Origin: Parelaphostrongylus tenuis
Lineage: Eukaryota; Nematoda; Chromadorea; Rhabditida; Metastrongylidae
Assembly (NCBI GenBank): GCA_019055375.1
Contig: JAHQIW010000373.1
Location: 1 to 64,000, forward strand
DNA: 64,000 bases
Direction: 5' to 3'
Shown here one piece after another: positions 1 through 64,000 of this stretch; the first letter of the stretch is position 1; every line of letters begins with the position of its first letter. The translations under genes were made by a program, and so were the position numbers. The notes under the pieces were generated by a model. The model saw nothing but the letters and a program-made list of their open reading frames with translations, made no database searches and had not been told where the DNA came from.

Positions 1-1560
1 CCACACTACATCTACTCCTGAGTAATTACAACTCACTCTTTGAGAAGAATCTCGATTTGTTCGGCTCATTTTTGGGACTCTTTCCTTACTTTCGGTTGCC
101 GAGCGATTTCATTCACATCCTCGAATGGAACTGAGTGCAGATTCAGATTTACAGATTTCATTTGCAATGTTAAGGATTTGGTCAGACACATCATCTTGAT
201 TTTCCTGAAGCATCATAAATGCATTGTTTGGTGAAGTGATATCGTAGACATTGATACAGTAACCTGCTCAAAGATTCTGATTAGAAAAATCTAATTCAGT
301 AAACAACTGTGAAGTTAATTTCTGTATAGATTCTCGTTTTCATATTATGCGATTGTAGGTCAGAAATTTGTGCTAGAAAGTAACTTCATGAAGCGCAGAG
401 ATTCTCCCAAGTTCTGTGTTCCCAGACCCAGTAGTCTTGATCTTTGTGCTGGGATGCTCGGTATACATTGGATGCGATGCATTTAATGCAAATTAATGAT
501 GGCTTCCAACTTCAAACTGATTTGCCTCGAAGTATAACATATCAAGAATATAAACAAAGCCTATTAATCGAGTGTTCTCAAAAGCTCGTTTTTAAGCTTT
601 GATATATTCTAGAGATTTCGATGTTTGCCGTGTCAGTGGCTTATACATTTGGTGGTCTCGCCCACCGTATCACAGCTACACGCCCCAGTGACTGGACTTA
701 CATAATAGGAAAGGGGAAACCTTTAAGTTTTCCAGAATACATGTAAATTTGAGAACGTAGGTTTCAAAACAGTTGATTGAAAGGCAATGTCTACATAGAT
801 AATTGACAACAGCAGAGTGTCATTGATTGTAAAACACTCAGGCGACATTTCACTTTGACCTGGCTTTTTCATTCTCTGCCTTTCCTTCACTACTGGGTAG
901 GGTTGGTTAGTGGAGCGTTGGGCTCTGGTGAGGTGAACGACACCCCCGAGAAGTAGGTTAACCAGTGACATAGCGAATCGCTAAAAGGCAAAAAGTCCTT
1001 CAGAACAAATAAAGAAAAAAAAGTGGTATAACATACAACATATGATAAAATAAACAACCTCTGTGCTTACCCTACAACGGCTCTTCCTAATCCACTAAGT
1101 ATGCACTACATCATTTCGCGGCTCTACAAGCATATCTCTCTCAACTACTTTCGACTATGGGTAGCAACGCATTATTCTCTTGGGTTGTGACCACACTGTC
1201 CAAATCACCATCATCTTCAATCTGTTAGCATCCTTACAACTATCACAACGATCTTCCTCTTTAGTCCAATTAATAGATTCCAAGCGCTAAACTCTGCCGT
1301 CACATAATCATTATCGTACGTTACGCGCTCCACTACTCTAACATAAAAGCTTAATGTACCACTTACTACGTTAAGCTTCTTGCAGCGTCATTATTATCAA
1401 GTCAAGTCTCTTGTACCATTGTTAAAAGGCTCTTTTCCGTTATCTGGATTAAATGAAGAAACGAACCCCTTCGCTGAACAAGGATTTTCCATTACACTTT
1501 TAGCAATCACTTGAAAGCGTAAATCTATGGCTATTGCGCTACATGGCCGTTTTTTGGAAA
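1..1560. other. No recognisable gene or repeat
   Basis: AT-rich sequence without a convincing coding region on either strand. The short open frames at the left edge and at 723-971 have no recognisable motif. I see no tRNA-like, transposase or microsatellite signal here. Confidence 0.5.
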
Positions 1561-1569
1561 GCTTTTTTT

Positions 1570-2150
1570 AACACTATAGCAGAAAGAGAACCTTTGTGTT
1601 CCACACATGCATAGTTCTCGCAAGACGGAGCTCTCTATTCAACCTCTAGCGCTGTGCTCATTTGCTGAAGATACAGCTTCACTGCAGTGTAGTATGGGAA
1701 ATAAGACTGAGTTTCACATACGCGACGCTGTTTGTTGGCTATGTGTGTGCTGAGAAGGAGGAGAGGGTGGGGGAGGCAGTAGATTTGATACAGCGATCGA
1801 TCGATCGTGCTGGTGCGCTACACATTTGGAGTGCAATTTTTGTTATTCAATTAGAATTTTCTTCCCTTTCATAGAAACTTCAGATAAAACGTATAGCTTT
1901 GATACTACAAAATTTTCTCCACACGTTCTATGATTTTTGTGCTTTTGGCGAAGTGATAGTGAAAACGCGCGACCGGTGTTAAATAAAATTTTATTTCAAA
2001 TGTTACAGCGTTATAAGAGAGTTTTTCCAAAATAGGTCATGCAGCGCTGTAGCCAGAGATTTGAGCTTTTGAATGATTACTAACATTCTTGCAAGCATTT
2101 TTTGTCTAGCAAAAGGGATTGGATCTTCATTTGTTCCAGGATAAGGAAGA
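1570..2150 (+). repeat. Dispersed repeat, member of a family with copies at 25.9, 29.3, 45.5 and 46.6 kb
   Basis: The block holds the ordered landmarks CACTGCAGTGTAG, an AAATAAGACTGA stretch, a G-rich GGAGAGGGTGGGGGAGG tract, a CGATCGATCG core and a GTTATTCAA...TTTTC tail. The same landmarks recur in the same order at 25,980-26,330 and 29,340-29,700 (+ strand) and inverted at 45,500-45,860. The tail (about 2,000-2,150) has the ACAGCGTTATAA...GAGCTTTTGAATGATTACTAAC motif pair that also occurs in the degenerate 150-bp-spaced repeats elsewhere in the window. No coding capacity is evident, so this is probably an old non-autonomous element or satellite-derived sequence. Confidence 0.6.
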
Positions 2151-2536
2151 GAGTCGTAACTGTATTGTACCTCACACCACTATGTCTTATTACTCTATCG
2201 ACTATGGCAAAGGTACTTTGATATCTCATGATGACTTAATACTCATAATTTCATTCTCAGTTATTGACCCCCTTGACAACTAGCCGCTTAATGTAATTGT
2301 ATTCGTCGATATAGTTATAATTTTGGTTGTGTTACTAGCGCAAACACTTACATTACCCACGTTCTAGATTACGAGCTTTGGTACGTTTGAAAAATCCCGC
2401 CTAGCAGGCAAGGCAATGATAAAAACTATATCACCGACTAAACAGTACAAATATGATCAGATAGGTAGGAAATCATTTGCGGTTGAGATTATCTAGAAGA
2501 ATGCTCCACGTTTCCATCCATTCTATGAAAAGCTAA

Positions 2537-3083
2537 TAGGTTGGAAAAAAAGTTCTGGGGCATTTGTAAAAATTGAACAATATTAACCATTCTTCAAAAA
2601 AATGGCCATCGCTTTCCATGACTTTTTGCCTTCAGTCGGCCAAGTTTCGAAACTGGTTGAAGTTGACCATTTCATAGAAAACAAATCAAAGAACTCTCGA
2701 CATGCTTCTTCAATTTAATCGAACGATTTAAATCAGACGTCCTGAACGAGGTTTGTCTTCGAAGTCAAGTCTCCTGCATCAAAGCGTTGAAACCAGCGTC
2801 AAGCAGCAGATCTGCTTGCTGTGCCTTCCCCTTTAACTTCGTTTACTTCATCGAACGCAGTTTGCTGTGTAAGAAGACCCTTTCTCCAATAATGACGCAG
2901 TGAAACACGAACTTCAATTGTATCTTTGGACATGGCAGAGGCTTGTGACAGAGAAAACAAAGACGAATAATATCTAGGGCTTTAGTGGGAAGATCTCACA
3001 TAATAAATTGTAATAATCCCATGATATGCATGGGAGAATCTCACGCTTATCGAAGTGCTTCAGAACTTTCTTTCCAACCCTGA
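2537..3083 (-). pseudogene. Mariner-type transposon remnant with both inverted ends and a transposase N-terminal relic
   Basis: The left end reads TAGGTTGGAAAAAAAGTTCTG. The right end, read on the minus strand, is AGGGTTGGAAAGAAAGTTCTG, so the two ends form inverted repeats about 20 bp long, typical of mariner elements. Between them the minus strand encodes a broken N-terminal transposase. It begins near 2,935 with MSKDTIEVRVSLRHYW and continues after frameshifts into a WFQRFDAGDLTSKT-like segment, the helix-turn-helix region that precedes the DDD catalytic domain. At about 547 bp it is far shorter than a full mariner (about 1.3 kb), and the catalytic domain is missing. It is therefore an internally deleted, non-autonomous derivative. 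The motifs and ends are visible; family placement beyond mariner is not possible from this remnant. Confidence 0.65.
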
Positions 3084-3139
3084 TAATTGGAGAAGCATCT
3101 CGACACATATATCTTCTAGAAAACCTTTTCATCTATCAG

Positions 3140-3232
3140 TTTCCCAAGACCGACTGTCTATTAACCCGGCATGCTTCAATATAATTCCTGGTTTTCTTCT
3201 TTAGGCTAAACACGAGGTGTCACACACAAATC
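3140..3232 (-). repeat. Penelope-like element terminal fragment
   Basis: Read on the minus strand, this stretch matches the right-hand end of the Penelope-like element at about 37,395-37,475. Shared landmarks are AACACGAGGTGT, a GATTTTCTTCTTTG-like stretch, the GGCATGCTTCA block and CCCAAGACCGACTGTCTATTAA. Part of the match lies just outside the 174-bp inverted repeat of that element, so either the element extends further than the repeat or both were inserted into the same host repeat. The hammerhead part is not included here. Confidence 0.55.
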
Positions 3233-3862
3233 TTTTCATCTTTTTTTTAACCATTATACTTGGCAAGGAAAAAAGTAGTAAGCTTAACTGTGTTGGTCAC
3301 ACACTTCCTTTACGTGGATTCTGAAGCGCGTGAGAAGAAATCCAGTCCGTTGCTGTGAAAGATCGCGTGTGCCGTCATCTCTCTTCAAAAGAATGTTTTT
3401 ACAAAAGGCACACTTACAACGTGTAAATGACGGTGGTCTCAGGCAGGATCATTCACTGCAATCGAAATCACTGGAGAGTTTTACGTTATGAAATCGTAGT
3501 GGTTCATCCAGATACTATTGAAAGCCCATGTTTGAAATCAAAATACAAGTTATGATCCTGCACATTCAAAGTTTTTCAACTACGAAACGTTTGCAATTTC
3601 ACAAAGCAGCAATTTACATTTATATGTTTTACTTCATATTCCCGATGTATGCGCGCAATAAACATTAAGCTATCAAAAACCAAAAACTATTATTTTTATG
3701 ACTGCACTTCTAAATCAGAAATATTGAGTTTCTTCAATGCTTTCCATTTTTTGGGTGAACTATGTGATATCACCGAGTCTTGGCCTGAGATGACGACAGA
3801 TTATTTAACTACACAGATGATTTTTTCAACTCATTCTGTGGCAGATCGGTGCGCTATAGCGT

Positions 3863-3985
3863 AGAAAGAGCGATGTGTAAGATGGGTGTCAGTAGTGTAA
3901 CGGATAGAGCACGCATTCCCGGAAAGAGTGAGGCGCGGGTTCTAGTCCCGCCTGACGCAAAAAATTTTGCACATCGCTCTACATC
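3863..3985 (+). repeat. Fold-back tRNA-like repeat
   Basis: A tRNA-like segment at about 3,886-3,957 has a pairable acceptor stem (GTGTCAG with CTGACGC), an A-box-like region and a T-arm GCGGG-TTCTAGT-CCCGC. It is enclosed by an inverted repeat, with AGAGCGATGTGTAA on the left and TTGCACATCGCTCTAC on the right, so the whole unit can fold back around the tRNA-like core. The anticodon arm is not a normal five-pair stem, so a functional tRNA is unlikely. The same architecture recurs near 34.2 and 43.0 kb. Confidence 0.5.
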
Positions 3986-4299
3986 TTTTGGTTTATATTT
4001 CGGCGAGTTCTGTCAACGATTTGAATATCGCGATTAGTTGACAACGTCGGAAGTCTGAATTGCGGCTATTTAACCCTCAAGGAACAACGTGTACCAGCTC
4101 AGGTACACGAGTGTTTGAAGGCCTTTCTCGCAGAAGAAATGTTTTGTCCTAGATATTTAGTATTCATTCGAAAGCTTAAATCTTTGCAATTTTAAAAAAC
4201 TGTTTACCTTCAAAAGAAAGCTTTTTGTTAAGTTGCAACAGCGGATATAAAAATTTTTTTGCACTCAAATTTCCTCATTTACCCGACTGAGGCGGCTAT

Positions 4300-5105
4300 A
4301 CGGCTCTTCACCAGCGTTTTAACACTCATTAGATAGCCCAAATCTCGAGGATTCTGAGGATAAAATTGGTTTTTTTTTGGGAGATCACCATAAGACGCCG
4401 TAAGAGCTAGAAGACGATCACATTTCACGCCCAAAATGCTACCTCGCCGTTCGAATGTCATAGGTGATAGTAACAGGTGAAGTCTATAACTCAAAGGTGT
4501 CTTATTGTTGAATAAAGGATGGAATGTCGCAAGTGAATCTTCTGTGAAGAATTTTGAGACTATTCCTTGTGAAATCCTTTATTCGTCTTATGAGAACATA
4601 GCTTGAAAACACATCCTCTACAACTGAACAGCTCGAATAGAAGATTATGAGAAAGTATTTCTAACATGTAGCTCAAATATGTGTAGGAAGAGCGCGCGTT
4701 CATCGTTGGACATGACACGGTACATTCCCTATCAGCACCCATACTCAAAAACTGTATTTTTCGCTTTTCTTCGACCTTTTACAATATAGCTTAAATGTCG
4801 AAAATTAAGAGATGTACTTCATTTTTTGAAAGTCTCTGTATTACACTGTAATAGGAAAAAGAATTTGTTATTAAACACTTGAGCGTCTTTCAAAGAGGAA
4901 CGATCTTCTTCAAAAAATTCAGTACTTCTTCGACAACATAGATTTCGACAAATTAAACTCAAAATCTCAAGGATATGCATGGTTTTTGAGAGAGACTTCT
5001 TAATTCGTCGTTACAGCTAGAAGAACACTGAGCTTTACACTAGGCGCGCACCGAACGCCACATGTAAATTGCGCTGCGCGACAGACACGGCCCCGAGTAC
5101 GAAAC
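4300..5105 (-). repeat. Diverged repeat, inverted copy of 34,742-35,510
   Basis: Reverse-complementing 34,742-35,510 reproduces this block with scattered substitutions. Shared landmarks are the AATTGCGCTGCGCGACAGACACGG region (4,070s of the right half, here at about 5,067-5,095), the CTTCGACAACA segment near 4,930, CATGACACGGT near 4,710 and AATAAAGGATGGAAT near 4,512. A third partial copy is at 42,420-42,650. Short open frames inside are shadows without recognisable motifs. Confidence 0.6.
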
Positions 5106-5129
5106 TCAATGATCTCTTAGCTGTAACAA

Positions 5130-6650
5130 CACATTAAAACCTTCTTTTCAAAAGCCACGCTCATCATTGAAATTGCTGAGATTGGTGCTATCGAATATTT
5201 ACTGGAAATCTGAATGGAAACCTCTCTCGGGCGAAAGATGCTTGCGTGTAAAAGAAAAATTGGTACTTGTATCCCAAGCGGTGGCAAATTTTTGAGCCTA
5301 TCACATTCGCTGAACAGGCAATTTTTATAGGAGCGTTTATAGTTATTTGAAAGCTTAAATGTCTGCCTACAACCATCACTCAACCCTTTCTCGCATACCT
5401 CAACTCTGAAAAATTGGAAATAAGCGTATGATTGATATAATCTTAGTCATAGGAGAGTTATCGATGAAGAAGTATCGAAAATAGCATGCATTATTATTTC
5501 TTTGCAAATTACTTATTGTTTTAATTTTTATTCGCCATGGTAGCTCTTGGGTTTTGTATAAAACTGCGATAGATCAAAATTACATTTTCTCGTTGTGATC
5601 TCCTCCATACAATTCAATGCATTTGATTAATTGTCAAATTCAGCACATTTCCGTAATGAACCAACGTTTTCTCTATAGAAGAAGCATGTATCTGAACCAA
5701 AATCTTGCGATCGAAAAGAGGAAATCTTTTTCTGTCAAATTAATGCAAGATTTCAAAAAAATTTTGCAGAACAGAAAAAAACCTTAATCAAACAGCGAAA
5801 ATCGCTTGTATCGCTCCGCGCGCATCGATTTCTACAGCCGCCAATCAGGGGTCAAAAGACAATTCTCCACGTTAAGTGGACATCTAAAATACTGCTCTTA
5901 CAGTATTGATATGATGTTGTAATAACGTATTCATGACTGCTGAGTAATATGCAAACGTTGTTTCTTCATACGGGAAATGATTCAACATTCGACATTGACC
6001 ACTTGTAGATGAATGCCGACAACATTGATACATTGTATCAAAAAAGAGAGATGACGGATCAAGGACGTCGGTGGTGTAAAAGTAACACAATCCGTTGGCA
6101 AAAATGGAACCCAAGTCCAATTCTCGTCTAGGTTTATAGGTAAATAAGTCGTTGAGAAAGCTTGTATAGGTGTGCCTGTATCACAACAGTAGACACGTGG
6201 TAATTTGGCCCATTTGTTTGTGAAAAAGAGGCTAGCCGTTTAGATCAAAAAGAAGCATTCTACAATTTTCAGTTCAAGAAAGTTCAATTTTTATTCACTA
6301 CCTTTTCAACCTATAAATTCAGCAGCCTTTTTTCAGAATAAAAGAATCTAGACAAATATCTGATGTTCTGCTTTAACTTGTTCGATCAGCCAACCGTATA
6401 GTTAGAAAGTCTCGATAATTGCTAATGACATAAGGCGATAATTAATGCCTATTTTTCCTTGTACATTCCTTATAGAGATTTTAATAGGGAGCGCCGCTGA
6501 TTTCACAAAAGTGACTGTAGGTATTGTTTGATCCTGTAGCTGAAAGCGATTGAAAATAGGGGATTTTTTTTATCATCTGTCACGCGGTGATTTGAAATAA
6601 TTCAGCGGCGATTCCTCTGTATGTAGAGATAGATTCCTCTGCATGGGATT
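5130..6650. other. Mostly featureless, with one weak exon candidate
   Basis: The 5,884-6,120 minus-strand frame (78 codons, ending in TAG at 5,884) is the most protein-like part. It contains a Cys pair (YQCCRHSS) and SGQCRMLNHFPYEE, and lies below an ACCTAG acceptor-like site near 6,128. I do not recognise a family. The section around 5,780-5,870 (AACAGCGAAAATCGC and neighbours) resembles an inverted copy of 18,790-18,890, so much of this interval is old repeat. Confidence 0.3.
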
Positions 6651-7100
6651 GCCTGAATTGAAAGGCACAGCTATTGATGAGGCTACAAGGCCGAAACACA
6701 TGCCTAACACTTTATAGTTGCCATAACCGATTTCACGATAGGCCCAAAACATGTCATCAGTTTACAGTCAAACAGTATTTTTGCACATCAACTAAGGTCA
6801 TTTATTATGCATATCTTAACCAATCCTGCATCCAATTCGATTTCCTGCACCGATTGTCCACTTTCCGCATGTCGCTGCGGGCGAGATAGCAGACTAAGTG
6901 TTTTCGTGTTTCCTAGGATAAGTGCTAAATGGGCTCGAAACGATTAGGTCATGTTTTGGGATAGCCGTGCTATCTCTTTTTGACATCTTTATCACAGACA
7001 CTTGGATCGTTTTGGTTACATGAAGTGAGGTGATTGATTCAAATAAGCCTTCTATGAAAATTTTATTATAGGTGAAAAGTTAGTTTTATGGGTTGATTAG

Positions 7101-7448
7101 GTGCGTGATCAAAGCAGAGCTTTGCTTGTGCAAAAAACGTCCTCTCACAGTGTTGCCAACATAATGAGCTATTGTGATAACCATATCGGAGCACCAGATC
7201 TTTTTTGCTCACTTATGAAAATCGCAAGCTGTTGGAAGCATCAATCAAAGGACCACAGTAATCGTAGAGCTCCCTGTCCTTCATATTTCCAGAAAACTTG
7301 GAAAAATCACGTTAACCTATTTGAGAACTTTGCAAATATACGAGGTTGGCCTCATGTATTAGTAAATTCAGCGAACATTTGTCTTGATTCCCTCATAGCA
7401 ATTCCAAGGAACGCAAGCTGTAAAACTTTCAGTCTAGAAAGATCGTGA
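7101..7448 (+). other. Open frame of 115 codons, no recognised family
   Basis: This is an uninterrupted frame in otherwise stop-rich DNA. It has several Cys and His residues (for example SYCDNHIG, ASCWKHQSKDH and RRAPCPSYF) but no motif I can name. It begins at GTG directly after a TTGATTAG that could serve as a splice acceptor. It shows no match to the recognised transposon proteins in the window. It may be an old exon or a chance frame. Confidence 0.2.
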
Positions 7449-8154
7449 ACGGCAAAAAAAAAAAACGGGATTTGTTTTGACTAAAAAATGCCAAACCACT
7501 TTTTCGATCGTGAGGATTATACACTGATGTAAAGTCATAGAGAGGGAGGTGGTCATAAGACACTATGGGAGACTCAAAGAACGCCTCCCATGCTTTCTCG
7601 CAGACAAATAGTTTCAGCTGCTACGCGGAAACGGTTATAGTGCAGGCGTACTTATACGAGTGATCTCAACAAATAATCTACTTTCAGTCTCAGATAACAG
7701 TTGAACACGCGTTTTTCTCCATTAAGGCGGCCTAAATTATCATTACACCACCGACGCAGTTGTTCCGTCAGCTCATTTTGCGGTACAATGCGTCGAAGTT
7801 GGCAGCTCCAAGTGTTGATGGTGAACGGTGCAGTGGTATCACGCGCTTCGGTATGGATGAAATGCGGATTTTTAACTTTCACTTAATGATTCAAATCTGC
7901 TTATCATTCAGCAATCTCAAATTGCTATTATTCCATCATAGCATTGCTATGAAAGCAGTAAATTTTAGAATAATCGCAGACCTGTCCACTAAACATAGAT
8001 AGTCATCTTTACAAGACCCCAAATTTAAAGTGCCAATATTGCCAGTTGAACGCATCATTCAGATTGCTGTAGGAAACATCCAAATACTGTTTTTAACAGA
8101 TTTTTGGTTGCAGTTAAATAGAATTTAGGGTGCGATATGTCATGCAGTGTCTTT

Positions 8155-8486
8155 ACTGAATGGGCTAACAATATGCTGGAAGAAGTTATGCTAGAGACCT
8201 TCACAGCAAAATAGTTGAAAAATCAACTTTGTTGACACCAACTCGTTTGTTAAACCCCTTCTCATTACCATTTCTTCCTTCCGTCCCTGAGGGAGCAGGG
8301 TATTTTTTTCGCATATCTTTATTTATTGGGCTGACGATATGCTGAAAGAAGTTATGCTAAAGACATTCGCAGCAAAATAGTCGAAAAAGCATTTGAGTTG
8401 ATACCGGCTCATCTGTCAAATCCTCTCTCATTCCGACCTCTTCCTTCCGTCCCTGAAAAGGCACGATATTTTTTCCGCATGGGATG
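8155..8486 (+). repeat. Two-copy tandem duplication, period about 166 bp
   Basis: ATATGCTGGAAGAAGTTATGC at 8,171 is repeated as ATATGCTGAAAGAAGTTATGC at 8,337, followed in both copies by a CAGCAAAATAGT stretch and TTCTTCCTTCCGTCCCTGA. Divergence is about 15-20 percent by eye. No coding content is evident. Confidence 0.7.
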
Positions 8487-8579
8487 GAATAATCGATTCC
8501 GTTCTTGCACCTTGTGAGCCTTTGACTTGCTATCTGGAGACGGCGGTACAAAAGGCATGTCGACGTAATTAGGTCTCAT

Positions 8580-9220
8580 TTACCCCCTTATCTTCGGCTA
8601 AATTAAGTAGCTACTCCATTGGCACACAAATTTCTTTGCGAAGCTAACTGAACATAATAAATTTATTGCCATGAAATAGATAATGTGAACACTTATCATG
8701 AATCCACATACAGATCATACTGCGATAAAAACCATAGACTGTCACGCAAAGCAGAATCTGCGCTGGAAGAAAGTATCATTAATAAAATTTCCTCTAAATC
8801 ACATTTAGATAAGTAGCTGTCATTGGACCGCACACAAATAATGATTCTCTAATCCTTATTCATGCGAAATGCTGCTATTTTTTAATACGTGGCGGAAAGC
8901 TGTAGTGCAGTGAAGATGAAATAACCCTTTAACCAGTAAGATTTTGATTTTTATAAGAACATGACGTTTTCGCAAGGAAATCATACTCTTTATGGGAACA
9001 GTAATAATGGTTGGGATTTCCTTGAAGCGTCATCTATAATCAAAAATCAAAGTCTCGTCAGCGATTAACAATAACCCAATATCCAGGTGGCTACAGTTGA
9101 GACTCAAAAATGGAAATGATTTACAAAAATGAAAAAGATGGGAAAACTTATCATCCAGTTCAAGGAGAATGCTAATTTGTAGCTGATCACGTAGTTTTCA
9201 GTTGAACTGACTTGTGTACG
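8580..9220 (+). repeat. Diverged duplicate of 38,030-38,660
   Basis: Both blocks contain, in the same order, an AGCTACTCCATTGG/AGCTATTCCATTAG start, a TTATCATGAA segment, the AGATAA-TA-CTGTCATT-GACC-CACAC block, a GCTGCTATTTTTT/GCTGCCATTTTTT stretch, AGTGCAGTGA and a GAAA-TCATACTCTTT-TGG segment. The match is old (roughly 70-75 percent by eye) and contains no recognisable coding region. Confidence 0.5.
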
Positions 9221-9489
9221 GTTTAGGTTTTATGTCATCTCCATCTCCATTAGCTTAGCCCAAAATTGATGAAGAATTATATATCCTTCTATTATAGAGA
9301 AGGGATGGGGAATTACTGCTTTACTTGACAAGGAAAAGGATATCATTGAAGCTTTTCTTGGGCACGGTATCCATATTAGCGCTCTAACCCATATACTATT
9401 TATTATTACATTACATATATATCAAATTAGTTTCAAATATCACAACTTTACACTTCATTATACTACAACAAAAACCGACATCAGAACAT

Positions 9490-9880
9490 TTGACGGCGCT
9501 ATCATATAATCTCACCAGGCCTATATTATGTGTTGTAGTAGATGAGGAAAGTATGCATAATAATAATGCAAAGCAGCCAAAGATTGTGAAACTTCAAGAT
9601 GCTAAAAAAACAAACGATGGCGGAGGATCATCACTAAAACTAAAGCCAAGCTTCCTGTATGAAAAGGCAAGTTGAGTGCGAGCTTCCTTGCTACGCAGCG
9701 TAAGCGTTTGCACAAGATATTGCTGTGATGTTGGCTTAGAACAAGTTTTATAGTCCTTTGAATTCATTATATTATTACTTTCTATGAAATATCGGTCAGT
9801 TTGATCGACCTTTGTCAACGTGAAACGCGCCTCTACATCGGTGACTACTACTGAGGTATTGAAAATAAAATGCACATTAT
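9490..9880 (+). repeat. Composite-repeat copy lacking the SINE (empty-site paralogue)
   Basis: The sequence ATCATATAATCTCACCAGGCC (about 9,505) and AAAGCCAAGC..GAGTTGAGTGCGAGCTT onward to the GATCGACC...GGTGACTACT region near 9,850 match the flanks of the SINE-containing composite at 13,430-14,060 and 59,885-60,520. Here the two flanks meet at ATAATGCAAAGCAGCC with no SINE between them. It therefore represents the structure before SINE insertion. The 61-codon frame starting at 9,490 is incidental. Confidence 0.55.
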
Positions 9881-9950
9881 TGCACCTTCCGTTTCGTGCA
9901 TTTCCTCAAAATCACTCGCCACTTTCAGTATGCCTACCAACCCCTTTTTG

Positions 9951-10275
9951 AGTTTTTGCATGTGGTCTGTTATAGGTCAACTTGTAGAGCCCGATACACG
10001 TGTTTCGGCTTCGACAGCTTGGTCAGTCGGGCAGTACACTACGCCTTCAGCCAATGTCATTGTGGGAACCCAATCCCTATATAGAGTTGGCGAAGACGAA
10101 CGTTCGACACGTGCCATTAAGTATATCACTAAATGGCAGTGTTCACACTCATTTGCTTTTGGCTGGTATCGTTAACTATATCAAACCCTTCGTTTCGAGT
10201 GTTCGCTTAAGATCAAGCTCAACTCTTAATATATGAGATGATCGTTTTTTGAGCCATGTTTGTGACAGACCACAT
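9951..10275 (-). repeat. Hammerhead-bearing ~315-bp repeat, minus orientation
   Basis: This is one monomer of the family described under 14,555-14,597. Landmarks on the plus strand are GTGGTCTGTTATAGG, TAGAGCCCGATACACGTG, TTTCGG...GTCAGTCGGGC, CACTCATTTGCTTTTGGCTGG and TTTCGAGTGTTCGCTTAAGA. The ribozyme region is 9,989-10,032 read on the minus strand. Stem I (GCCCGA/TCGGGC) and the GAAA box are kept, but the core reads CTGACCA in place of CTGANGA (the catalytic G is C), so it is predicted inactive. The next monomer begins at TTTTTTGAGCCATG near 10,245, giving head-to-tail order. Confidence 0.7.
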
Positions 10276-10289
10276 GAATGGCGCAAAAA

Positions 10290-10480
10290 ATGATTTTCAG
10301 ATAGATTATTGCATTGGAGTGAGCGATATGGTTCGCATTCAATCTACACTTTCTTCTTTTTCTTCAGCAGAACAGGCGATTATCGCATTTCGGCCTTCAG
10401 ATAGGACTAAACGTGCCAGTGAGATGGGGCTGCCAATAATACTTTTCGTGACAACGCAGTCTCCCACCACTAAAAATGAC
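10290..10480 (+). repeat. Relic of the 15.7/56.9/60.6-kb repeat
   Basis: GGAGTGAGCGATATGGTT, the TTTTTCTTCAGCAGAACAGGCGAT stretch, and GACTAAACGTGCC followed by GATG align with 15,695-15,810 and 60,610-60,720 (AGTGAGTGACATGGTT, TTTCAGCACTGCAGAAGATGG, GCTGAACGTGCC). It follows directly on the hammerhead monomer. The 79-codon frame here is not considered a gene. Confidence 0.45.
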
Positions 10481-10499
10481 GCATGGAATAAGTGAAGAG

Positions 10500-11295
10500 C
10501 AACAGATCACTAGATAACCTGCCTGCTGTTTCATTTTCTTATGGTCTCGTTTTTTTGAATTTTCTTGGAGAGTTTTGTCAATATTATTGCCTGTAAACGG
10601 CGGAACTTTCAAACTTTTCGGAAATACGTTATGGATGTCGCGCTAAGTTTTGAGTTGAGAACTCGAATTTCGGTCGTGCTGTAATGAAGATCTCTAAGAC
10701 CTACATAATATAGTAAGCGCACCACACGTATCTTAACAATAATCAAATCCGATAACTTTACCATTATTCATAGCCTAGCACGAATAACCTGAAGAATAGT
10801 GTTTGCAAAAACAACAATGATTCGCGAAGTCTGTCGCTGATTTTGGTTGATTTTTCACGCTGCAGAGAACAGAATCGCGCCTTTGATGCGTCGAGCACAT
10901 CACGTTACAGTGACAGTGTGGTTTTCTAACAAAAATGATACAAATAATATTAATACGATGCCACTTCCTCGATAATTCCTAGCAATTTTCTATCATTGGT
11001 GAGTTTTATGAATTGAAACGATTATAGAATTTTTGAAAGAGCTTTTCTGTATTGTATTACGGGCACCAACTTTTTATACACAGACTTATACTCTGATATG
11101 AACATTAATCGTCGCTGCAACCTTTGTTATTAGTCATGAGAATTGATCTTACGTGTTCTACTTTTTTTTCTTCGCAAGCCTCTTCATGAGTCAAGTCCAC
11201 TATCACAATCGGCATTTCCCAAGCTATCAATCGAATCCAACAACCTAAATTAATCACAAAGATACAGAGTGAACAATTGCTGTATGACATATCTC
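10500..11295. other. No recognisable gene
   Basis: AT-rich sequence with only short frames and no clear repeat or RNA signal. Weak similarity of 10,880-10,940 to the 16,410-16,470 stretch suggests more decayed family sequence. Confidence 0.4.
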
Positions 11296-11300
11296 GTCAT

Positions 11301-11770
11301 TATTATTTGAACCAATATGTCATGTGATCTGTTAAATGGGCTAACTTATTGAGCACGTTACATATGTTTCGACCTTGGCCGTCTCATCACTCGGGCGGTA
11401 CAATTTGTCTTTAACCAATCCTCTCGGAGCGCTCAGCCCCTATACTAAGAGTAGACGACGACGACGAACATACTGTATGTCAAGCGAAACAGTGACAGAA
11501 CACACGGTGTTCTACACTCGATTACTCTTGGCTGGCATAGTTAGTGTATCATGCCTATCGTTTCGAGTGTTTTCTTAAGACCACTCTGAAATTTTAATAT
11601 ATCTTGCCACTATTATTTGAGCCAACATGTCATGTGGTCTGTTACATGTTCTCTTTAAGCCAGCCCAGTTAACAGACCCATATGACATGTTGGCTTAAAT
11701 AATAATGGCGAGATATGCTGAAATCTGAGCTTGGTCTTAAAAAAACACTCGAGGCAAAAGGCATGTTGTA
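11301..11770 (-). repeat. Hammerhead-bearing repeat monomer (minus) plus fold-back start of a second
   Basis: A full monomer runs from ATTATTTGAACCAATATGTC (11,301) to the next ATTATTTGAGCCAACATGTC (11,611), a spacing of 310 bp. The ribozyme relic lies at about 11,351-11,396 on the minus strand. GAAA and stem II (GAC/GTC) are present, but the core reads GTGATGA instead of CTGATGA. From 11,611 a second monomer begins and then turns back on itself: GCCAACATGTCATGTGG pairs with the later CATATGACATGTTGGC. The block ends in the characteristic GGTCTTAAAAAAACACTCGAGG. Confidence 0.7.
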
Positions 11771-12607
11771 TGACAGTTAAAAAAATGTTCCTGTTTAAAG
11801 ATGTGGCTTTTATGTGGGGAGCCGTGAAACAAAGTGTTTGAGCTTCTAAAGATATATGCTCACTCGTTCACGGACCTCCGCTTCGAAGATGCTATTTGGA
11901 CTTCTCTTTCCTCAAAAAACGTTCTCGTCGTAAACACGCTACAAGTCCTAATCGGAAACTAGATATTGTCTGGTGAATCTTTGAAATCAGGCAAAATGGG
12001 AAAATTCTAAGAGAGCCAAAGCACACAATATCTTCGGTTCGATTGAACACCTGTTCCATTAATGATTATATTACTCTAACAAATTAGTTAATCTTAATAA
12101 CTTGATTGCCAGTACTTGGTTGAAATGATTGCACACAGCAAGTGACATGCGCATGCTGATCCCCCTGACTCTCGTGTACGCGAATTGTTACCATTTGTAG
12201 ATACATTGCACCAAAATTGTTGGTCTGTAAGAGAGAAATAACCCGCAACACATTGGTTTCGACCACAACTTGACGTTTTCGCACAAGCCAACTTGTGCTT
12301 TCCATGCGAACGGTAAAACCTGCCGGTACTTCTAAGAGCGTCAACTTGACTCAGTATATCAGACTTCGTTTCGATGGTTACCCAGGAATGGAAAATTTAA
12401 GAGAGTGTAACTGAGCAATGAAGATGGAGGCAAAAGAGAAAAGGACAAAAATGGACGAACTTATTGGTTGATCCATCGAGAATGCTATCTCCTAGGGACC
12501 AGGGTAGTTTTCCTTATCTGAAAAGAGAGGAGCTACCATCGAAGGCTCTTCCACATTGCCGATCGTGCTGTCTGTTATTGCATCACATATGCATTAAATT
12601 AATATTA

Positions 12608-13329
12608 CGTAATCTCATAAGTTTCGGCGCCAAAGCAATAATACGAAATTTGTTAAACAGAAGTAATTCTAATTTCTTAAAAACACTATTCAAAGTATAC
12701 GCCATCAGATTAAACACATATCTATCGTCTCTCAGGCAACATAACAATAAAGCACTCATGGATTTCGCCACGTTTGGACTTGAGGAAAGTTGTCAGTTAT
12801 CGACGCAAATGCTTAATATCACAGACGGAAAAGGCAATAATCAGATGGCGACTAACCGAAACTTCATGGCGGATGATTCAGCACTCCAGCTCGGCTCGGT
12901 CAAATTTCTCTTTGTCAGTTTGGCAACATGAAACCTAGCGTTGTCTTTAAGCACAATGAGATTGTCGCTGTGACAGGGCCCATACCGGTTGTAGCGGTGG
13001 AGATGCTCAAAGTAGCGCCTGGTGTTGATCGTCTCATTCCGCTGAAAGCAAGTCACACTGAATCGCCCCAGTCCAGTGTTGAGAGATGGTGGACATAGCG
13101 TTTGGCATGAATAATTTAACCTTGGAGTTAGAGTTCATCGCTGTCCTGGTGACAACCATTAATACAGACGATGTGGACTCTTGAAGAAGCCACTTTTCGT
13201 CGACGGTGATGAATGACGATAAAGCTGTTTGAGCAAATAGTTTTGTTAAGCAACTCTAATTGATCTTACTTAGTGGATTTGGTGTTTATTGCTGCAAAGT
13301 CAAAACTTATGCGAAAACCTAATAATATA
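12608..13329 (-). pseudogene. Mariner transposase pseudogene, copy A
   Basis: On the minus strand the transposase C-terminal half can be followed through frameshifts: VDEKWLLQEST near 13,205, ETINTRRYFEHLHRYNRYG near 13,030, then LKDNARFHVAKLTKR near 12,950. DEKW and DNAR-H-A are the blocks around the first two catalytic aspartates of mariner transposases. The third (SDYHLF-type) block is not readable. The ends are inverted repeats: TAATCTCATAAGTTTCGGCG on the left, and TATTAGGTTTTCGCATAAGT read from the right on the minus strand. At about 720 bp the element is internally deleted. Related copies lie at 59.1-59.8 and from 63.34 kb to the right edge. The open frame on the plus strand at 12,464-12,931 is its antisense shadow. 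Confidence 0.75.
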
Positions 13330-13510
13330 TTTCAGTAGTCCCTCCCCTTTCCCTTCCCTCTTCGATCTTTATCATACTGCCATATGACCTTAAAACATAT
13401 GACATCAAAACTAATCCAACCACGCCATCAAATAATTGCACCTACCTACAATCTGAGTTGTGAAAAATGTCAGGAAATAAATGCATAAATAATGTTGCAA
13501 AACACGAGGG

Positions 13511-13812
13511 CATGTGGCGCAGTGGTAGAGGTGCTCTGCGTCACACACGAGGTCAATGGTTCAATCTCTCGCTCATGGCTCACCAGGCCATCGCATCCCT
13601 CCGAAATCTCTAAATTGCTACCACACTGGTCTCAGACTTGTCTGAGATGATAAGTGCCCCTGACTTAATACAATGGAAAGCTACTGTGAGCCACTGTAAA
13701 GGCCAGAAACGCATTCAATCCTTCAAAAGAAGTTAAAAATTGAAGGCGAATGTATGGTGCATTCCTAAGGGATTAATCAACGAAGAGAAATCCGTCCTTT
13801 AGCTTTAATACA
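13511..13812 (+). repeat. tRNA-derived SINE (family S1), copy A1
   Basis: It begins with a pol III A-box-like TGTGGCGCAGTGGTAGAGG and has a B-box-like GGTTCAATCTC about 40 bp later. A tRNA-unrelated body follows (CATC..TCCGAAATC, GTCTCAGACTTGTCTGAGATGATAAG, AAGGCCAGAAACGCATTCAATC), ending near TTTAGCTTTAATAC. Copies are at 17,238, 21,283, 58,235 (inverted), 59,960 and 62,160. Flanking remnants AAAACACG/ACAAAGCAGC fit a short target duplication when compared with the empty site at about 9,575. Confidence 0.7.
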
Positions 13813-14257
13813 AAGCAGCCGGCTTTTATGAGTTTACATGGTACTACCAAACGATTTACATGGTAAGACGAGTTGAGTGCGCGTTTGATTGCTGTGTAAT
13901 GTCCGTGCTTACACACGACATTATCATAAAGTCGGCTTAAAACAACCATTTCAACTAGTAGGGTTCATTTCATTACCACTTGCTTACCGCGGTCGGTCGA
14001 AGCGAGCGACGTCTGTCGACGTTAGGCGACGCCTTTCTGATCATCGGTGAGTACTTTCAAAGCTTAGCACGGTAGTGGTAGTAGCACGCGTCAACGTTTT
14101 GAATGAAACGTGGGCTCAATTCCCGCCTAAGGCCGTGTTTTTGCTTACCACTCAATTCTCTTAGGTCTATACGTAACATCATGACACTGCGAAAAAAGCA
14201 GTGAAAATACTAGAAATGTCGAGTATCAGTCATTATAATAGCTTTGAAAACGGGCTG

Positions 14258-14660
14258 ACTTATAGAGCCCAATACACCTGATATCAAAGTCAGCCCATTT
14301 CAACAGACCACATGACATGCGTGACTCGAATAATAATTATCTGGCATGTTGAAATTTGAACTGTGGTATCAAGAAAACACTCGAAACGAAAGACATGATA
14401 TACTAAATATACTAGCCAAGAGCAATCAAGTGTACAGACTATGCGTTCGGTGTTAATTTTACCGGACATAGAGTGTAAAATGTTCGTCGTCGCTGACTCC
14501 TAGTGTGGGAGTGGAGCACTCACTAGGATTGGCAAAAGACGAGAAAGGGTAACTGCCCAACTGACGAGACTGCACGGTCGAAACACGTGTATCGGGCTCT
14601 ATAAGTCAGCCCTCTAATACAGGACACATGATATGCTTGGCTCAAAAACGATTTTATGAC
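14258..14660 (+). repeat. Hammerhead-bearing ~315-bp repeat, fold-back start then a plus monomer
   Basis: GGGCTGACTTATAGAGCCC(A)ATACAC at 14,258 is the reverse of the monomer's right end, and immediately afterwards the forward end begins (GTCAGCCCATTTCAACAGACC). The monomer then runs through TTGAAATTTGAACTGTGG, AACACTCGAAACGAAAG, ATATACTAGCCAAGAGCAATC, ATAGAGTGTAAAATGTTCGTCG and GATTGGCAAAAGACGA, into the ribozyme at 14,555-14,597, and ends near CTTGGCTCAAAAACG. The turn-around point of the fold-back lies a few bases from the predicted ribozyme cleavage site. An equivalent structure is at 32,930-33,300 and, reversed, at 57,400. Confidence 0.7.
14555..14597 (+). ncRNA. Hammerhead ribozyme motif, intact core
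   Basis: The strand reads GCCCAA, then CTGACGA, a stem-loop with GAC/GTC ends, GAAA, CACGTG, TA, and TCGGGC. This is the order of a hammerhead open at stem I: stem I strand, CUGANGA box, stem II, GAAA box, minimal stem III, UH cleavage dinucleotide (GUA), returning stem I strand. Stem I pairs five of six positions (one A opposite C). Stem III is only the palindrome CACGTG, which in a single molecule leaves about two base pairs and a tetraloop but could also pair between two copies. The element is the core of a dispersed monomer and is not linked to a host gene. Confidence 0.7.
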
Positions 14661-15613
14661 ACTCGGAATCAGTAGTATTTTAATGCATTTTGCATTGTTA
14701 CGATGTTTGCTATATACCTAGGAGAACTGAGAGGTGAGCAAAAACACGGCCTCAAGAGGCAGTCGACCCGCCTTTCATTCAAACCGGAGGCGCGTGCTAC
14801 TACCATTACACCACCACTCATTTTTCAGCATCTCTATGTTGGCTATCAGCCGCCACCTCTAGCAGGTTTGCTCGTGTATGCGATTTTGCTCCTAGTTGAG
14901 CCGATAGCGATTGTAATTTTTCGTTTCGAGTGTTTTCTTAAGACCACAGCTCAAATTTCAATATGTCATAGAATCTAAGAGAATTGAGTGGTGAGCAAAA
15001 ACACGGCCTTAGGTGGGAATCGAACTCGCGTTCCATCCTATCCAGGGACGCGTGCTCTAACCACTGCTCTAACCATTCTCTTAGGTATATGGCAAACATC
15101 ATAACAATGCGAAATGCATTAAAATACTACTGATTCCGAGTATTGGTAATTAGAATAGCTGTCAGCTTAACTGGGTTTATAAAGCGAAATCGCATACCCG
15201 ACCAAACCTGTCAAAGGTTGATGGCTGATAGCTAACATCGAGATGTTGAAGAATGAGTGGTCGGGCAAATGTGCCTCGGTGGTGTAGTGGTTAGAGCACG
15301 CGTCCCCGGATAGGATGAAACGCGAGTTCCATTCCCGCCTAAGGCCGTGTTCTTGCTCACCACTCAACTCTCTTAGATTTTATGACATATTGAAGTTTGA
15401 GCTGTGGTCTTAAGAAAACACTCGGAACGAAACATTGCAATAGCTGTGGGCTAAACTGGGAGCAAAATCGCATACCCGAGCAAACCTGTTAGAGGTGGCG
15501 GGTGATAGCTAACATAGAGATGCTAAAGAATGAGAGGTGGTGTAATGGTAGTAGCACGCGCCTCCGGTATGAATGAAACGCGGGTCGACTGCCGCTTGAG
15601 GCCGTGTTTTTTG

Positions 15614-15637
15614 CCCCCCCCCCCCCCCCCTCCCCCC
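15614..15637 (+). repeat. Poly-C tract
   Basis: A run of C interrupted by a single T follows the linker of a tRNA-like unit. Homopolymers of this type are prone to slippage, so length may be unreliable. Confidence 0.9.
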
Positions 15638-15659
15638 AACTCAATCCTCTAAGGTATAT

Positions 15660-17235
15660 ACTTTTGATGTATTGTTGTCAAAACTAACGTAGTTGATTCG
15701 AAGTGAATGATATGGTTTGTTAATCAATTTGCAGCTTTTTAATCTTTAGCAGTGCAGGAGATGGCCGTACTTTTTCCTCCAGAAAAAGCTAAACATGCCC
15801 AATGATGAGGTTAATTGCGTCACATCACAGGGACGATCACCCACTCACTCATAGTGGCCCGTGAAAGAGGTGACGTAAGGATTTATCTATGTGTATTATT
15901 ACTCTCTCTTTCCGAAAGTTCTGCTTTAATGTGGTTTATCTACGGGACCATTTGTGTTACTTATTCCTCAACAGTAAGCTGTTTTTGCACATTTGAATGG
16001 CGTGTATCAGGAGAACAAATACGACTCCGCCTTTATATTTTGCTGTAACAATAGTAAAACGAAAGATATGCAGCTTTTTTTTTTTGAAAGTGCGTTAGGC
16101 ACCGTTTTTGTTGGCATGTTTTTTTATACCAGGTTTTCTTTAGGACTTTCACAATGACGCCTTTTGTATTCAAAAAACGCCATTTTCGAAAACATTACTT
16201 TTCAGACTTGCTAGCTAAAGTGATTGAAATTACTTGATTGTGGTATCTTCCAGTTGCACAACTCCTTGCAAAAATTTTAGTATACAACTTGGTTACACCC
16301 GCCTTGAGATGGAGCTATGGGGAGAACAAATTAGTTTTCTGCTCATGCACGAATGGCGCTTAGGGAAAATGCTAGTGAAGCGGCGCACAAGACCAACTGC
16401 CCGGACTCCACGTTAATTTTGTGCGCGGTGAGAGCAACTCATTACGATGACAATGTGGTAGTTTTTTGATGAAATTTGGATTCCTATCATCACTAAAGGG
16501 AGGTGAATCATCAGTAACAGAGAGAATACGATAAATGAGACCAAAATAAGATTATATTTGGTATGAATATCTCAAAGCAACCAAAAAACATTGAATTGTT
16601 CTTCAAAAGTGACGCTATACATTGCAATGCAATGCGATTTCAGCGATAATATACAAAAAATTTTTCGAAATCAGTAATATTGTCATAGGGGGAAAACATT
16701 CCACAGATCCATTTGTAGTCTAAACATCGTTTCATCGCCGCAACCTAGAAATTCGATCACTGCTATTCTCTAAACAGCATATTATTGTATAGTAAATTCA
16801 AATACTCTAAAGAAAATTATATTTCTAACTTTTATGAAACGATTTCATGCTCTCTTATCTATTTTCATCCACATTCCATTCACGTTTATCATTCATATCC
16901 TATATCAAGAGCAATCACCTCTGTTCATTGCTAAGAGTAGGCATCAATAATCAATGATCTATATAATGTCGTCAAATCATAAATTATAGCGACAAAATTT
17001 GTACTTCCGACAGAAATAATACGAGATAATCTCCCCATTTTGGTATAATCTCATGACATATACCTTAAAATTATCATTGTGATGGTAAGTTACAAGACAA
17101 TGAATAGTTTGCACAGAAAGTGTTGCACACCGCATGCCATGCCACTAAACTCTCCCCAAATTTCTCATCATCAGTGTACCTTAGGAGTTGGGGCCTTTAT
17201 AGAAAACAGAAACTCCTTTTTCTATCCCTTGAAAA
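15660..17235 (+). repeat. Non-coding body of the segmental duplication
   Basis: It matches 60,550-62,155 directly, and 15,690-16,560 is also matched inverted at 56,224-57,010. Conserved blocks are GAGATGGCCGT (15,760), GAAAGAGGTGACGTAAG, TTTCCGAAAGTT, CTTGAGATGGAGCTATGGGG, TGCACGAATGGCGCTTAGGGAAAATGCTAG, and ATCATCACTAAAGGGAG (16,488). No reading frame is conserved between the copies, so I see no protein-coding function. Confidence 0.6.
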
Positions 17236-17237
17236 CA

Positions 17238-17515
17238 GCTCGTGTGGCGCAGTGGTTAGAGGTGGTCTGAGTCGTACACATGGTCGATGGTTCGATCTCG
17301 CGCTTGGATTCACCAAACCATCCATCCTTCTGGGGTCGGTGAATTAGTATCAGGGAGGTCTCCGACTTACCTGGGAGGATAAGCGACGACGACTCGATAC
17401 AACGGAGGCCACCGCGAATCATTGTAAAGGCCAGATACGCATTCAGTCATCTCAAACGAAGTGTAAAATTAAAGACGAATGCATCGAGCATCCCACAGGG
17501 ATTGATCAACGCTGA
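17238..17515 (+). repeat. tRNA-derived SINE (family S1), copy A2
   Basis: TGTGGCGCAGTGGTTAGAGG (A box) and GGTTCGATCTCGCGC (B box) are followed by CCATCCATCCTTCTGGGG, GACTTACCTGGGAGGATAAGCGACGACGAC, GAGGCCACCGCGAATCATTG and AAGGCCAGATACGCATTC. The paralogous copy at 62,160-62,440 occupies the same position in copy C, so insertion preceded the segmental duplication. Confidence 0.75.
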
Positions 17516-17661
17516 GAGTTTTGTTTCTTATCCTTTATCCTTCGAAAACTATAAGTATTTTTATCATCTTGTATATCGCTATGAACATTGTTTTTGAAAA
17601 CAGCATTTGCTACTGGACAATAGCGCTGATTCAGGCATTCTATGCATTCCTTTTTAGTTGA

Positions 17662-18009
17662 TTGGTCTCAAGACGAACTATAGCACTTTGTTCGGTTTCA
17701 GACTCTTCAAATAAATTCAGTAGAACTATCTATAACTGGTTGCGTGGTAGCATACTTGTAAACAATGCCAAAGGAGAGATCGATGATGAATCTGATGAAA
17801 GCGTGAAAGACAATACATCTGTCACAGATACTGAGTCAAGTAAAGCTCTCTCACCCAAAACCCTGCCCTTTGATGACGATAAACAGCTGTTAGGAAGCGA
17901 CCTAATGCTCACATGCAAGAAGCTGACCCACTTTCAGGAGCTGTGCTTGACCAATTACTATGAGCTGATTGGAGACCAGACAAATATCTGTGAAATAGAA
18001 CATAGCTGA
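17662..18009 (+). other. 115-codon open frame preserved in copy A, frameshifted in copy C
   Basis: The frame follows a CTTTTTAG acceptor-like site at 17,650-17,657 and ends in TGA at 18,007. The central part is acidic (GEIDDESDESVKDN, TLPFDDDKQLLGSD) and the C-terminal part has LMLTCKKLTHFQELC and NYYELIGDQTNICEIEH. I do not recognise a domain. In copy C (62,596-62,923) two single-base deletions break the frame, although the nucleotide sequence is otherwise very similar. It could be an exon captured inside the duplication or a chance frame; it is not a known transposon protein. Confidence 0.35.
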
Positions 18010-18339
18010 ATGGAAAAAGACTATAGACTAGTGCTGTGAAAGAGAGTATAAACATTGTGAGTAGAGGTCTTTAGCATGTTCCTAATCAGTGTCTACCCAT
18101 TTCTCTAACCGCTCAATAAATGCTGTTAACAGAAGAATCATGACATGAAAAATATGTGAGAGATTTGGTGACGACAATGCGAAAAACGAGCTCTTTAGAT
18201 TTGCGTCGGCAAAATCTTCGACACTAAGAGCAAAAGTAGCTGAAAGGCTCCGATTCTCAGGTATGCGGCTTATTAAGAATTAGAAATTTTTGGAACATGG
18301 GTATTCCTCTCAATAAAAATTGACATAAACAACTTTTCC

Positions 18340-19350
18340 AGCAACATTAATGCAAACAAGTACACCGCGCATGTGAAACTCGGTCTTATTTTCCCTGCTA
18401 CATTGCAGTGTAACGGTCTTTTCCAAAAATAAACGCAGTATTAGAATTCCCGAAATTTGCGCTATCGAACGTTTATTCTTAATTTCAGGAAACACTTCTT
18501 TCATGCAAGAAATATGCTTGTTTGAAACACAAAAGTTTTCTTTGAACTGCAGCGTTAAAAAAAAGACTTTTTCGAAAAACGGTTACTTGGCGATATAGAA
18601 AGAGATTTGAGCTTTCGAATTTTTTCCAACACTTGCATGAAAAGTTTCTGTCCAACGAAAAGGGTGGTTTCCTCATTTATCACGTAAAACATGCATGAGC
18701 CGAAACTGCGCTCCGACTGTTAAACTCAATGTTATTCCGCTGCGACAGCCCTCGAAACGGCCTTTTTTCCAGGAAGCAAGCAGAGTACTGGAATCACCGA
18801 CATTTTAGCCCTTTAGGGGCGGCAGTTGATTAATCGCGCGATGCAACTGGCAAGAAGCGCGCGATTTTCGCTGTTCAATCAAAGTTTTCCTCTCTTTGGA
18901 GAGTGAAACCTCAGGCTTTTTGTATTTTTTTGATATACCGTAATTTCCTCTACATGGTCATATGTTTTTCGTGCGCAAGTAACCTTTCTGTTCGATAATA
19001 ACTTTGAGTGCAAAGTGTAATCTTCTTCTCGCTCTTACAGCTGTCCATGATGACTTTCAAAAAAACTATTTATAAGATCGAATTACTCGAGATTTGGGCT
19101 GTCGAATGACTAGTAGTTTGCCGAAGAGCCATATATATGCACCAGCACATAAAGAAAACTGAGTGTGGAACATAGTCTTGTTTCCGCTGCTACAATATAA
19201 TAAAGAGGCTTTTTCAGAAATCAAGTGTGTTGTTAAATTTGCAGGAATTCAAGCTTTTGAATGATTACCAACTTTCTAAAGGAAAAATTTTGTCTAGCGA
19301 AGCTAACGAATGATCACTGAAAGTTTAAGGAAAAAGCGAAAAAGGCCTTG
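18340..19350 (+). repeat. Degenerate repeat with ~150-bp spacing
   Basis: A motif like (T)GCTACA-TGCA-T-TAA-AAGGCTTTTTC recurs at about 18,397, 18,543, 18,737, 19,033 and 19,183, that is at steps near 148 bp or a multiple of it. A second motif of the form GAGCTATCGAATGATTACCAA recurs about 60-70 bp after each: 18,459, 18,609, 19,094 and 19,246. Sequence between is strongly diverged. Similar motif pairs lie at 4.9-5.4, 41.5-41.9, 46.1-47.1, 51.6-53.1 and 55.3-55.5 kb. This looks like the remains of a tandem satellite or a dispersed family derived from one. Confidence 0.45.
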
Positions 19351-19800
19351 TTTTTTAAGGGATTGAAAATGCGTCGCGATAACAAAATTATGCTCATTTC
19401 TTCTGGTTTTTCACACAGTGTGAAGCTGAAATCTTTCAAAATTACAGTATTTTCACTGCTTTTTTCGCAGTGTTATCATGTTCTTATATAACTTAGAGAA
19501 TTGAGTGGTGAACAAAAACACGGCCTCAGGCGGGAATCGAACCCACGTTTCATCCTATCCGGGGACGCGTGCTCTACCACTGTTTTTGTTCACCACTCAA
19601 TTCTCTAAGTTATATAAGAACATGATAACACTGCGAAAAAAGCAGTGAAAATACTGTAATTTCGAAGTATTAGTAATTAAAAATAGCTATCAGCTCAACT
19701 GGGTTTATAAAGCGAAATCGCATACCCGACCAAACCTGTCAGAGGTTGGTGGCTGATAGCTAACATTGAGATGTAGAAGAATGAGTGGTCTGGCAAATGT

Positions 19801-19872
19801 GCCTCAGTGGTGTAGTGGTAGAGCACGCGTCCCCGGATAGGATGAAACGTGGGTTCGATTCCCGCCTGAGGC
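19801..19872 (+). tRNA. tRNA-like segment, unit 1 (probable pseudo-tRNA)
   Basis: The 72 nt fold as a full cloverleaf: acceptor GCCTCAG/CTGAGGC (7 pairs), D-arm GTG/CAC, anticodon stem CGTCC/GGATG around the 7-nt loop CCGGATA, and T-arm GTGGG-TTCGATT-CCCGC. The B box GGTTCGATTCC is canonical. The anticodon would read GGA but the universal U33 is C, and the form is not a class II Ser tRNA, so decoding function is doubtful. It more likely serves as the pol III promoter of a SINE-like unit. Confidence 0.4.
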
Positions 19873-20094
19873 CGTGTTTTTGTTCACCACTCAATTCTCT
19901 AAGTTATATAAGAACATGATAACACTGCGAAAAAAGCAGTGAAAATACTGTAATTTCGAAGTATTAGTAATTAAAAATAGCTATCAGCTCAACTGGGTTT
20001 ATAAAGCGAAATCGCATACCCGACCAAACCTGTCAGAGGTTGGTGGCTGATAGCTAACATTGAGATGTAGAAGAATGAGTGGTCGGGCAAATGT

Positions 20095-20166
20095 GCCTCA
20101 GTGGTGTAGTGGTAGAGCACGCGTCCCCGGATAGGATGAAACGTGGGTTCGATTCCCGCCTGAGGC
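20095..20166 (+). tRNA. tRNA-like segment, unit 2 (probable pseudo-tRNA)
   Basis: Sequence identical to the unit 1 segment, exactly 294 bp downstream. The same cloverleaf and the same unusual C at position 33 apply. Confidence 0.4.
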
Positions 20167-20388
20167 CGTGTTTTTGTTCACCACTCAATTCTCTAAGTTA
20201 TATAAGAACATGATAACACTGCGAAAAAAGCAGTGAAAATACTGTAATTTCGAAGTATTAGTAATTAAAAATAGCTATCAGCTCAACTGGGTTTATAAAG
20301 CGAAATCGCATACCCGACCAAACCTGTCAGAGGTTGGTGGCTGATAGCTAACATTGAGATGTAGAAGAATGAGTGGTCGGGCAAATGT

Positions 20389-20460
20389 GCCTCAGTGGTG
20401 TAGTGGTAGAGCACGCGTCCCCGGATAGGATGAAACGTGGGTTCGATTCCCGCCTGAGGC
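20389..20460 (+). tRNA. tRNA-like segment, unit 3 (probable pseudo-tRNA)
   Basis: Third identical segment, 294 bp after unit 2. Its last two bases overlap the right-hand 12-bp direct repeat, so the array ends precisely at the tRNA 3' end. Confidence 0.4.
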
Positions 20461-20480
20461 TGAAATCTTTGTTTTTTTAG

Positions 20481-20842
20481 AGCTATTGCCAATTTAACCG
20501 CACACAATTCACCTCAGCAACCTTCATCTCAGTGTATCGCCTCTCTGGGTCAAGTAAGTGAATTGTTTTGCTTTTTTTGTAGAAGAACTTCTCAAATTTA
20601 GTATTTTTTAAGGTTTGTCACTTTCGAAACGTCTATTTAGCATCCCGTTCACGCTGCCGCTCAACGTGGTGCTCAGCATCATTCACTTTCCACTTCACTT
20701 CTGCAAGGAGTCACACGTCAAGTGAGTTTTAGTATCGGGAACGACGACGGTGACTTGTTTGTTTTATCTTTTTCTACCCGGATTTCTCTCTAATATTTAG
20801 ACACCGCAGCATAAGGAAAATTCTACGGACCAGACAAGACAG
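20481..20842 (+). other. Candidate exon cluster next to the array
   Basis: Splice-like signals follow one another: acceptor TTTTTTTAG ending at 20,480; donor CAA|GTAAGTG at 20,554; acceptors GTAG (20,582) and AAATTTAG (20,601); donor TCAA|GTGAGT at 20,722; acceptor AATATTTAG ending at 20,800; donor CAG|GTTTTG at 20,843. The first segment (73 nt) is open in the frame containing NSPQQPSSQCIASLGQ, and the second (20,602-20,721) is open in the frame containing VCHFRNVYLASRSRC. No family is recognised, and the segment lengths and introns are small. This may be a real gene fragment interrupted on its left by the array, or chance. Confidence 0.25.
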
Positions 20843-20994
20843 GTTTTGTTTCTTTTTTTTTTACTTTTAACTTATGTAATGACTTTATTCAATCTTTGCC
20901 ATAGCAGTATCGATGAGGCTGCTCTGAGAAAAATTCTTCTAACGTGAGAATATATTATCGGTCTTGGTAGTATGTGGAATAAATGTTCAGGCAT

Positions 20995-21080
20995 CCCTAT
21001 AATATGCATAGGGAGGCGTATTGGCCGAGTGGCGTGATGCACGTCGCGGCCTTCGGGTTTGAACCCCACTTTCCAGTTTT
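20995..21080 (+). repeat. tRNA-like repeat head, degenerate
   Basis: AGGCGTATTGGCCGAGTGG resembles an A-box region and GGGTTTGAACCCCAC a T-arm/B box, about 45 bp apart. The intervening arm is not tRNA-like. Probably another SINE head. Confidence 0.4.
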
Positions 21081-21282
21081 CTCCGGCAGTAAACTATGAA
21101 CGTCCTATGGAAAACCATAACCAGGCAGGCTATCGTTGAGATTCCAAGACGTGCTCTAACAGTATTTTGCGATGTTAAAGAAGAAGACAAAAGGGTGAAA
21201 TGAACGCTAGAAATATTGGTACACGCACAATAAAGAAAAAACACTGTGAATACGGACCAATAATGTGTCAAATATGCATAAC

Positions 21283-21505
21283 AGCACGCTGTACCGCAGT
21301 GGTTAGAGGTCCTTTGCGGCACACGATCGACCGATTGATGGTCTATGATTCGATACCGCGCCCAAATTTCATCGATTCTTTCAGCTTTCGGGCTTATCGA
21401 ATTAGTACCAAACTTGTCTGGGAAGATAGCAGCACTGACTTGATACATGGGAAGGCTAACGCCAGTCATCGTATAGGCCAGATATGCATTCAAGCGCTTT
21501 AACAC
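21283..21505 (+). repeat. tRNA-derived SINE (family S1), diverged copy
   Basis: Landmarks are GTACCGCAGTGGTTAGAGG, ATGATTCGATACCGCGCCC, AACTTGTCTGGGAAGATAGC, GGGAAGGCTAACGCCAGTCATCG and GGCCAGATATGCATTCAAGCG, in the same order as in the copies at 13.5 and 17.2 kb. It is more diverged than those. Confidence 0.65.
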
Positions 21506-21539
21506 TTTCGGGAACGTGGACGCTTAGCTTCTACATCTC

Positions 21540-21745
21540 TTACTGGCAACATTGGACGACCTGCTCCATCTCTTTCGCATCTGTAACACAACGTTTTGCG
21601 TTTAACAATGGCGCGCTGGGGTTAGAGATGTGAGGAGGTGGAGCAGGACATCCAGAGTTGCCAGATAGAAAAGCAGAGGCGGTGGGTCAAGGTCCTGGAA
21701 GATTCAAGCAAGCTGGACGTGATCCTCACCGACGTCCATCTTTGA
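21540..21745 (+). other. Imperfect inverted repeat with a 39-codon exon-like frame
   Basis: TACATCTCTTACTGGCAACA...GACCTGCTCCATCTC (21,531-21,580) is the approximate reverse complement of GAGATG..GGAGCAGGACATCCAGAGTTGCCAG (21,626-21,665). The right arm is open from a GGGTTAG acceptor-like site to TGA at 21,743, encoding a hydrophilic segment with EEVEQDIQSCQIEKQRRW and VLEDSSKLDVILTDVHL. Codon use looks protein-like, but no family is recognised. Confidence 0.25.
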
Positions 21746-22199
21746 TGTCAAATTTTTCCCCCTCATCTTACCTATCAGCATGGTAGCAGCAGAGGTCTGT
21801 AGCATCTCACTCACTTTCTTTCTAGATTAGCCTCGATTACAGGACACTATTCAGACGACAGCAGTCGTCTCCATGTAGACACAAGTGAGAATTTCCTTGG
21901 AATAAAAATCACTCCCTTCTCCTAGTGCTGGCACGACGCTATCAGAGCGAGAGAGTGACGAGGTTGGTAATCTAGACAAATGTGTCCACAATTTCTCTTT
22001 TATCTCTCGTTAATCTCCATTTGATCCTCTGTTCTCTATTTTTCTAGGTAAAAGTTATCAGCTCTTATGAGCTATACTCATATGATGAGAATAAGTTAAT
22101 CCAGCGATTTCAAATGTCTCCGAGAACCCACCAATGATTTATTTTGTTTTTCGGTATCTTTAGTTGTCAAGCTGTGATCTGAAGGGCGACACATCTTCA

Positions 22200-22760
22200 G
22201 GGTAAAGTCACCCAGGAGTCAAAGAAAGGAGCGCGTGTGATGCAGTAGTTAGAGTTGCTTTGACCAAATTCTCATGTTTCATGAAAAGTGAGTTCGTGAC
22301 CTGGCACGATTGTGAAAGCGATACAAAACCTTTTTCTCAAGTCGAGACCGCTTTTGACAAAAATCAATTGATAATGGTGAAATAAACATTCCTTTGTCAT
22401 TTTAATTATGTCCGTAAAAGGATATAGTGATGGTAGAGTGATAGCAGAAAGGTGGCCTTTCTGGAGTCGTGATAGAACTCGCCACGGTATCGGTGGAAAG
22501 CGGGATAACTACACCCCGGAGTCGAGAGACTTGCTTATTGCTCAACACCATTATATATAACTATAACACCGTAACACTGTATTCAAAATATTATCATAAA
22601 ATATTCAAATTATCACGAATATATTCTGTCAAGTGATAAGCGTTCGCAAATAATCTCCTTTTTTTCTGCAGAACAGACGACTATCGATTTTCAGTCTCCG
22701 ACTGTGATTCAGAGTAGGACGGTGGAAATGCGTATTGAGGCAACTGTGACCCAAGCTAGA
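22200..22760. other. No recognisable gene, tRNA-like scrap
   Basis: GCGTGTGATGCAGTAGTTAGAG near 22,233 resembles a decayed A-box region of SINE family S1. The part near 22,665-22,735 resembles the 15.7-kb repeat. Nothing coding is visible. Confidence 0.35.
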
Positions 22761-22782
22761 GGTTATACTTTATTTTTATTTG

Positions 22783-23045
22783 AGCAAACATGTTATGTGT
22801 TCTAGTAAAAGCTCTTGTACAGCCCGTCTCCTATATCTCTTTGCAGGGAGGGTAAGCTTCCGAGAGAAGTGACTAATAAAAAGATCGAAAGACGACGGGT
22901 TCTGCCCGACTGACGAGTCTTTAAGGACGAAACGTGTATCGGGCAGTATAAAAGCCATTACCAGACCACATGACACGTTCGCTCAAATAATAATGAAAGG
23001 ATCTATTGGAATTTGAGCGTGGTCTTAACTAAACTCTCGAAACAA
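22783..23045 (+). repeat. Hammerhead-bearing repeat, truncated monomer
   Basis: A short reversed end (TTTGAGCAAACATGTTATGTG) precedes a plus-oriented ribozyme region, CAGACCACATGACACG, TGAAAGGATC..TTGAGCGTGGTCTTAACTAAACTCTCGAAAC. The order ribozyme, right end, left end shows a head-to-tail junction near 22,980-23,010. Confidence 0.65.
22903..22945 (+). ncRNA. Hammerhead ribozyme motif, intact core and perfect stem I
   Basis: Stem I is TGCCCGA (22,903-22,909) with TCGGGCA (22,939-22,945), seven perfect pairs. The core CTGACGA occupies 22,910-22,916. Stem II is 22,917-22,928 (GTC...GAC, possibly one more wobble pair, loop TTAA). GAAA is at 22,929-22,932. Stem III is only CGTG, followed by the cleavage dinucleotide T-A at 22,937-22,938. 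All canonical core positions are present. The best-formed member of the family in this window. Confidence 0.75.
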
Positions 23046-23204
23046 AGTTTCAAGGTTATAGAAATCTTCTGAAATCAACCAAGATAGTGCATGGTGTTGT
23101 TAAAGTAAACGTTTATTAGTACGTACTCCTGCTTTCTCGTTCCCAAATTCTGCTATAGTTGGCGTTTAACTGTGAGGCCGTTTCTGTAATTTATTTGCAT
23201 ACGA

Positions 23205-25787
23205 CTGGCTCCACGAACGTCCCTCTTTGAGGGATCTCGCCCGGTTAGTCGCGAGGGCGCGTGGCGCGTCCCCAGGGGGTGGACAGGGGAATAAACGCAA
23301 ACCAAAAGCGACCGTGTTCTTCCCAGAGGCGCAGGTGGATTCAGGGGAGAGCAGCCCTGCTTCTGCAGCGTCGACTTGACAAAACTTTATTTCTACGAGT
23401 CAAGTCGGCCAAAAGCCTGCAATCAGGCGGCTGGGAAGTAAATGCGTGGCGGTTATCGTCTCCAACAAATAAGCTCCTCCTGCTCCTCCGAGAGAGACTG
23501 GCAAGCTACTCGTGAATACCCAGTCCCCACGTTTAGAACCTGGCAAGCTATACGTTGGGTATCAAAATGTCAAAAACAGTAACAAATTTGGGTCTCATCC
23601 CCCTGACCCCGAAAGAGCTCCTGGTACGGCAGCGCCAGGTAGGACGAGTACTTAGAGGCTGCCAAAATCTCAGGGCCGAACTAGGCTGCCAAGATCGGAA
23701 CGGTCTAAAATGACGATCTGTACCTACAACGCAAGAACCCTTGCTCACGAATCCGCTGTAGAAGATCTATTGATTCAGGCAAGAAGAATAAGGTACGCCG
23801 CCATTGGCCGAGACGAGAAGGCGCCATCCTTTTCACGCTGTTTATGACACTGGAGAAGATCTGTTCCTTGGTACATGCGATCGCAGAGGTGTTGGCGGCG
23901 TTGGCGCCCTCGTTAAAAGGAATTTGATTGTGAGTACTGATTCGTTTGAATAACTAACAACCCTTATCGGACGATTACAGTTTAAACGACGTGGTTCTAT
24001 GCCGGCTTTGACAATCTTCGTTGCTTACGCACCGTTATCAAACTATGACGAAGACGAAGTCGAAGAGTTTTATATGGACCTCGGAAAATTCTTCAGAGAA
24101 GATCATACGTTCTTCAAGGTCATCGTCGGAGGTTTCAACGCAAAAATTGGACCAAGAAGAACGTCTGAAGAACGTCACATGGAGACCCACGGACTAGAAT
24201 GGAATGAACAGGGTGAGAGGCTATCTGAGTTTATCATGACGACCCAAACCATCCATGGTAACTAGCAATTCCAAAAGCCTCTTACTCAGCGATGGACGTG
24301 GGCGTCTCCCAATGGAGAGTACCATAACGAAATAGATGACATCTTAGTAAATCGAAGGTTTTGCCTGATCGATGCCACTGTTGTTCCCAGGTTCTACACG
24401 GGATCAGACCATCGCCTCCTTCGCGCAACATTCCGTTTTTCGAGGAGAGGAGAGAAAGCCGCTAAATTCAAACAACGAAGTCCCAGAACTACCACAACCT
24501 GGGATGTATTCAAATCATTAGTCGGCTCTTGGGAAGATACCGTTGTCGACAACATCAACGAAGAGTGCGATCGACTTGTTAAATATCTTCACGTTAGATC
24601 TATGAAAGCCAAGAGTCCTAAGGTTACGAAGAGGCGCTTGTCTCCGCAGACACTCAAGCTGATACGTCAACGTGGTTTCGCGCGAGCTACAGGCAACCGA
24701 AACCTCAAGTCCGGACTTGCGAAACGCTGCAGAGAAGCGATGAAAATAGACCTCAAAGAGAAAAGAGCAGCAGTTATGGCAGAAGCTACAAAAGCTGGGA
24801 AGAGCACTCGCAAAGCCCAGCGAGGCTTCGCCAACAATAAGACCAAGATCATTGCACTTCGATACCCTGACGAGACACTTACAGCTTCGAGAAGGGCTAT
24901 GGAGAAGATCATCCATCAATACTACTCGGATCTCTTCGCTGGCCATGTACTCTTACCGTAATATAAATTGAAAGAGGACGAATATGTCGTTCCACCAGTC
25001 TTCCCTTCCGAAATCCAACATGATATATCGTCGGTGAAGAACGGAACAACACCCGGTCCAGACGGATAAGACCAGAACAACTGAAGAACCTGCCGCCAAT
25101 TCTCATTAACACCGTGGCTTGGCTCTTCACTCGCTACCTGTCAGAATGCAAGTTCCCTATTCAATGGAAAACCAGCAAGACCGTATTGTTGTTCAAAAAG
25201 GGAGATCTTCACGACATAGACAATTCGCCCAATCTGCTTCCTGTCCGTTGTCTACAAACTCTTTGATCGAGTCATCGTAAACAGGATTGACAGAACACTG
25301 GACGAAGGACAGCCATGCGAACAAGCAGGGTTCCGAAAAGGATTTAGTATCATAGACCACATCCACACGATTATAAGACTCATTAAAGTTTCACCAGAGT
25401 ACAAGCAACCACTCTGTCTAACTTTCATCGATCTGAAGAAAGCCTTTGATTCAGTGGAAACAGAAGCGGTTATAGAGGCTCTGAATAACTAAGGAGTCCC
25501 TACTCGGTATATAATGATCCTTCGTGAACTTTACAAAGATTTCACGACAAAAAAATCTTCATTCTACAACAGTATCACCATTAACGTAAGAGGAGGGGTT
25601 TAACAAGGCGATACAATTCTGCCAAAACTATTCACTGCCACCCTACAAAACGTCATGCGAACATTAGAATTGGACGATATGGGAGTGAAAATTGACGGTC
25701 GGCAATTGAACCATCTTCGCTTTGCTGACGATATCGTTCCCGTGACACCAAATATCGGCCAAGCGGAACGAATGTTGACCGTTTTTG

Positions 25788-25792
<5 letters not shown>
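23205..25792 (+). mobile_element. RTE-type non-LTR retrotransposon, truncated at its 3' side
   Basis: The 5' leader (23,205-23,709) is GC-rich with two adjacent hairpins (TCCCTC-TTT-GAGGGA and CTCGC...GCGAG) and CCAGTCCCCACG. The coding region starts at 23,710. The element stops within the reverse transcriptase palm at a (CA)n tract, whereas LINEs are usually truncated at the 5' end. It has no 3' tail. Confidence 0.85.
23710..25790 (+). pseudogene. RTE endonuclease-reverse transcriptase pseudogene
   Basis: The start MTICTYNARTLAHES and the successive blocks are those of apurinic-type endonuclease plus reverse transcriptase of nematode RTE elements. Endonuclease: LTIFVAYAPLSNYDEDEVEEF (from about 24,005), VGGFNAKIG (about 24,130; the family has GDFN, so the catalytic Asp is replaced by Gly), GSDHRLLRATF (24,400). 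RT: TFIDLKKAFDSVE (25,422; palm motif A) and LRFADDIV (25,715; motif C). The frame is broken by a frameshift near 23,805, stops at 23,951, 24,264, 24,959 and 25,600 among others, and several indels at 25,060-25,260. Only about two thirds of the usual length of roughly 1,000 residues remains. It cannot encode a working protein. Confidence 0.88.

Positions 25793-25869
<77 letters not shown>
25792..25869 (+). repeat. (CA)n microsatellite
   Basis: About 38 uninterrupted CA units, followed by variant GCACACG units to about 25,910. It forms the junction between the truncated LINE and the dispersed repeat that follows. The matching repeat at 45.9-46.1 kb has an equivalent (GT)n tract in inverted orientation. 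Confidence 0.97.
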
Positions 25870-25904
25870 GCACACGCACACGACAAGCACACGCACAAGC
25901 ACAA

Positions 25905-26400
25905 CTATTTGTCACAGTGCACATTGTTAGTAACCCCTCGATAGCGTAAGGTTCGCAAATTCCAGTGCTCAGCTTATTTCGTGGGAAGATCAGCTCACTG
26001 CAGTGTAGCAAGAAAAATAAGATTGAATTTGACATACACGGCGCATGTTTGTAGGCCAGTATGTGGAGGAGAGGGGCGGGAAGCGAGGGAACTGGCCTTA
26101 GTTTTCACACGGCGGTCGATCGATAGCGACGGCACGACTCGCATCTGGCAAGCAATTTTGTTATTTAAGTTAGGGTTTTCTTTCCGCTTGATAATTATTC
26201 TAGATAAAATAAATGGCACTGATATTTGAAGATTTCCTTTGCACGATCACAAGCTTTTCGTGCTTCCCGCGAAGCAATAGCGGAAACAAGCGTGCAGTGT
26301 AAGGCATAATTTTGTTTAAATGCTAAAGCTTCACTGGGGAAACTGTTCAAAAAAATGCAGAGTCAATAATGCTGACATATACCTAGAATTGAGCAAATGC
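25905..26400 (+). repeat. Dispersed repeat, inverted copy of 45,500-45,960
   Basis: Landmarks CACTGCAGTGTAGCAAGAAAAATAAG, CATGTTTGTAGGCC, GGAGGAGAGGGGCGGG, GGTCGATCGATAG and TTATTTAAGTTAGGG occur in reverse order and complement at 45,640-45,860. Both copies border a CA/GT microsatellite, so the microsatellite was part of the repeat before duplication. Confidence 0.7.
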
Positions 26401-26479
26401 TTTGGGAAATTTTTAAACATTTCGTTATTATGCGCTAATTAACAACAAAAATGGCATTAACTATTTTTAAATCTTTCCT

Positions 26480-26995
26480 GTTTCAGTGTTTTCTTAAGAC
26501 CATAGCTGAAATTTCAACTTGCCAGATAACCATTTCTGAGCGGCGCATGTTATCTGGTCTGTTAAATAGACTGACTCATAGTATCCAGTAGACGTTTTTC
26601 GACCTTAGTCTTGTCAATTGGATAGTTACCCTTCGTCGTTAGCCAGTCTTCTCGGCGTGCTCAGTCCCCTGTACTATGAGTTGGCGACGACGAGCAATTC
26701 ACGCTCTATCTCCGTGAAATTATCCTCGGACACATACTGTTGTACACTCGATTGCCCTTGGCTAGTATCATTATATATAACATACCTTTCCTTCGGAGTG
26801 TTTTCTTAAGACCATGCGCTCGGTGGTAATTTCACCGGACATAGAGTGTAAGATGTTCGTCTTCGCCTACTCTCAGTATAGGAGAGTAAGCGCTTTGAGA
26901 GGATTGGCTAAAGACGAAGGTTAATTGCCCGACTGACGAGACAATCAAGGTTGAAACAAGTGTATCGGGCTCTATCATGCGTGGCTTAAAAATGG
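26480..26995. repeat. Hammerhead-bearing repeats in inverted arrangement
   Basis: A minus-oriented monomer occupies about 26,536-26,815 (from CATTTCTGAGCGGCGCATG to GAGTGTTTTCTTAAGACC), preceded by the tail of another (TTTTCTTAAGACCATAGCTGAAATTTC at 26,490), a head-to-tail join. From 26,815 the orientation flips to plus and includes the intact ribozyme at 26,927. The ribozyme of the minus monomer (about 26,583-26,628) is decayed. Confidence 0.7.
26927..26970 (+). ncRNA. Hammerhead ribozyme motif, intact core
   Basis: GCCCGA (26,927-26,932) pairs with TCGGGC (26,965-26,970), six perfect pairs. CTGACGA is at 26,933-26,939 and GAAA at 26,953-26,956. Stem II (GACAATCAAGGTT) is weakened by substitution compared with the GACC..GGTC form seen in relatives. 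Stem III reads CAAGTG, so its palindrome is lost in this copy. The cleavage site would be GTA. Confidence 0.65.
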
Positions 26996-27407
26996 TTATC
27001 TGTCATATTCTTCAAAGTGTAGATCACCACTGTGAACTGGTTTCTGTTATCGCTATGCAAGTTCCCGGATCTGCTCGAATTACTATTGATGCTGCTTTGA
27101 AAAAACTCCTTACATGCTACTTCAGCTGCATTACATGATTCACATCGACGGATATTCAAGAAAGTATTACATTGATCGATGGAGGGCGCAATCAGATAGA
27201 CCAACGTCTGGACTGTCGACGGAGTGCTAGTGGACCCCCACGCCGTCCAATTTTCAAGCTTCTCCTTGGCCATCTTAGCCGTATGCGGCAGAAAAAAGCA
27301 TGTGCGCAAGATCAGAAATGTCTTCTTTGAGACACTTGAATTATCTGCCCACGCACGATGTTTTCTCTGTGCCAGTAACTCACCCTCAATAAAGTAATCT
27401 ACGGCTC
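26986..27407 (-). other. Candidate exon, unknown protein
   Basis: The minus strand is open for about 140 codons from a GATTTTTAG acceptor-like site at 27,408 to TAA at 26,986. It contains DYFIEGELLAQRKHRAW, MAKEKLENWTAWGSTS, LVYLIAPSIDQCNTFL, a Cys cluster (RRCESCNAAEVAC) and a Ser/Asn-rich segment. A good donor (GG|GTGAGTT) lies at about 27,383, so the 5' part could also be a small separate exon. The C-terminal end runs into the hammerhead repeat. I cannot name a family. It could be an exon of a host gene or a pseudogene. Confidence 0.35.
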
Positions 27408-27851
27408 CTAAAAATCGTCAAGCCTTTTTGCCAATATTCGGGGATCAACGCACACAAATCATATATTCAGTAGGCGTTCCAAAGGTAAAATTAATGAACT
27501 TGATAAGTAATATACAAAGCTGACAAGTACGACATGAATGTGTCAAAAAATGAAACGTATGAAAATTTTACACAATTTTTTGCTTAACCTGGTATAACTA
27601 ATCAAATATTCAATTATCTGAGCTGAGAAGCACGATACTCTTAGTCGTGTGACCCTCCGTCTATAAAATTTCGTCAAAGCGAATATAAAGTGACCCTCAG
27701 TCGACTGTCATAAGTGCTAAAACTGTTCAGTCCTTCACATTTGCAGCCATCGAGAACCCTATTGTTTGTCCCTGTGTCTGAACGAAAGAATATTTTCAAT
27801 TTTACTGCTTCATCAGACATCCAGCTGTTTCGCTAATATTGATTAATTCAA

Positions 27852-28075
27852 TCAGATTCTTTTCAAAATATTGTCGAGTTTTTCTTGCGATGCCACACCG
27901 TCTTCAGCAGCTGAAATCAAAGCTAAAAAGCCACCTGTCGTTAGACAACTAAGATTATCCCATCTTCTCATCCACTTATCAGCTAGGCGCACTGTATATT
28001 CATTATCATAGAAACCCGTGTAATGCCGATCACACCTACGCTGAAGTTCTCTTATCAAGAATTTCACGTCTAATC
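27852..28075 (-). other. Candidate exon, unknown protein
   Basis: The minus strand is open for 71 codons downstream of a TTGATTAG acceptor-like site at about 28,070, ending in TGA at 27,852. It contains LQRRCDRHYTGFYDNEYTV, LADKWMRRWDNLSC and LISAAEDGVASQEKLD, which look protein-like. Upstream on the same strand (28,120-28,230) a second segment encodes ITVLAAVQKKYEEQRKQR followed by LSGPQKRTVCDDN. I could not find a phase-consistent splice joining them, so a decayed gene is as likely as a working one. Confidence 0.3.
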
Positions 28076-28409
28076 AAGCCCGACTTCTTTGAAACAAAAG
28101 ATTTCTCTATGGGCGTCTTTACACGTTGTCATCACAGACAGTTCGTTTTTGTGGTCCAGAAAGACGTTGTTTGCGTTGTTCCTCATACTTTTTCTGAACG
28201 GCAGCGAGTACTGTGATGGCAATAAACGTCATGATTTGTCAGCGTATTCGCCAAAAACGAATAGTCAGGGTCCACACTGTAGGTCCTTGCTATTAATTCT
28301 TTGGCACTGCTTAGGATGTTTGCTACATAAACGTTCCTCCTTTTCGTGCTTAACGCTCCTCTCTAAAACTGATCGTCTTGGTTTCAAAGAAATACAAGAG
28401 TGAAAAGTT

Positions 28410-29280
28410 GATATGCCGTCGTTTCGTCGTGAATGAGAAAAAGTGAGATTCTCGGAAATATTCTTCTGGACATTTTTCTGTAGGTGCTCTGTGATCCACC
28501 CGTGGACTAAGACAATATCATTAGTATTGACTGGTTAGCACCCGTTCAATCGATACCACTCAAATGACAAATGTTTACTATAATGGCTCAGTAGTTTTTA
28601 TTCGAACCACTTATCCTTGTAACAGAATCCTCCAGAAAATTTTAACTTAATGAATGCCTACTTTATATTTTGTGCTTCTCGCATTTGATTTTCTGCGAGT
28701 TAAGCACACTCATTTAACACTTTTTGGGTCTCCGAACTAGATCGAGAACGCTGGGCAACAACAACTCGAATGGAAAAAAGGAAGAAAAGGCAACATATAC
28801 ATCCGTAAGGTAGTGTTTCAATATACCGGATTCCCCGTTTGCCAAACAACTCGGGTAGCTGAATCAATACATATCTTTCATCATTAAGGAATACTGAAAA
28901 TTTTGAACAGAAAAAGATTTCTACAGTAGTAAGAATGTCAAAGGTACGCCCAAATTCTCACTTGTCGAAAAATTTAGAGCTCATACTGCTCCACTGTCGT
29001 TATACTATTTTGACAACAGCAGAATTTTCTCTTTTTTTGTAACCCATACAACCTGCGGTGTTCATTAATTGATGTAAAATCTATTAACTCTACAAACAGA
29101 AGTAGATTTTAGGAGATTCAAATACTAAGTTAGAAGATTCGAAAGAGCGGATACAACAAACGAGAAGTGCTGAGTTCCAACTCAGTGAATGTGAAAACGA
29201 TTTTGGTAACTTGGAGAAATTTGCCGCATCAAATCAATTGAGCGACATGTGGTGAGACTTGTTTCCGTTTCAAGGTCAAA
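28410..29280. other. No recognisable gene or repeat
   Basis: AT-rich stretch without a coherent frame, tRNA-like head or transposon motif. Confidence 0.45.
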
Positions 29281-29289
29281 CTCAAATTT

Positions 29290-29800
29290 GAAGTCTTAAA
29301 AATGTCATCTACAGGAAGCCGTGGAGTCTACCCAATTACCCAGCAGTTCTCCGTGCTCCAATCCGGCAGTGCAGCAAAGCAGAAGAATCGATCGTAAGTT
29401 AAGAGGACCAGAATTGTGTGCTAATGTGTGTGCTGCTGGAGGGGAAGGGGAGCTGGCCCTGAATTCCATACGGCAAACACCGATAGCGTTAGCGCCACTC
29501 ACATGTGGTATGCAATTTTTGTTATCCAATTTGAGATTTTTTCTCCGCTTCGAAAGAAACTTTAGACAAAACAAATGACGCTGATAAAGCAAGGTCTTCT
29601 CTGCGTGTTCATAGGCTTTTCGCTTCTTCAGCAAAGCCTTAGTGAAAGCAAGTGGCCGTTGTAAGACAAAATTTTATTTTAGGGCTAGGCAACTATTAAA
29701 GGATGTTTTTCAACAAGAGGCACGAAATGCAGTAGGCGAAAGTCTAACCTTTCAAATAATTACCATCACCTTTTATGAAAGTTTTTGTCCAGCGGAAAGG
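29290..29800 (+). repeat. Dispersed repeat, same family as 1.6 and 25.9 kb
   Basis: GTGCTCCAATCCGGCAGTGCAGCA, CGATCGTAAGTTAAGAGG, GTGCTGCTGGAGGGGAAGGGG, a GCAATTTTTGTTATCCAA tail and the ACTTTAGACAAAACAAATG stretch align with the other members. It directly precedes the 2.4-kb duplicated block. Confidence 0.55.
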
Positions 29801-29829
29801 ACTTTCTAGATGTCTTCTCGAATAACCGA

Positions 29830-32240
29830 ATAGAACCGATTCTTCTAGAGTTAATGACGAAACGCGAAGAAGTAACTTTCTAGCCAATATTTTTCCTCTA
29901 AAGAAATAGATTAAGATTTTCAGACAAGTGCTACCTTTGTCGGTTTTATCCAGGCTCACAAAGGGACATTCTAATTTATCAAACTTCAAATTCTCTAGAG
30001 TTTCAAATACTACAAGCAAATGCCTATTCGAAAGCGTTCATTTTCACACTGTGATGTGGGCTCAGATAGGCGAAGGAGAACAGCATGGAGACTCCTGAGA
30101 CTCTTGAAAAAGCCTTTAACTAAATAGCAAACGTTGGATTCTGTGTTTCTCTTGCGTTTAACTGCCATCTCAATGATCTGTTATGCAGCACAGACGTGAG
30201 CCGAAATCACAACCGCATCAAGGAATTTACGTACCACTCGGCGTGTTCTCAAAGAAAGTTTTCTGAAATTAAGCGGCCCTCACAGCGTCTAGTAGCTCTA
30301 GCTCCTCCGTTCGCTGGAGCACTTCGTGAGCTAGAAGGAATTTTTAGAAATTAATTATTTGCGTCGAGGATTGGTAAATTTTTCAAATCTAAATTTGTCG
30401 ACTTCTGGAAGCACGGTATTGATTTATTGCCTTCGAGATGGCCGAAATATGTTCAGGCTGATGGTGCATACTCTGAATATATAGCAATTTTACTTACTTC
30501 CGGTCATTGAATTTAGTGTTTATTTCTCTTGCGATCAAACATAAGAAATGGCCTAATGCTATCAGTGTGCTGGCAGTGGCGAGCGAGTGTGAACTCAGCT
30601 ACTTTGTGCGCAGAAGGCACGCGATCTCGCCTCCACAATCTATAACCTGCCTTTGACAGAACCAGGCCAATCACGATCCAATGTCCACCTGAGATGTGGC
30701 CGCCACGGTCATCGAGGTCAACTATAACGCCAAGATCTCCGAGACGAGCTTCAAGGAATTACGTAGTCCTCAGTACGCCACCTCTCACAGTGTGACAAAT
30801 TACTACACCATAGCTCAATTTCTCCACTGCAGCTCACTCACCAGTGTCGCTCACTTGCACTGTAGATCACTCATTAGCATAGTTCACTCTTTATCATATT
30901 CTCATAAAGGCTACTCACAGCATTACATACACATTACTGGCAGATACACTTTCTCATTGTCGTTCTTACTAGTCGCTGCTCTGATAATCTTGTTTTGCAT
31001 ATAGAGGTTTGATTGTCCAAGCTAGCTCTCTTAAACCACCCTGGCGAACTACGCTTTCAGCTACTGTCACAATCCACTGAACTCTCGCAACAATTCTAGT
31101 GCATCGGCCAGCAACCGAATCCGGATCGCTCGCATGGCAGGCGTGCCTTCTACCAGTGAGCAACTAATGCACCGCCAGCTACCACAATCCACAACCAGCG
31201 CAACATTTAATGAGTTTAACATAACTATGGACAGTGTTTTATTTTTGTGTTCATCAATGTATTTATCCAAAACGCTTAATCTTACCAAAACTGTAACTCA
31301 CAGCCTGCTTCGTCGTCGCTTTGAGGAAATTTCTTTGATTGGAAGAGTCCCTTGGAAATCTTCAAATTTCACTTGAAAAGATTACTGTATGGAACACTCT
31401 TAGTTTACCGTACACTTATATTATGTACTAATGGCACTGATTTGTGGATGCTTGACAAATTTATATAATTTCATCACACAATGCTTTTTATTCGTGGATA
31501 ATAACTTTCTTATGATTATCTGTATTATATAAGCTCAGCACTATTTGGAAATGATACTTTACCAGAGCTAATGTTACCTGTTGCCTTCTATGTCATCACT
31601 TCTTACTTAACACGTTTGTGTTTATATTCTCACACCGAAAGTCTTGTCATTGCTACGTCGTTATTATTATATTGCTAAAGTTGCAAATAAACAGTTCGGT
31701 CAATTATAGGCTAAGGTTTGTTTTATAAAAATACAGAAGATTCTCATGCAGCGTGCCAGGGTAAACATTCTGATAATGGGTTGAGCGACAAGTTGGTAGG
31801 CGATCAGCTCGCTCGACAATCAGTGTTCCAGTAGACAATCCGACTTATAATAGCTTGATCTCTTGTTCACGTTCTTGTAGCGTGCTTCGTTCTCACTCTT
31901 TGTTTCGCCATCCATTATGGTTAAAATTCTGTAGGTGCCATGGGGTAGATGTCTTTTTTTTCACAAAAAAATATCGTACTCATTTATCTATTTTCTGCGA
32001 CTGCTGTTCGATTTCAACCTCACCGATGAATTATCTGCTACAGATACTACCACACGCTTTCAGCAGAAATCTGTTTTTTGCGCTTAGAAAATCACAAGAA
32101 TAGTTTATCACCGTGTTTATTCCATTACAGCAATGACGGAGTGCCTATCACTGAGAATCCTGTCTCTAGCTACGATTCGTACTTGATAGCTGGAATTTGA
32201 AGTTTACGTCGTAGGTTCTCGCGAAGTTCATACTCTGATC
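29830..32240 (+). repeat. Duplicated block, direct copy of 43,190-45,440
   Basis: Long collinear similarity: TTTTCAGACAAGTGCTACC (29,918), TTATGCAGCACAGACGTG (30,180), CTGGAGCACTTC (30,310), GAGGTCAACTATAACGCCAAG (30,714), CATTACATACACATTACTGGCAGATAC (30,922), TTGGTAGGCGATCAGCTCGCTCGACAATCAG (31,793) and TCACAAGAATAGTTTATCACCG (32,091). Divergence is moderate, with indels. It contains a decayed RTE-like end and a tRNA-like head at 31,095-31,180 (-). No frame is conserved between the copies. Confidence 0.75.
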
Positions 32241-32249
32241 TATGAAAGA

Positions 32250-32580
32250 AAATAGAGACTGAAGACATTATTTCAACGAGTCATCACTTGAAATTATTTT
32301 AGAACAACGAACAATGAGGATATTCATAGTAGTAGTGTCGACGGTGTCGTTGTATAGATGATGAGAGAACGAGACGAGTCAGAAAGATGAACTTGGTTGA
32401 GATTTTCCAACCATCATTCGCATCTGCGTGAAATGAATTTGCAGAGAGTTTTATGTGATAAGTTTAGGTGTAATAAGCATGTCTCAGCTCCACATTGAGC
32501 TCTGCCAATTAGGTAGAATCTATTAAAATAACGAGTGAGTGTGAACATTAACTTCGAAACGCTTTTCGAAGTATGTCAGG
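32250..32580. other. No recognisable gene
   Basis: Short spacer between the duplicated block and the hammerhead repeats. No coding or RNA signal seen. Confidence 0.5.
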
Positions 32581-32585
32581 TAATC

Positions 32586-33300
32586 ATTTGTTTTTGAGCC
32601 ACGTATGTCATGTGGTCTGCTAAAATAGGCTGACTTATAGAGCCCGAGACACGTGTTTCGATAATGTGACCCCGTTGGTCGTAAAGTTACCCTTTCGTCC
32701 TTTGCCAATCTTGTGTATGTGCTCCAGTCCCCACACTAAGAATTAGTGACAACGAGCATTTTACATTCTATGTGCGGTGAAAGTGTCACCGAACACATAG
32801 TGTTGTACACTCGATTGCTCTTGACTAGTATATTTAGTATATCACATCCTTAGTTTCAAGTGTTTCTCAAGACTACAGCTCAAACTTCAATATGCCAGTT
32901 TATCACTTTTTGAGCCACAATGTTATGTGGTCTATTAAAGTGGGCTAACTTATAGAGCCCGTTACACCACATAACAAAGTCAGCAAATTTCAACAGACCA
33001 CCTGACATGCATGACTCAAAAAATGATTATCTGGTGTGTTGAACGTTAAGCTGTGATCTTGAGAAACGACTCGAAACGAAAGATATGATGTATTAAATAT
33101 ACTAGCCAAGAGCAATCGAATGTGTTCGGTGGTAATTCCACAGGCCATAGAGCTTAAAATGTTGGTCGTCGCTAACTTTTAGTGTGTTGACTGGAGCGCC
33201 CACACAAGGTTGGCAAAAGACGAAAGGGCGACTGCTCGACTGACTAGACCACAAGATCGAAACACGTGTATCGGGCTCTATAAGTTAGCCCATTCTGATT
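32586..33300. repeat. Two hammerhead-bearing monomers in inverted (tail-to-tail) arrangement
   Basis: A minus monomer spans 32,586-32,905 (320 bp, from TTTTTGAGCCACGTATGTC to the next TTTTTGAGCCACAATG). A partial second minus start (to GAGCCCGTTACAC at 32,967) turns at CACATAACAAA into a plus monomer that runs to the ribozyme at 33,234-33,276 and ends TAAGTTAGCCCATTC. The structure matches 14,258-14,660. The minus ribozyme (about 32,640-32,690) is decayed. Confidence 0.75.
33234..33276 (+). ncRNA. Hammerhead ribozyme motif, one core substitution
   Basis: Stem I GCTCGA/TCGGGC (one wobble), stem II GACC..GATC, GAAA, CACGTG and TA are present, but the core reads CTGACTA where CTGANGA is required. 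The changed base is the catalytic G, so activity is not expected. Confidence 0.6.
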
Positions 33301-33304
33301 GTTG

Positions 33305-34015
33305 TTCTCGTATGTGTTGGGCACACATGAGGTATGCCGAGTAAATTTCATACGTAACACAACCCTTCCTGTCGTGACGGCAATGTGTATGTTTGTCAAA
33401 CTACACACTTGAGCCAATCTCGCCGCCATCAGTTATTCTGACCTGACTAGATCTATTCGACATGCTATAACTCAGTATTTGGTGATTCAGTTGGGAATAT
33501 GTGACCCAATCATACAATATGCGTCTCACCTATGGCGTTACCACATCAGTTATCACACATTTCATTGTTTTTCTCTGCTGGCGCATCGATGTCCAACGAA
33601 GGGCATGTTACGCACTCGAATTTTTGGTCCCACGCAGCGAGAACAGCACCGATTAGTGGAAGTGGGGCGAGGGGAGGGCTTAGAGCAGATCAGCCGGCAA
33701 TTATCATGTCAACTCACTTGTTTCTTACTGCTCTAGTACAGGCATTTTCCATTGTAGTTCCTCTACCAGAGAGATACGTTATCCAAAGGGACACTCTATC
33801 AGATGAGAGATCACCAAATTCTTTTCTCTCGGCAATCAGCATTTTGAAAAAACCGTTTTTCGTCGATTTCATAGACAATCGAATTATGTGACTAAATATC
33901 GACAATTTCATATAGGGTTTCAGCCTATAGAAGTTTTTGTCCATAAGATAAGTAGATAAGTCAAAAAAATTTCTTTGTCCCTTTCATAGCAGTCTATGAT
34001 GTAATAATAGCATAT
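33305..34015. other. No recognisable gene; G-rich repeat scrap
   Basis: The segment around 33,640-33,720 (AGTGGGGCGAGGGGAGGG followed by AGATCAGCCGGC) resembles the G-rich part of the dispersed family at 1.6 and 46.6 kb. The three overlapping open frames here show no motif. Confidence 0.4.
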
Positions 34016-34019
34016 CTAA

Positions 34020-34390
34020 GATTGCGGAGTCATGTGCGAAATTTCTAACCGTAGGCTGGACTTGAACACATGTTTCACCCATTCAGAATGCATTTGACCG
34101 CTATACCACCAACTGTTAACACTTAATAAGAAGTCAGTTTTATTTGACCTCCACCTTCGGTGTTATGATGTTTCAATCTACCAAATAATGTGGAGTGCTG
34201 TACAAAAACGTTTGCGTCAGCCGGGATTCGAAACCAGATCTCACTCTTTCCGGAAGCGTATGCTAACCGTTGCACCACCTACGCTCCATTCGCTTAGCAC
34301 TCTTTCTACGGAAAGAGTGAGATCTGGGCTTAAATTCCGGCTGGCAAAAACGCTTTTGCACAGCACTCTACAATATTGGGTATGTTAACA
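34020..34390 (-). repeat. Fold-back tRNA-like repeat (family S3)
   Basis: A minus-strand tRNA-like segment at about 34,207-34,290 (TGGTGCAACGGTTAGCATACGC...GGTTTCGAATCCCGGCTGACGC) is followed by an inverted copy of its own 3' part (AGAGTGAGATCTGGGCTTAAATTCCGGCTGG). The whole is enclosed by AGTGCTGTACAAAAACG (left) and CTTTTGCACAGCACTCTAC (right). A second tRNA-like scrap is at 34,030-34,110. The inverted counterpart is at 42,955-43,155. Confidence 0.6.
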
Positions 34391-35510
34391 GTTGGTCTCT
34401 AGTGACTTCTACTCTTCATAACGCAGAAAGAGAAATTGAGGACTGAGGACTTCGTTGGAGGAGTGATAGCACAAACTATCAGGTGAAACGCGGCTCAACT
34501 CATACCTGAGCTTAGAGGTAGATAGGCCGTTGAGAACAATTTCACAGGTGTAGATGTAGCACAATCGTATACGCATAGAACTATCAACTAAAACTGCCTG
34601 AAAAAATGGCTAAACCTTTTTCGGGTCTTAAGATTGCGTCTCATTACAACGCTCTTCTCCATAGAATTATATCGATCTGTAATTCTGATAACCACCTCAT
34701 GTACATTTAATTTGTTGTTACACTTAAAACATAATTTAGTTTCGCATTCGGGACCGTGTCGGTCGCGCAGCGCAATTTTCTTGTGGCATCCGATGCGCGC
34801 TTATTGTAAAGCTCAATGTTCTTTTAGCGGTAACGACGAACTAGGAAGTCTCCCTCAATAACTAAGCGCATATCCTCAAGATTTTTAACTCAAATTTTTC
34901 AAGATCTGTGTTGTCGAAGCACTGCTGAATTATTTGAGGAAAAGAGTTGCTCATCGAAAGATGCTCAAGTGCTAAGTAACATACTTTTTTTCCTGTTACT
35001 GTGTGATACAGAGACTTATCAACAAATAAAGCATATTTTTCAATTTTTCGACATTTGAGCTATCTTGTAGCAACTAAAGGGTATAAGAAGATCGAAAAGT
35101 ACTCTTTTTTGAATATTGATGCTGATAAGGGATGCACCGTGTCATGCCCAATGATGAACACGTGCTCTTCCTGTACTCACTCGTGCTACATTTTAGAAGC
35201 ACTTTCACATAAATCTCACATAATAGAGCTGTTCAGTTGCAGAAGAAATTTTCTTATGCTACGTTCTCAAAAGACGTATGAAGGATTTCAAGAAAAGTTG
35301 TCTTGAAAATGTTTCGCAGACGGTTCATTTGTGCTATTCCATCCTTTATTTAACGATAAGACACCTCTGAGATGTAAGCCTCACCTGTAATTACCAATAA
35401 ACCACCTATAACGTTCGAGCGGCGGGCTACCATTTTAGACGTGAAATGTGGTCTTTGCTCTTACGTCGTTATATGGTATTAAAATAGTGAAGAGCTGTAC
35501 AGTGGCCCGG
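34390..35510 (+). repeat. Inverted duplicate of 42,420-42,960 and of 4,300-5,105
   Basis: 34,390-34,990 is the reverse complement of 42,420-42,960 (landmarks GAAAGAGAAATTGAGGACT, CCTGAGCTTAGAG, ACAGGTGTAGATGTA, AGATTGCGTCTCATTACAAC, CGGGACCGTGTCGG). 34,742-35,510 is the reverse complement of 4,300-5,105. No gene is seen. Confidence 0.65.
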
Positions 35511-35701
35511 CCGGGCATATGAAGAAGTTTGTGTAGGTAAAATAATTTTATTATTGCTGTTACACTTACTAAAAAGCCTTTTTTTAAGGTAAAGAAATTC
35601 TTGGAATCGCGATGACTTAAGCTTTCTAACGATTACCAAATATGATTCTTGATTTTCTTCTTTGAGCAGAACACGAGGTGTTACATTGAACTTTATTCGA
35701 T

Positions 35702-35740
35702 AGCTGACGTTTCGGCAGTTCGCCTTCTTCAGAGCCTGGA
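35702..35740 (-). ncRNA. Hammerhead ribozyme motif in the left inverted repeat
   Basis: On the minus strand: CTGAAGA (35,732 to 35,726), stem II AGGC-GAACT-GCC, GAAA, then CGTC at 35,710-35,706, with the cleavage site GTC. Stem I is about four pairs (GGCT with AGCT). Stem III is almost absent, as is known for hammerheads of Penelope-like elements. It mirrors the right-end copy exactly. Confidence 0.7.
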
Positions 35741-35812
35741 AAGATCAAAATGTTTGCAATACAATCAGTCAAACACCTCCATTACTTCTTTAGAGAAAAT
35801 CACCAGACCTAG

Positions 35813-37132
35813 ATGTTCCTGGATCGTCTACGTAACGCAAACCCGAACAACGCGTACGTGATGGAGTCATTCGACGTCACTGCTTTATATACCAACGTGT
35901 CGAATGACTCCGCATTGCAAGCCACACATGAGCTTCTTATACAACACCAGGGAGCTGTAAACATGTATGGCTTGACGATTGAGCAGTTCATGATCCTACT
36001 AAAAGAGTGCTTGAACTGTTCAATCTTCAGATGGTCCGGGAATTATTATGCTCAAACCAGAGGGCTGGCAATGGGACAGCGACTGGCACCTAGCCTGGCC
36101 ATTGCCTTTATGTCTAAAGTGGAAGCACCAGTGATGGATCTCCGGCCATTACTCTACTGTAGGTATATAGATGATTGCTTGATTATCTGTTCCACTCAAG
36201 AGGAGCTGGATGATTGTTTTAGATTGCTGAATGAACAGTCAGAGTATATAAGATTCACCCGTGAGATACCAAAAGACGATTGGCTTCCATTCTTGAACGT
36301 GCAAATAAGCTTAACTGAGAGCGGCTACATAACGAAGTGGTACCGAAAGCCAAGTAGTAAGAATATCTTGGTTCACTATCTCTCTTCTCATCCCTCACAT
36401 ACGAAGAAGGCGCTAGTAAAAAACATGTTTCGAACAGCAGCCAATGTATGTACCGGGGAGGAGCAGAGAGTAGAATCCGTGAAACTGGCGCGGGAAATAG
36501 CCACTTCTAATGGATACGAATTCGTAGCCCCTCGGCTTAGGTTTAGAGGAAATAATGCGCCTCCGAACGAAAACTTAGTTGAAAGGAAAGTCCCGTTTAT
36601 CATCCCGTTCTATTCAGATGAGATTAGTACAGCTATAAAACGATGTTTGAAAAGAGCGGGTTTAGAGCAATCGGTGGCCATTATTGAAATACCACCGAAT
36701 ACTCTAAAACGCCAACTAGTTCGCAACCGCTTATATGACCGTCTCTGTATGATGAAAGATTGTAAAATATGTCCTAACGGCAGAGACGGTGATTGCATGA
36801 GCGTAGGTACAGTCTACCTAATCTCTTGCAAAGCGTGTAGTGATAAATATGTTGGCGAAACGGGTAGGCCGCTCTATGCACGCATAGAAGAACACCTAGC
36901 TGACAAGCGTCTTAATAGACAAAACATCCCGCTAGGGACGCATAGAGCACAGAAGCACGACGGAGTTGATTTTGAAATCGAAGTCACCATCCTTGCGCAG
37001 GAGCAAAAAACATCAGCGCGAAAGATCTTGGAAGCATTTTGGATTAATACGACCAATCCAACCATAAACCGCAGGGAGGAATGCCTTGTAAACACTCGTG
37101 ATATGAGCCAGTATATAAGACTGTTGTTTTGA
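35813..37132 (+). CDS. Penelope-like reverse transcriptase with GIY-YIG endonuclease
   Basis: A 439-codon frame without stops. The RT fingers/palm motifs are in order: FDVTALYTNV (residues 20-29, motif A), QTRGLAMGQRLAPSLA (81-96, motif B), YCRYIDDCLIIC (115-126, catalytic YIDD at 118-121), LPFLNVQI (158-165) and a WYRKPSSKNILVHYLSSHPSH block (about 176-196). A Cys-rich linker follows (C312, C317, C320, C328). The C-terminal endonuclease has TVYLISC (333-339), KYVGETGRPLYARI.EHL (345-362) and the conserved LEAFWINTTNPTINRR region (Glu407, Asn residues at 412-419). This fusion is the hallmark of Penelope-like elements, which copy themselves by target-primed reverse transcription. Compared with full-length members (about 800 residues or more) the N-terminal domain is missing, so the chosen Met may be internal to the original protein. 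The TGA stop is at 37,130. Confidence 0.93.
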   Translation: MFLDRLRNANPNNAYVMESFDVTALYTNVSNDSALQATHELLIQHQGAVNMYGLTIEQFMILLKECLNCSIFRWSGNYYAQTRGLAMGQRLAPSLAIAFMSKVEAPVMDLRPLLYCRYIDDCLIICSTQEELDDCFRLLNEQSEYIRFTREIPKDDWLPFLNVQISLTESGYITKWYRKPSSKNILVHYLSSHPSHTKKALVKNMFRTAANVCTGEEQRVESVKLAREIATSNGYEFVAPRLRFRGNNAPPNENLVERKVPFIIPFYSDEISTAIKRCLKRAGLEQSVAIIEIPPNTLKRQLVRNRLYDRLCMMKDCKICPNGRDGDCMSVGTVYLISCKACSDKYVGETGRPLYARIEEHLADKRLNRQNIPLGTHRAQKHDGVDFEIEVTILAQEQKTSARKILEAFWINTTNPTINRREECLVNTRDMSQYIRLLF

Positions 37133-37335
37133 TGGGTAGGGTGCATTACGAGCCTATGTGTCTCTCTTGCTGGTGATCTCCACTTGGATCATCCAGTGGA
37201 ACAAATATAAAAAGCGGTGAGTATGTTGAGTGTTGATTTTTGCTTGATGCGATTGAAATCTAGGTCTGGTGATTTTCTCTAAAGAAGTAATGGAGGTGTT
37301 TGACTGATTGTATTGCAAACATTTTGATCTTTCCA

Positions 37336-37372
37336 GGCTCTGAAGAAGGCGAACTGCCGAAACGTCAGCTAT
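37336..37372 (+). ncRNA. Hammerhead ribozyme motif in the right inverted repeat
   Basis: CTGAAGA (37,340-37,346), stem II with GGC (37,348-37,350) pairing GCC (37,356-37,358), GAAA (37,359-37,362), then CG and the cleavage dinucleotide UC of GTC (37,364-37,366). Stem I pairs GGCT (37,336-37,339) with AGCT (37,367-37,370), one wobble. It lies downstream of the ORF in sense orientation, so the element transcript would contain it. Confidence 0.75.
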
Positions 37373-37479
37373 CGAATAAAGTTCAATGTAACACCTCGTG
37401 TTCTGCTCAAAGAAGAAAATCAAGAATCATACTGAAGCATGCCGAGGTTAATAGACAGTCGGTCTTGGGAGTTGTTAGA

Positions 37480-38025
37480 AGAATTACCAAATATCTTAAA
37501 CAAAACGTTTCTGCAGCGAGAAAGGCTTCGAAGCAATCGCGTACTTGAGCTGATACCCTTCGTCTTGTAAGGGTTAAAAAGTAGAAGTTCAGACTTCCGA
37601 CATTTTCAACTAATCGCATTTTTTAAATCGTTGCCAAAAAATTGTCGACATACTGTTTTGTTTTTTTACAAACTTAGCTGTAGAGAATAGAATTTAAGAC
37701 CCGACATTTGAGACAGTGTTCATAATTAGCGGCCTAAAGTTACGGTACAAGAAGTACAGTTAAGAAAGCTTACAGCGAATTAGACAAAAAGAGCATTTGT
37801 GTGGGTAAAAACTTCGTCGGCTAATCTCCCTCATTTATCGTTTTTTTGCTTCTGAGCAGGTACAATATTTTCGCCGTATTGGACAAATCGGCGTTTCATG
37901 TTGTTTGTGAGACTTCGAAGAGTTATCAGAGACACGACGGTGCTATAGGCATATATTGGTCTGTCATCGTGATTGAGACACATATTGTCGTTCTGTGCAA
38001 CAAACTTCCAACTGAATTATCTACA
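37480..38025. other. No recognisable gene
   Basis: Flank of the Penelope-like element. A weak match of 37,855-37,890 to the region around 8,470 suggests old repeat. No frame of interest. Confidence 0.4.
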
Positions 38026-38029
38026 ATAA

Positions 38030-38660
38030 CTTTGGCTAGATTGAGCAGCTATTCCATTAGGATGTGAATTTCTCTCGCAAACAAATTGAGATTAATAACT
38101 TTATAACTAGAGTTAATTGAAATAACTGCAAACCATTATCATGAAGCGGTATCCAGATCTAACCACTGCCGGAATTATCGAGGGTGTCGTGAAAAGTGCA
38201 ATCAGTGCTGAAAGCAGACATCACAAATGAACATTCTTTTAAATCAAAATTAGATAATTATCTGTCATTAGACCACACACTAATGCTTATCACTAAATCC
38301 TTGTCAGCGAGAGTTGCTGCCATTTTTTCTGCTACGTTTCAAAAAAACAGAAGTGCAGTGAGGGTAAGGTAACTGTTGACCAGTAGATGTTGCCCTTTAC
38401 GACTTAAGGTTTTTGCGAAAAATCATACTCTTTGTGGTCTCTGTAGAAACGGTAAAGATGCTTGGTTTCTTTTCGGATCGTCAACTTGGCTCTACAAATC
38501 AAACATCTTCTCTATGCTTATCCATGAATGAAGATCTAAAAGAGCGCAGCTGAGAGCGAAAGATAGAAATACGCGGCAAAAACGACGAAGGTGGGAGTAC
38601 CTATCATCTAATCCAACGATAATGCTATTTTGCGGCTAACTACGGTATTTTATCGTCGTC
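38030..38660 (+). repeat. Diverged duplicate of 8,580-9,220
   Basis: See the matching entry at 8,580: the same blocks in the same order, including TTATCATGAAG, AGATAATTATCTGTCATTAG and AATCATACTCTTTGTGG. Confidence 0.5.
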
Positions 38661-38699
38661 AAAAGTTAGGATTAAGGCAGGGTGATATCTTTGACAGAC

Positions 38700-39980
38700 T
38701 TTATGACCCTCGATATGGTTTGAGTGTGATCCATAGAGCGAGATCTCTTTAGAAAACCTGCTTTCTCGACTGATCGCGTCACATCCAAGGTTTTCGATGT
38801 GAACAGAAATATAATCTGATATTTTGATCTGATAATTCTGATAATATGAAAAATTTCAATTCTGCTATCAATGTACAGTTCAGATAAAGACTATAGAATT
38901 GACTTGCAATCGAAGTCGTTAACAAGTCCACTGAGTGGAAGATTACCGTGGTCAATCACAAAGTAGCATTCTCGTTCTATTAGATAAGACGTTCTCCTGT
39001 TTTTATCATCTTTATTTCGATTTTCAAGTCTCACCTGTTTCCTTTTAGATTTCCACTTGAGTATGAGTAAAGGCGACGTGAGACAACTATATTGGAGAAT
39101 ACACGATTTTTGAATTCAATCGATGCTGCAAGTACTGGTCATCTCTAAAGTTCCAAAAAAATCAAAATCGTTTTATTAAAAGCGCAAGCTGTGGTGGATA
39201 GTATGCATTTCTGATCATGAGATCAATTCAGCATCACTGCGCTACGGCTTTTTTTTACAGCGTGCTGGAAAAAAATGGCAACAATTCGTGCTGACAACGA
39301 TTTCGAGCAGCATGAATGTCATGAAACCCTTCAGGACCACCAGTTGTAATCGCCACTCCCAGTACAAATCGCAGCCCCGGTGTGCGATTTTTGGTATTTG
39401 ATTGGAGTTTTTTCACCGTTTTGGATAAAAGTCTGGGGTTCTATGCAAAAATTCGATAGATTAAAATCTTCTCTAGACACTCGTATACTTTTGTCACAGT
39501 AATGGTGGCATTTTGGTAATCGTAAGAAGATGTACAAAGAAAATAATGATATGAATTTATCACTTTTGATATATTTTATTATAAACGATACTTAGGAGTA
39601 ATAACAGTGGCTTAAAATCGAAATCGATGCATAGCATGTCAAAAAAGAGCCGTTGCACAATGAATGCGATGCCAGCTCATCAATAATTCTTACAGTAACT
39701 AAAAGTTCAGAGCAGACAAGTTATAGTTGATTCACACGAAGAGGATAAAAACTTATGGATTATAAAAGAGTTTGTGCAAGAAGGGTCAAATGTATTCAGG
39801 AGAAGAGGTAATTAAAGCAGACTATCCGTGTAATCATTGTTTTAGCAAATCCAAGTTTATTTATAGTCTAGGTGTAGAGATCTATTCTTTCATAACAATC
39901 GTAGCCTGATACTTCGACGATGCGCTGGATTCCTGCTGTATCAAGTTTACAAAATATGATGATTTCACTTAGCTAAAACA
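38700..39980. other. No recognisable gene
   Basis: AT-rich sequence. The 68-codon minus frame at 39,331-39,537 contains GAAICTGSGDYNWW but no known motif. Nothing else stands out. Confidence 0.4.
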
Positions 39981-39991
39981 TACAATAGGCA

Positions 39992-40644
39992 TTGCATATT
40001 CTGGGCAAGGCAATTATATGGAGAAAGAAAGCAAGAACGAAGGAAGAAGGAGTGGGAGAAACGAAGACATTCATAGATGTGTGTATGCAAATGAGCGTTG
40101 AGAAACTACCGCTGCTGAAAAATTATTGGAGCTGTCATCTCTCTTCTGGGAACCATTCTGAGGAGCAGATTTCATGCCCAGGCGTAAATTTTCGAAGGTT
40201 ATGAAACATTTGCATTCTGTCGATAATTCCAGGTGGGATGGAAAGAATAGACTACACAAAAGTAAAAACTTCCAAATACTTGTCAATACGATTTGCCAAG
40301 TTGTATGTAGACCAGGGAAGAATGTCTGCATCGAAAAATCAATGGTACCCTTCAAAAAAAAAATCATATTTTGGCAATCCCATCCCAGCAAAGTCACAGG
40401 TAATATAGCTCCACAGCCGACACCCACGTATGTTTTTGAAGTCACTTTACCACGTTATGGACGTTGTGTTGGATGTTATAGAAAATTGGTAATACGTCTA
40501 AGCACTGCTCATGCTCGAAACAAAGCAAAACGAGTAAGCACGAAGTGCAGTTTATGTAAGCAGTACGTTTGTCCACGTTGTTTCGACACTGCTCATTGGA
40601 GATATGCTCTTAGGCTTTTTGACATCCGACAAGTAGTGCATTAG
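39992..40644 (+). pseudogene. piggyBac-type transposase relic, internally deleted
   Basis: The first part (39,992-40,150) reads MSVEKLPLLKNYWSCHLSS, like the segment before the catalytic domain of piggyBac transposases. A frameshift near 40,150 leads into a 156-codon frame starting at 40,174 with FSKVMKHLHSVDNS, GKNRLHKSKNFQILVN and GKNVCIEKSMVPFKKK, which aligns with the family pattern ..SIDESMVPFKGR... The catalytic Asp is Glu here. About 200 residues carrying the other catalytic positions are missing, and the frame jumps to the C-terminal Cys-rich finger (TKCSLCKQYVCPRCFDTAHW), ending at TAG/TAA near 40,644. No inverted ends were identified. It cannot be an active transposase. The uninterrupted fusion of the two ends is notable. 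Confidence 0.7.
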
Positions 40645-40659
40645 GTCGGAAAACCATGC

Positions 40660-41025
40660 TGTATAATAATGTAGACAATGATGAATTAAAAAACTGATTA
40701 TTTCACGATTTGATGTTTGTTGTTATAGAATGCATAATTTGAATGTAACAAGCAAAGTACTATGCAGCGCGAGTGAAGGTTGACCGGCACTGATATTTAT
40801 GGTGAACTGCTAATGATCCAATGCTTGTTGCACAAAGTATTGCTTGTTGATTAGATATTTTGAACACGTCTTAACCTAAAGGTTTATAGCATCAATGGTA
40901 AATCTGTAAAATTTGGGTGAGAAATGCGCAATTTCTTCAAAACAGTACTGCATAAATTGGTGATTGTGGGTTTTATGAAAGCTTGTTCCGACTGCGTACT
41001 AATAATTACTTCCTAAAGCTTCTTG
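40660..41025. other. No recognisable gene
   Basis: AT-rich spacer downstream of the piggyBac relic. Confidence 0.5.
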
Positions 41026-41031
41026 AAAAAG

Positions 41032-41334
41032 TTATACATTGCAACAAATTTGTTTCCATTTTACACTATTACCTATCGATAAAAAATAAGGAGTAAGATA
41101 TGGAGATGCGATATTTTCCTTTTGATGGATACTGGATATGTATAAGACACGTGGCTGTTCTTTTTGCAGAAAAAAACTTTTATAGAAGGCCTTTAGTAGC
41201 ATATCACTCTCTGTAATCATCAGTTGTTTCCAGCGTACTGATTTCACTACACAATTACCAGTACACCCACAGCGAAGTTCAAGAAATGGGCCGTTCACAC
41301 AAAGAGTGAAATGCGATCTCTTGCTACGGCGCAC
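41032..41334 (-). other. 100-codon open frame with acceptor-like site, unknown
   Basis: The minus strand is open after GATTCTTTAG (about 41,336). It contains HFTLCVNGPFLELRCGC, TGNCVVKSVRWKQLM and a basic, Phe-rich middle. It may be an exon, but I know no family with this pattern, and neighbouring exons were not found. Confidence 0.2.
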
Positions 41335-41399
41335 TAAAGAATCAGTTCGAAAAAAGCAAACTATTTTCCAGAATCTACACCTTTTGAACTGTCAAAGGG

Positions 41400-42410
41400 T
41401 GGTGAAGACTCTATTGTAGGACCAAGCATGAACGACAGTGAAGCCACGCAAAGCATTCCGGAAGCGAAAAGCAGCATTTGTTCATCGTTTTTGCAGTTCA
41501 TTTACAACCTACATTTGCTACTTAAATTTGAAACTAAGTTTATATTTGATATCACTGCTTCTCGAGCTGTCGAATAATTATCAAAACTTTGGTGAAAATT
41601 CTTAGTTGTGTGAAAAGACTATGTAAGCACGAGTGTGAATCACACTGTACACTCTGAAGAAAAAAATACTTTCTTTGTTGCTACAGCTCAGGCGGAAAAG
41701 TGCTTTTAGAAGGAAAAAAATAGCATCAAAATCGCAATTTTTCCAACTATCGAATGACTACTTGAAGTTCAACGAAAATCTATCGCCGAGAAATCCACAA
41801 AAACGTGCGTGTACCATGAGCAGTACATGTGGTACTGAAATGGTCAGAGACTAGTAAAACCCACTTGCTATAAGATATGATTTATGGAAAAATTGTATTA
41901 CAGCGCTTGCTCACACCGTAGATTTTTCTCGGTGTAGTAGTTTCCAGAGTCTTTATAGTTGCATTGTTTCTGTACGTATATTCATGAAAATTGCTTGCAA
42001 TCAATTCAATAAGTAGTTGACAATAAAGTTACTAAGCGTAAATAATCCGTTAGAAGAGTATATGTACCAACAGAATAACTGCTCAATTTAGCCAAAGGTA
42101 TTATGAATTTCAGTTTATTATTTGTATTCAAAGAATTTGCTTTGCTTTGAAAATGAATGGCGTGTTTTATCGAAATGACATCTGCACTCTGATATAAAGA
42201 GTGTAAGATTCTGTCTTTCAGGAAAAATTGTGACATCATCCATAAATCTACGCATTCTCAAGTGCTTACATGTATAAATTCCTGCCTAAATAACGCTTTT
42301 ATGTACCCTGATGTCGAGGAAAATTAAACAAGGCACGGAGTTTTTTTTTCCATCACAAATTTTCACATTGTTACAGTGCGAAGTTCCAGTGGGGCATCAA
42401 AATATCAATC
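41400..42410 (+). repeat. Degenerate repeats with the 150-bp motif pair
   Basis: TTGCTACAGCTCAGGCGGAAAAG (41,679) with CCAACTATCGAATGACTAC (41,743), and CGAGCTGTCGAATAATTATC (41,562), repeat the motif pair described at 18.3-19.35 kb. Beyond 42,000 I see nothing. Confidence 0.4.
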
Positions 42411-42419
42411 AACAAATCT

Positions 42420-43160
42420 TTCTGTCTGAGTAGCACCTCCAATTAATGTAGTTTCGCAATGGGAAGAGCAACGCTTTTCCTTAAAAATTAAGCACTGCTT
42501 CGACAACACAAATCACAAAAGATTTAAGTTGAAAATCTCAAGATTGTCACATATAAATTGCGCTGCGCTACCGATACGGTCCCGAATGCGAAACTAAATG
42601 ATGTTTTAAGTGTAACAACATATTAAATGTACATGAGGTGATCATCAGAATTACAAATCGATATAATTTTATGGAGAAGAGCGTTGTTATGAGACGCAAT
42701 CTTGGAGACCCGAAAAAGGTTTCAGCGACCTTTCCAGTCAGTTTTAGCCAGTAGTTTTTATGTGTGTACGATTGTATTACATCTACACCTGTAAAATTGC
42801 TCTCAACGGCCCATCTTTCTCTAAACTCAGGTATGAGTTAAACCGCATTTCACCTAGTGGTTTGTGCTATCACTCCTCCATCGAGGTCCTTAGTCCTCAA
42901 TTTCTCTTTCTGCGATATGGGGCATACAATCCAGTAGAGACTAACTTTTAACATACCCAATATTGTAGAGTGCTGTGCAGAAACCTTTTGGTCAGCAGGA
43001 ATTCGAGCCAAGATCTCACTCTTTGCATAGAAAGAGTGCTGTCCGAAACGAGCGTCGATGGTGCAACGGTTAGCATGCGCTCCCGAGGAGAGTGAGATCT
43101 GGGTTTGAATCTTGGCTGACGCAAACGATTTGCACAGCACTCTACATTATTGGGCGAACT
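42420..43160 (-). repeat. Inverted duplicate of 34,180-34,990, including a fold-back tRNA-like unit
   Basis: Complementary to the 34-kb block. The tRNA-like core on the plus strand at 43,060-43,125 (GATGGTGCAACGGTTAGCATGCG...GGCTGACGC) is preceded by a partial inverted copy, and enclosed by GTAGAGTGCTGTGCAGAAA (42,964) and GATTTGCACAGCACTCTAC (43,127). Confidence 0.65.
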
Positions 43161-43189
43161 GAAACATCGTGACACCACAAAAGGCGGTG

Positions 43190-45440
43190 AATAAAAATGA
43201 TTTCTCGCTGAATGACATATCTAGGAGTCAATGACATAATGCAGCGAAGTGATTTTCTAGCCGATATTTTTCTTTCAACGAAATAGATCAAAATTTTCAG
43301 TCGAGTGCTACGATTGTCAGTTTTATCTAAGCTCAATGAGTCGCATTCTAATTTATCAAGCTCTAAGTCATCTAGCCTTCCAAAGTACTTTAAGCAAATG
43401 TCTAATCGAGAGCGTTCATTTTTACTCTGCGATGTAAGATTGGATAGGAGAAGAAGAACAGCATAGATCCTCTTAAGACTTTTGAGGAAGCCGTCAACTA
43501 AATAGCAAACTGTTGAGTCTGTGCTTACCTCTTGGGTTTAACTGCCATCCCAATGCTCTGTTATGCAGCACAGACGTGGGCCTAAATTACAACCACATTA
43601 AGAAATTTACGTATTACTGGGCGGGTTCTCGAACAAAGTTTTCTGAAATTCAGTGGCACTCACAGTGTCTAGTTATCTACCTCCTCCGGTCGCTGGAGCA
43701 CTTCTTGAGCTAAGAGGAGTTTTGAGGCATCAATTATTTGCGTCGACGATTGCCAACTTTTTTCAAATTTAGATATGTCGACTTCTGTGAGCACGATATT
43801 GCTTTATTGCTGAGATATGGATGAATTGTGTTCAGGCCGGTGGCGCATACTTTGAGCAGTGATATAAAGCAATTTCTAATCTCTTCTGGTCAATAAATCT
43901 AGTGTTTATTTCTGTAGTGATTAAACCTACGAAATGGCTTAATGTTACCAGTATGATTGCAGTGGCGAACGAGCGTAACTCAGCTACTTCGTCAGCAGAG
44001 GGCACGCGATCTCGCCTCCCACAAAATATAACCTGCCTTGTACAGTACCAGGCCAATCGGAATTCAATGCTCATAAGAAATGAGGCCGCCACGGTCATCG
44101 AGACCAACTATGACGCCAAGTTCTTCGAGACGAGCTTCCAGAAACTACGAAGTCTTCAATACGTCACCTAGCACAGTGTGACAAATTCCTTCAACCTAGC
44201 TCACTTTCTCCACGGCAGCTCACTCACCACCGTAGCTCACCATACACTGTAGTTCACTCATTATCATAGTTCCCTCTTTGCCGCATCCTCATAAAGCTAC
44301 TCATAGCATTACATACACATTACTGGCAGATACGCTTCCTCATCGTCGTTTACTTGTCGTTGCTCTGATAACCTTGTTTTGCATGTAGAGGTTTGATTGT
44401 CCACGCTAGCTCTCTAAAGCCACCTTGACGAACTGCGCTTTCAGCAACTCTCACAATCCACTAAAGTATTGCAACGATTCTAGTGCATCGGCCAGGAACC
44501 GAATCTGGATTGCTCGCATTGCAGGCGTGCATTCTACCAGTGCGAAGCTATTGCACCACCAACACCAAGACGCTTAATTTTACCAAATGCTGTAATTTAC
44601 AGCCTGTTTCGTCGTCGCCTTGAGAAAATTTCTCCGATTATAAGAGTCCCTTAAAAATCTTAAAATTACACTGGACGAAATTATTGTATAGAACGCTCTT
44701 TGTTTACCGTACACTTACATTATGTGCTGATGTCACTGATTTGTGGATGCTTGGCAAAAATTTATATCATTTCATCATACAAGCTTTATATTTGTTGGTA
44801 ATAACTTCCTTATGATTATCTGTATTATGTTTTCTATGTCATCAATAGTTACTTAACACGCTGGTGTTTATATTTCTCACACCGAAAGTCTTGTCTTTGC
44901 TACGTCGTTAATACTATATTACTAATGTTGCAAATAAGCAGTTTAGTTAGTCATAGATGAGGTTCGTTTCATAGGAAAAAAAGAAGATTCTCATTCGGTG
45001 TGCCATGATGAACATTCTGACAATGGGTTGACCGGGAAGTTGGTAGGCGATCAGCTCGCTCGACAATCAGTATTCCAGTAGACTATCCGACTTATACCAG
45101 CTTGATCTCTTGTTCACCTTCCTACAGTGTGATTCGTTCTCACTCTTTGGTTCGCCACCCAGTATGGTTAAAATTCTGTGGGTGCCATGGGGTACATGTT
45201 TTTTTTTTACAAAAAAAGGTACTCATTTATTCATTTTCTGCGATTGCTGTTCGATTTCAACCTCACCGATGAATTATCTGCGACAGATATTTTGGCACGT
45301 TTTCAGCGCACATCTGTTATTTGCGCTTAGAAAATCACAAGAATAGTTTATCACCGAATTTATTCCATGGCCACAATGACGGACTGCCTATCATAGAGAA
45401 TCCTGTCTTTAGCTACGATGAAGGAATCTCTTTTGTACTT
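43190..45440 (+). repeat. Duplicated block, direct copy of 29,830-32,240
   Basis: See 29,830. It is shorter by several deletions. A tRNA-like head is at about 44,486-44,560 (-). The order of all landmarks is the same. Confidence 0.75.
43500..43720 (+). pseudogene. Possible RTE reverse transcriptase C-terminal relic
   Basis: The plus strand reads LTAIPMLCYAAQTWA, followed after a shift by RVLEQSFLKFSGTHS. It resembles the (L)PxLxYxxxTW...RxxERxxL segment near the end of RTE and related LINE proteins. The equivalent segment at 30,150-30,300 is also broken. Short and decayed, so only tentative. Confidence 0.3.
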
Positions 45441-45479
45441 TACAGCTGGAAGCTGAAGTTTGGGTTGTACTTTACAGCT

Positions 45480-45956
45480 GGAAGCTGAAGTTTGGGTAGT
45501 AGGTCACGAAAAGTTCAAAAAAGCTTTAACATTTGAGTTGAATCACGTCTTCCACTCTCCACTTGTTTTCGCTATGGCTTCGCTGGAAGCACAAAAAGCT
45601 TATGAACGTGCCAAAGAAATCTTGAAGTATTAGTGCCATTTGTTTCATTTAGAATAATTTCTAAGAGGAAAGATGCTAAGTTAAATAACAAAATTGCTCT
45701 CCAGATGCGAGTAGTGCCAGCGCGATCGATCGATCACCGTGTGGAATCCAAGGCCAGCTCCCTCCCCTCCCGCCTCTCTCCTCCACATATTGGCCTACAT
45801 ACATGCGCCATGTATGTGAAACTCAATCTTATTTTTCTTGCTACACTGCAATGAAATGACCTTTCACGAAATAAGCTCATCATTGGAATGTACGAAACTT
45901 ACGCTATCGAGGGGTTACTAACAATATGCAGTGTGAGAAATAGGTGCGTGTGTGCG

Positions 45957-46050
<94 letters not shown>

Positions 46051-46053
46051 GTG

Positions 46054-46084
<31 letters not shown>

Positions 46085-46140
46085 TGCAACACATAGTTTT
46101 CTTCCTACTACAGCGTTATAAGAAAGGCGGTTTTTTCTGA
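45480..46140 (-). repeat. Dispersed repeat with microsatellite, inverted copy of 25,790-26,400
   Basis: Landmarks complementary to the 25.9-kb member (CGATCGATCGATCACC, CTCCCCTCCCGCCTCTC, CTTGCTACACTGCAATG). A short tandem duplication (TGTACTTTACAGCTGGAAGCTGAAGTTTGG, two copies) is at 45,434-45,496. Confidence 0.7.
45945..46087 (+). repeat. (GT)n microsatellite
   Basis: About 70 GT units with a few interruptions (GTGCG at the start, TTG near 46,050, GGTG near 46,078). The counterpart of the (CA)n tract at 25.8 kb. Confidence 0.97.
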
Positions 46141-46599
46141 TTAGAAAGGACGAATGTAAAACCAATGTTATTCGCTTCAGAGAAACTCTTGTTTTAATAA
46201 CAATTCGAAAGCTGAGATTTGAGGTTACAAACCCTTATCGCCGGTTTTCTTAAACATCTCTTCATAGAGCCACAACAATCAAATCAAAATCGTTCCATAA
46301 AACCTAATGTTTTTGTCTCTTATCTCGATTATATTTCGCTTGACAAAACTTCTTCCTTAAGGTGCTAGTATTCAAACTATAGCAGAAACTTCAAGCAACT
46401 CAAAAAATTTCTTTTTTGAGCTTTTTTGATCTTTCGATCTTTCTAGGTTTTTTTTAGTTTTGCTTCGAACCTAGCCGTGCAGCAATCTTTTTTAGACTAA
46501 TAGTAATCATCTGAAAGAGTAATGTTTTCTATAGCTAGCGATGTGCTTGTTTTCTAAAAATGCGGTTTAGCAGGAACATTAATATCAAGTTTTACATTT

Positions 46600-47150
46600 T
46601 TTTTGCAGCGTTGTTACTGATTTTCGACAAGGGGAAGGCAGTGGCAGGGGCGAGCAGATCAGGACGATCCGATATAATGTTATTCAGCCGGGGATTTTCA
46701 CTCCGCTTTGACTGGAACTCCAGATAAAACGATTTAACAATATACTACAAAAAACTCCTCTACACAATGTTATGCTCTCCAGCTAAAGCGAATCTTACGT
46801 GTGATAAAAATGAAGACGAAAAGCGAGTGTGAAACATAAATATTTATCTGGATGCTACAGCGTTATAAAGGGGGGTTTTGAAAAACCGACAACGTCGGGC
46901 TGTAGCCTCAAGTCTCAGCTTTTGCATGGTTACTAGCACTCCGATGAAGTCTTCCTCCCAGCGATTAAGGCCACTTTTTCATTTGTCCCCTCTTAATAAG
47001 AAAAACGAAAAAAAACTTTTTGTAAAACAACCAAACAGTGCAGTCAGATTTGTACATTTTCAAACGACACCAACAATGCATTAAGAAATCCTTGTCCAAT
47101 AAAGAGGTCGCTCATTCATCTGTCCCCGGATAATCGAAAAGAATCCAAAA
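46600..47150 (+). repeat. Dispersed repeat, further diverged member
   Basis: GGGGAAGGCAGTGGCAGGGGCGAGCAGATC, TTATTCAGCCGGGGATTTTC and CTACAGCGTTATAAAGGGGGG correspond to the G-rich, GTTATTCAA and ACAGCGTTATAA parts of the 1.6-kb member. Confidence 0.5.
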
Positions 47151-47354
47151 TCAAAATATGGATGATGTCACCGAGAATGAGCAGAAAATATGAATTACAT
47201 TTACTGATAATGATAAACAGCCACAACACGTATAACGCGCTATTATATGATGCATATCATCAATGCAAATCCACGTCCTGCCTGAATATGCGCCGGCGAC
47301 AACAGGTGTGATTATACAAACTTCACGTTTACCTTTGGCAGAAATTAAACTAGA

Positions 47355-47726
47355 CTATAGATTCTTTGCACTCAGAATAAATTCAAAAAAGAAATACTCG
47401 GACAGGTGCACATCATCGACTTTGGCAGTGCGTTTTTCTAGCAAAGAATATTGCAGCGACTTGAAGAGATGGTAATCACTTGGAGCAGCATTTAGGCAGA
47501 ACGGTGGGCGAATTAAACTATCCCACAATAATTCTTCGATCTTTCGCGATGTTAGACGCGCAATTTGCGGGCGGGCGATGTTCTGACGCGGCTTTGATAA
47601 TACTATAGCAGACAATTTTGGCGAACTCTTGCAAGCACACCGGTCGAGTTGTGTCAACCGCCTTGTGGTGAAGTGATCTACATATGTGGTGTTACTTTCG
47701 GTGGCAGACTGACTCGGCTGGAACAT
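47355..47726 (-). pseudogene. Mariner/Tc1-superfamily transposase C-terminal fragment
   Basis: The minus-strand frame of 123 codons contains ARLTSRKIEELLWDSLIRPP and APSDYHLFKSLQYSLLEKR, matching the HVA..TQ.KI.ELGWE.L.HPPYSPDLAPSDYHLF..LQ..L..KRF region of mariner transposases. The third catalytic Asp (SDYHLF) is present. The block that should hold the second (DNARPH) reads QNIARPQIA, so that Asp is lost. No inverted ends were found. It is a different lineage from the copies at 12.6, 59 and 63 kb. Confidence 0.75.
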
Positions 47727-47859
47727 TCAAAGAAAGTGCTCGAATCTCAAGTTTTGAGCCAAGAGAAAACTTCAAATAATTCCTTTCACATATTCAGAAT
47801 TTCAAGACTACGAAATCGCGGAAAATATAATTATTCACTGCATCTCAAATAATGTACAC

Positions 47860-48660
47860 TTATTACAGCCGATGATTATCATCGACACATAGCCAGAATG
47901 CTGAATTGCCCACAATAGGCAAGCATGAGCAAAAATAATCATTTCTCTAGCATGAAACGTTCAAACAACCATCAACAGATACTGAAAAGTAAAAAAACGC
48001 AAGAAGAATGACTAGTTTTTTCTTAACTCCTTTCTTGTCACTTTCGACTCAACATAAATCTTATGATATTTATCATGTTCGTAACTTTCACGTCGATAGA
48101 GCACATTTCAGAAGACACCACAATTTTAGAACAGTTTTTCTAACCCCTTAATTCGCTTTCAAACCTTTTACATTCCATAAGCTAATTAGCAGAATAGCAT
48201 TTTTGAAAAAGGAGTCTTGGGCGCCCTTAAGGGCCACTGCATGACGAGCAAGTAAAAATTTCAAGGCACGCTTCAACTTTGTTACAATGACACAATCCGA
48301 ATTTCACCTAGCGAGCCGAAAATATGTTAGGGCAAATTTGAAAACTCTCATTCTGAGAAAATGAAACACCACTGAGCTAAATATTGTGAATGGATTAACG
48401 CTTATGAGTGCGGCAAAAAATCGATTAGAGTGAGAAATTGATGAACAAGATCAATAATAATAACCAGTCAAAAAATAAGACCGATAGCAGTACTTATAAG
48501 GCAGTTTTGTAAGACTCACATTTTGCCCTCCTCATTGGCGGGATAGGGTTCCCTTTTTCTATTCGTTTTGATCTAAATCAATAGCCTTTCGATGAACTGT
48601 ATGCAGCACCAGAAAAGTGAGGACGCATGAATATCTTCGCCAAAAACAAGACGAAAATTG
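47860..48660. other. No recognisable gene
   Basis: AT-rich spacer, no repeat or coding signal recognised. Confidence 0.5.
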
Positions 48661-48676
48661 TCTCAGTATGCACAGC

Positions 48677-48678
<2 letters not shown>

Positions 48679-48714
<36 letters not shown>

Positions 48715-48738
48715 GTACATATATATATATGTATATAC
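48679..48738 (+). repeat. (TA)n microsatellite
   Basis: Interrupted TA repeats with TGTACA and TGTA variants. Confidence 0.95.
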
Positions 48739-48949
48739 ACAGCGGAAAAATTGTAAACTTAATAATTAACTGGTGATAATAATCAGTAAGTAACTCATAG
48801 TATGGTAAGTACAGCATAGCATACGTAGGCCTGATAATTATAGTGTTTGAACCCGTTTTAATCTCCTCCAGCGTCACTTAGCCCTTTTCTGCTCTTTCGA
48901 GAGTTCGCAAAGAAATGAAATGATATCAACGAAATATCACAGTCATAGT

Positions 48950-50720
48950 TGGTCAACTTCGATTACCATAACCGAGTTCTCTTCTAGTGGCTTCTGTTCA
49001 TTCTAGGACCGACTATCTACTACCCTCGGCATATTTTGAATAACTGAGTATTTTCTTTTGTTTAGTTGTTTCGAAGTGTCATTGATATTACTTATTGAAT
49101 ATTAATGAAGCATACAACAATACAGTTAGTGATGCAGAATTAATATACAATAATCGTAATGGCTAACGTTTCAGCGGGTCTCCTTCTTCTGAGCCTAGAA
49201 AGACCGATTTGATCCACAATCTAGGAAGCCAAAGCCTCCGTAGAGCCATCAGAAAAACGTAAAGAACCAATCTTGGATCACTTAGTAAAGCTCCATTCTA
49301 AAACACTCGCCGTTTTGATGTTTTAAGTCTACCAGTCATAGGGCAGCCGCTTAAGATCAATGCTCCAGTGGAGTGTGCTTAACTCAGGCAGGAAAGATCG
49401 GCCCGAGGTATGGTTCGACGTCACACGTAATTACGACTCTAGCAAATTTTTGGTTTCTATGCGCGCCAAGTGGGGTTTTTGAATCAGAGCTGCGTAGCCC
49501 AAACTAAGCACTCTTTTACGCGAAAGAATAGTGGTTTACCCGCTTCGCCAGTGGATTCATGCTCGAATGCCTCGCAAGCGATTAGGAAAATTGCACCAGA
49601 TCTTGTGCAGTCGCCGTTCCTGCCGTTTGGGCAAGCTTTGCAATCACTGGTTTCGCAGAGGCGGTCATACAGTCGGTAGCGCACTAGTTGGGGCTTTATC
49701 GTCCTTGGGACTAATTCAACACGCTAGCGAATTATCCAAGCCTGCTCTTTTTAGGCAGCGTTTAATAGCTGTACTTACTTCGTTAGAGATAAGAGGCAGG
49801 ACGAAGGAAGATTTATTTCCATCAGCCTTGTCTTTTGGTGGTATAGGACTTCCCCTGAATCTAACCTGGGAAGGTTTCACCGTTTTGTAGCCATTAGAGA
49901 TGGTCATTATTCGCGATGAGTTTAGATATTCTGCCCTGCTTTCTTTCCCTGTCGCACATTGGTCGCTGTTCGAAACATGCTTTTCAGAAGCGCGCGTTTC
50001 TATGTGTGACGGATGATATAATAGGTAATGAACCAAGATGATTTTGTTGCTTGGCTTGCGGTACCTTTTCGTGATGTAGGAGTTTTCAGACAGGTTGAGC
50101 TGAATGTTTAAAAGTGTGAGCCAATCTTCTTTCGCTTTCTTATTCGTGAACTTTTTGTACTCTGACTGACTATTCAACAACTCCAAATATTTCTCTTCTC
50201 CTCTTGGACTGAACAGACGACAAGGCAATCATCTACATACCTACAGAGGAAAATGGCCGGCGATCGATTTTTGGACTCTTCACTTTAGACATAAGGGCTA
50301 TAGCAAGGCTTGGAGCTCGTCTTTGTCCCATCGTCAGCCCTCTGATTTGGCAAAAGAGTTCCCGCACCTAAAGAATGAACACCTTAGGCACTCTTTTAAG
50401 AGAGCCATGACTTGCCGGTTGGTGAAGCCATACATGTTTGTGGTCCTGTCGTGCTCCGCTAGAAGCTCGCAAATAGCCTGCAGTGCGGACTCATTCGCAC
50501 GTCTGTATAAAGTGCGGTCACGTAGAAAGATTTCATTATTTGCACGCTGTTGGGGGACGCTTTACGAAAATGATCTAGAAGCATTAATTTTGGGATGGGC
50601 TGGAATGTGCTTTAGTAACTGGATTATTATTGGGTTCATGAACCACGTTGTCCCATCCCTGGGTCCGCCTACACCACTGATGATGGGTCCAACTTTGGTC
50701 TCCGAATGAAGTTTTGCGGT
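48950..50720 (-). pseudogene. Penelope-like element, copy 2, broken
   Basis: On the minus strand, the order from high to low coordinates is: WFMN near 50,640, ECLRCSFFRC (50,380), a stop-interrupted motif B, VCR..DDCLVVC-like palm sequence shifted at about 50,240, then a 170-codon frame (49,716-50,228) with DWLTLLNIQLNLSENSYITKRY and STAIKRCLKRAGLD. The GIY-YIG part (49,484-49,684) has NGRNGDCTRSGAIFLIAC, with the YVGETGR motif changed to ESTGEAGK. The element 3' region continues to about 48,990, including a decayed hammerhead (minus strand, 49,160-49,200: AGAAGGAGACCCGCTGAAACGTTAGCC; core CTGAAGA changed). Clearly inactive. Confidence 0.82.
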
Positions 50721-50723
50721 TAG

Positions 50724-51600
50724 TAAATTTGATGTTTATTGCTCTACGACCATGCTTAGGGAACGACCTAATATGATTCAGTAAAATATCTGAATGATAT
50801 TACCATTGCCATATGGACTCCTTCCATTCCAGTTCTTGCTTGAGGAATTACCATGCGCTTTCATTGAACAGACAATGTCCTCAAATTGTAGACATCCATG
50901 ATCGCGCTCCTCTTATTCGAGATCCCATAATTAGCGTAGTGAATGCCCAAGAAGCAAACACCGGATCATTTTCGTTATGCTCACCATGTTTCATCAGATT
51001 GGAAAATGCGTATTGTGTTTTTATTTGAAGTTTTAGCAATCACTCAGCAGCTTAAATCTCGTAAATTTTAAGAGTGTAGTTGATTTCATAGAGAGAATCC
51101 TATATCGCGATCTAGCAAAAACACAACAAAATCATGATCCGCACTTGAGCAATTTTCGACGGTTAAAATATTTCCTGATAAAAGTGATTAATCAGTAGCT
51201 CACACCTCAAATATTTTGATGCCACATTTGGTTAAAAAACATTATACTACGCTGTACCAGCTAAAGCAGGATTGGGTTTCTCACTCGACGCGCATTTGTT
51301 ATCGGCTAGGTTTGTTGTGATTTTGATTGCTGACTTTGGGATTCATCGCCGCTTTGAAGGAGCTTTAGGTTAGATATAGATTCAGATATTTTTGTAATGT
51401 CTTTACGCGTTTATATGCTTGTGGAGAAAGGGCCTACATTACTTTATCGTGAGTTGAACTTACTGGCGAATCATTTGACATCATAGAACCGAAATGAAGT
51501 ATCCAACCTACAAAATGATAGTAAAACCCTCATGTACACTTATCTTCAGATTCATCTAAACATATGCAATCAAATAACACTGCCGTTTCAAAAGCACGGT
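50724..51600. other. No recognisable gene; possible mariner end
   Basis: TGATGTTTATTGCTCTACGACCATGC...GACCTAATATG at 50,728-50,775 resembles the right inverted end of the mariner family at 13.3 and 59.75 kb. The rest has no clear content. Confidence 0.35.
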
Positions 51601-51639
51601 AGCTTTTTGTCATTAATGCAAAACTCCATCCACATATCG

Positions 51640-53140
51640 GAACAGAGGATGCACGCAGAATGTGAAAGCAAATTTCAGCTTGGCATTTACAGTGCAGCAA
51701 AAAGTCCTTCTCAAAAACCAAGCGCACCATCAAGTTCGTCAAGACTTGTGCCATCGAATGTTTCTCGAGAGCATTCAAGGGAAAAATTCTGTTGGCAAAA
51801 AATGCTTGAGTACGAAACAAATTCTGCTACCTCTTCATTATATAAGCTCCTTTTCGATCCACAGAAGAAGCTTACCTTGGGGCTTGTTTTTTACGATTAA
51901 ATAATTGCTCGATAGCTTATATTGAAAGAATTTTAACGATTAATTCCAACTTCAAAAACGCCTTGTCATTGTGCTGGAAGAGCAAAACTAATGAATTACT
52001 GCTCATTCAAAGATTTCTCGTTGATCAAAGCATTTTCTCTAGAGCTTTGGTAATCAATCCATTAACCGAATTTAAGAGGTTTTCAAAAAATATAATTGCT
52101 TTTCTAAATGCACCGCGCATTACGCTGTGACAGCCACAAGAAGATTGGGTTTCGCAAAATGGATCACTTCTATTATCCACTCCACACTTCGATACCTTGG
52201 AAACAACATACTTTTCAATAGTTTTAAATATTCAGATAATCAATCCATAGTTCAAATCAGAGGGATTTTAGTCATACATTTTAGCTTCAAAAATTCTTTT
52301 TTATTGTACTGAAAGAGCAAAATAAATTTTCGTTTCTCATTCAAAGATATCTCGCTTAGAAAGCTTTGCATTTGAAATACATATAATTATTTGATATATC
52401 ACATCTTAGGAATTTAAATAATTTATTTGGTTTTGAAGAATGACCTCGCGTGACGCTGCAACCACAAAAGAAGACTGGACACCACAAAACCGGAAATGAA
52501 ACATTGTGGGCGAAACGGAATATTCTTTTCGTTATTATGAAGCATCAAGAAGTTCGTTCAAAAAACCAAGAACACTATTGAAATTCCTGAAATTTGACAT
52601 ATCGCTGGGTCTTTTACCTGTAAGCGAGAGGCCTTTGTCGGCGAGAAATTTTTGAATGGCGAACTGATAATTATTTGTGCTCTTTTAGTGCAATAACAAG
52701 GTTTTCTTGGAAGTCAAGTACACAACTCAGATTTTTTGATTTGAGCTATCGATTGATTCCTCAAACATTGAAGGGGTCAGAAATACTTTTTTCCCAGTGG
52801 ATCGAAGTGAACGGAGAATAGTTGAAGTGATCCACTTTTCTGCGAAATACTTTGTTCTTTTGGCAGTTACCGCGTAATACCAAGATCATTACGGAAACCA
52901 AATAAATTGTTGTAATAATCATGACTTGATTTTTCCACTGGTTAGTAAACTCCGAAGGCAAAGATCTGATCAGAGCGAAATCTTTTAATGAGAATCAAAT
53001 ATTATTCTTGCTCTTTCAGCGCAATTAGAAAGCTTTCTTTGATGGTGAGAAATACCATTAAAACTGTTCTAATTTGTACTATCGAACGATCATTTGAACA
53101 TTAAAAAAGACCAATAAATGCGTTTTTTACAGTGGGTCAA
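51640..53140 (+). repeat. Degenerate 150/330-bp-period repeats
   Basis: Repeated pairs include GAAGAGCAAAACTAATGAATTACTGCTCATTCAAAGATTTCTCG (51,979) against the GAAAGAGCAAAATAAATTTTCGTTTCTCATTCAAAGATATCTCG stretch (52,309), step 330, and CGCTGTGACAGCCACAAGAAGA (52,122) against CGCTGCAACCACAAAAGAAGA (52,452), step about 330. Motif pairs of the 150-bp kind occur at 52,685 and 53,020. Part of it (52,113-52,497) is repeated almost exactly at 54,801-55,184. Confidence 0.55.
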
Positions 53141-53148
53141 AAGGGCGC

Positions 53149-54740
53149 TTGTGTAACGGAAAGGTGCCTAAAATACTAGAGTCTTTGGTCTTCAAATTTA
53201 GACCCACCGTCAACTGTGTTATAGGGACAACGGATGAGACATTGTGGCTCATGAACCTATTACTAGTACAATTACTAAAGAACATTTCAACCTATCTCAC
53301 CGATAACCAAATGTTTCCAGACTATCTACGTAACGCGTCCTCCAACAACCCGCACCTAATGGAATATTTCGGCGTAACCGCTCTTTATACAGATGTGTCG
53401 AATGAATTCGCCATGCAAGCCCACTGCCAGCTTCTAGTGAAACACGAGAGGACCACAAATATGTTTGGCTTCACCATCCGGCGGGTTATAACTTTCTTAA
53501 AAGAGTGTTTAAACTGCTCATTTTTTCGATGGTATGGAATCTAGTTTGCCCAAATTAGAGGGCTGGTGACGGGGCAACGACTAGCGCCAACTCTTGCTAT
53601 TGCCTAATGTCTATATTGGAGACCTCAATAATTGATCTCGGACCATTACTCTACTGCAAGTATATGGATGACTGCGTTGCCGCCTGCTCAACCCAAGAGG
53701 AGGAGAAGGACAAATGTTTTGAGTTACTGAATAATCAGTCACAGTGCATAAAGTTCAGCCGTGAGAAACCGAAGAAACTGGCTCCCATTTTAGACATTCA
53801 GGACAAACTGTTCGAAAACTTTTACAATAGAAAGTCAACGTAAACCAAGCAACAAAACCATCTTGGATCATTACCTGTCATCTTATAAGTCACGCATTAA
53901 ACGCGCGCTTCTGTACAGCTTGCTTCGAACACCGACCAATGTGTGCACAGAAAAAGAGCACAAGGCAGAATCTCCAAGCATAGCGCAAGAATAGCGATGT
54001 ATAATGGCCACGATACGGTAGTTGCTTCTCAGCTTAGATTCAGAGGAAGTTCTTTACTCCCAAACGACAAGTGCGTTACAAACAATGTTTCTTTCTCCCC
54101 GCCTTTCATCTCTAACGAAGTAAGAATAGCTATTAAACGCTGCCTAAAACGAGCCTGCATGAGATCTGGTGCAATCCTAATCGCTTGCCAGGCTTAAGAA
54201 GATGGATACATTGGAAAAACGGATAAACCACTATTCCTTTATGAAAAAGAATACCCAATTGGATTACGCAGCTCTAATCCGAAAACGCCACTAGGCGAGC
54301 ATAGGGACCAAGAACATACATAGTAATGTTTGAGTCAAATTCATGATAATCGCAAAGGCATCAATAACACCTGCCCGTAATACGTTAAAAGCCTTTCGGA
54401 TTAGCAACATAGCCTAGAAACGAACCGAAAAGATGAGTGCCTCGTCATCACACGTGATCTCAAACTACACCTCGGGTGATCTTATAGGCCTCAGTTAGGC
54501 ACAACCCACTGATGCACTGACCTTAAGCGTATAATCTTCAGTGGATAATTGATAGACTCAAAATATCAAAGCGGTAAGTGATTTATAATGAAGCTTTAGT
54601 ATGCGATCCAAAATCTATTTCCTACTCTTTCTTTTGCGGTTATGGAGGTTTTGACTTAGTGGATTGTGGATCACTTTGACCTAGCGAAGCTCTGCAGAAG
54701 GTGACCAAATGAATCGTTAGCCACCACGATTATTGTATTA
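53149..54740 (+). pseudogene. Penelope-like element, copy 3, broken
   Basis: The 53,149 frame carries sequence N-terminal to that preserved in copy 1 (TDETLWLMNLLLVQLLKN) and then YFGVTALYTDVSNEFAMQA (motif A; D replaced by G in FDVT). Motif B (53,555-53,610) has stops and shifts. The palm reads LLYCKYMDDCVAACS (53,645; YMDD). Later pieces are KKLAPILDIQDKL, and LRFRGSSLLPNDKC with ISNEVRIAIKRCLKRAC (54,030-54,160). The GIY-YIG end is fragmentary (DGYIGKTDKPLF near 54,200). The end region (54,600-54,735) has a decayed hammerhead (GCAGAAGGTGACC...). The element is inactive. Confidence 0.82.
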
Positions 54741-54780
54741 TTAATGCTGCATTTCTAACCGTATCGTTGTATGCTTCGCT

Positions 54781-55582
54781 AATACTCAAAAGATAATACG
54801 CCGCGCATTACGCTGTGACAGCCACAAGAAGATTGGGTTTCGCAAAATGGATCACTTCTATTATCCACTCCACACTTCGATACCTTGGAAACAACATACT
54901 TTTCAATAGTTTTAAATTTCAGATAATCAATCCATAGTTCAAATCAGAGGGATTTTAGTCATACATTTTAGCTTCAAAAATTCTTTTTTATTGTACTGAA
55001 AGAGCAAAATAAATTTTCGTTTCTCATTCAAAGATATCTCGCTTAGAAAGCTTTGCATTTGAAATACATATAATTATTTGATATATCACATCTTAGGAAT
55101 TTAAATAATTTATTTGGTTTTGAAGAATGACCTCGCGTGACGCTGCAACCACAAAAGAAGACTGGACACCACAAAACCGGAAATAAGACATTGTATGCGA
55201 AACCCAATATTTTTTTCATTATTATGAAGTATTAAGAAGTTCGTTCAAGAAACCAAAAACTCTATTGAAATTTCTGAAATTTGACATATCGCTGGGTTTT
55301 TTAACTATAAGCGAGAGGCCTTGGTCTGCGAGTAATTTTCGAATGAGGAACAGATAATTATTTGTGCTCTTACGCGCAATAACAAGGTCTTCTTGAAAGT
55401 TAAGTACACCACTCAGAGTTTTTAATTTGAGCTATCGACTGATTCTTTATACATTAGAAGCGATCAGAAATGCTCCCAGTGGATCGAAGTGAAGGGAAAA
55501 TAGTTGAATTACCTACTTTTCTGATAACCCATTGTTTTTTTTTTGGCCGTTACAGCGCAATACCAATACTCAATAGATAATA
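54781..55582 (+). mobile_element. 766-bp repeat block bracketed by 18-bp direct repeats
   Basis: AATACTCAAAAGATAATA (54,781-54,798) and AATACTCAATAGATAATA (55,565-55,582) bracket a copy of the 52.1-53.0 kb repeat. This places a second copy of that repeat directly at the end of Penelope-like copy 3. The first 385 bp are almost identical to 52,113-52,497 (one indel seen); the rest is clearly more diverged. There is no ORF. Confidence 0.55.
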
Positions 55583-55589
55583 TTAATAA

Positions 55590-56220
55590 CACCTCGAATC
55601 GGCTGAACGGAAGAGAATACTCTGTTTATTCCTTTTCTTCAGCACCTTAAACTGAGATTAACATATGCGTATTTATTCTGACTTTTTCGTTCAACTCATC
55701 CTTCCCTCTTAAGCGGCGGTTAAAATCTATTATTCGCCATCCCACAGCGCTGAAATTCCCTCCGGTATTCTCTTCCTGTGTCAATGTTATGGTCTACAAA
55801 TATGAATCAGCTGTTTTTTTATGCTATTTTTGTGTGCAAAATGTTTTATATCATGGCTTTATATGACTTTTGAAGATGACGACTTTTGTGTTCAAAAACG
55901 AAATTATGTCAAATTTGCTAACTTGTGATTTAGGTTTGATAGTTTAAAGTGGTGATCTGAGAGCACAGTTTTGGGAGAGTAAGACGAGTAGTGTAAATTC
56001 GCTTGAAACCTCCCGCCTCATCCCTTCTATGATGTTTTCGGTTGGTTTTACAATATAAAGACGACTCTTGCCATGCAACAAAATTGAAAAATCGTGCCGT
56101 TTACCTTTTTAATATTGACTCTACATCTAAGTTGCATTACTTCGGCATCGTTCAGTTGTCCATTTTCTTGTCTTAGACATGGCTTTCTCCAAGCTTCGTT
56201 AACCGGTTGGGAACAATATG
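55590..56220. other. No recognisable gene
   Basis: AT-rich spacer left of the palindrome, without recognised repeat or coding content. Confidence 0.45.
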
Positions 56221-57109
56221 CGTTTAGTCTTATTGAAGTCTCATGTATTTTATACTCTCTGTTACTAACGATATAACTTCCTTTAGTGATGATAAGAATG
56301 CAAATTTCATTGGGAAACTACAAAATTGTCTTTGTTATGAGTTGCGCTCGCCGCACAAAATTAACGTGGTGGCCAGGCAATTGATCTTGTGCGCCGCTTC
56401 GCTAGCATTTTCCCTAAGCGCCATTCGTGCATGAGTAGAAAACTGATTTGTTCCCCCACAGTTCCATCTCAAGGCAGGTGTTAGTAATTTGCATATCAAT
56501 ATTTTCGCAAGGGAATGCGCAACTGGAAGATACCACTATCAAGCAGTTTCAAATACTTTGGCTAGTAAATCTGCAAGGTAATGTTTTCGGAAATGGCGTT
56601 TTTCGTATACAAAAGGCGTCATCGTAAAAGTTCTATAGACACCCTAATTAAAAATATGCAAATGAATACCGTCTTGAACGCACTTCCAAAAAATACATAA
56701 TTTTCTCTTTTACTATCATTACAGAAAAATGAAGGCGGAGTCGTATTTGTTTTTCTAATACTTGCCATTCAAGTATGCAAAAATAGCTTGCTTTTGAGAA
56801 ATAAGTAACATAGATGGTTTCGTAGATGAGCCACATTAAAACAGAATTTTCGGAAAAGAAAGGAATAATGCACATAGATAAGTTCTTACTTCACCTCTTT
56901 CAGGAGCCACTTTGACTGGAGGGTGATCGCCCCTGTGATGTGACGCCCTTAGCCACATAATGGGGGCACCTGCAGTTTTTTCTGGAGGCCAAAATAAGGC
57001 CATCTCCTGCACTGTTGAAGAAGAAAGCTGCGAACTGATTACTAACCATATCACTCACTTTAACTCATTTATGTTAGTTTTGACAATGATACATCAAAAG
57101 TACACACCC

Positions 57110-57960
57110 AGAAGAAATGAGTGGTGGGCAAAAACACGGTTCCAAAGGGAGTCAAACCCGTCTTTCATTAACACCGATGTCGCGTGCTACTACCACTGCA
57201 CCACCAATGCACATTTGCACCACCTCTCATTCTTCAACATTCAACATTCTTCCACTCATTCTCTATGTTAGCTCTCAGCCGCCAACCTCTAACATATTAT
57301 GTCGGGTATGAGATTTCGCGTTTCGTTTCGAGTGTTTTCTCAAGACCACAGCTCAAATTTCAGTATGTCATAAAATCACTTTTCAGCCGCGCATGTCATG
57401 AGGTATGTTAAAAAGGGCTAACTTCGATATGTGGTGTATCGGGCTCTATAAGTCAGAGCATTTAGCAGACCTAATTACATGCGTCACTCAAAAAAATGAC
57501 TATCTGGCATATTGAAAATTGAGCTGTGGTCCTAGGAGATCACTCGATACAGAAGAAATAATATATTAAACATACTAGCCAAGAGCAATCGAATTTACAG
57601 AACTATGTGTTTTGAGGTAATTTTACAAGACACAGAGTGTAAAATGTCCGTCGTCGCCTACTCTTAGTATAGAGGACTGAACTCCCCGAGAGGATTGGCC
57701 AACGACGTAGATTAACTGCCTGATTGACGAAACCGAGGACGAAACACGTGTATCGAATTCTATAGGTCAGCCTTTTTCAACAGCTATTGTAATGACTAAC
57801 ACGGAATTTCTAGTATTTTTACTGCTTTTTTCGCAGTGTCATGATGTTATATAAATACCTAATAGAATTGAGGGGTGAGCATAGACACGGCCCTAGGCGG
57901 GGATCGAACCCTCGTTTCATATATAACGTTGACATGTGCTACATCCACTACCTGCTACGC
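57110..57960. repeat. tRNA-like (S2) and hammerhead repeat mosaic
   Basis: Reverse-oriented tRNA-like segments lie at 57,137-57,210 and 57,890-57,955. Between them is a hammerhead monomer (57,310-57,790) with the fold-back start at 57,419. It is the inverted counterpart of 14,070-15,660. Confidence 0.7.
57718..57758 (+). ncRNA. Hammerhead ribozyme motif, decayed
   Basis: GCCTGA, TTGACGA, stem II, GAAA, CACGTG, TA, TCGAAT. The first core base is T instead of C, and stem I is disrupted. GAAA and the palindromic stem III are intact. Confidence 0.5.
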
Positions 57961-58234
57961 CTTGAAGGTACTCATCGATGATCAGAAAGGCGTCGTTTCA
58001 CGTCAACAGACGTCGTTCGGCAATTGGTAGTGAAGTGAACCTTACTAGTTGTAATGCTTGTTTTAAGCCAACATTATGGGAATGCCGCGTGTAAGCATGG
58101 ACATTACACAGCAATCAAGCACGCACTCAACTCGTCTTACCATGTAAAACGTATGGCTCTAACTTTTCTGATTACTCTCCGCCCTCGTTTACTTTTTAGT
58201 ACCATGTAATCTCAAAAAGCTGGGGGCTTGGCAT

Positions 58235-58520
58235 CTAAGCTAAAGGATGAAGTTCTCGACGTTGATCAATCCAATTCAATTTTTATCTTTTTGAGGGATT
58301 GAATGCATATCTGGCTTTTGCAATGACGCGCAGTGGCTTCCAGTTGTATGGAGTTAGCGTCGCTTATGGTTCTAGACAAGTCTGAGACCAGTCTATTAGC
58401 AAATTACTAACCCCTGAGGGATGGATGTCTTGGTGAGCCATGAGAGCGAAATTGAGCCATTGACCTCGTGTGCGACGCATATCACCTCTACCACTGCGCC
58501 ACATGTGCTTTTGCTTCGTA
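58235..58520 (-). repeat. tRNA-derived SINE (family S1), copy B
   Basis: Reverse-oriented A box (CACTGCGCCACATGTG at about 58,493), B-box region (GAGCGAAATTGAGCC) and body, equivalent to the copies at 13.5 and 59.96 kb. Confidence 0.7.
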
Positions 58521-59083
58521 AAATTAATTATTTATTTGTTTCCTGACATCTCTCACAACTCAGAATGTAGGCAGGTGAGTTTATTTGATGGCGTGGTTGG
58601 ATTAGTTTTGATGCTATATGTTTATGGCAGTGTGATAAAAATCGAAGAAGGAAAAGAAGAGGGAGGAGGTAGTGGTGTCTATTGTTAATTCTTTGCATAA
58701 GTTTCGACACTATTGCATTAAACACCAAATCTCTGTCACCTGCCACCTGTCGTCCCGTTGATCGACGAGTGATTCGAGCGGGTACCAGCTACACTTCCAT
58801 TTCTTAGCATCGCGTGCGAGAGTAGACCAGTGGGTCCTCCTAGCTCTAGGGATTCGCTGAGCGTCATATCTTTCTCTTACAGCTTTCGTAAAGAGATCGG
58901 AAAAACGAGTCAGTGGTCTTCCTGTAAAGCGCTTGATGTCCCGAGGACATTAGACGATAACGGCTTTCGTCCTTCGGTTGCCGTTGAAGTGCATCACGTG
59001 TTCGGCTTACCTTATTTTCGATTTCCTGGCGTCTAGATCATGGCGCGTGAAAACCAAATATACTATGTAGAATCAACTGAATT

Positions 59084-59790
59084 GCTTCGCAGAGCTATTT
59101 GCTCAAAAACAGCTCCATCGTCAAGGATCATCGTCGACGTAAAGAAAAAGTTGAAACTGCTTAACAACACTTTTTAAAGAACAAGCCATCAGCTTGAACA
59201 CATTTCTACCATCTCCTAGGCAACAAAACAGTAAAGCGCTCATGGATCTCTTTGTAAAGACTTAACAAAAGTTATCAATTATAGACGCAAATGCTTAATA
59301 TCACGGACGGAAGAGGCGATAATCAGAAGGTGATAAGCCGAAACCTTTCTGCGAATGGTCCAGCAACTCCAGCTCGGCTCGGTCAACTTTCTCGTTGTCA
59401 GTTTAGCAATATGAAACCTTGTGATGTCTTGAAGCTTGATGAGATTGCCATTGCGGTAGAGATGCTCAAAGTAGCATATTGTGTTAATCTTCTCACTCCG
59501 CTGAAAGCAAGTCCCACTGTTTCGGAACGGTGCAGTCTTAAAAGATGTTGGTCATAGCCTTTGGCATGAGTCAATGTGGCCTTGGAGTTGGAGTTCATAG
59601 CTGGCCTGGTGACAGTCATTGATCAGACGACTCGGACTCTTGGAGAAGACACTATTCGTCGACGGTGGCGACTGACGACGGAGCTGCTTTTGAGCAAACA
59701 GTTTTTTCAAGCAACTTTGATTAATTCCACTTAGTAGGTCTGGTGTTTATTGCTCTAGTGTCAAAACTTTTGCGAACACCTCATAGTATA
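59084..59790 (-). pseudogene. Mariner transposase pseudogene, copy C, rearranged
   Basis: The minus strand carries the same blocks as copy A (VDE followed by a stop, LLQESESS near 59,640, SRPAMNSNS, then a broken D2 block at 59,400). The right inverted end (AGGTGTTCGCAAAAGTTTTGAC read from 59,800) is well kept. The first 65 bp (59,084-59,150) are an inverted piece of the same transposase region, so an inversion or deletion lies at the palindrome centre. Confidence 0.7.
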
Positions 59791-61440
59791 TGTCAATACC
59801 CCTCTTCCTTCCCTTCCTTCTAGGATTTTTATCATATTGCCATAAATATAATGAATCAAAACTTCATCCAACCACGTCATCATATAATCTCACCTGCCTA
59901 CATTCTAAGTTGTGAAAGATGTCAGAAAATAAATAAATAAATAATATTACGAAGCAGGAGAGCATATGGCGCAGTGGTAGAGGTGCTCAGCGTCGCACAC
60001 GAGGTCAATGGTTCGATCTCGCGCTCATAGCTCAAAAGACATCCATTCCTTCGAGGTCGGTAATTTGCTAACAGACTGGTCTCAGACTTGTCTGGAACGA
60101 TAAGCGACGCGACTCGATGCAACGGGAGGCCACTGTGAGTCACTGAAAAGGTCAGAAACGCATTCAATCTCCTAAAAGAAGTTGAAAATCGAAGGCGAAT
60201 GCATGGTGCATTCCTGATTAATCGATCAATGCCGAGAGCTTCATCCTTTAGCTTCAATACAAAGCAGCTAGTTTCTGTGAGATTACATGTACTAAAAAGC
60301 AAACGAGGGCGGGAGATGATCAGAAAAGCTAAAGCCGAACGATTTACATGGTAAGACGAGTTGAGTGCGCGCTTGATTGCTGTGCAATGTCCGTGCTTAC
60401 ACACGGCATTCCCATAATGTCGGCTTAAAACAAGCATTACAACTAGTAGGGTTCATTTCATCATCACTTGCCGACCGACGTCGGTCGACGGGAGGCGACG
60501 CCTTTCTGATCATCGGTGAGTACTTTTAAAGCGTTGCACGGCACTCACCACTTAAATCTTTTAGGAATATACGTTTGAAATAGTGCTGCCAAAACTAACA
60601 GAAACGATTTGAAGTGAGTGACATGGTTTGCAATTAATTTACAGCTTTTTTTTCAGCACTGCAGAAGATGGCCGTGTTTTGGCCTCCAAAAAAGGCTGAA
60701 CGTGCCCGACGGTGAAGCTAAGGGCGTCACATAGCAGGCACGATCTACCACCTGTCAAAGTAGCTCCTGAAAGAGGTGCCGTAAGAAATTATTTATGTGT
60801 ATTATTCCTTTCTCTTTCCGAAAGTTTTGCTGCAATGTGGTTCCTGCGGGACCACTACTTATTTGTTAACGGCAAGCTATTTTTGCACACGTGAATGGCT
60901 AGTATTAGGTGAACAAATACGATTCCGCCTTTACTTTTTTCTTCAACATTAGTAAAAAGAAAAACATGCAGTTTTCTTTAAAAGTGTGTCAAAAAAGATA
61001 TTTATATGCATTTTTTTTCATATCAGAGTTTATATAGAACTTTTACGGTGGCGCCTTTTGTATACGAAAAACCCCATTTCCGAAAACATTACGTTGCAGA
61101 TTCACCGCCCAAATTAGTCAAAATTGCTTGATTGTGAAATCTTCCTGTTGCGCATTTCCTTGCGAAAATTTTGATATGCAACTTACTAACACCTGCCTTG
61201 AGATGGAGCTGTGGGGGGACCAAATCAGTTCTCTACTCATGCACGAATGGCGCTTAGGGAAAATGCTAGTGAAGCGGCGCACAATTATCATTACCTGGGC
61301 ACCACGTTAATTTTGTGCGGCGAGCGCAACTCATAACAAAGACAATTTTGTAGTTTCCCAATAAAATTTGCATTCTTATCATCACTAAAGGGAGTTATAT
61401 CGTTAGTAACAGAGAGAATAAGATAAATGGGGCTTCAATA
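59735..61440 (+). repeat. Right arm of the palindrome (duplication copy C)
   Basis: Direct copy of 13,286-16,560 without its 14,070-15,640 insertion, and reverse complement of 56,224-58,725. Arms of roughly 1.7 kb each (excluding the insertion in the left arm) with about 1 kb between. Confidence 0.75.
59960..60257 (+). repeat. tRNA-derived SINE (family S1), copy C1
   Basis: ATGGCGCAGTGGTAGAGG (A box) and GGTTCGATCTCGCGC (B box), followed by the family body. Flanked by TTACGAAGCAG and TACAAAGCAG, candidate target duplication halves. Confidence 0.72.
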
Positions 61441-62159
61441 AAACTATACTTAGTCGGAACATGTCAAAGCAATCATAAAACAACAAACTGTTTTTCAAAA
61501 GTGTTACTGTACATTGTAATGCGATGCGATTTCAGCGATAATTCTCAAAAATTCTTTCGTAACTAATATACTTCAGGAGTTGGAGCTTCTTTTAAGTTGC
61601 GAAAGAGACTTTGTTCTATTGCCATATGGGTGGAAACATTTTATATATCCTTTAGCTGTCTTCAAGAACATCATTTCATTGGCGCAATCTGGAAATCCTG
61701 TAAATGCTATTCTCTAATCAACATTTTATTGAAAAGAAAGCCCAAATACTTCAAGAGGAACATATTTCTGACTCTTATGGAGCAAATTCGATCTCTTTGG
61801 TCAACTTTTATCCCCATTTCACTCACGTTTACCATTATATCCTATATCAAGAGCATGACATCTGTTCATTACTAGGAATGGGCTCAATAACCAATAATCA
61901 ATATAATATCATCAAATGATAAATTGCGGTGACAAATTTTGCCTTCCGAATATAATTATATGAGATAAATCTTCCAATTTTTATAATCTCATGACATATG
62001 CCTCAAAATCATCATTGTGATGGTAGTTACAGTACAATGGATAGTTTGCCCAAAAAGTGTTGCTCACCGCATGCCATGCCACTAAACTCGTTCAAATTTG
62101 CCATCACCAGTGTAATTCAGGAGTTGAGGCTTTTATAGAAAACAGCCTTTGAAAACAGC

Positions 62160-62440
62160 TCTTGTGGCGTAGTGGTTAAAGGTGGTCTGAGTCGTAAACA
62201 GGTCGATGGTTAGATCTCGCGCTCAGAATTCACCAGGCCATCCATCCTTCCGGGGTCGGTATTAGTATCAGGGAGGTCCCCGACTTATCTGGGAGGATAA
62301 GCGACGATGACTCGATACAACGGAGGCCACCGCGAATCATTGTAAAGGCCAGATACGCATTCAGTCATCTCAAACGAAGTTTAAAAATGAAGACGAATGC
62401 ATCGCGCATCCCTGAATGAGATCAATGCCGAGAGTTTTGT
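62160..62440 (+). repeat. tRNA-derived SINE (family S1), copy C2
   Basis: Paralogue of 17,238-17,515 at the same position of the duplicated block. It differs by a few substitutions and a short deletion near 62,262. Confidence 0.72.
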
Positions 62441-62595
62441 TTTTTATTTTTTATCCTTAGAGAAATATAAGTATTTTTCATCATCTTGTATATCGCTATG
62501 AACATTGGTTTGAAAGCAGCATTTGCCACTGGACAGGCGCTGATTCAGGCATTCTATGCATTCCTTTTTAGTTGATTGGTCTCAAGACGAACTAT

Positions 62596-62923
62596 AGCAC
62601 TTTGTACGGTTCCAAGCTCTTCAAATAAATTCTATAGAACTATCTATAGCCGGTTGCGTTGTAGCATACTTGTAAACAATGTCAAGGGGAGATCGATGAT
62701 GAATCTGATGAAAGCGTGAAAGACAATACATTTGTCACAGATACTGAGTCAAGTAAAGCTCTCTCACTCAAAACCCTGCCCTTTGATGACGATAAAGAGG
62801 TGTTAGAAGCAACCTAATGCTTACATGCAAGAAGCTGACCAACTTTCGGGGACTGTGCTTGACCAGTCACTACGAGCTGATTGGAGGGCAGGCAAATATC
62901 TGTGAAATAGAACACAGCTGAAT
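62596..62923 (+). pseudogene. Frameshifted copy of the 115-codon ORF
   Basis: Nucleotide counterpart of 17,668-18,009. Relative to that copy, one base is missing in AAAGGAGAG (near 62,685) and one in GTTAGGAAGC (near 62,803), breaking the frame. The rest, including GATGATGAATCTGATGAAAG, is conserved. Confidence 0.55.
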
Positions 62924-63342
62924 GTAAAAAGACTATAGACTAGTGCTGTGAAAAAGAATGTAAACAGTGTGAGTGGTGGGTTTTCACCATGATCTTGATC
63001 TGTTTGACTACCCAACTTTTTGACCGTTCTGTAAATGCTTTTAACAGAATCTTCATGACATAAAAAATAAGTGAGTGATTTTGGTGACGAAAATTCAAAA
63101 AATGGGTTCTTCAGAATTGCGTCTGCAAAATTTTTGAGACGAAGAGCAAAAATAGCTAAAAGGCTTTGCCTTTTCGGGTATGCAGCTCTTTGAAAGGTAG
63201 AAATTTTTGGTACATGGGCATTCCTTTCAATGAATAATTGGCCTATACAACTCTTTCCAGTAGCATTCAGTCTTTCCGTGACGTCTTCCACAATGCAGAT
63301 CGTGCTGTGTGTTAACTGCATTACATATGCAATACATTAATA

Positions 63343-64000
63343 TTAAGTCTTTTATATAAGTTCCGGCACTAAGGCAATAACACCAAATTTATTGATCAGA
63401 AGTAATTGAAATTGCTCAACAACACTTTTTAAAGTCTATGCCATCAGCTTGAACACATTTATACCATCTCTCAGGCAACAAAACACTAATGCGCTCATAG
63501 ATCTCTATGTTAGGACTTGACTAAGGTTATCAGTTACCGGCGGGAATGTCCAATATCACGGACGGAGGAGGACTATCAGAAGACGATAAGCCGAAGCCTT
63601 ACTGCGAATGATCCAGCAACTCAAGCTCGGCTCGGTCAACTTTCTCGTTGTCAGTTTAGCAACATGAAACCTTGTGTTGTCTTGAAGATTGATGAGATTG
63701 CCACTGTGACAGGGCCCAGACCGGTTGTAGAGGTACAGATGCTCAAGGTAGCTCTTGGCGCTGATCGTCTCATTTAGCTGAAAGCAAAACCTACTAAATC
63801 GACCCGGTTCGGTTTCAAAAAATGTTACGCGTAGCCTTTGGCATGAATCAGTTTGGCCGTGAAGTTGGAGTTCATCACAGGCCTGGTGACAACCATTGAT
63901 TCAAACGACGTGGACTCCTAAAGAAGATACTTCTCGTCGACGATAATCCTTGACGACGGTGCTGTTTTAAGAAAATAGCTTTGTTAAGCAGCTTTAATTC
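63343..64000 (-). pseudogene. Mariner transposase pseudogene, copy D, cut by the window edge
   Basis: The left inverted end (TAAGTCTTTTATATAAGTTCC) corresponds to that of copy A. On the minus strand are VDEKYLL (near 63,935), ETISAKSYLEHLYLYNRSG (63,750) and LQDNTRFHVAKLTTRK (63,680), so the first and second catalytic Asp blocks are readable though frames are broken. The right end lies beyond the window. Confidence 0.72.

Follow-up and report, generated by a model that had tools for sequence, protein, structure and literature searches.

A nematode family of hammerhead retrozymes with the insertion anatomy of a Penelope-like element

Introduction

The 64-kb window (the whole stretch of DNA analysed here) contains a dispersed repeat that a sequence-only reading described as retrozyme-like, with one hammerhead ribozyme motif per monomer. 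The questions raised are whether the repeat is a retrozyme and which enzyme inserts it. Metazoan non-LTR retrozymes are described in PMC7229834 and PMC7761336, for coral, mussel and axolotl, as multi-copy, tandem units of 150-450 bp and low GC with a type I hammerhead, target duplications of more than 4 bp and Penelope-like elements in the same genome. The authors who named retrozymes present Penelope-like elements as strong candidate movers, because the two co-occur, both bear hammerheads and both are tandem. Insertion scars record the enzyme that made them.

Results

One monomer with a ribozyme at a fixed position

All seven loci proposed in the window were present and could be aligned to one monomer of about 316 bp. 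They hold nine ribozyme regions, because the loci at 26.5 and 32.6 kb carry two each. The claim that the ribozyme occupies the same place in each copy stands for its position; a full core (CTGANGA, GAAA, UH) is retained in three of the nine (14561+, 22910+ and 26933+), the number first counted, and at least one core base is gone in the other six. No ORF of at least 130 aa lies over these copies, and they have no RT and GIY-YIG coding of the Penelope-like kind. Mapping showed inverted two-arm inserts, minus then plus, in five of the seven loci and no direct tandems among the window copies.

9951..10263, minus: monomer copy, one arm (alignment)
9990-10034, minus: ribozyme in that arm, core broken (CTGACCA)
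11299..11657, minus: arm of more than one unit (alignment, arm mapping)
11352-11396, minus: ribozyme in that arm, GTGATGA, stem III ACATATGT, palindrome preserved
11651..11770, plus: partial arm (alignment, arm mapping)
14248..14280, minus: short arm (arm mapping)
14287..14661, plus: arm of 1.2 units (alignment)
14555-14597, plus: ribozyme in that arm, intact core, single stem I mismatch
22781..23046, plus: copy, with its plus arm at 22888-23046
22781-22807: short opposite-strand piece of that copy (motif match only)
22902-22946, plus: ribozyme in the 22888-23046 arm, intact core, stem I of 8 bp
26472..26814, minus: arm (alignment)
26578-26626, minus: ribozyme in that arm, TTGACAA, stem I changed to ATCCA/TGGAT and still paired
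26809..26975, plus: arm (alignment)
26927-26970, plus: ribozyme in that arm, intact core
32573..32967, minus: arm (alignment)
32641-32689, minus: ribozyme region in that arm, degenerate core
32976..33294, plus: arm (alignment)
33233-33276, plus: ribozyme in that arm, CTGACTA
57321..57424, minus: arm (alignment, arm mapping)
57434..57783, plus: arm (alignment)
57718-57758, plus: ribozyme in that arm, TTGACGA

A strict hammerhead descriptor matched the window twice; over 300 dinucleotide shuffles, a shuffled window averaged 0.02 matches, with a maximum of 2. Rfam reported no hammerhead in the window at the gathering score, and a search of 9900-15000 as a single piece found none at E<=10 either. 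Searches of 71-base pieces gave sub-threshold matches to RF00163 at 14555-14597 (27.6 bits, cut-off 34) and to RF00008 at 22895-22938 (27.3 bits, cut-off 48.5). With RF00163, a search of the whole 481.5-Mb genome, that of a strongylid-like nematode, gave 31 matches at E<=1e-3; of these, 20 exceeded the cut-off. No match at this E value was found in 14 control genomes. The 28 matches retrieved all belong to a sister family, B, and none to the window family, A. The Rfam check suggested by the earlier reading gave a mixed outcome, with family B in the genome above the cut-off and family A below it. The topology of both ribozymes is type I, one per unit; the 22.9-kb piece had its best score with the type III model, truncated at its 5' end. 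The family A ribozyme had no match in collections of viral and prokaryote contigs.

Stems I and II covary among genome copies, in favour of the earlier reading. Over 59 genome rows, paired cells reach 91.1% against 87.0% in shuffled rows, and double-change cells number 42 against 14.1 (each 0/500 shuffles); pairs with any double change (7 against 4.3) lie within the shuffling range (41/500). The nine window rows have six pairs with double changes against 2.1 (3/500). Stem III is a loopless palindrome of 8, 10 or 12 nt with CACGTG at its centre. Altered versions are mostly still self-complementary (ACACGTGT, ACATATGT, ACACCGGTGT, ATAGGCGCCTAT, ACAGGTACCTGT), and self-complementarity is perfect in 35 of 40 intact-core matches, one of the 40 being spurious. 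Because the loopless stem mostly stays palindromic upon change, these data point to ribozymes that may act as dimers. Lunse, Weinberg and Breaker reportedly found in 2017 that minimal Penelope-associated hammerheads cleave as dimers. Those share with the present ribozymes a loopless stem III and the proposed dimer action, whereas here the palindromic stem III is longer and the elements are non-autonomous. The Rfam RF00163 model likewise draws stem III as four pairs without a loop.

At least three retrozyme families, A, B and C, occur in the genome, the last with a ribozyme of its own. The units of A and B measure 316 and 284 bp, with a GC of 0.43 and 0.44. The tandem arrangement first proposed was found here, outside the window: locus L059 of family A has three ribozymes spaced 317 bases, two of its units being identical over 313 positions, and locus L016 of family B has three units. 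With three or more families of this kind and with direct tandems in the genome, the description as retrozyme-like holds; the units are short, non-coding and low in GC, with one type I hammerhead per monomer and target duplications. Families A and B are otherwise unalike and have in common a module of about 100 nt just 3' of the ribozyme. A rod-like RNA was rejected, as the folding of the monomer is unexceptional (z = -1.5 sense, -2.5 antisense).

Two arms, preferred outer ends and target duplications

After removal of 10 duplicate loci, every two-arm locus among the copies examined is minus-then-plus (A 29/29, B 18/18), with the 3' ends outward; the window copies, counted separately, add five more. 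Beyond these sets there are one A locus of the order '+-+' and one-arm loci (8 A, 7 B). Outer ends are clustered (R=0.72 for A, R=0.82 for B), and most lie at one of two sites, about 40-80 or about 90-127 nt beyond the point of cleavage; a locus usually has one end at each. An amplified A subfamily makes up 11 of the 34 two-arm A loci (window included) and has a common inner junction; inner junctions in other loci vary. With this subfamily set aside, the ranges 62-80 and 114-127 take in 34 of the 46 A ends; for B, 28 of 36 fall within 39-60 or 90-108. A long tail is present on exactly one arm in 21/23 A and 16/18 B loci with tail cuts chosen post hoc; with a cut at 85 the B count is weaker (13/18, p=0.03).

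The inner ends of B give R=0.08, and those of A R=0.52 when the amplified subfamily is included and R=0.35 (p about 0.004) when it is left out. In the latter set 12 of 46 are no more than 16 nt from the cleavage site, with 4.8 expected; such ends, which had not been predicted, could be 5' ends made by the ribozyme. Arms longer than one unit are frequent (A 34/68, B 12/36). The two flanks share a string of at least 8 bp at 35 of 69 loci, compared with 5.2% for mismatched flanks, and of at least 10 bp at 25 of 69, compared with 0.9%; target duplications of 8-15 bp are found at about half of the loci. Opposite arms are not usually mutual nearest relatives (A 6/44, B 4/20 unit pairs), which leaves the idea that both arms come from one template unsupported.

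A Penelope-like element with the same anatomy

The window also contains a Penelope-like element.

35644..37482, plus: Penelope-like element, 5'-truncated
35813-37132, plus: its RT and GIY-YIG ORF
35641-35814 and 37258-37431: its identical inverted ends, 174 bp
37340 (plus) and 35732 (minus): its hammerhead-like motif, with an extra A before stem II
35632..35643 (left) and 37483-37494 (right): its target duplication ATTACCAAATAT

Rfam at a loose threshold found no hammerhead in this motif. In the genome, 13 plus-arm ends of the element lie 110-127 nt after the motif, two of which, those of L074 and L075, share a contig and appear to be a single site that was duplicated. The minus arms end at 58, 61 and 62, and at 65 in the window copy; three of the seven visible minus-arm ends are elsewhere (102, -121 and -1493). 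The element has the same insertion anatomy as the retrozymes, at similar distances. According to PMC3846280, Penelope elements have inverted ends, an optional tail at one end and duplications of 8-10 bp, and the retrozymes show this anatomy of inverted ends, one-end tail and short target duplications.

No clear sequence similarity links the retrozymes to the window's Penelope-like element: the element's score with the module was reached in 23/300 shuffles for A and 86/300 for B. A CAGTCG-like motif seen by eye before the long end in the Penelope-like element, B and C was dropped, because a 7-mer common to two 130-nt stretches arises by chance.

Discussion

A proposed mechanism and its alternatives

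Because the Penelope-like element has the same anatomy at similar distances, we consider it probable (about 0.7) that these nematode retrozymes, non-autonomous and with one type I hammerhead per unit of about 316 nt, are moved by Penelope-type reverse transcription. Hammerheads that may dimerise by way of the palindromic stem III would cut read-through or tandem transcripts at GUA|UCGGGC. A Penelope-type reverse transcriptase would copy the resulting retrozyme RNA, circular or multi-unit. A separate cDNA would be primed by each target strand, at either of two sites within the module 3' of the ribozyme, and both cDNAs would run back beyond the ribozyme and halt at variable points. Repair would then join the two head to head, between target duplications. 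A purified Penelope enzyme is reported in PMC11167929 to cleave and extend both strands.

Head-to-head arms could also arise by snap-back, a single cDNA priming itself rather than both target strands being used. PMC3846280 proposes self-priming for rotifer Penelope, and some Penelope inner ends here (L095, L087) are only 17-23 nt apart. The inner ends of the retrozymes, however, are within 30 nt of each other only at chance rate (A 4/23, 4.4 expected; B 5/18, 3.9 expected), and their two arms start at different preferred sites, which makes self-priming unlikely. We give a slim chance to movement by a LINE, such as the RTE-like LINE of the window, with the inverted arms as twin-priming products. 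LINEs are numerous, a single 781-bp piece giving 3660 candidates at first look, and are named together with Penelope-like elements as candidate movers in PMC7229834. An inverted arm was seen in neither of the LINE copies compared (0/2, n=2 only); the list of 40 single-strand LINE places carries no weight, as a list of this kind failed to show the arms of the Penelope-like element. Twin priming yields complementary, non-overlapping parts of one RNA, whereas both retrozyme arms overlap and hold the same 3' region.

The repeats might be dead satellites or SINE-like repeats whose hammerhead is a functionless relic in this species, and the core bases lost in six of nine window ribozymes would fit; but the full motif is kept in many fetched copies, the two L059 units are identical, and the stems carry compensatory changes, and we regard a relic as quite improbable. 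Foldback or MITE-type DNA transposons with a chance ribozyme-like palindrome would explain inverted repeats with target duplications and the common inner junction of the amplified subfamily. Such an origin is hard to reconcile with inner junctions that differ at the other loci, many arms of more than one unit, direct tandems in the genome and covarying stems I and II, and is very improbable.

Relation to known elements

The type I hammerhead, one per unit, the non-coding unit length and GC, the direct tandems, the target duplications and the presence of Penelope-like elements in the same genome are all as described for metazoan retrozymes in the sources above. The nematode host and the loopless palindromic stem III differ from those descriptions, as do the inserts of two head-to-head arms that end at two preferred sites; the main text of PMC7229834 uses none of the words 'inverted', 'orientation' and 'head-to-head'. 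No natural nematode hammerhead retrozyme was among the matches listed from titles and abstracts of the open-licence literature. Plant LTR retrozymes differ in having type III hammerheads in LTRs and a 4-bp duplication, shorter than those found here. With Penelope-like elements as described in PMC3846280 and PMC11167929, the retrozymes share, besides the insertion anatomy, hammerhead motifs and, as proposed here, an internal start of reverse transcription, but they code for no protein.

These retrozymes add a nematode to the known hosts, and their natural stem III variants offer material for testing dimer action. In one genome, the insertion scars of retrozymes and of a near-identical Penelope-like family resemble each other and lie similarly far from the ribozyme, and the question of what moves animal retrozymes therefore becomes testable in vitro.

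A tandem unit with a tRNA

The window holds another two-arm element, in which no hammerhead was found.

19435..20460, plus: tRNA-bearing tandem element, a minus arm (19435-19581) followed by three 294-bp units
19425-19436 and 20459-20470: its target duplication GCTGAAATCTTT

It is conceivable, though doubtful, that one Penelope-type machine moves a guild of non-autonomous RNAs, in which the ribozyme could be replaced by any RNA-processing signal before the module of about 100 nt. If so, the tRNA unit would be the retrozyme counterpart without a ribozyme, the tRNA giving a polymerase III promoter and a cut by tRNA-maturation enzymes in place of the hammerhead. Its score with the window's Penelope-like element was reached in 155/300 shuffles, and no rider module clearly resembled the window's Penelope sequences among nine comparisons. 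In that set, the tRNA unit against the 49-kb element stood out (1/300 shuffles), and nothing is built on it.

The unit is minus-then-plus in 19 of 19 two-arm loci, one arm stopping no more than roughly 55 nt beyond the tRNA 3' end and its partner 83-116 nt beyond it, with pieces shorter than about 57 nt not listed in the mapping. An arm end exactly at the tRNA 3' end was rejected as a general feature, that point being the query end too; it occurs in the window copy only, where the target duplication defines it. In diverged copies the short arm ends about 24-36 nt after the tRNA 3' end.

Sequence features of family A

Judged from its sequence, family A is an animal retrozyme in a nematode host and appears to carry a Penelope-type integration scar. 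As far as the literature searched shows, a nematode retrozyme is new, and the searched sources, available in part, yielded no description of a Penelope-type scar in retrozymes. The sequence-only reading had proposed that seven loci of the window share one monomer, and we found a common unit of ~316 bp. Its hammerhead is present as described: GCCCGA/TCGGGC pairs as stem I, CTGACGA and GAAA flank a short stem II, and ACACGTGT precedes the cleavage triplet GTA. The core is indeed kept in three copies, i.e., in three of nine ribozyme regions spread over the seven loci. A strict hammerhead descriptor matched the window twice, versus 0.02 matches expected from 300 dinucleotide shuffles. With Rfam, the window did not reach the cut-off, and a sub-threshold type I match was obtained at 14555-14597, scoring 27.6 bits (cut-off 34) when a 71-base piece was searched with the type I model. 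No hammerhead was listed for 9900-15000 even at E<=10. The copies at 14.2 and 57.4 kb have common flanks and are not independent insertions. Repeated blocks, both direct and inverted, occupy 12600-18100 and 56200-63900.

Covariation of the stems, suggested earlier as a check, was found among the nine window copies, in which 6 of 13 pairs were changed on both sides (shuffled mean 2.1, 3/500). It was borne out in part by 59 rows picked by fuzzy motif match and hence biased towards the motif: paired cells (91.1% vs 87.0% shuffled) and cells changed on both sides (42 vs 14.1) exceeded shuffling, 24 of these 42 arising from a single subfamily difference in stem II, but the count of pairs doubly changed at least once did not (7 vs 4.3, 41/500). 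Stem III lacks a loop, and its middle four bases are mostly self-complementary (ACGT, ATAT, CCGG, GCGC, GTAC); the core-intact exceptions are, in the window, the copies at 22.9 and 26.9 kb and, in a second family, B, those of L001, L007, L008 and one L026 ribozyme. Because the middle four bases of a hairpin would vary freely, yet are mostly self-complementary here, we read stem III as a probable pairing of two ribozymes (a dimer). Pairing between two hammerheads is documented in viroids and newts and has been suggested for Penelope elements (PMC6155905, PMC7761336).

Genome copies and insertion anatomy

Searching 481.5 Mb of genome with the family A monomer gave 5677 first-look candidates, 40 of which were scored, yielding 53 matches. 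One locus (L059) holds family A as a direct tandem of three ribozymes spaced 317 bases. The genome has 31 Rfam type I matches, and the 28 fetched all belong to family B, whose unit measures 284-285 bp; locus L016 contains three B units in direct order, as well as an inverted pair of a third ribozyme family, C, at 502 (-) and 730 (+), with stem III ACACCGGTGT. Families A and B are alike 3' of the ribozyme (score reached by 0/1000 letter shuffles) and show no likeness outside this part (502/1000). Near-identical inverted copies, on one contig or across several, were seen at L003/L004 (C821), L033-L040 (C4186, C4187, C2484) and L074/L075 (C3602), and represent long duplications or an assembly artefact.

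Arms were mapped onto the circular unit after ten duplicate loci were dropped. The order was minus-then-plus in all two-arm loci (29 of A, 18 of B); one further A locus has an extra arm (+-+), and 15 loci of A and B have one arm. The tandem arrangement proposed for the window did not hold, as the same mapping showed five loci to be inverted, minus-then-plus, and two to be one-armed. Counted from the cleavage site, A outer ends outside the amplified subfamily, a group with a common inner junction, fell mostly at 62-80 (16/46) and 114-127 (18/46), and B outer ends mostly at 39-60 (16/36) and 90-108 (12/36); in the amplified subfamily one side ends at about 30. With cuts chosen post hoc on data already seen, the long form was usually on one arm (A outside the subfamily, 21/23; B, 16/18). 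Inner ends were scattered in B (R=0.08) and less so in A outside the subfamily (R=0.35). Flank strings of at least 8 bp in common were found at 35 of 69 loci, vs 5.2% in the control.

Penelope-like and tRNA-bearing elements

Two further elements of the window have related anatomy:
35644-37482, Penelope-like element, 5'-truncated copy, whose inverted ends are identical over 174 bp; target duplication of 12 bp
19435-20460, tRNA-bearing tandem element, with two-arm insertion anatomy and without a hammerhead

Both inverted ends of the Penelope-like copy contain a hammerhead-like motif with one extra A, and the best named relatives of its reverse-transcriptase ORF (35813-37132) are from Ancylostoma, Haemonchus, Necator, Nippostrongylus, Heligmosomoides and Angiostrongylus, which marks the window as DNA of a strongylid-like nematode. 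Of 3560 candidates, 40 places were scored; they share 98-100% identity over about 300 bp, and some form tandems with a spacing of 2985 bp. In the 30 pieces fetched, 13 of the plus arms reach 110-127 nt past the motif. An outer end is visible in seven minus arms, the window copy among them, and lies at 58-65 in four of these and elsewhere in three. Ten distinct two-arm places, leaving out L070, L080 and L084 with their extra fragments, are minus-then-plus, and L094 has a 16-bp duplication, AAGACTATGTCTACTT. The family fits the description of rotifer Penelope, with inverted pseudo-LTRs, one with a tail, and 8-10 bp duplications (PMC3846280). Two more Penelope-like remnants lie at 49505-50584 (-) and 53098-54473 (+), the latter between 300-bp direct repeats (52223-52522 / 54910-55209, 97%). 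In a LINE control, an inverted arm was absent in two copies sharing 3.36 kb (n=2). A 781-bp LINE-like piece gave 3660 genome candidates; the LINE-like element at 23300-25780 is broken and ends at a long CA repeat (25795-25868).

Each 294-bp unit at 19581-20460 carries a predicted tRNA-Ser(GGA), and neither Rfam nor the strict descriptor found a hammerhead in the window unit. The genome gave 3046 first-look candidates. Among 40 loci parsed from a coordinate list, 19 had two arms, each time in minus-then-plus order. In every one of these, one arm ends 83-116 nt past the tRNA 3' end, and the other stops at this end or a little beyond it, the next ~55 nt being below the resolution of the list. Diverged copies in fetched loci end at about 24-36 and 71-108. 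The module of this unit, the counterpart of the ~100-nt stretch just 3' of the ribozyme in A and B, showed no resemblance to the A module (286/1000 shuffles) and resembles the B module (0/1000; 2/300 in a second comparison). Elsewhere in the window, an ORF at 40162-40644 matches Pfam DDE_Tnp_1_7, and 376-nt inverted arms lie 8 kb apart (34205-34580 / 42756-43131), one with a tRNA-like match.
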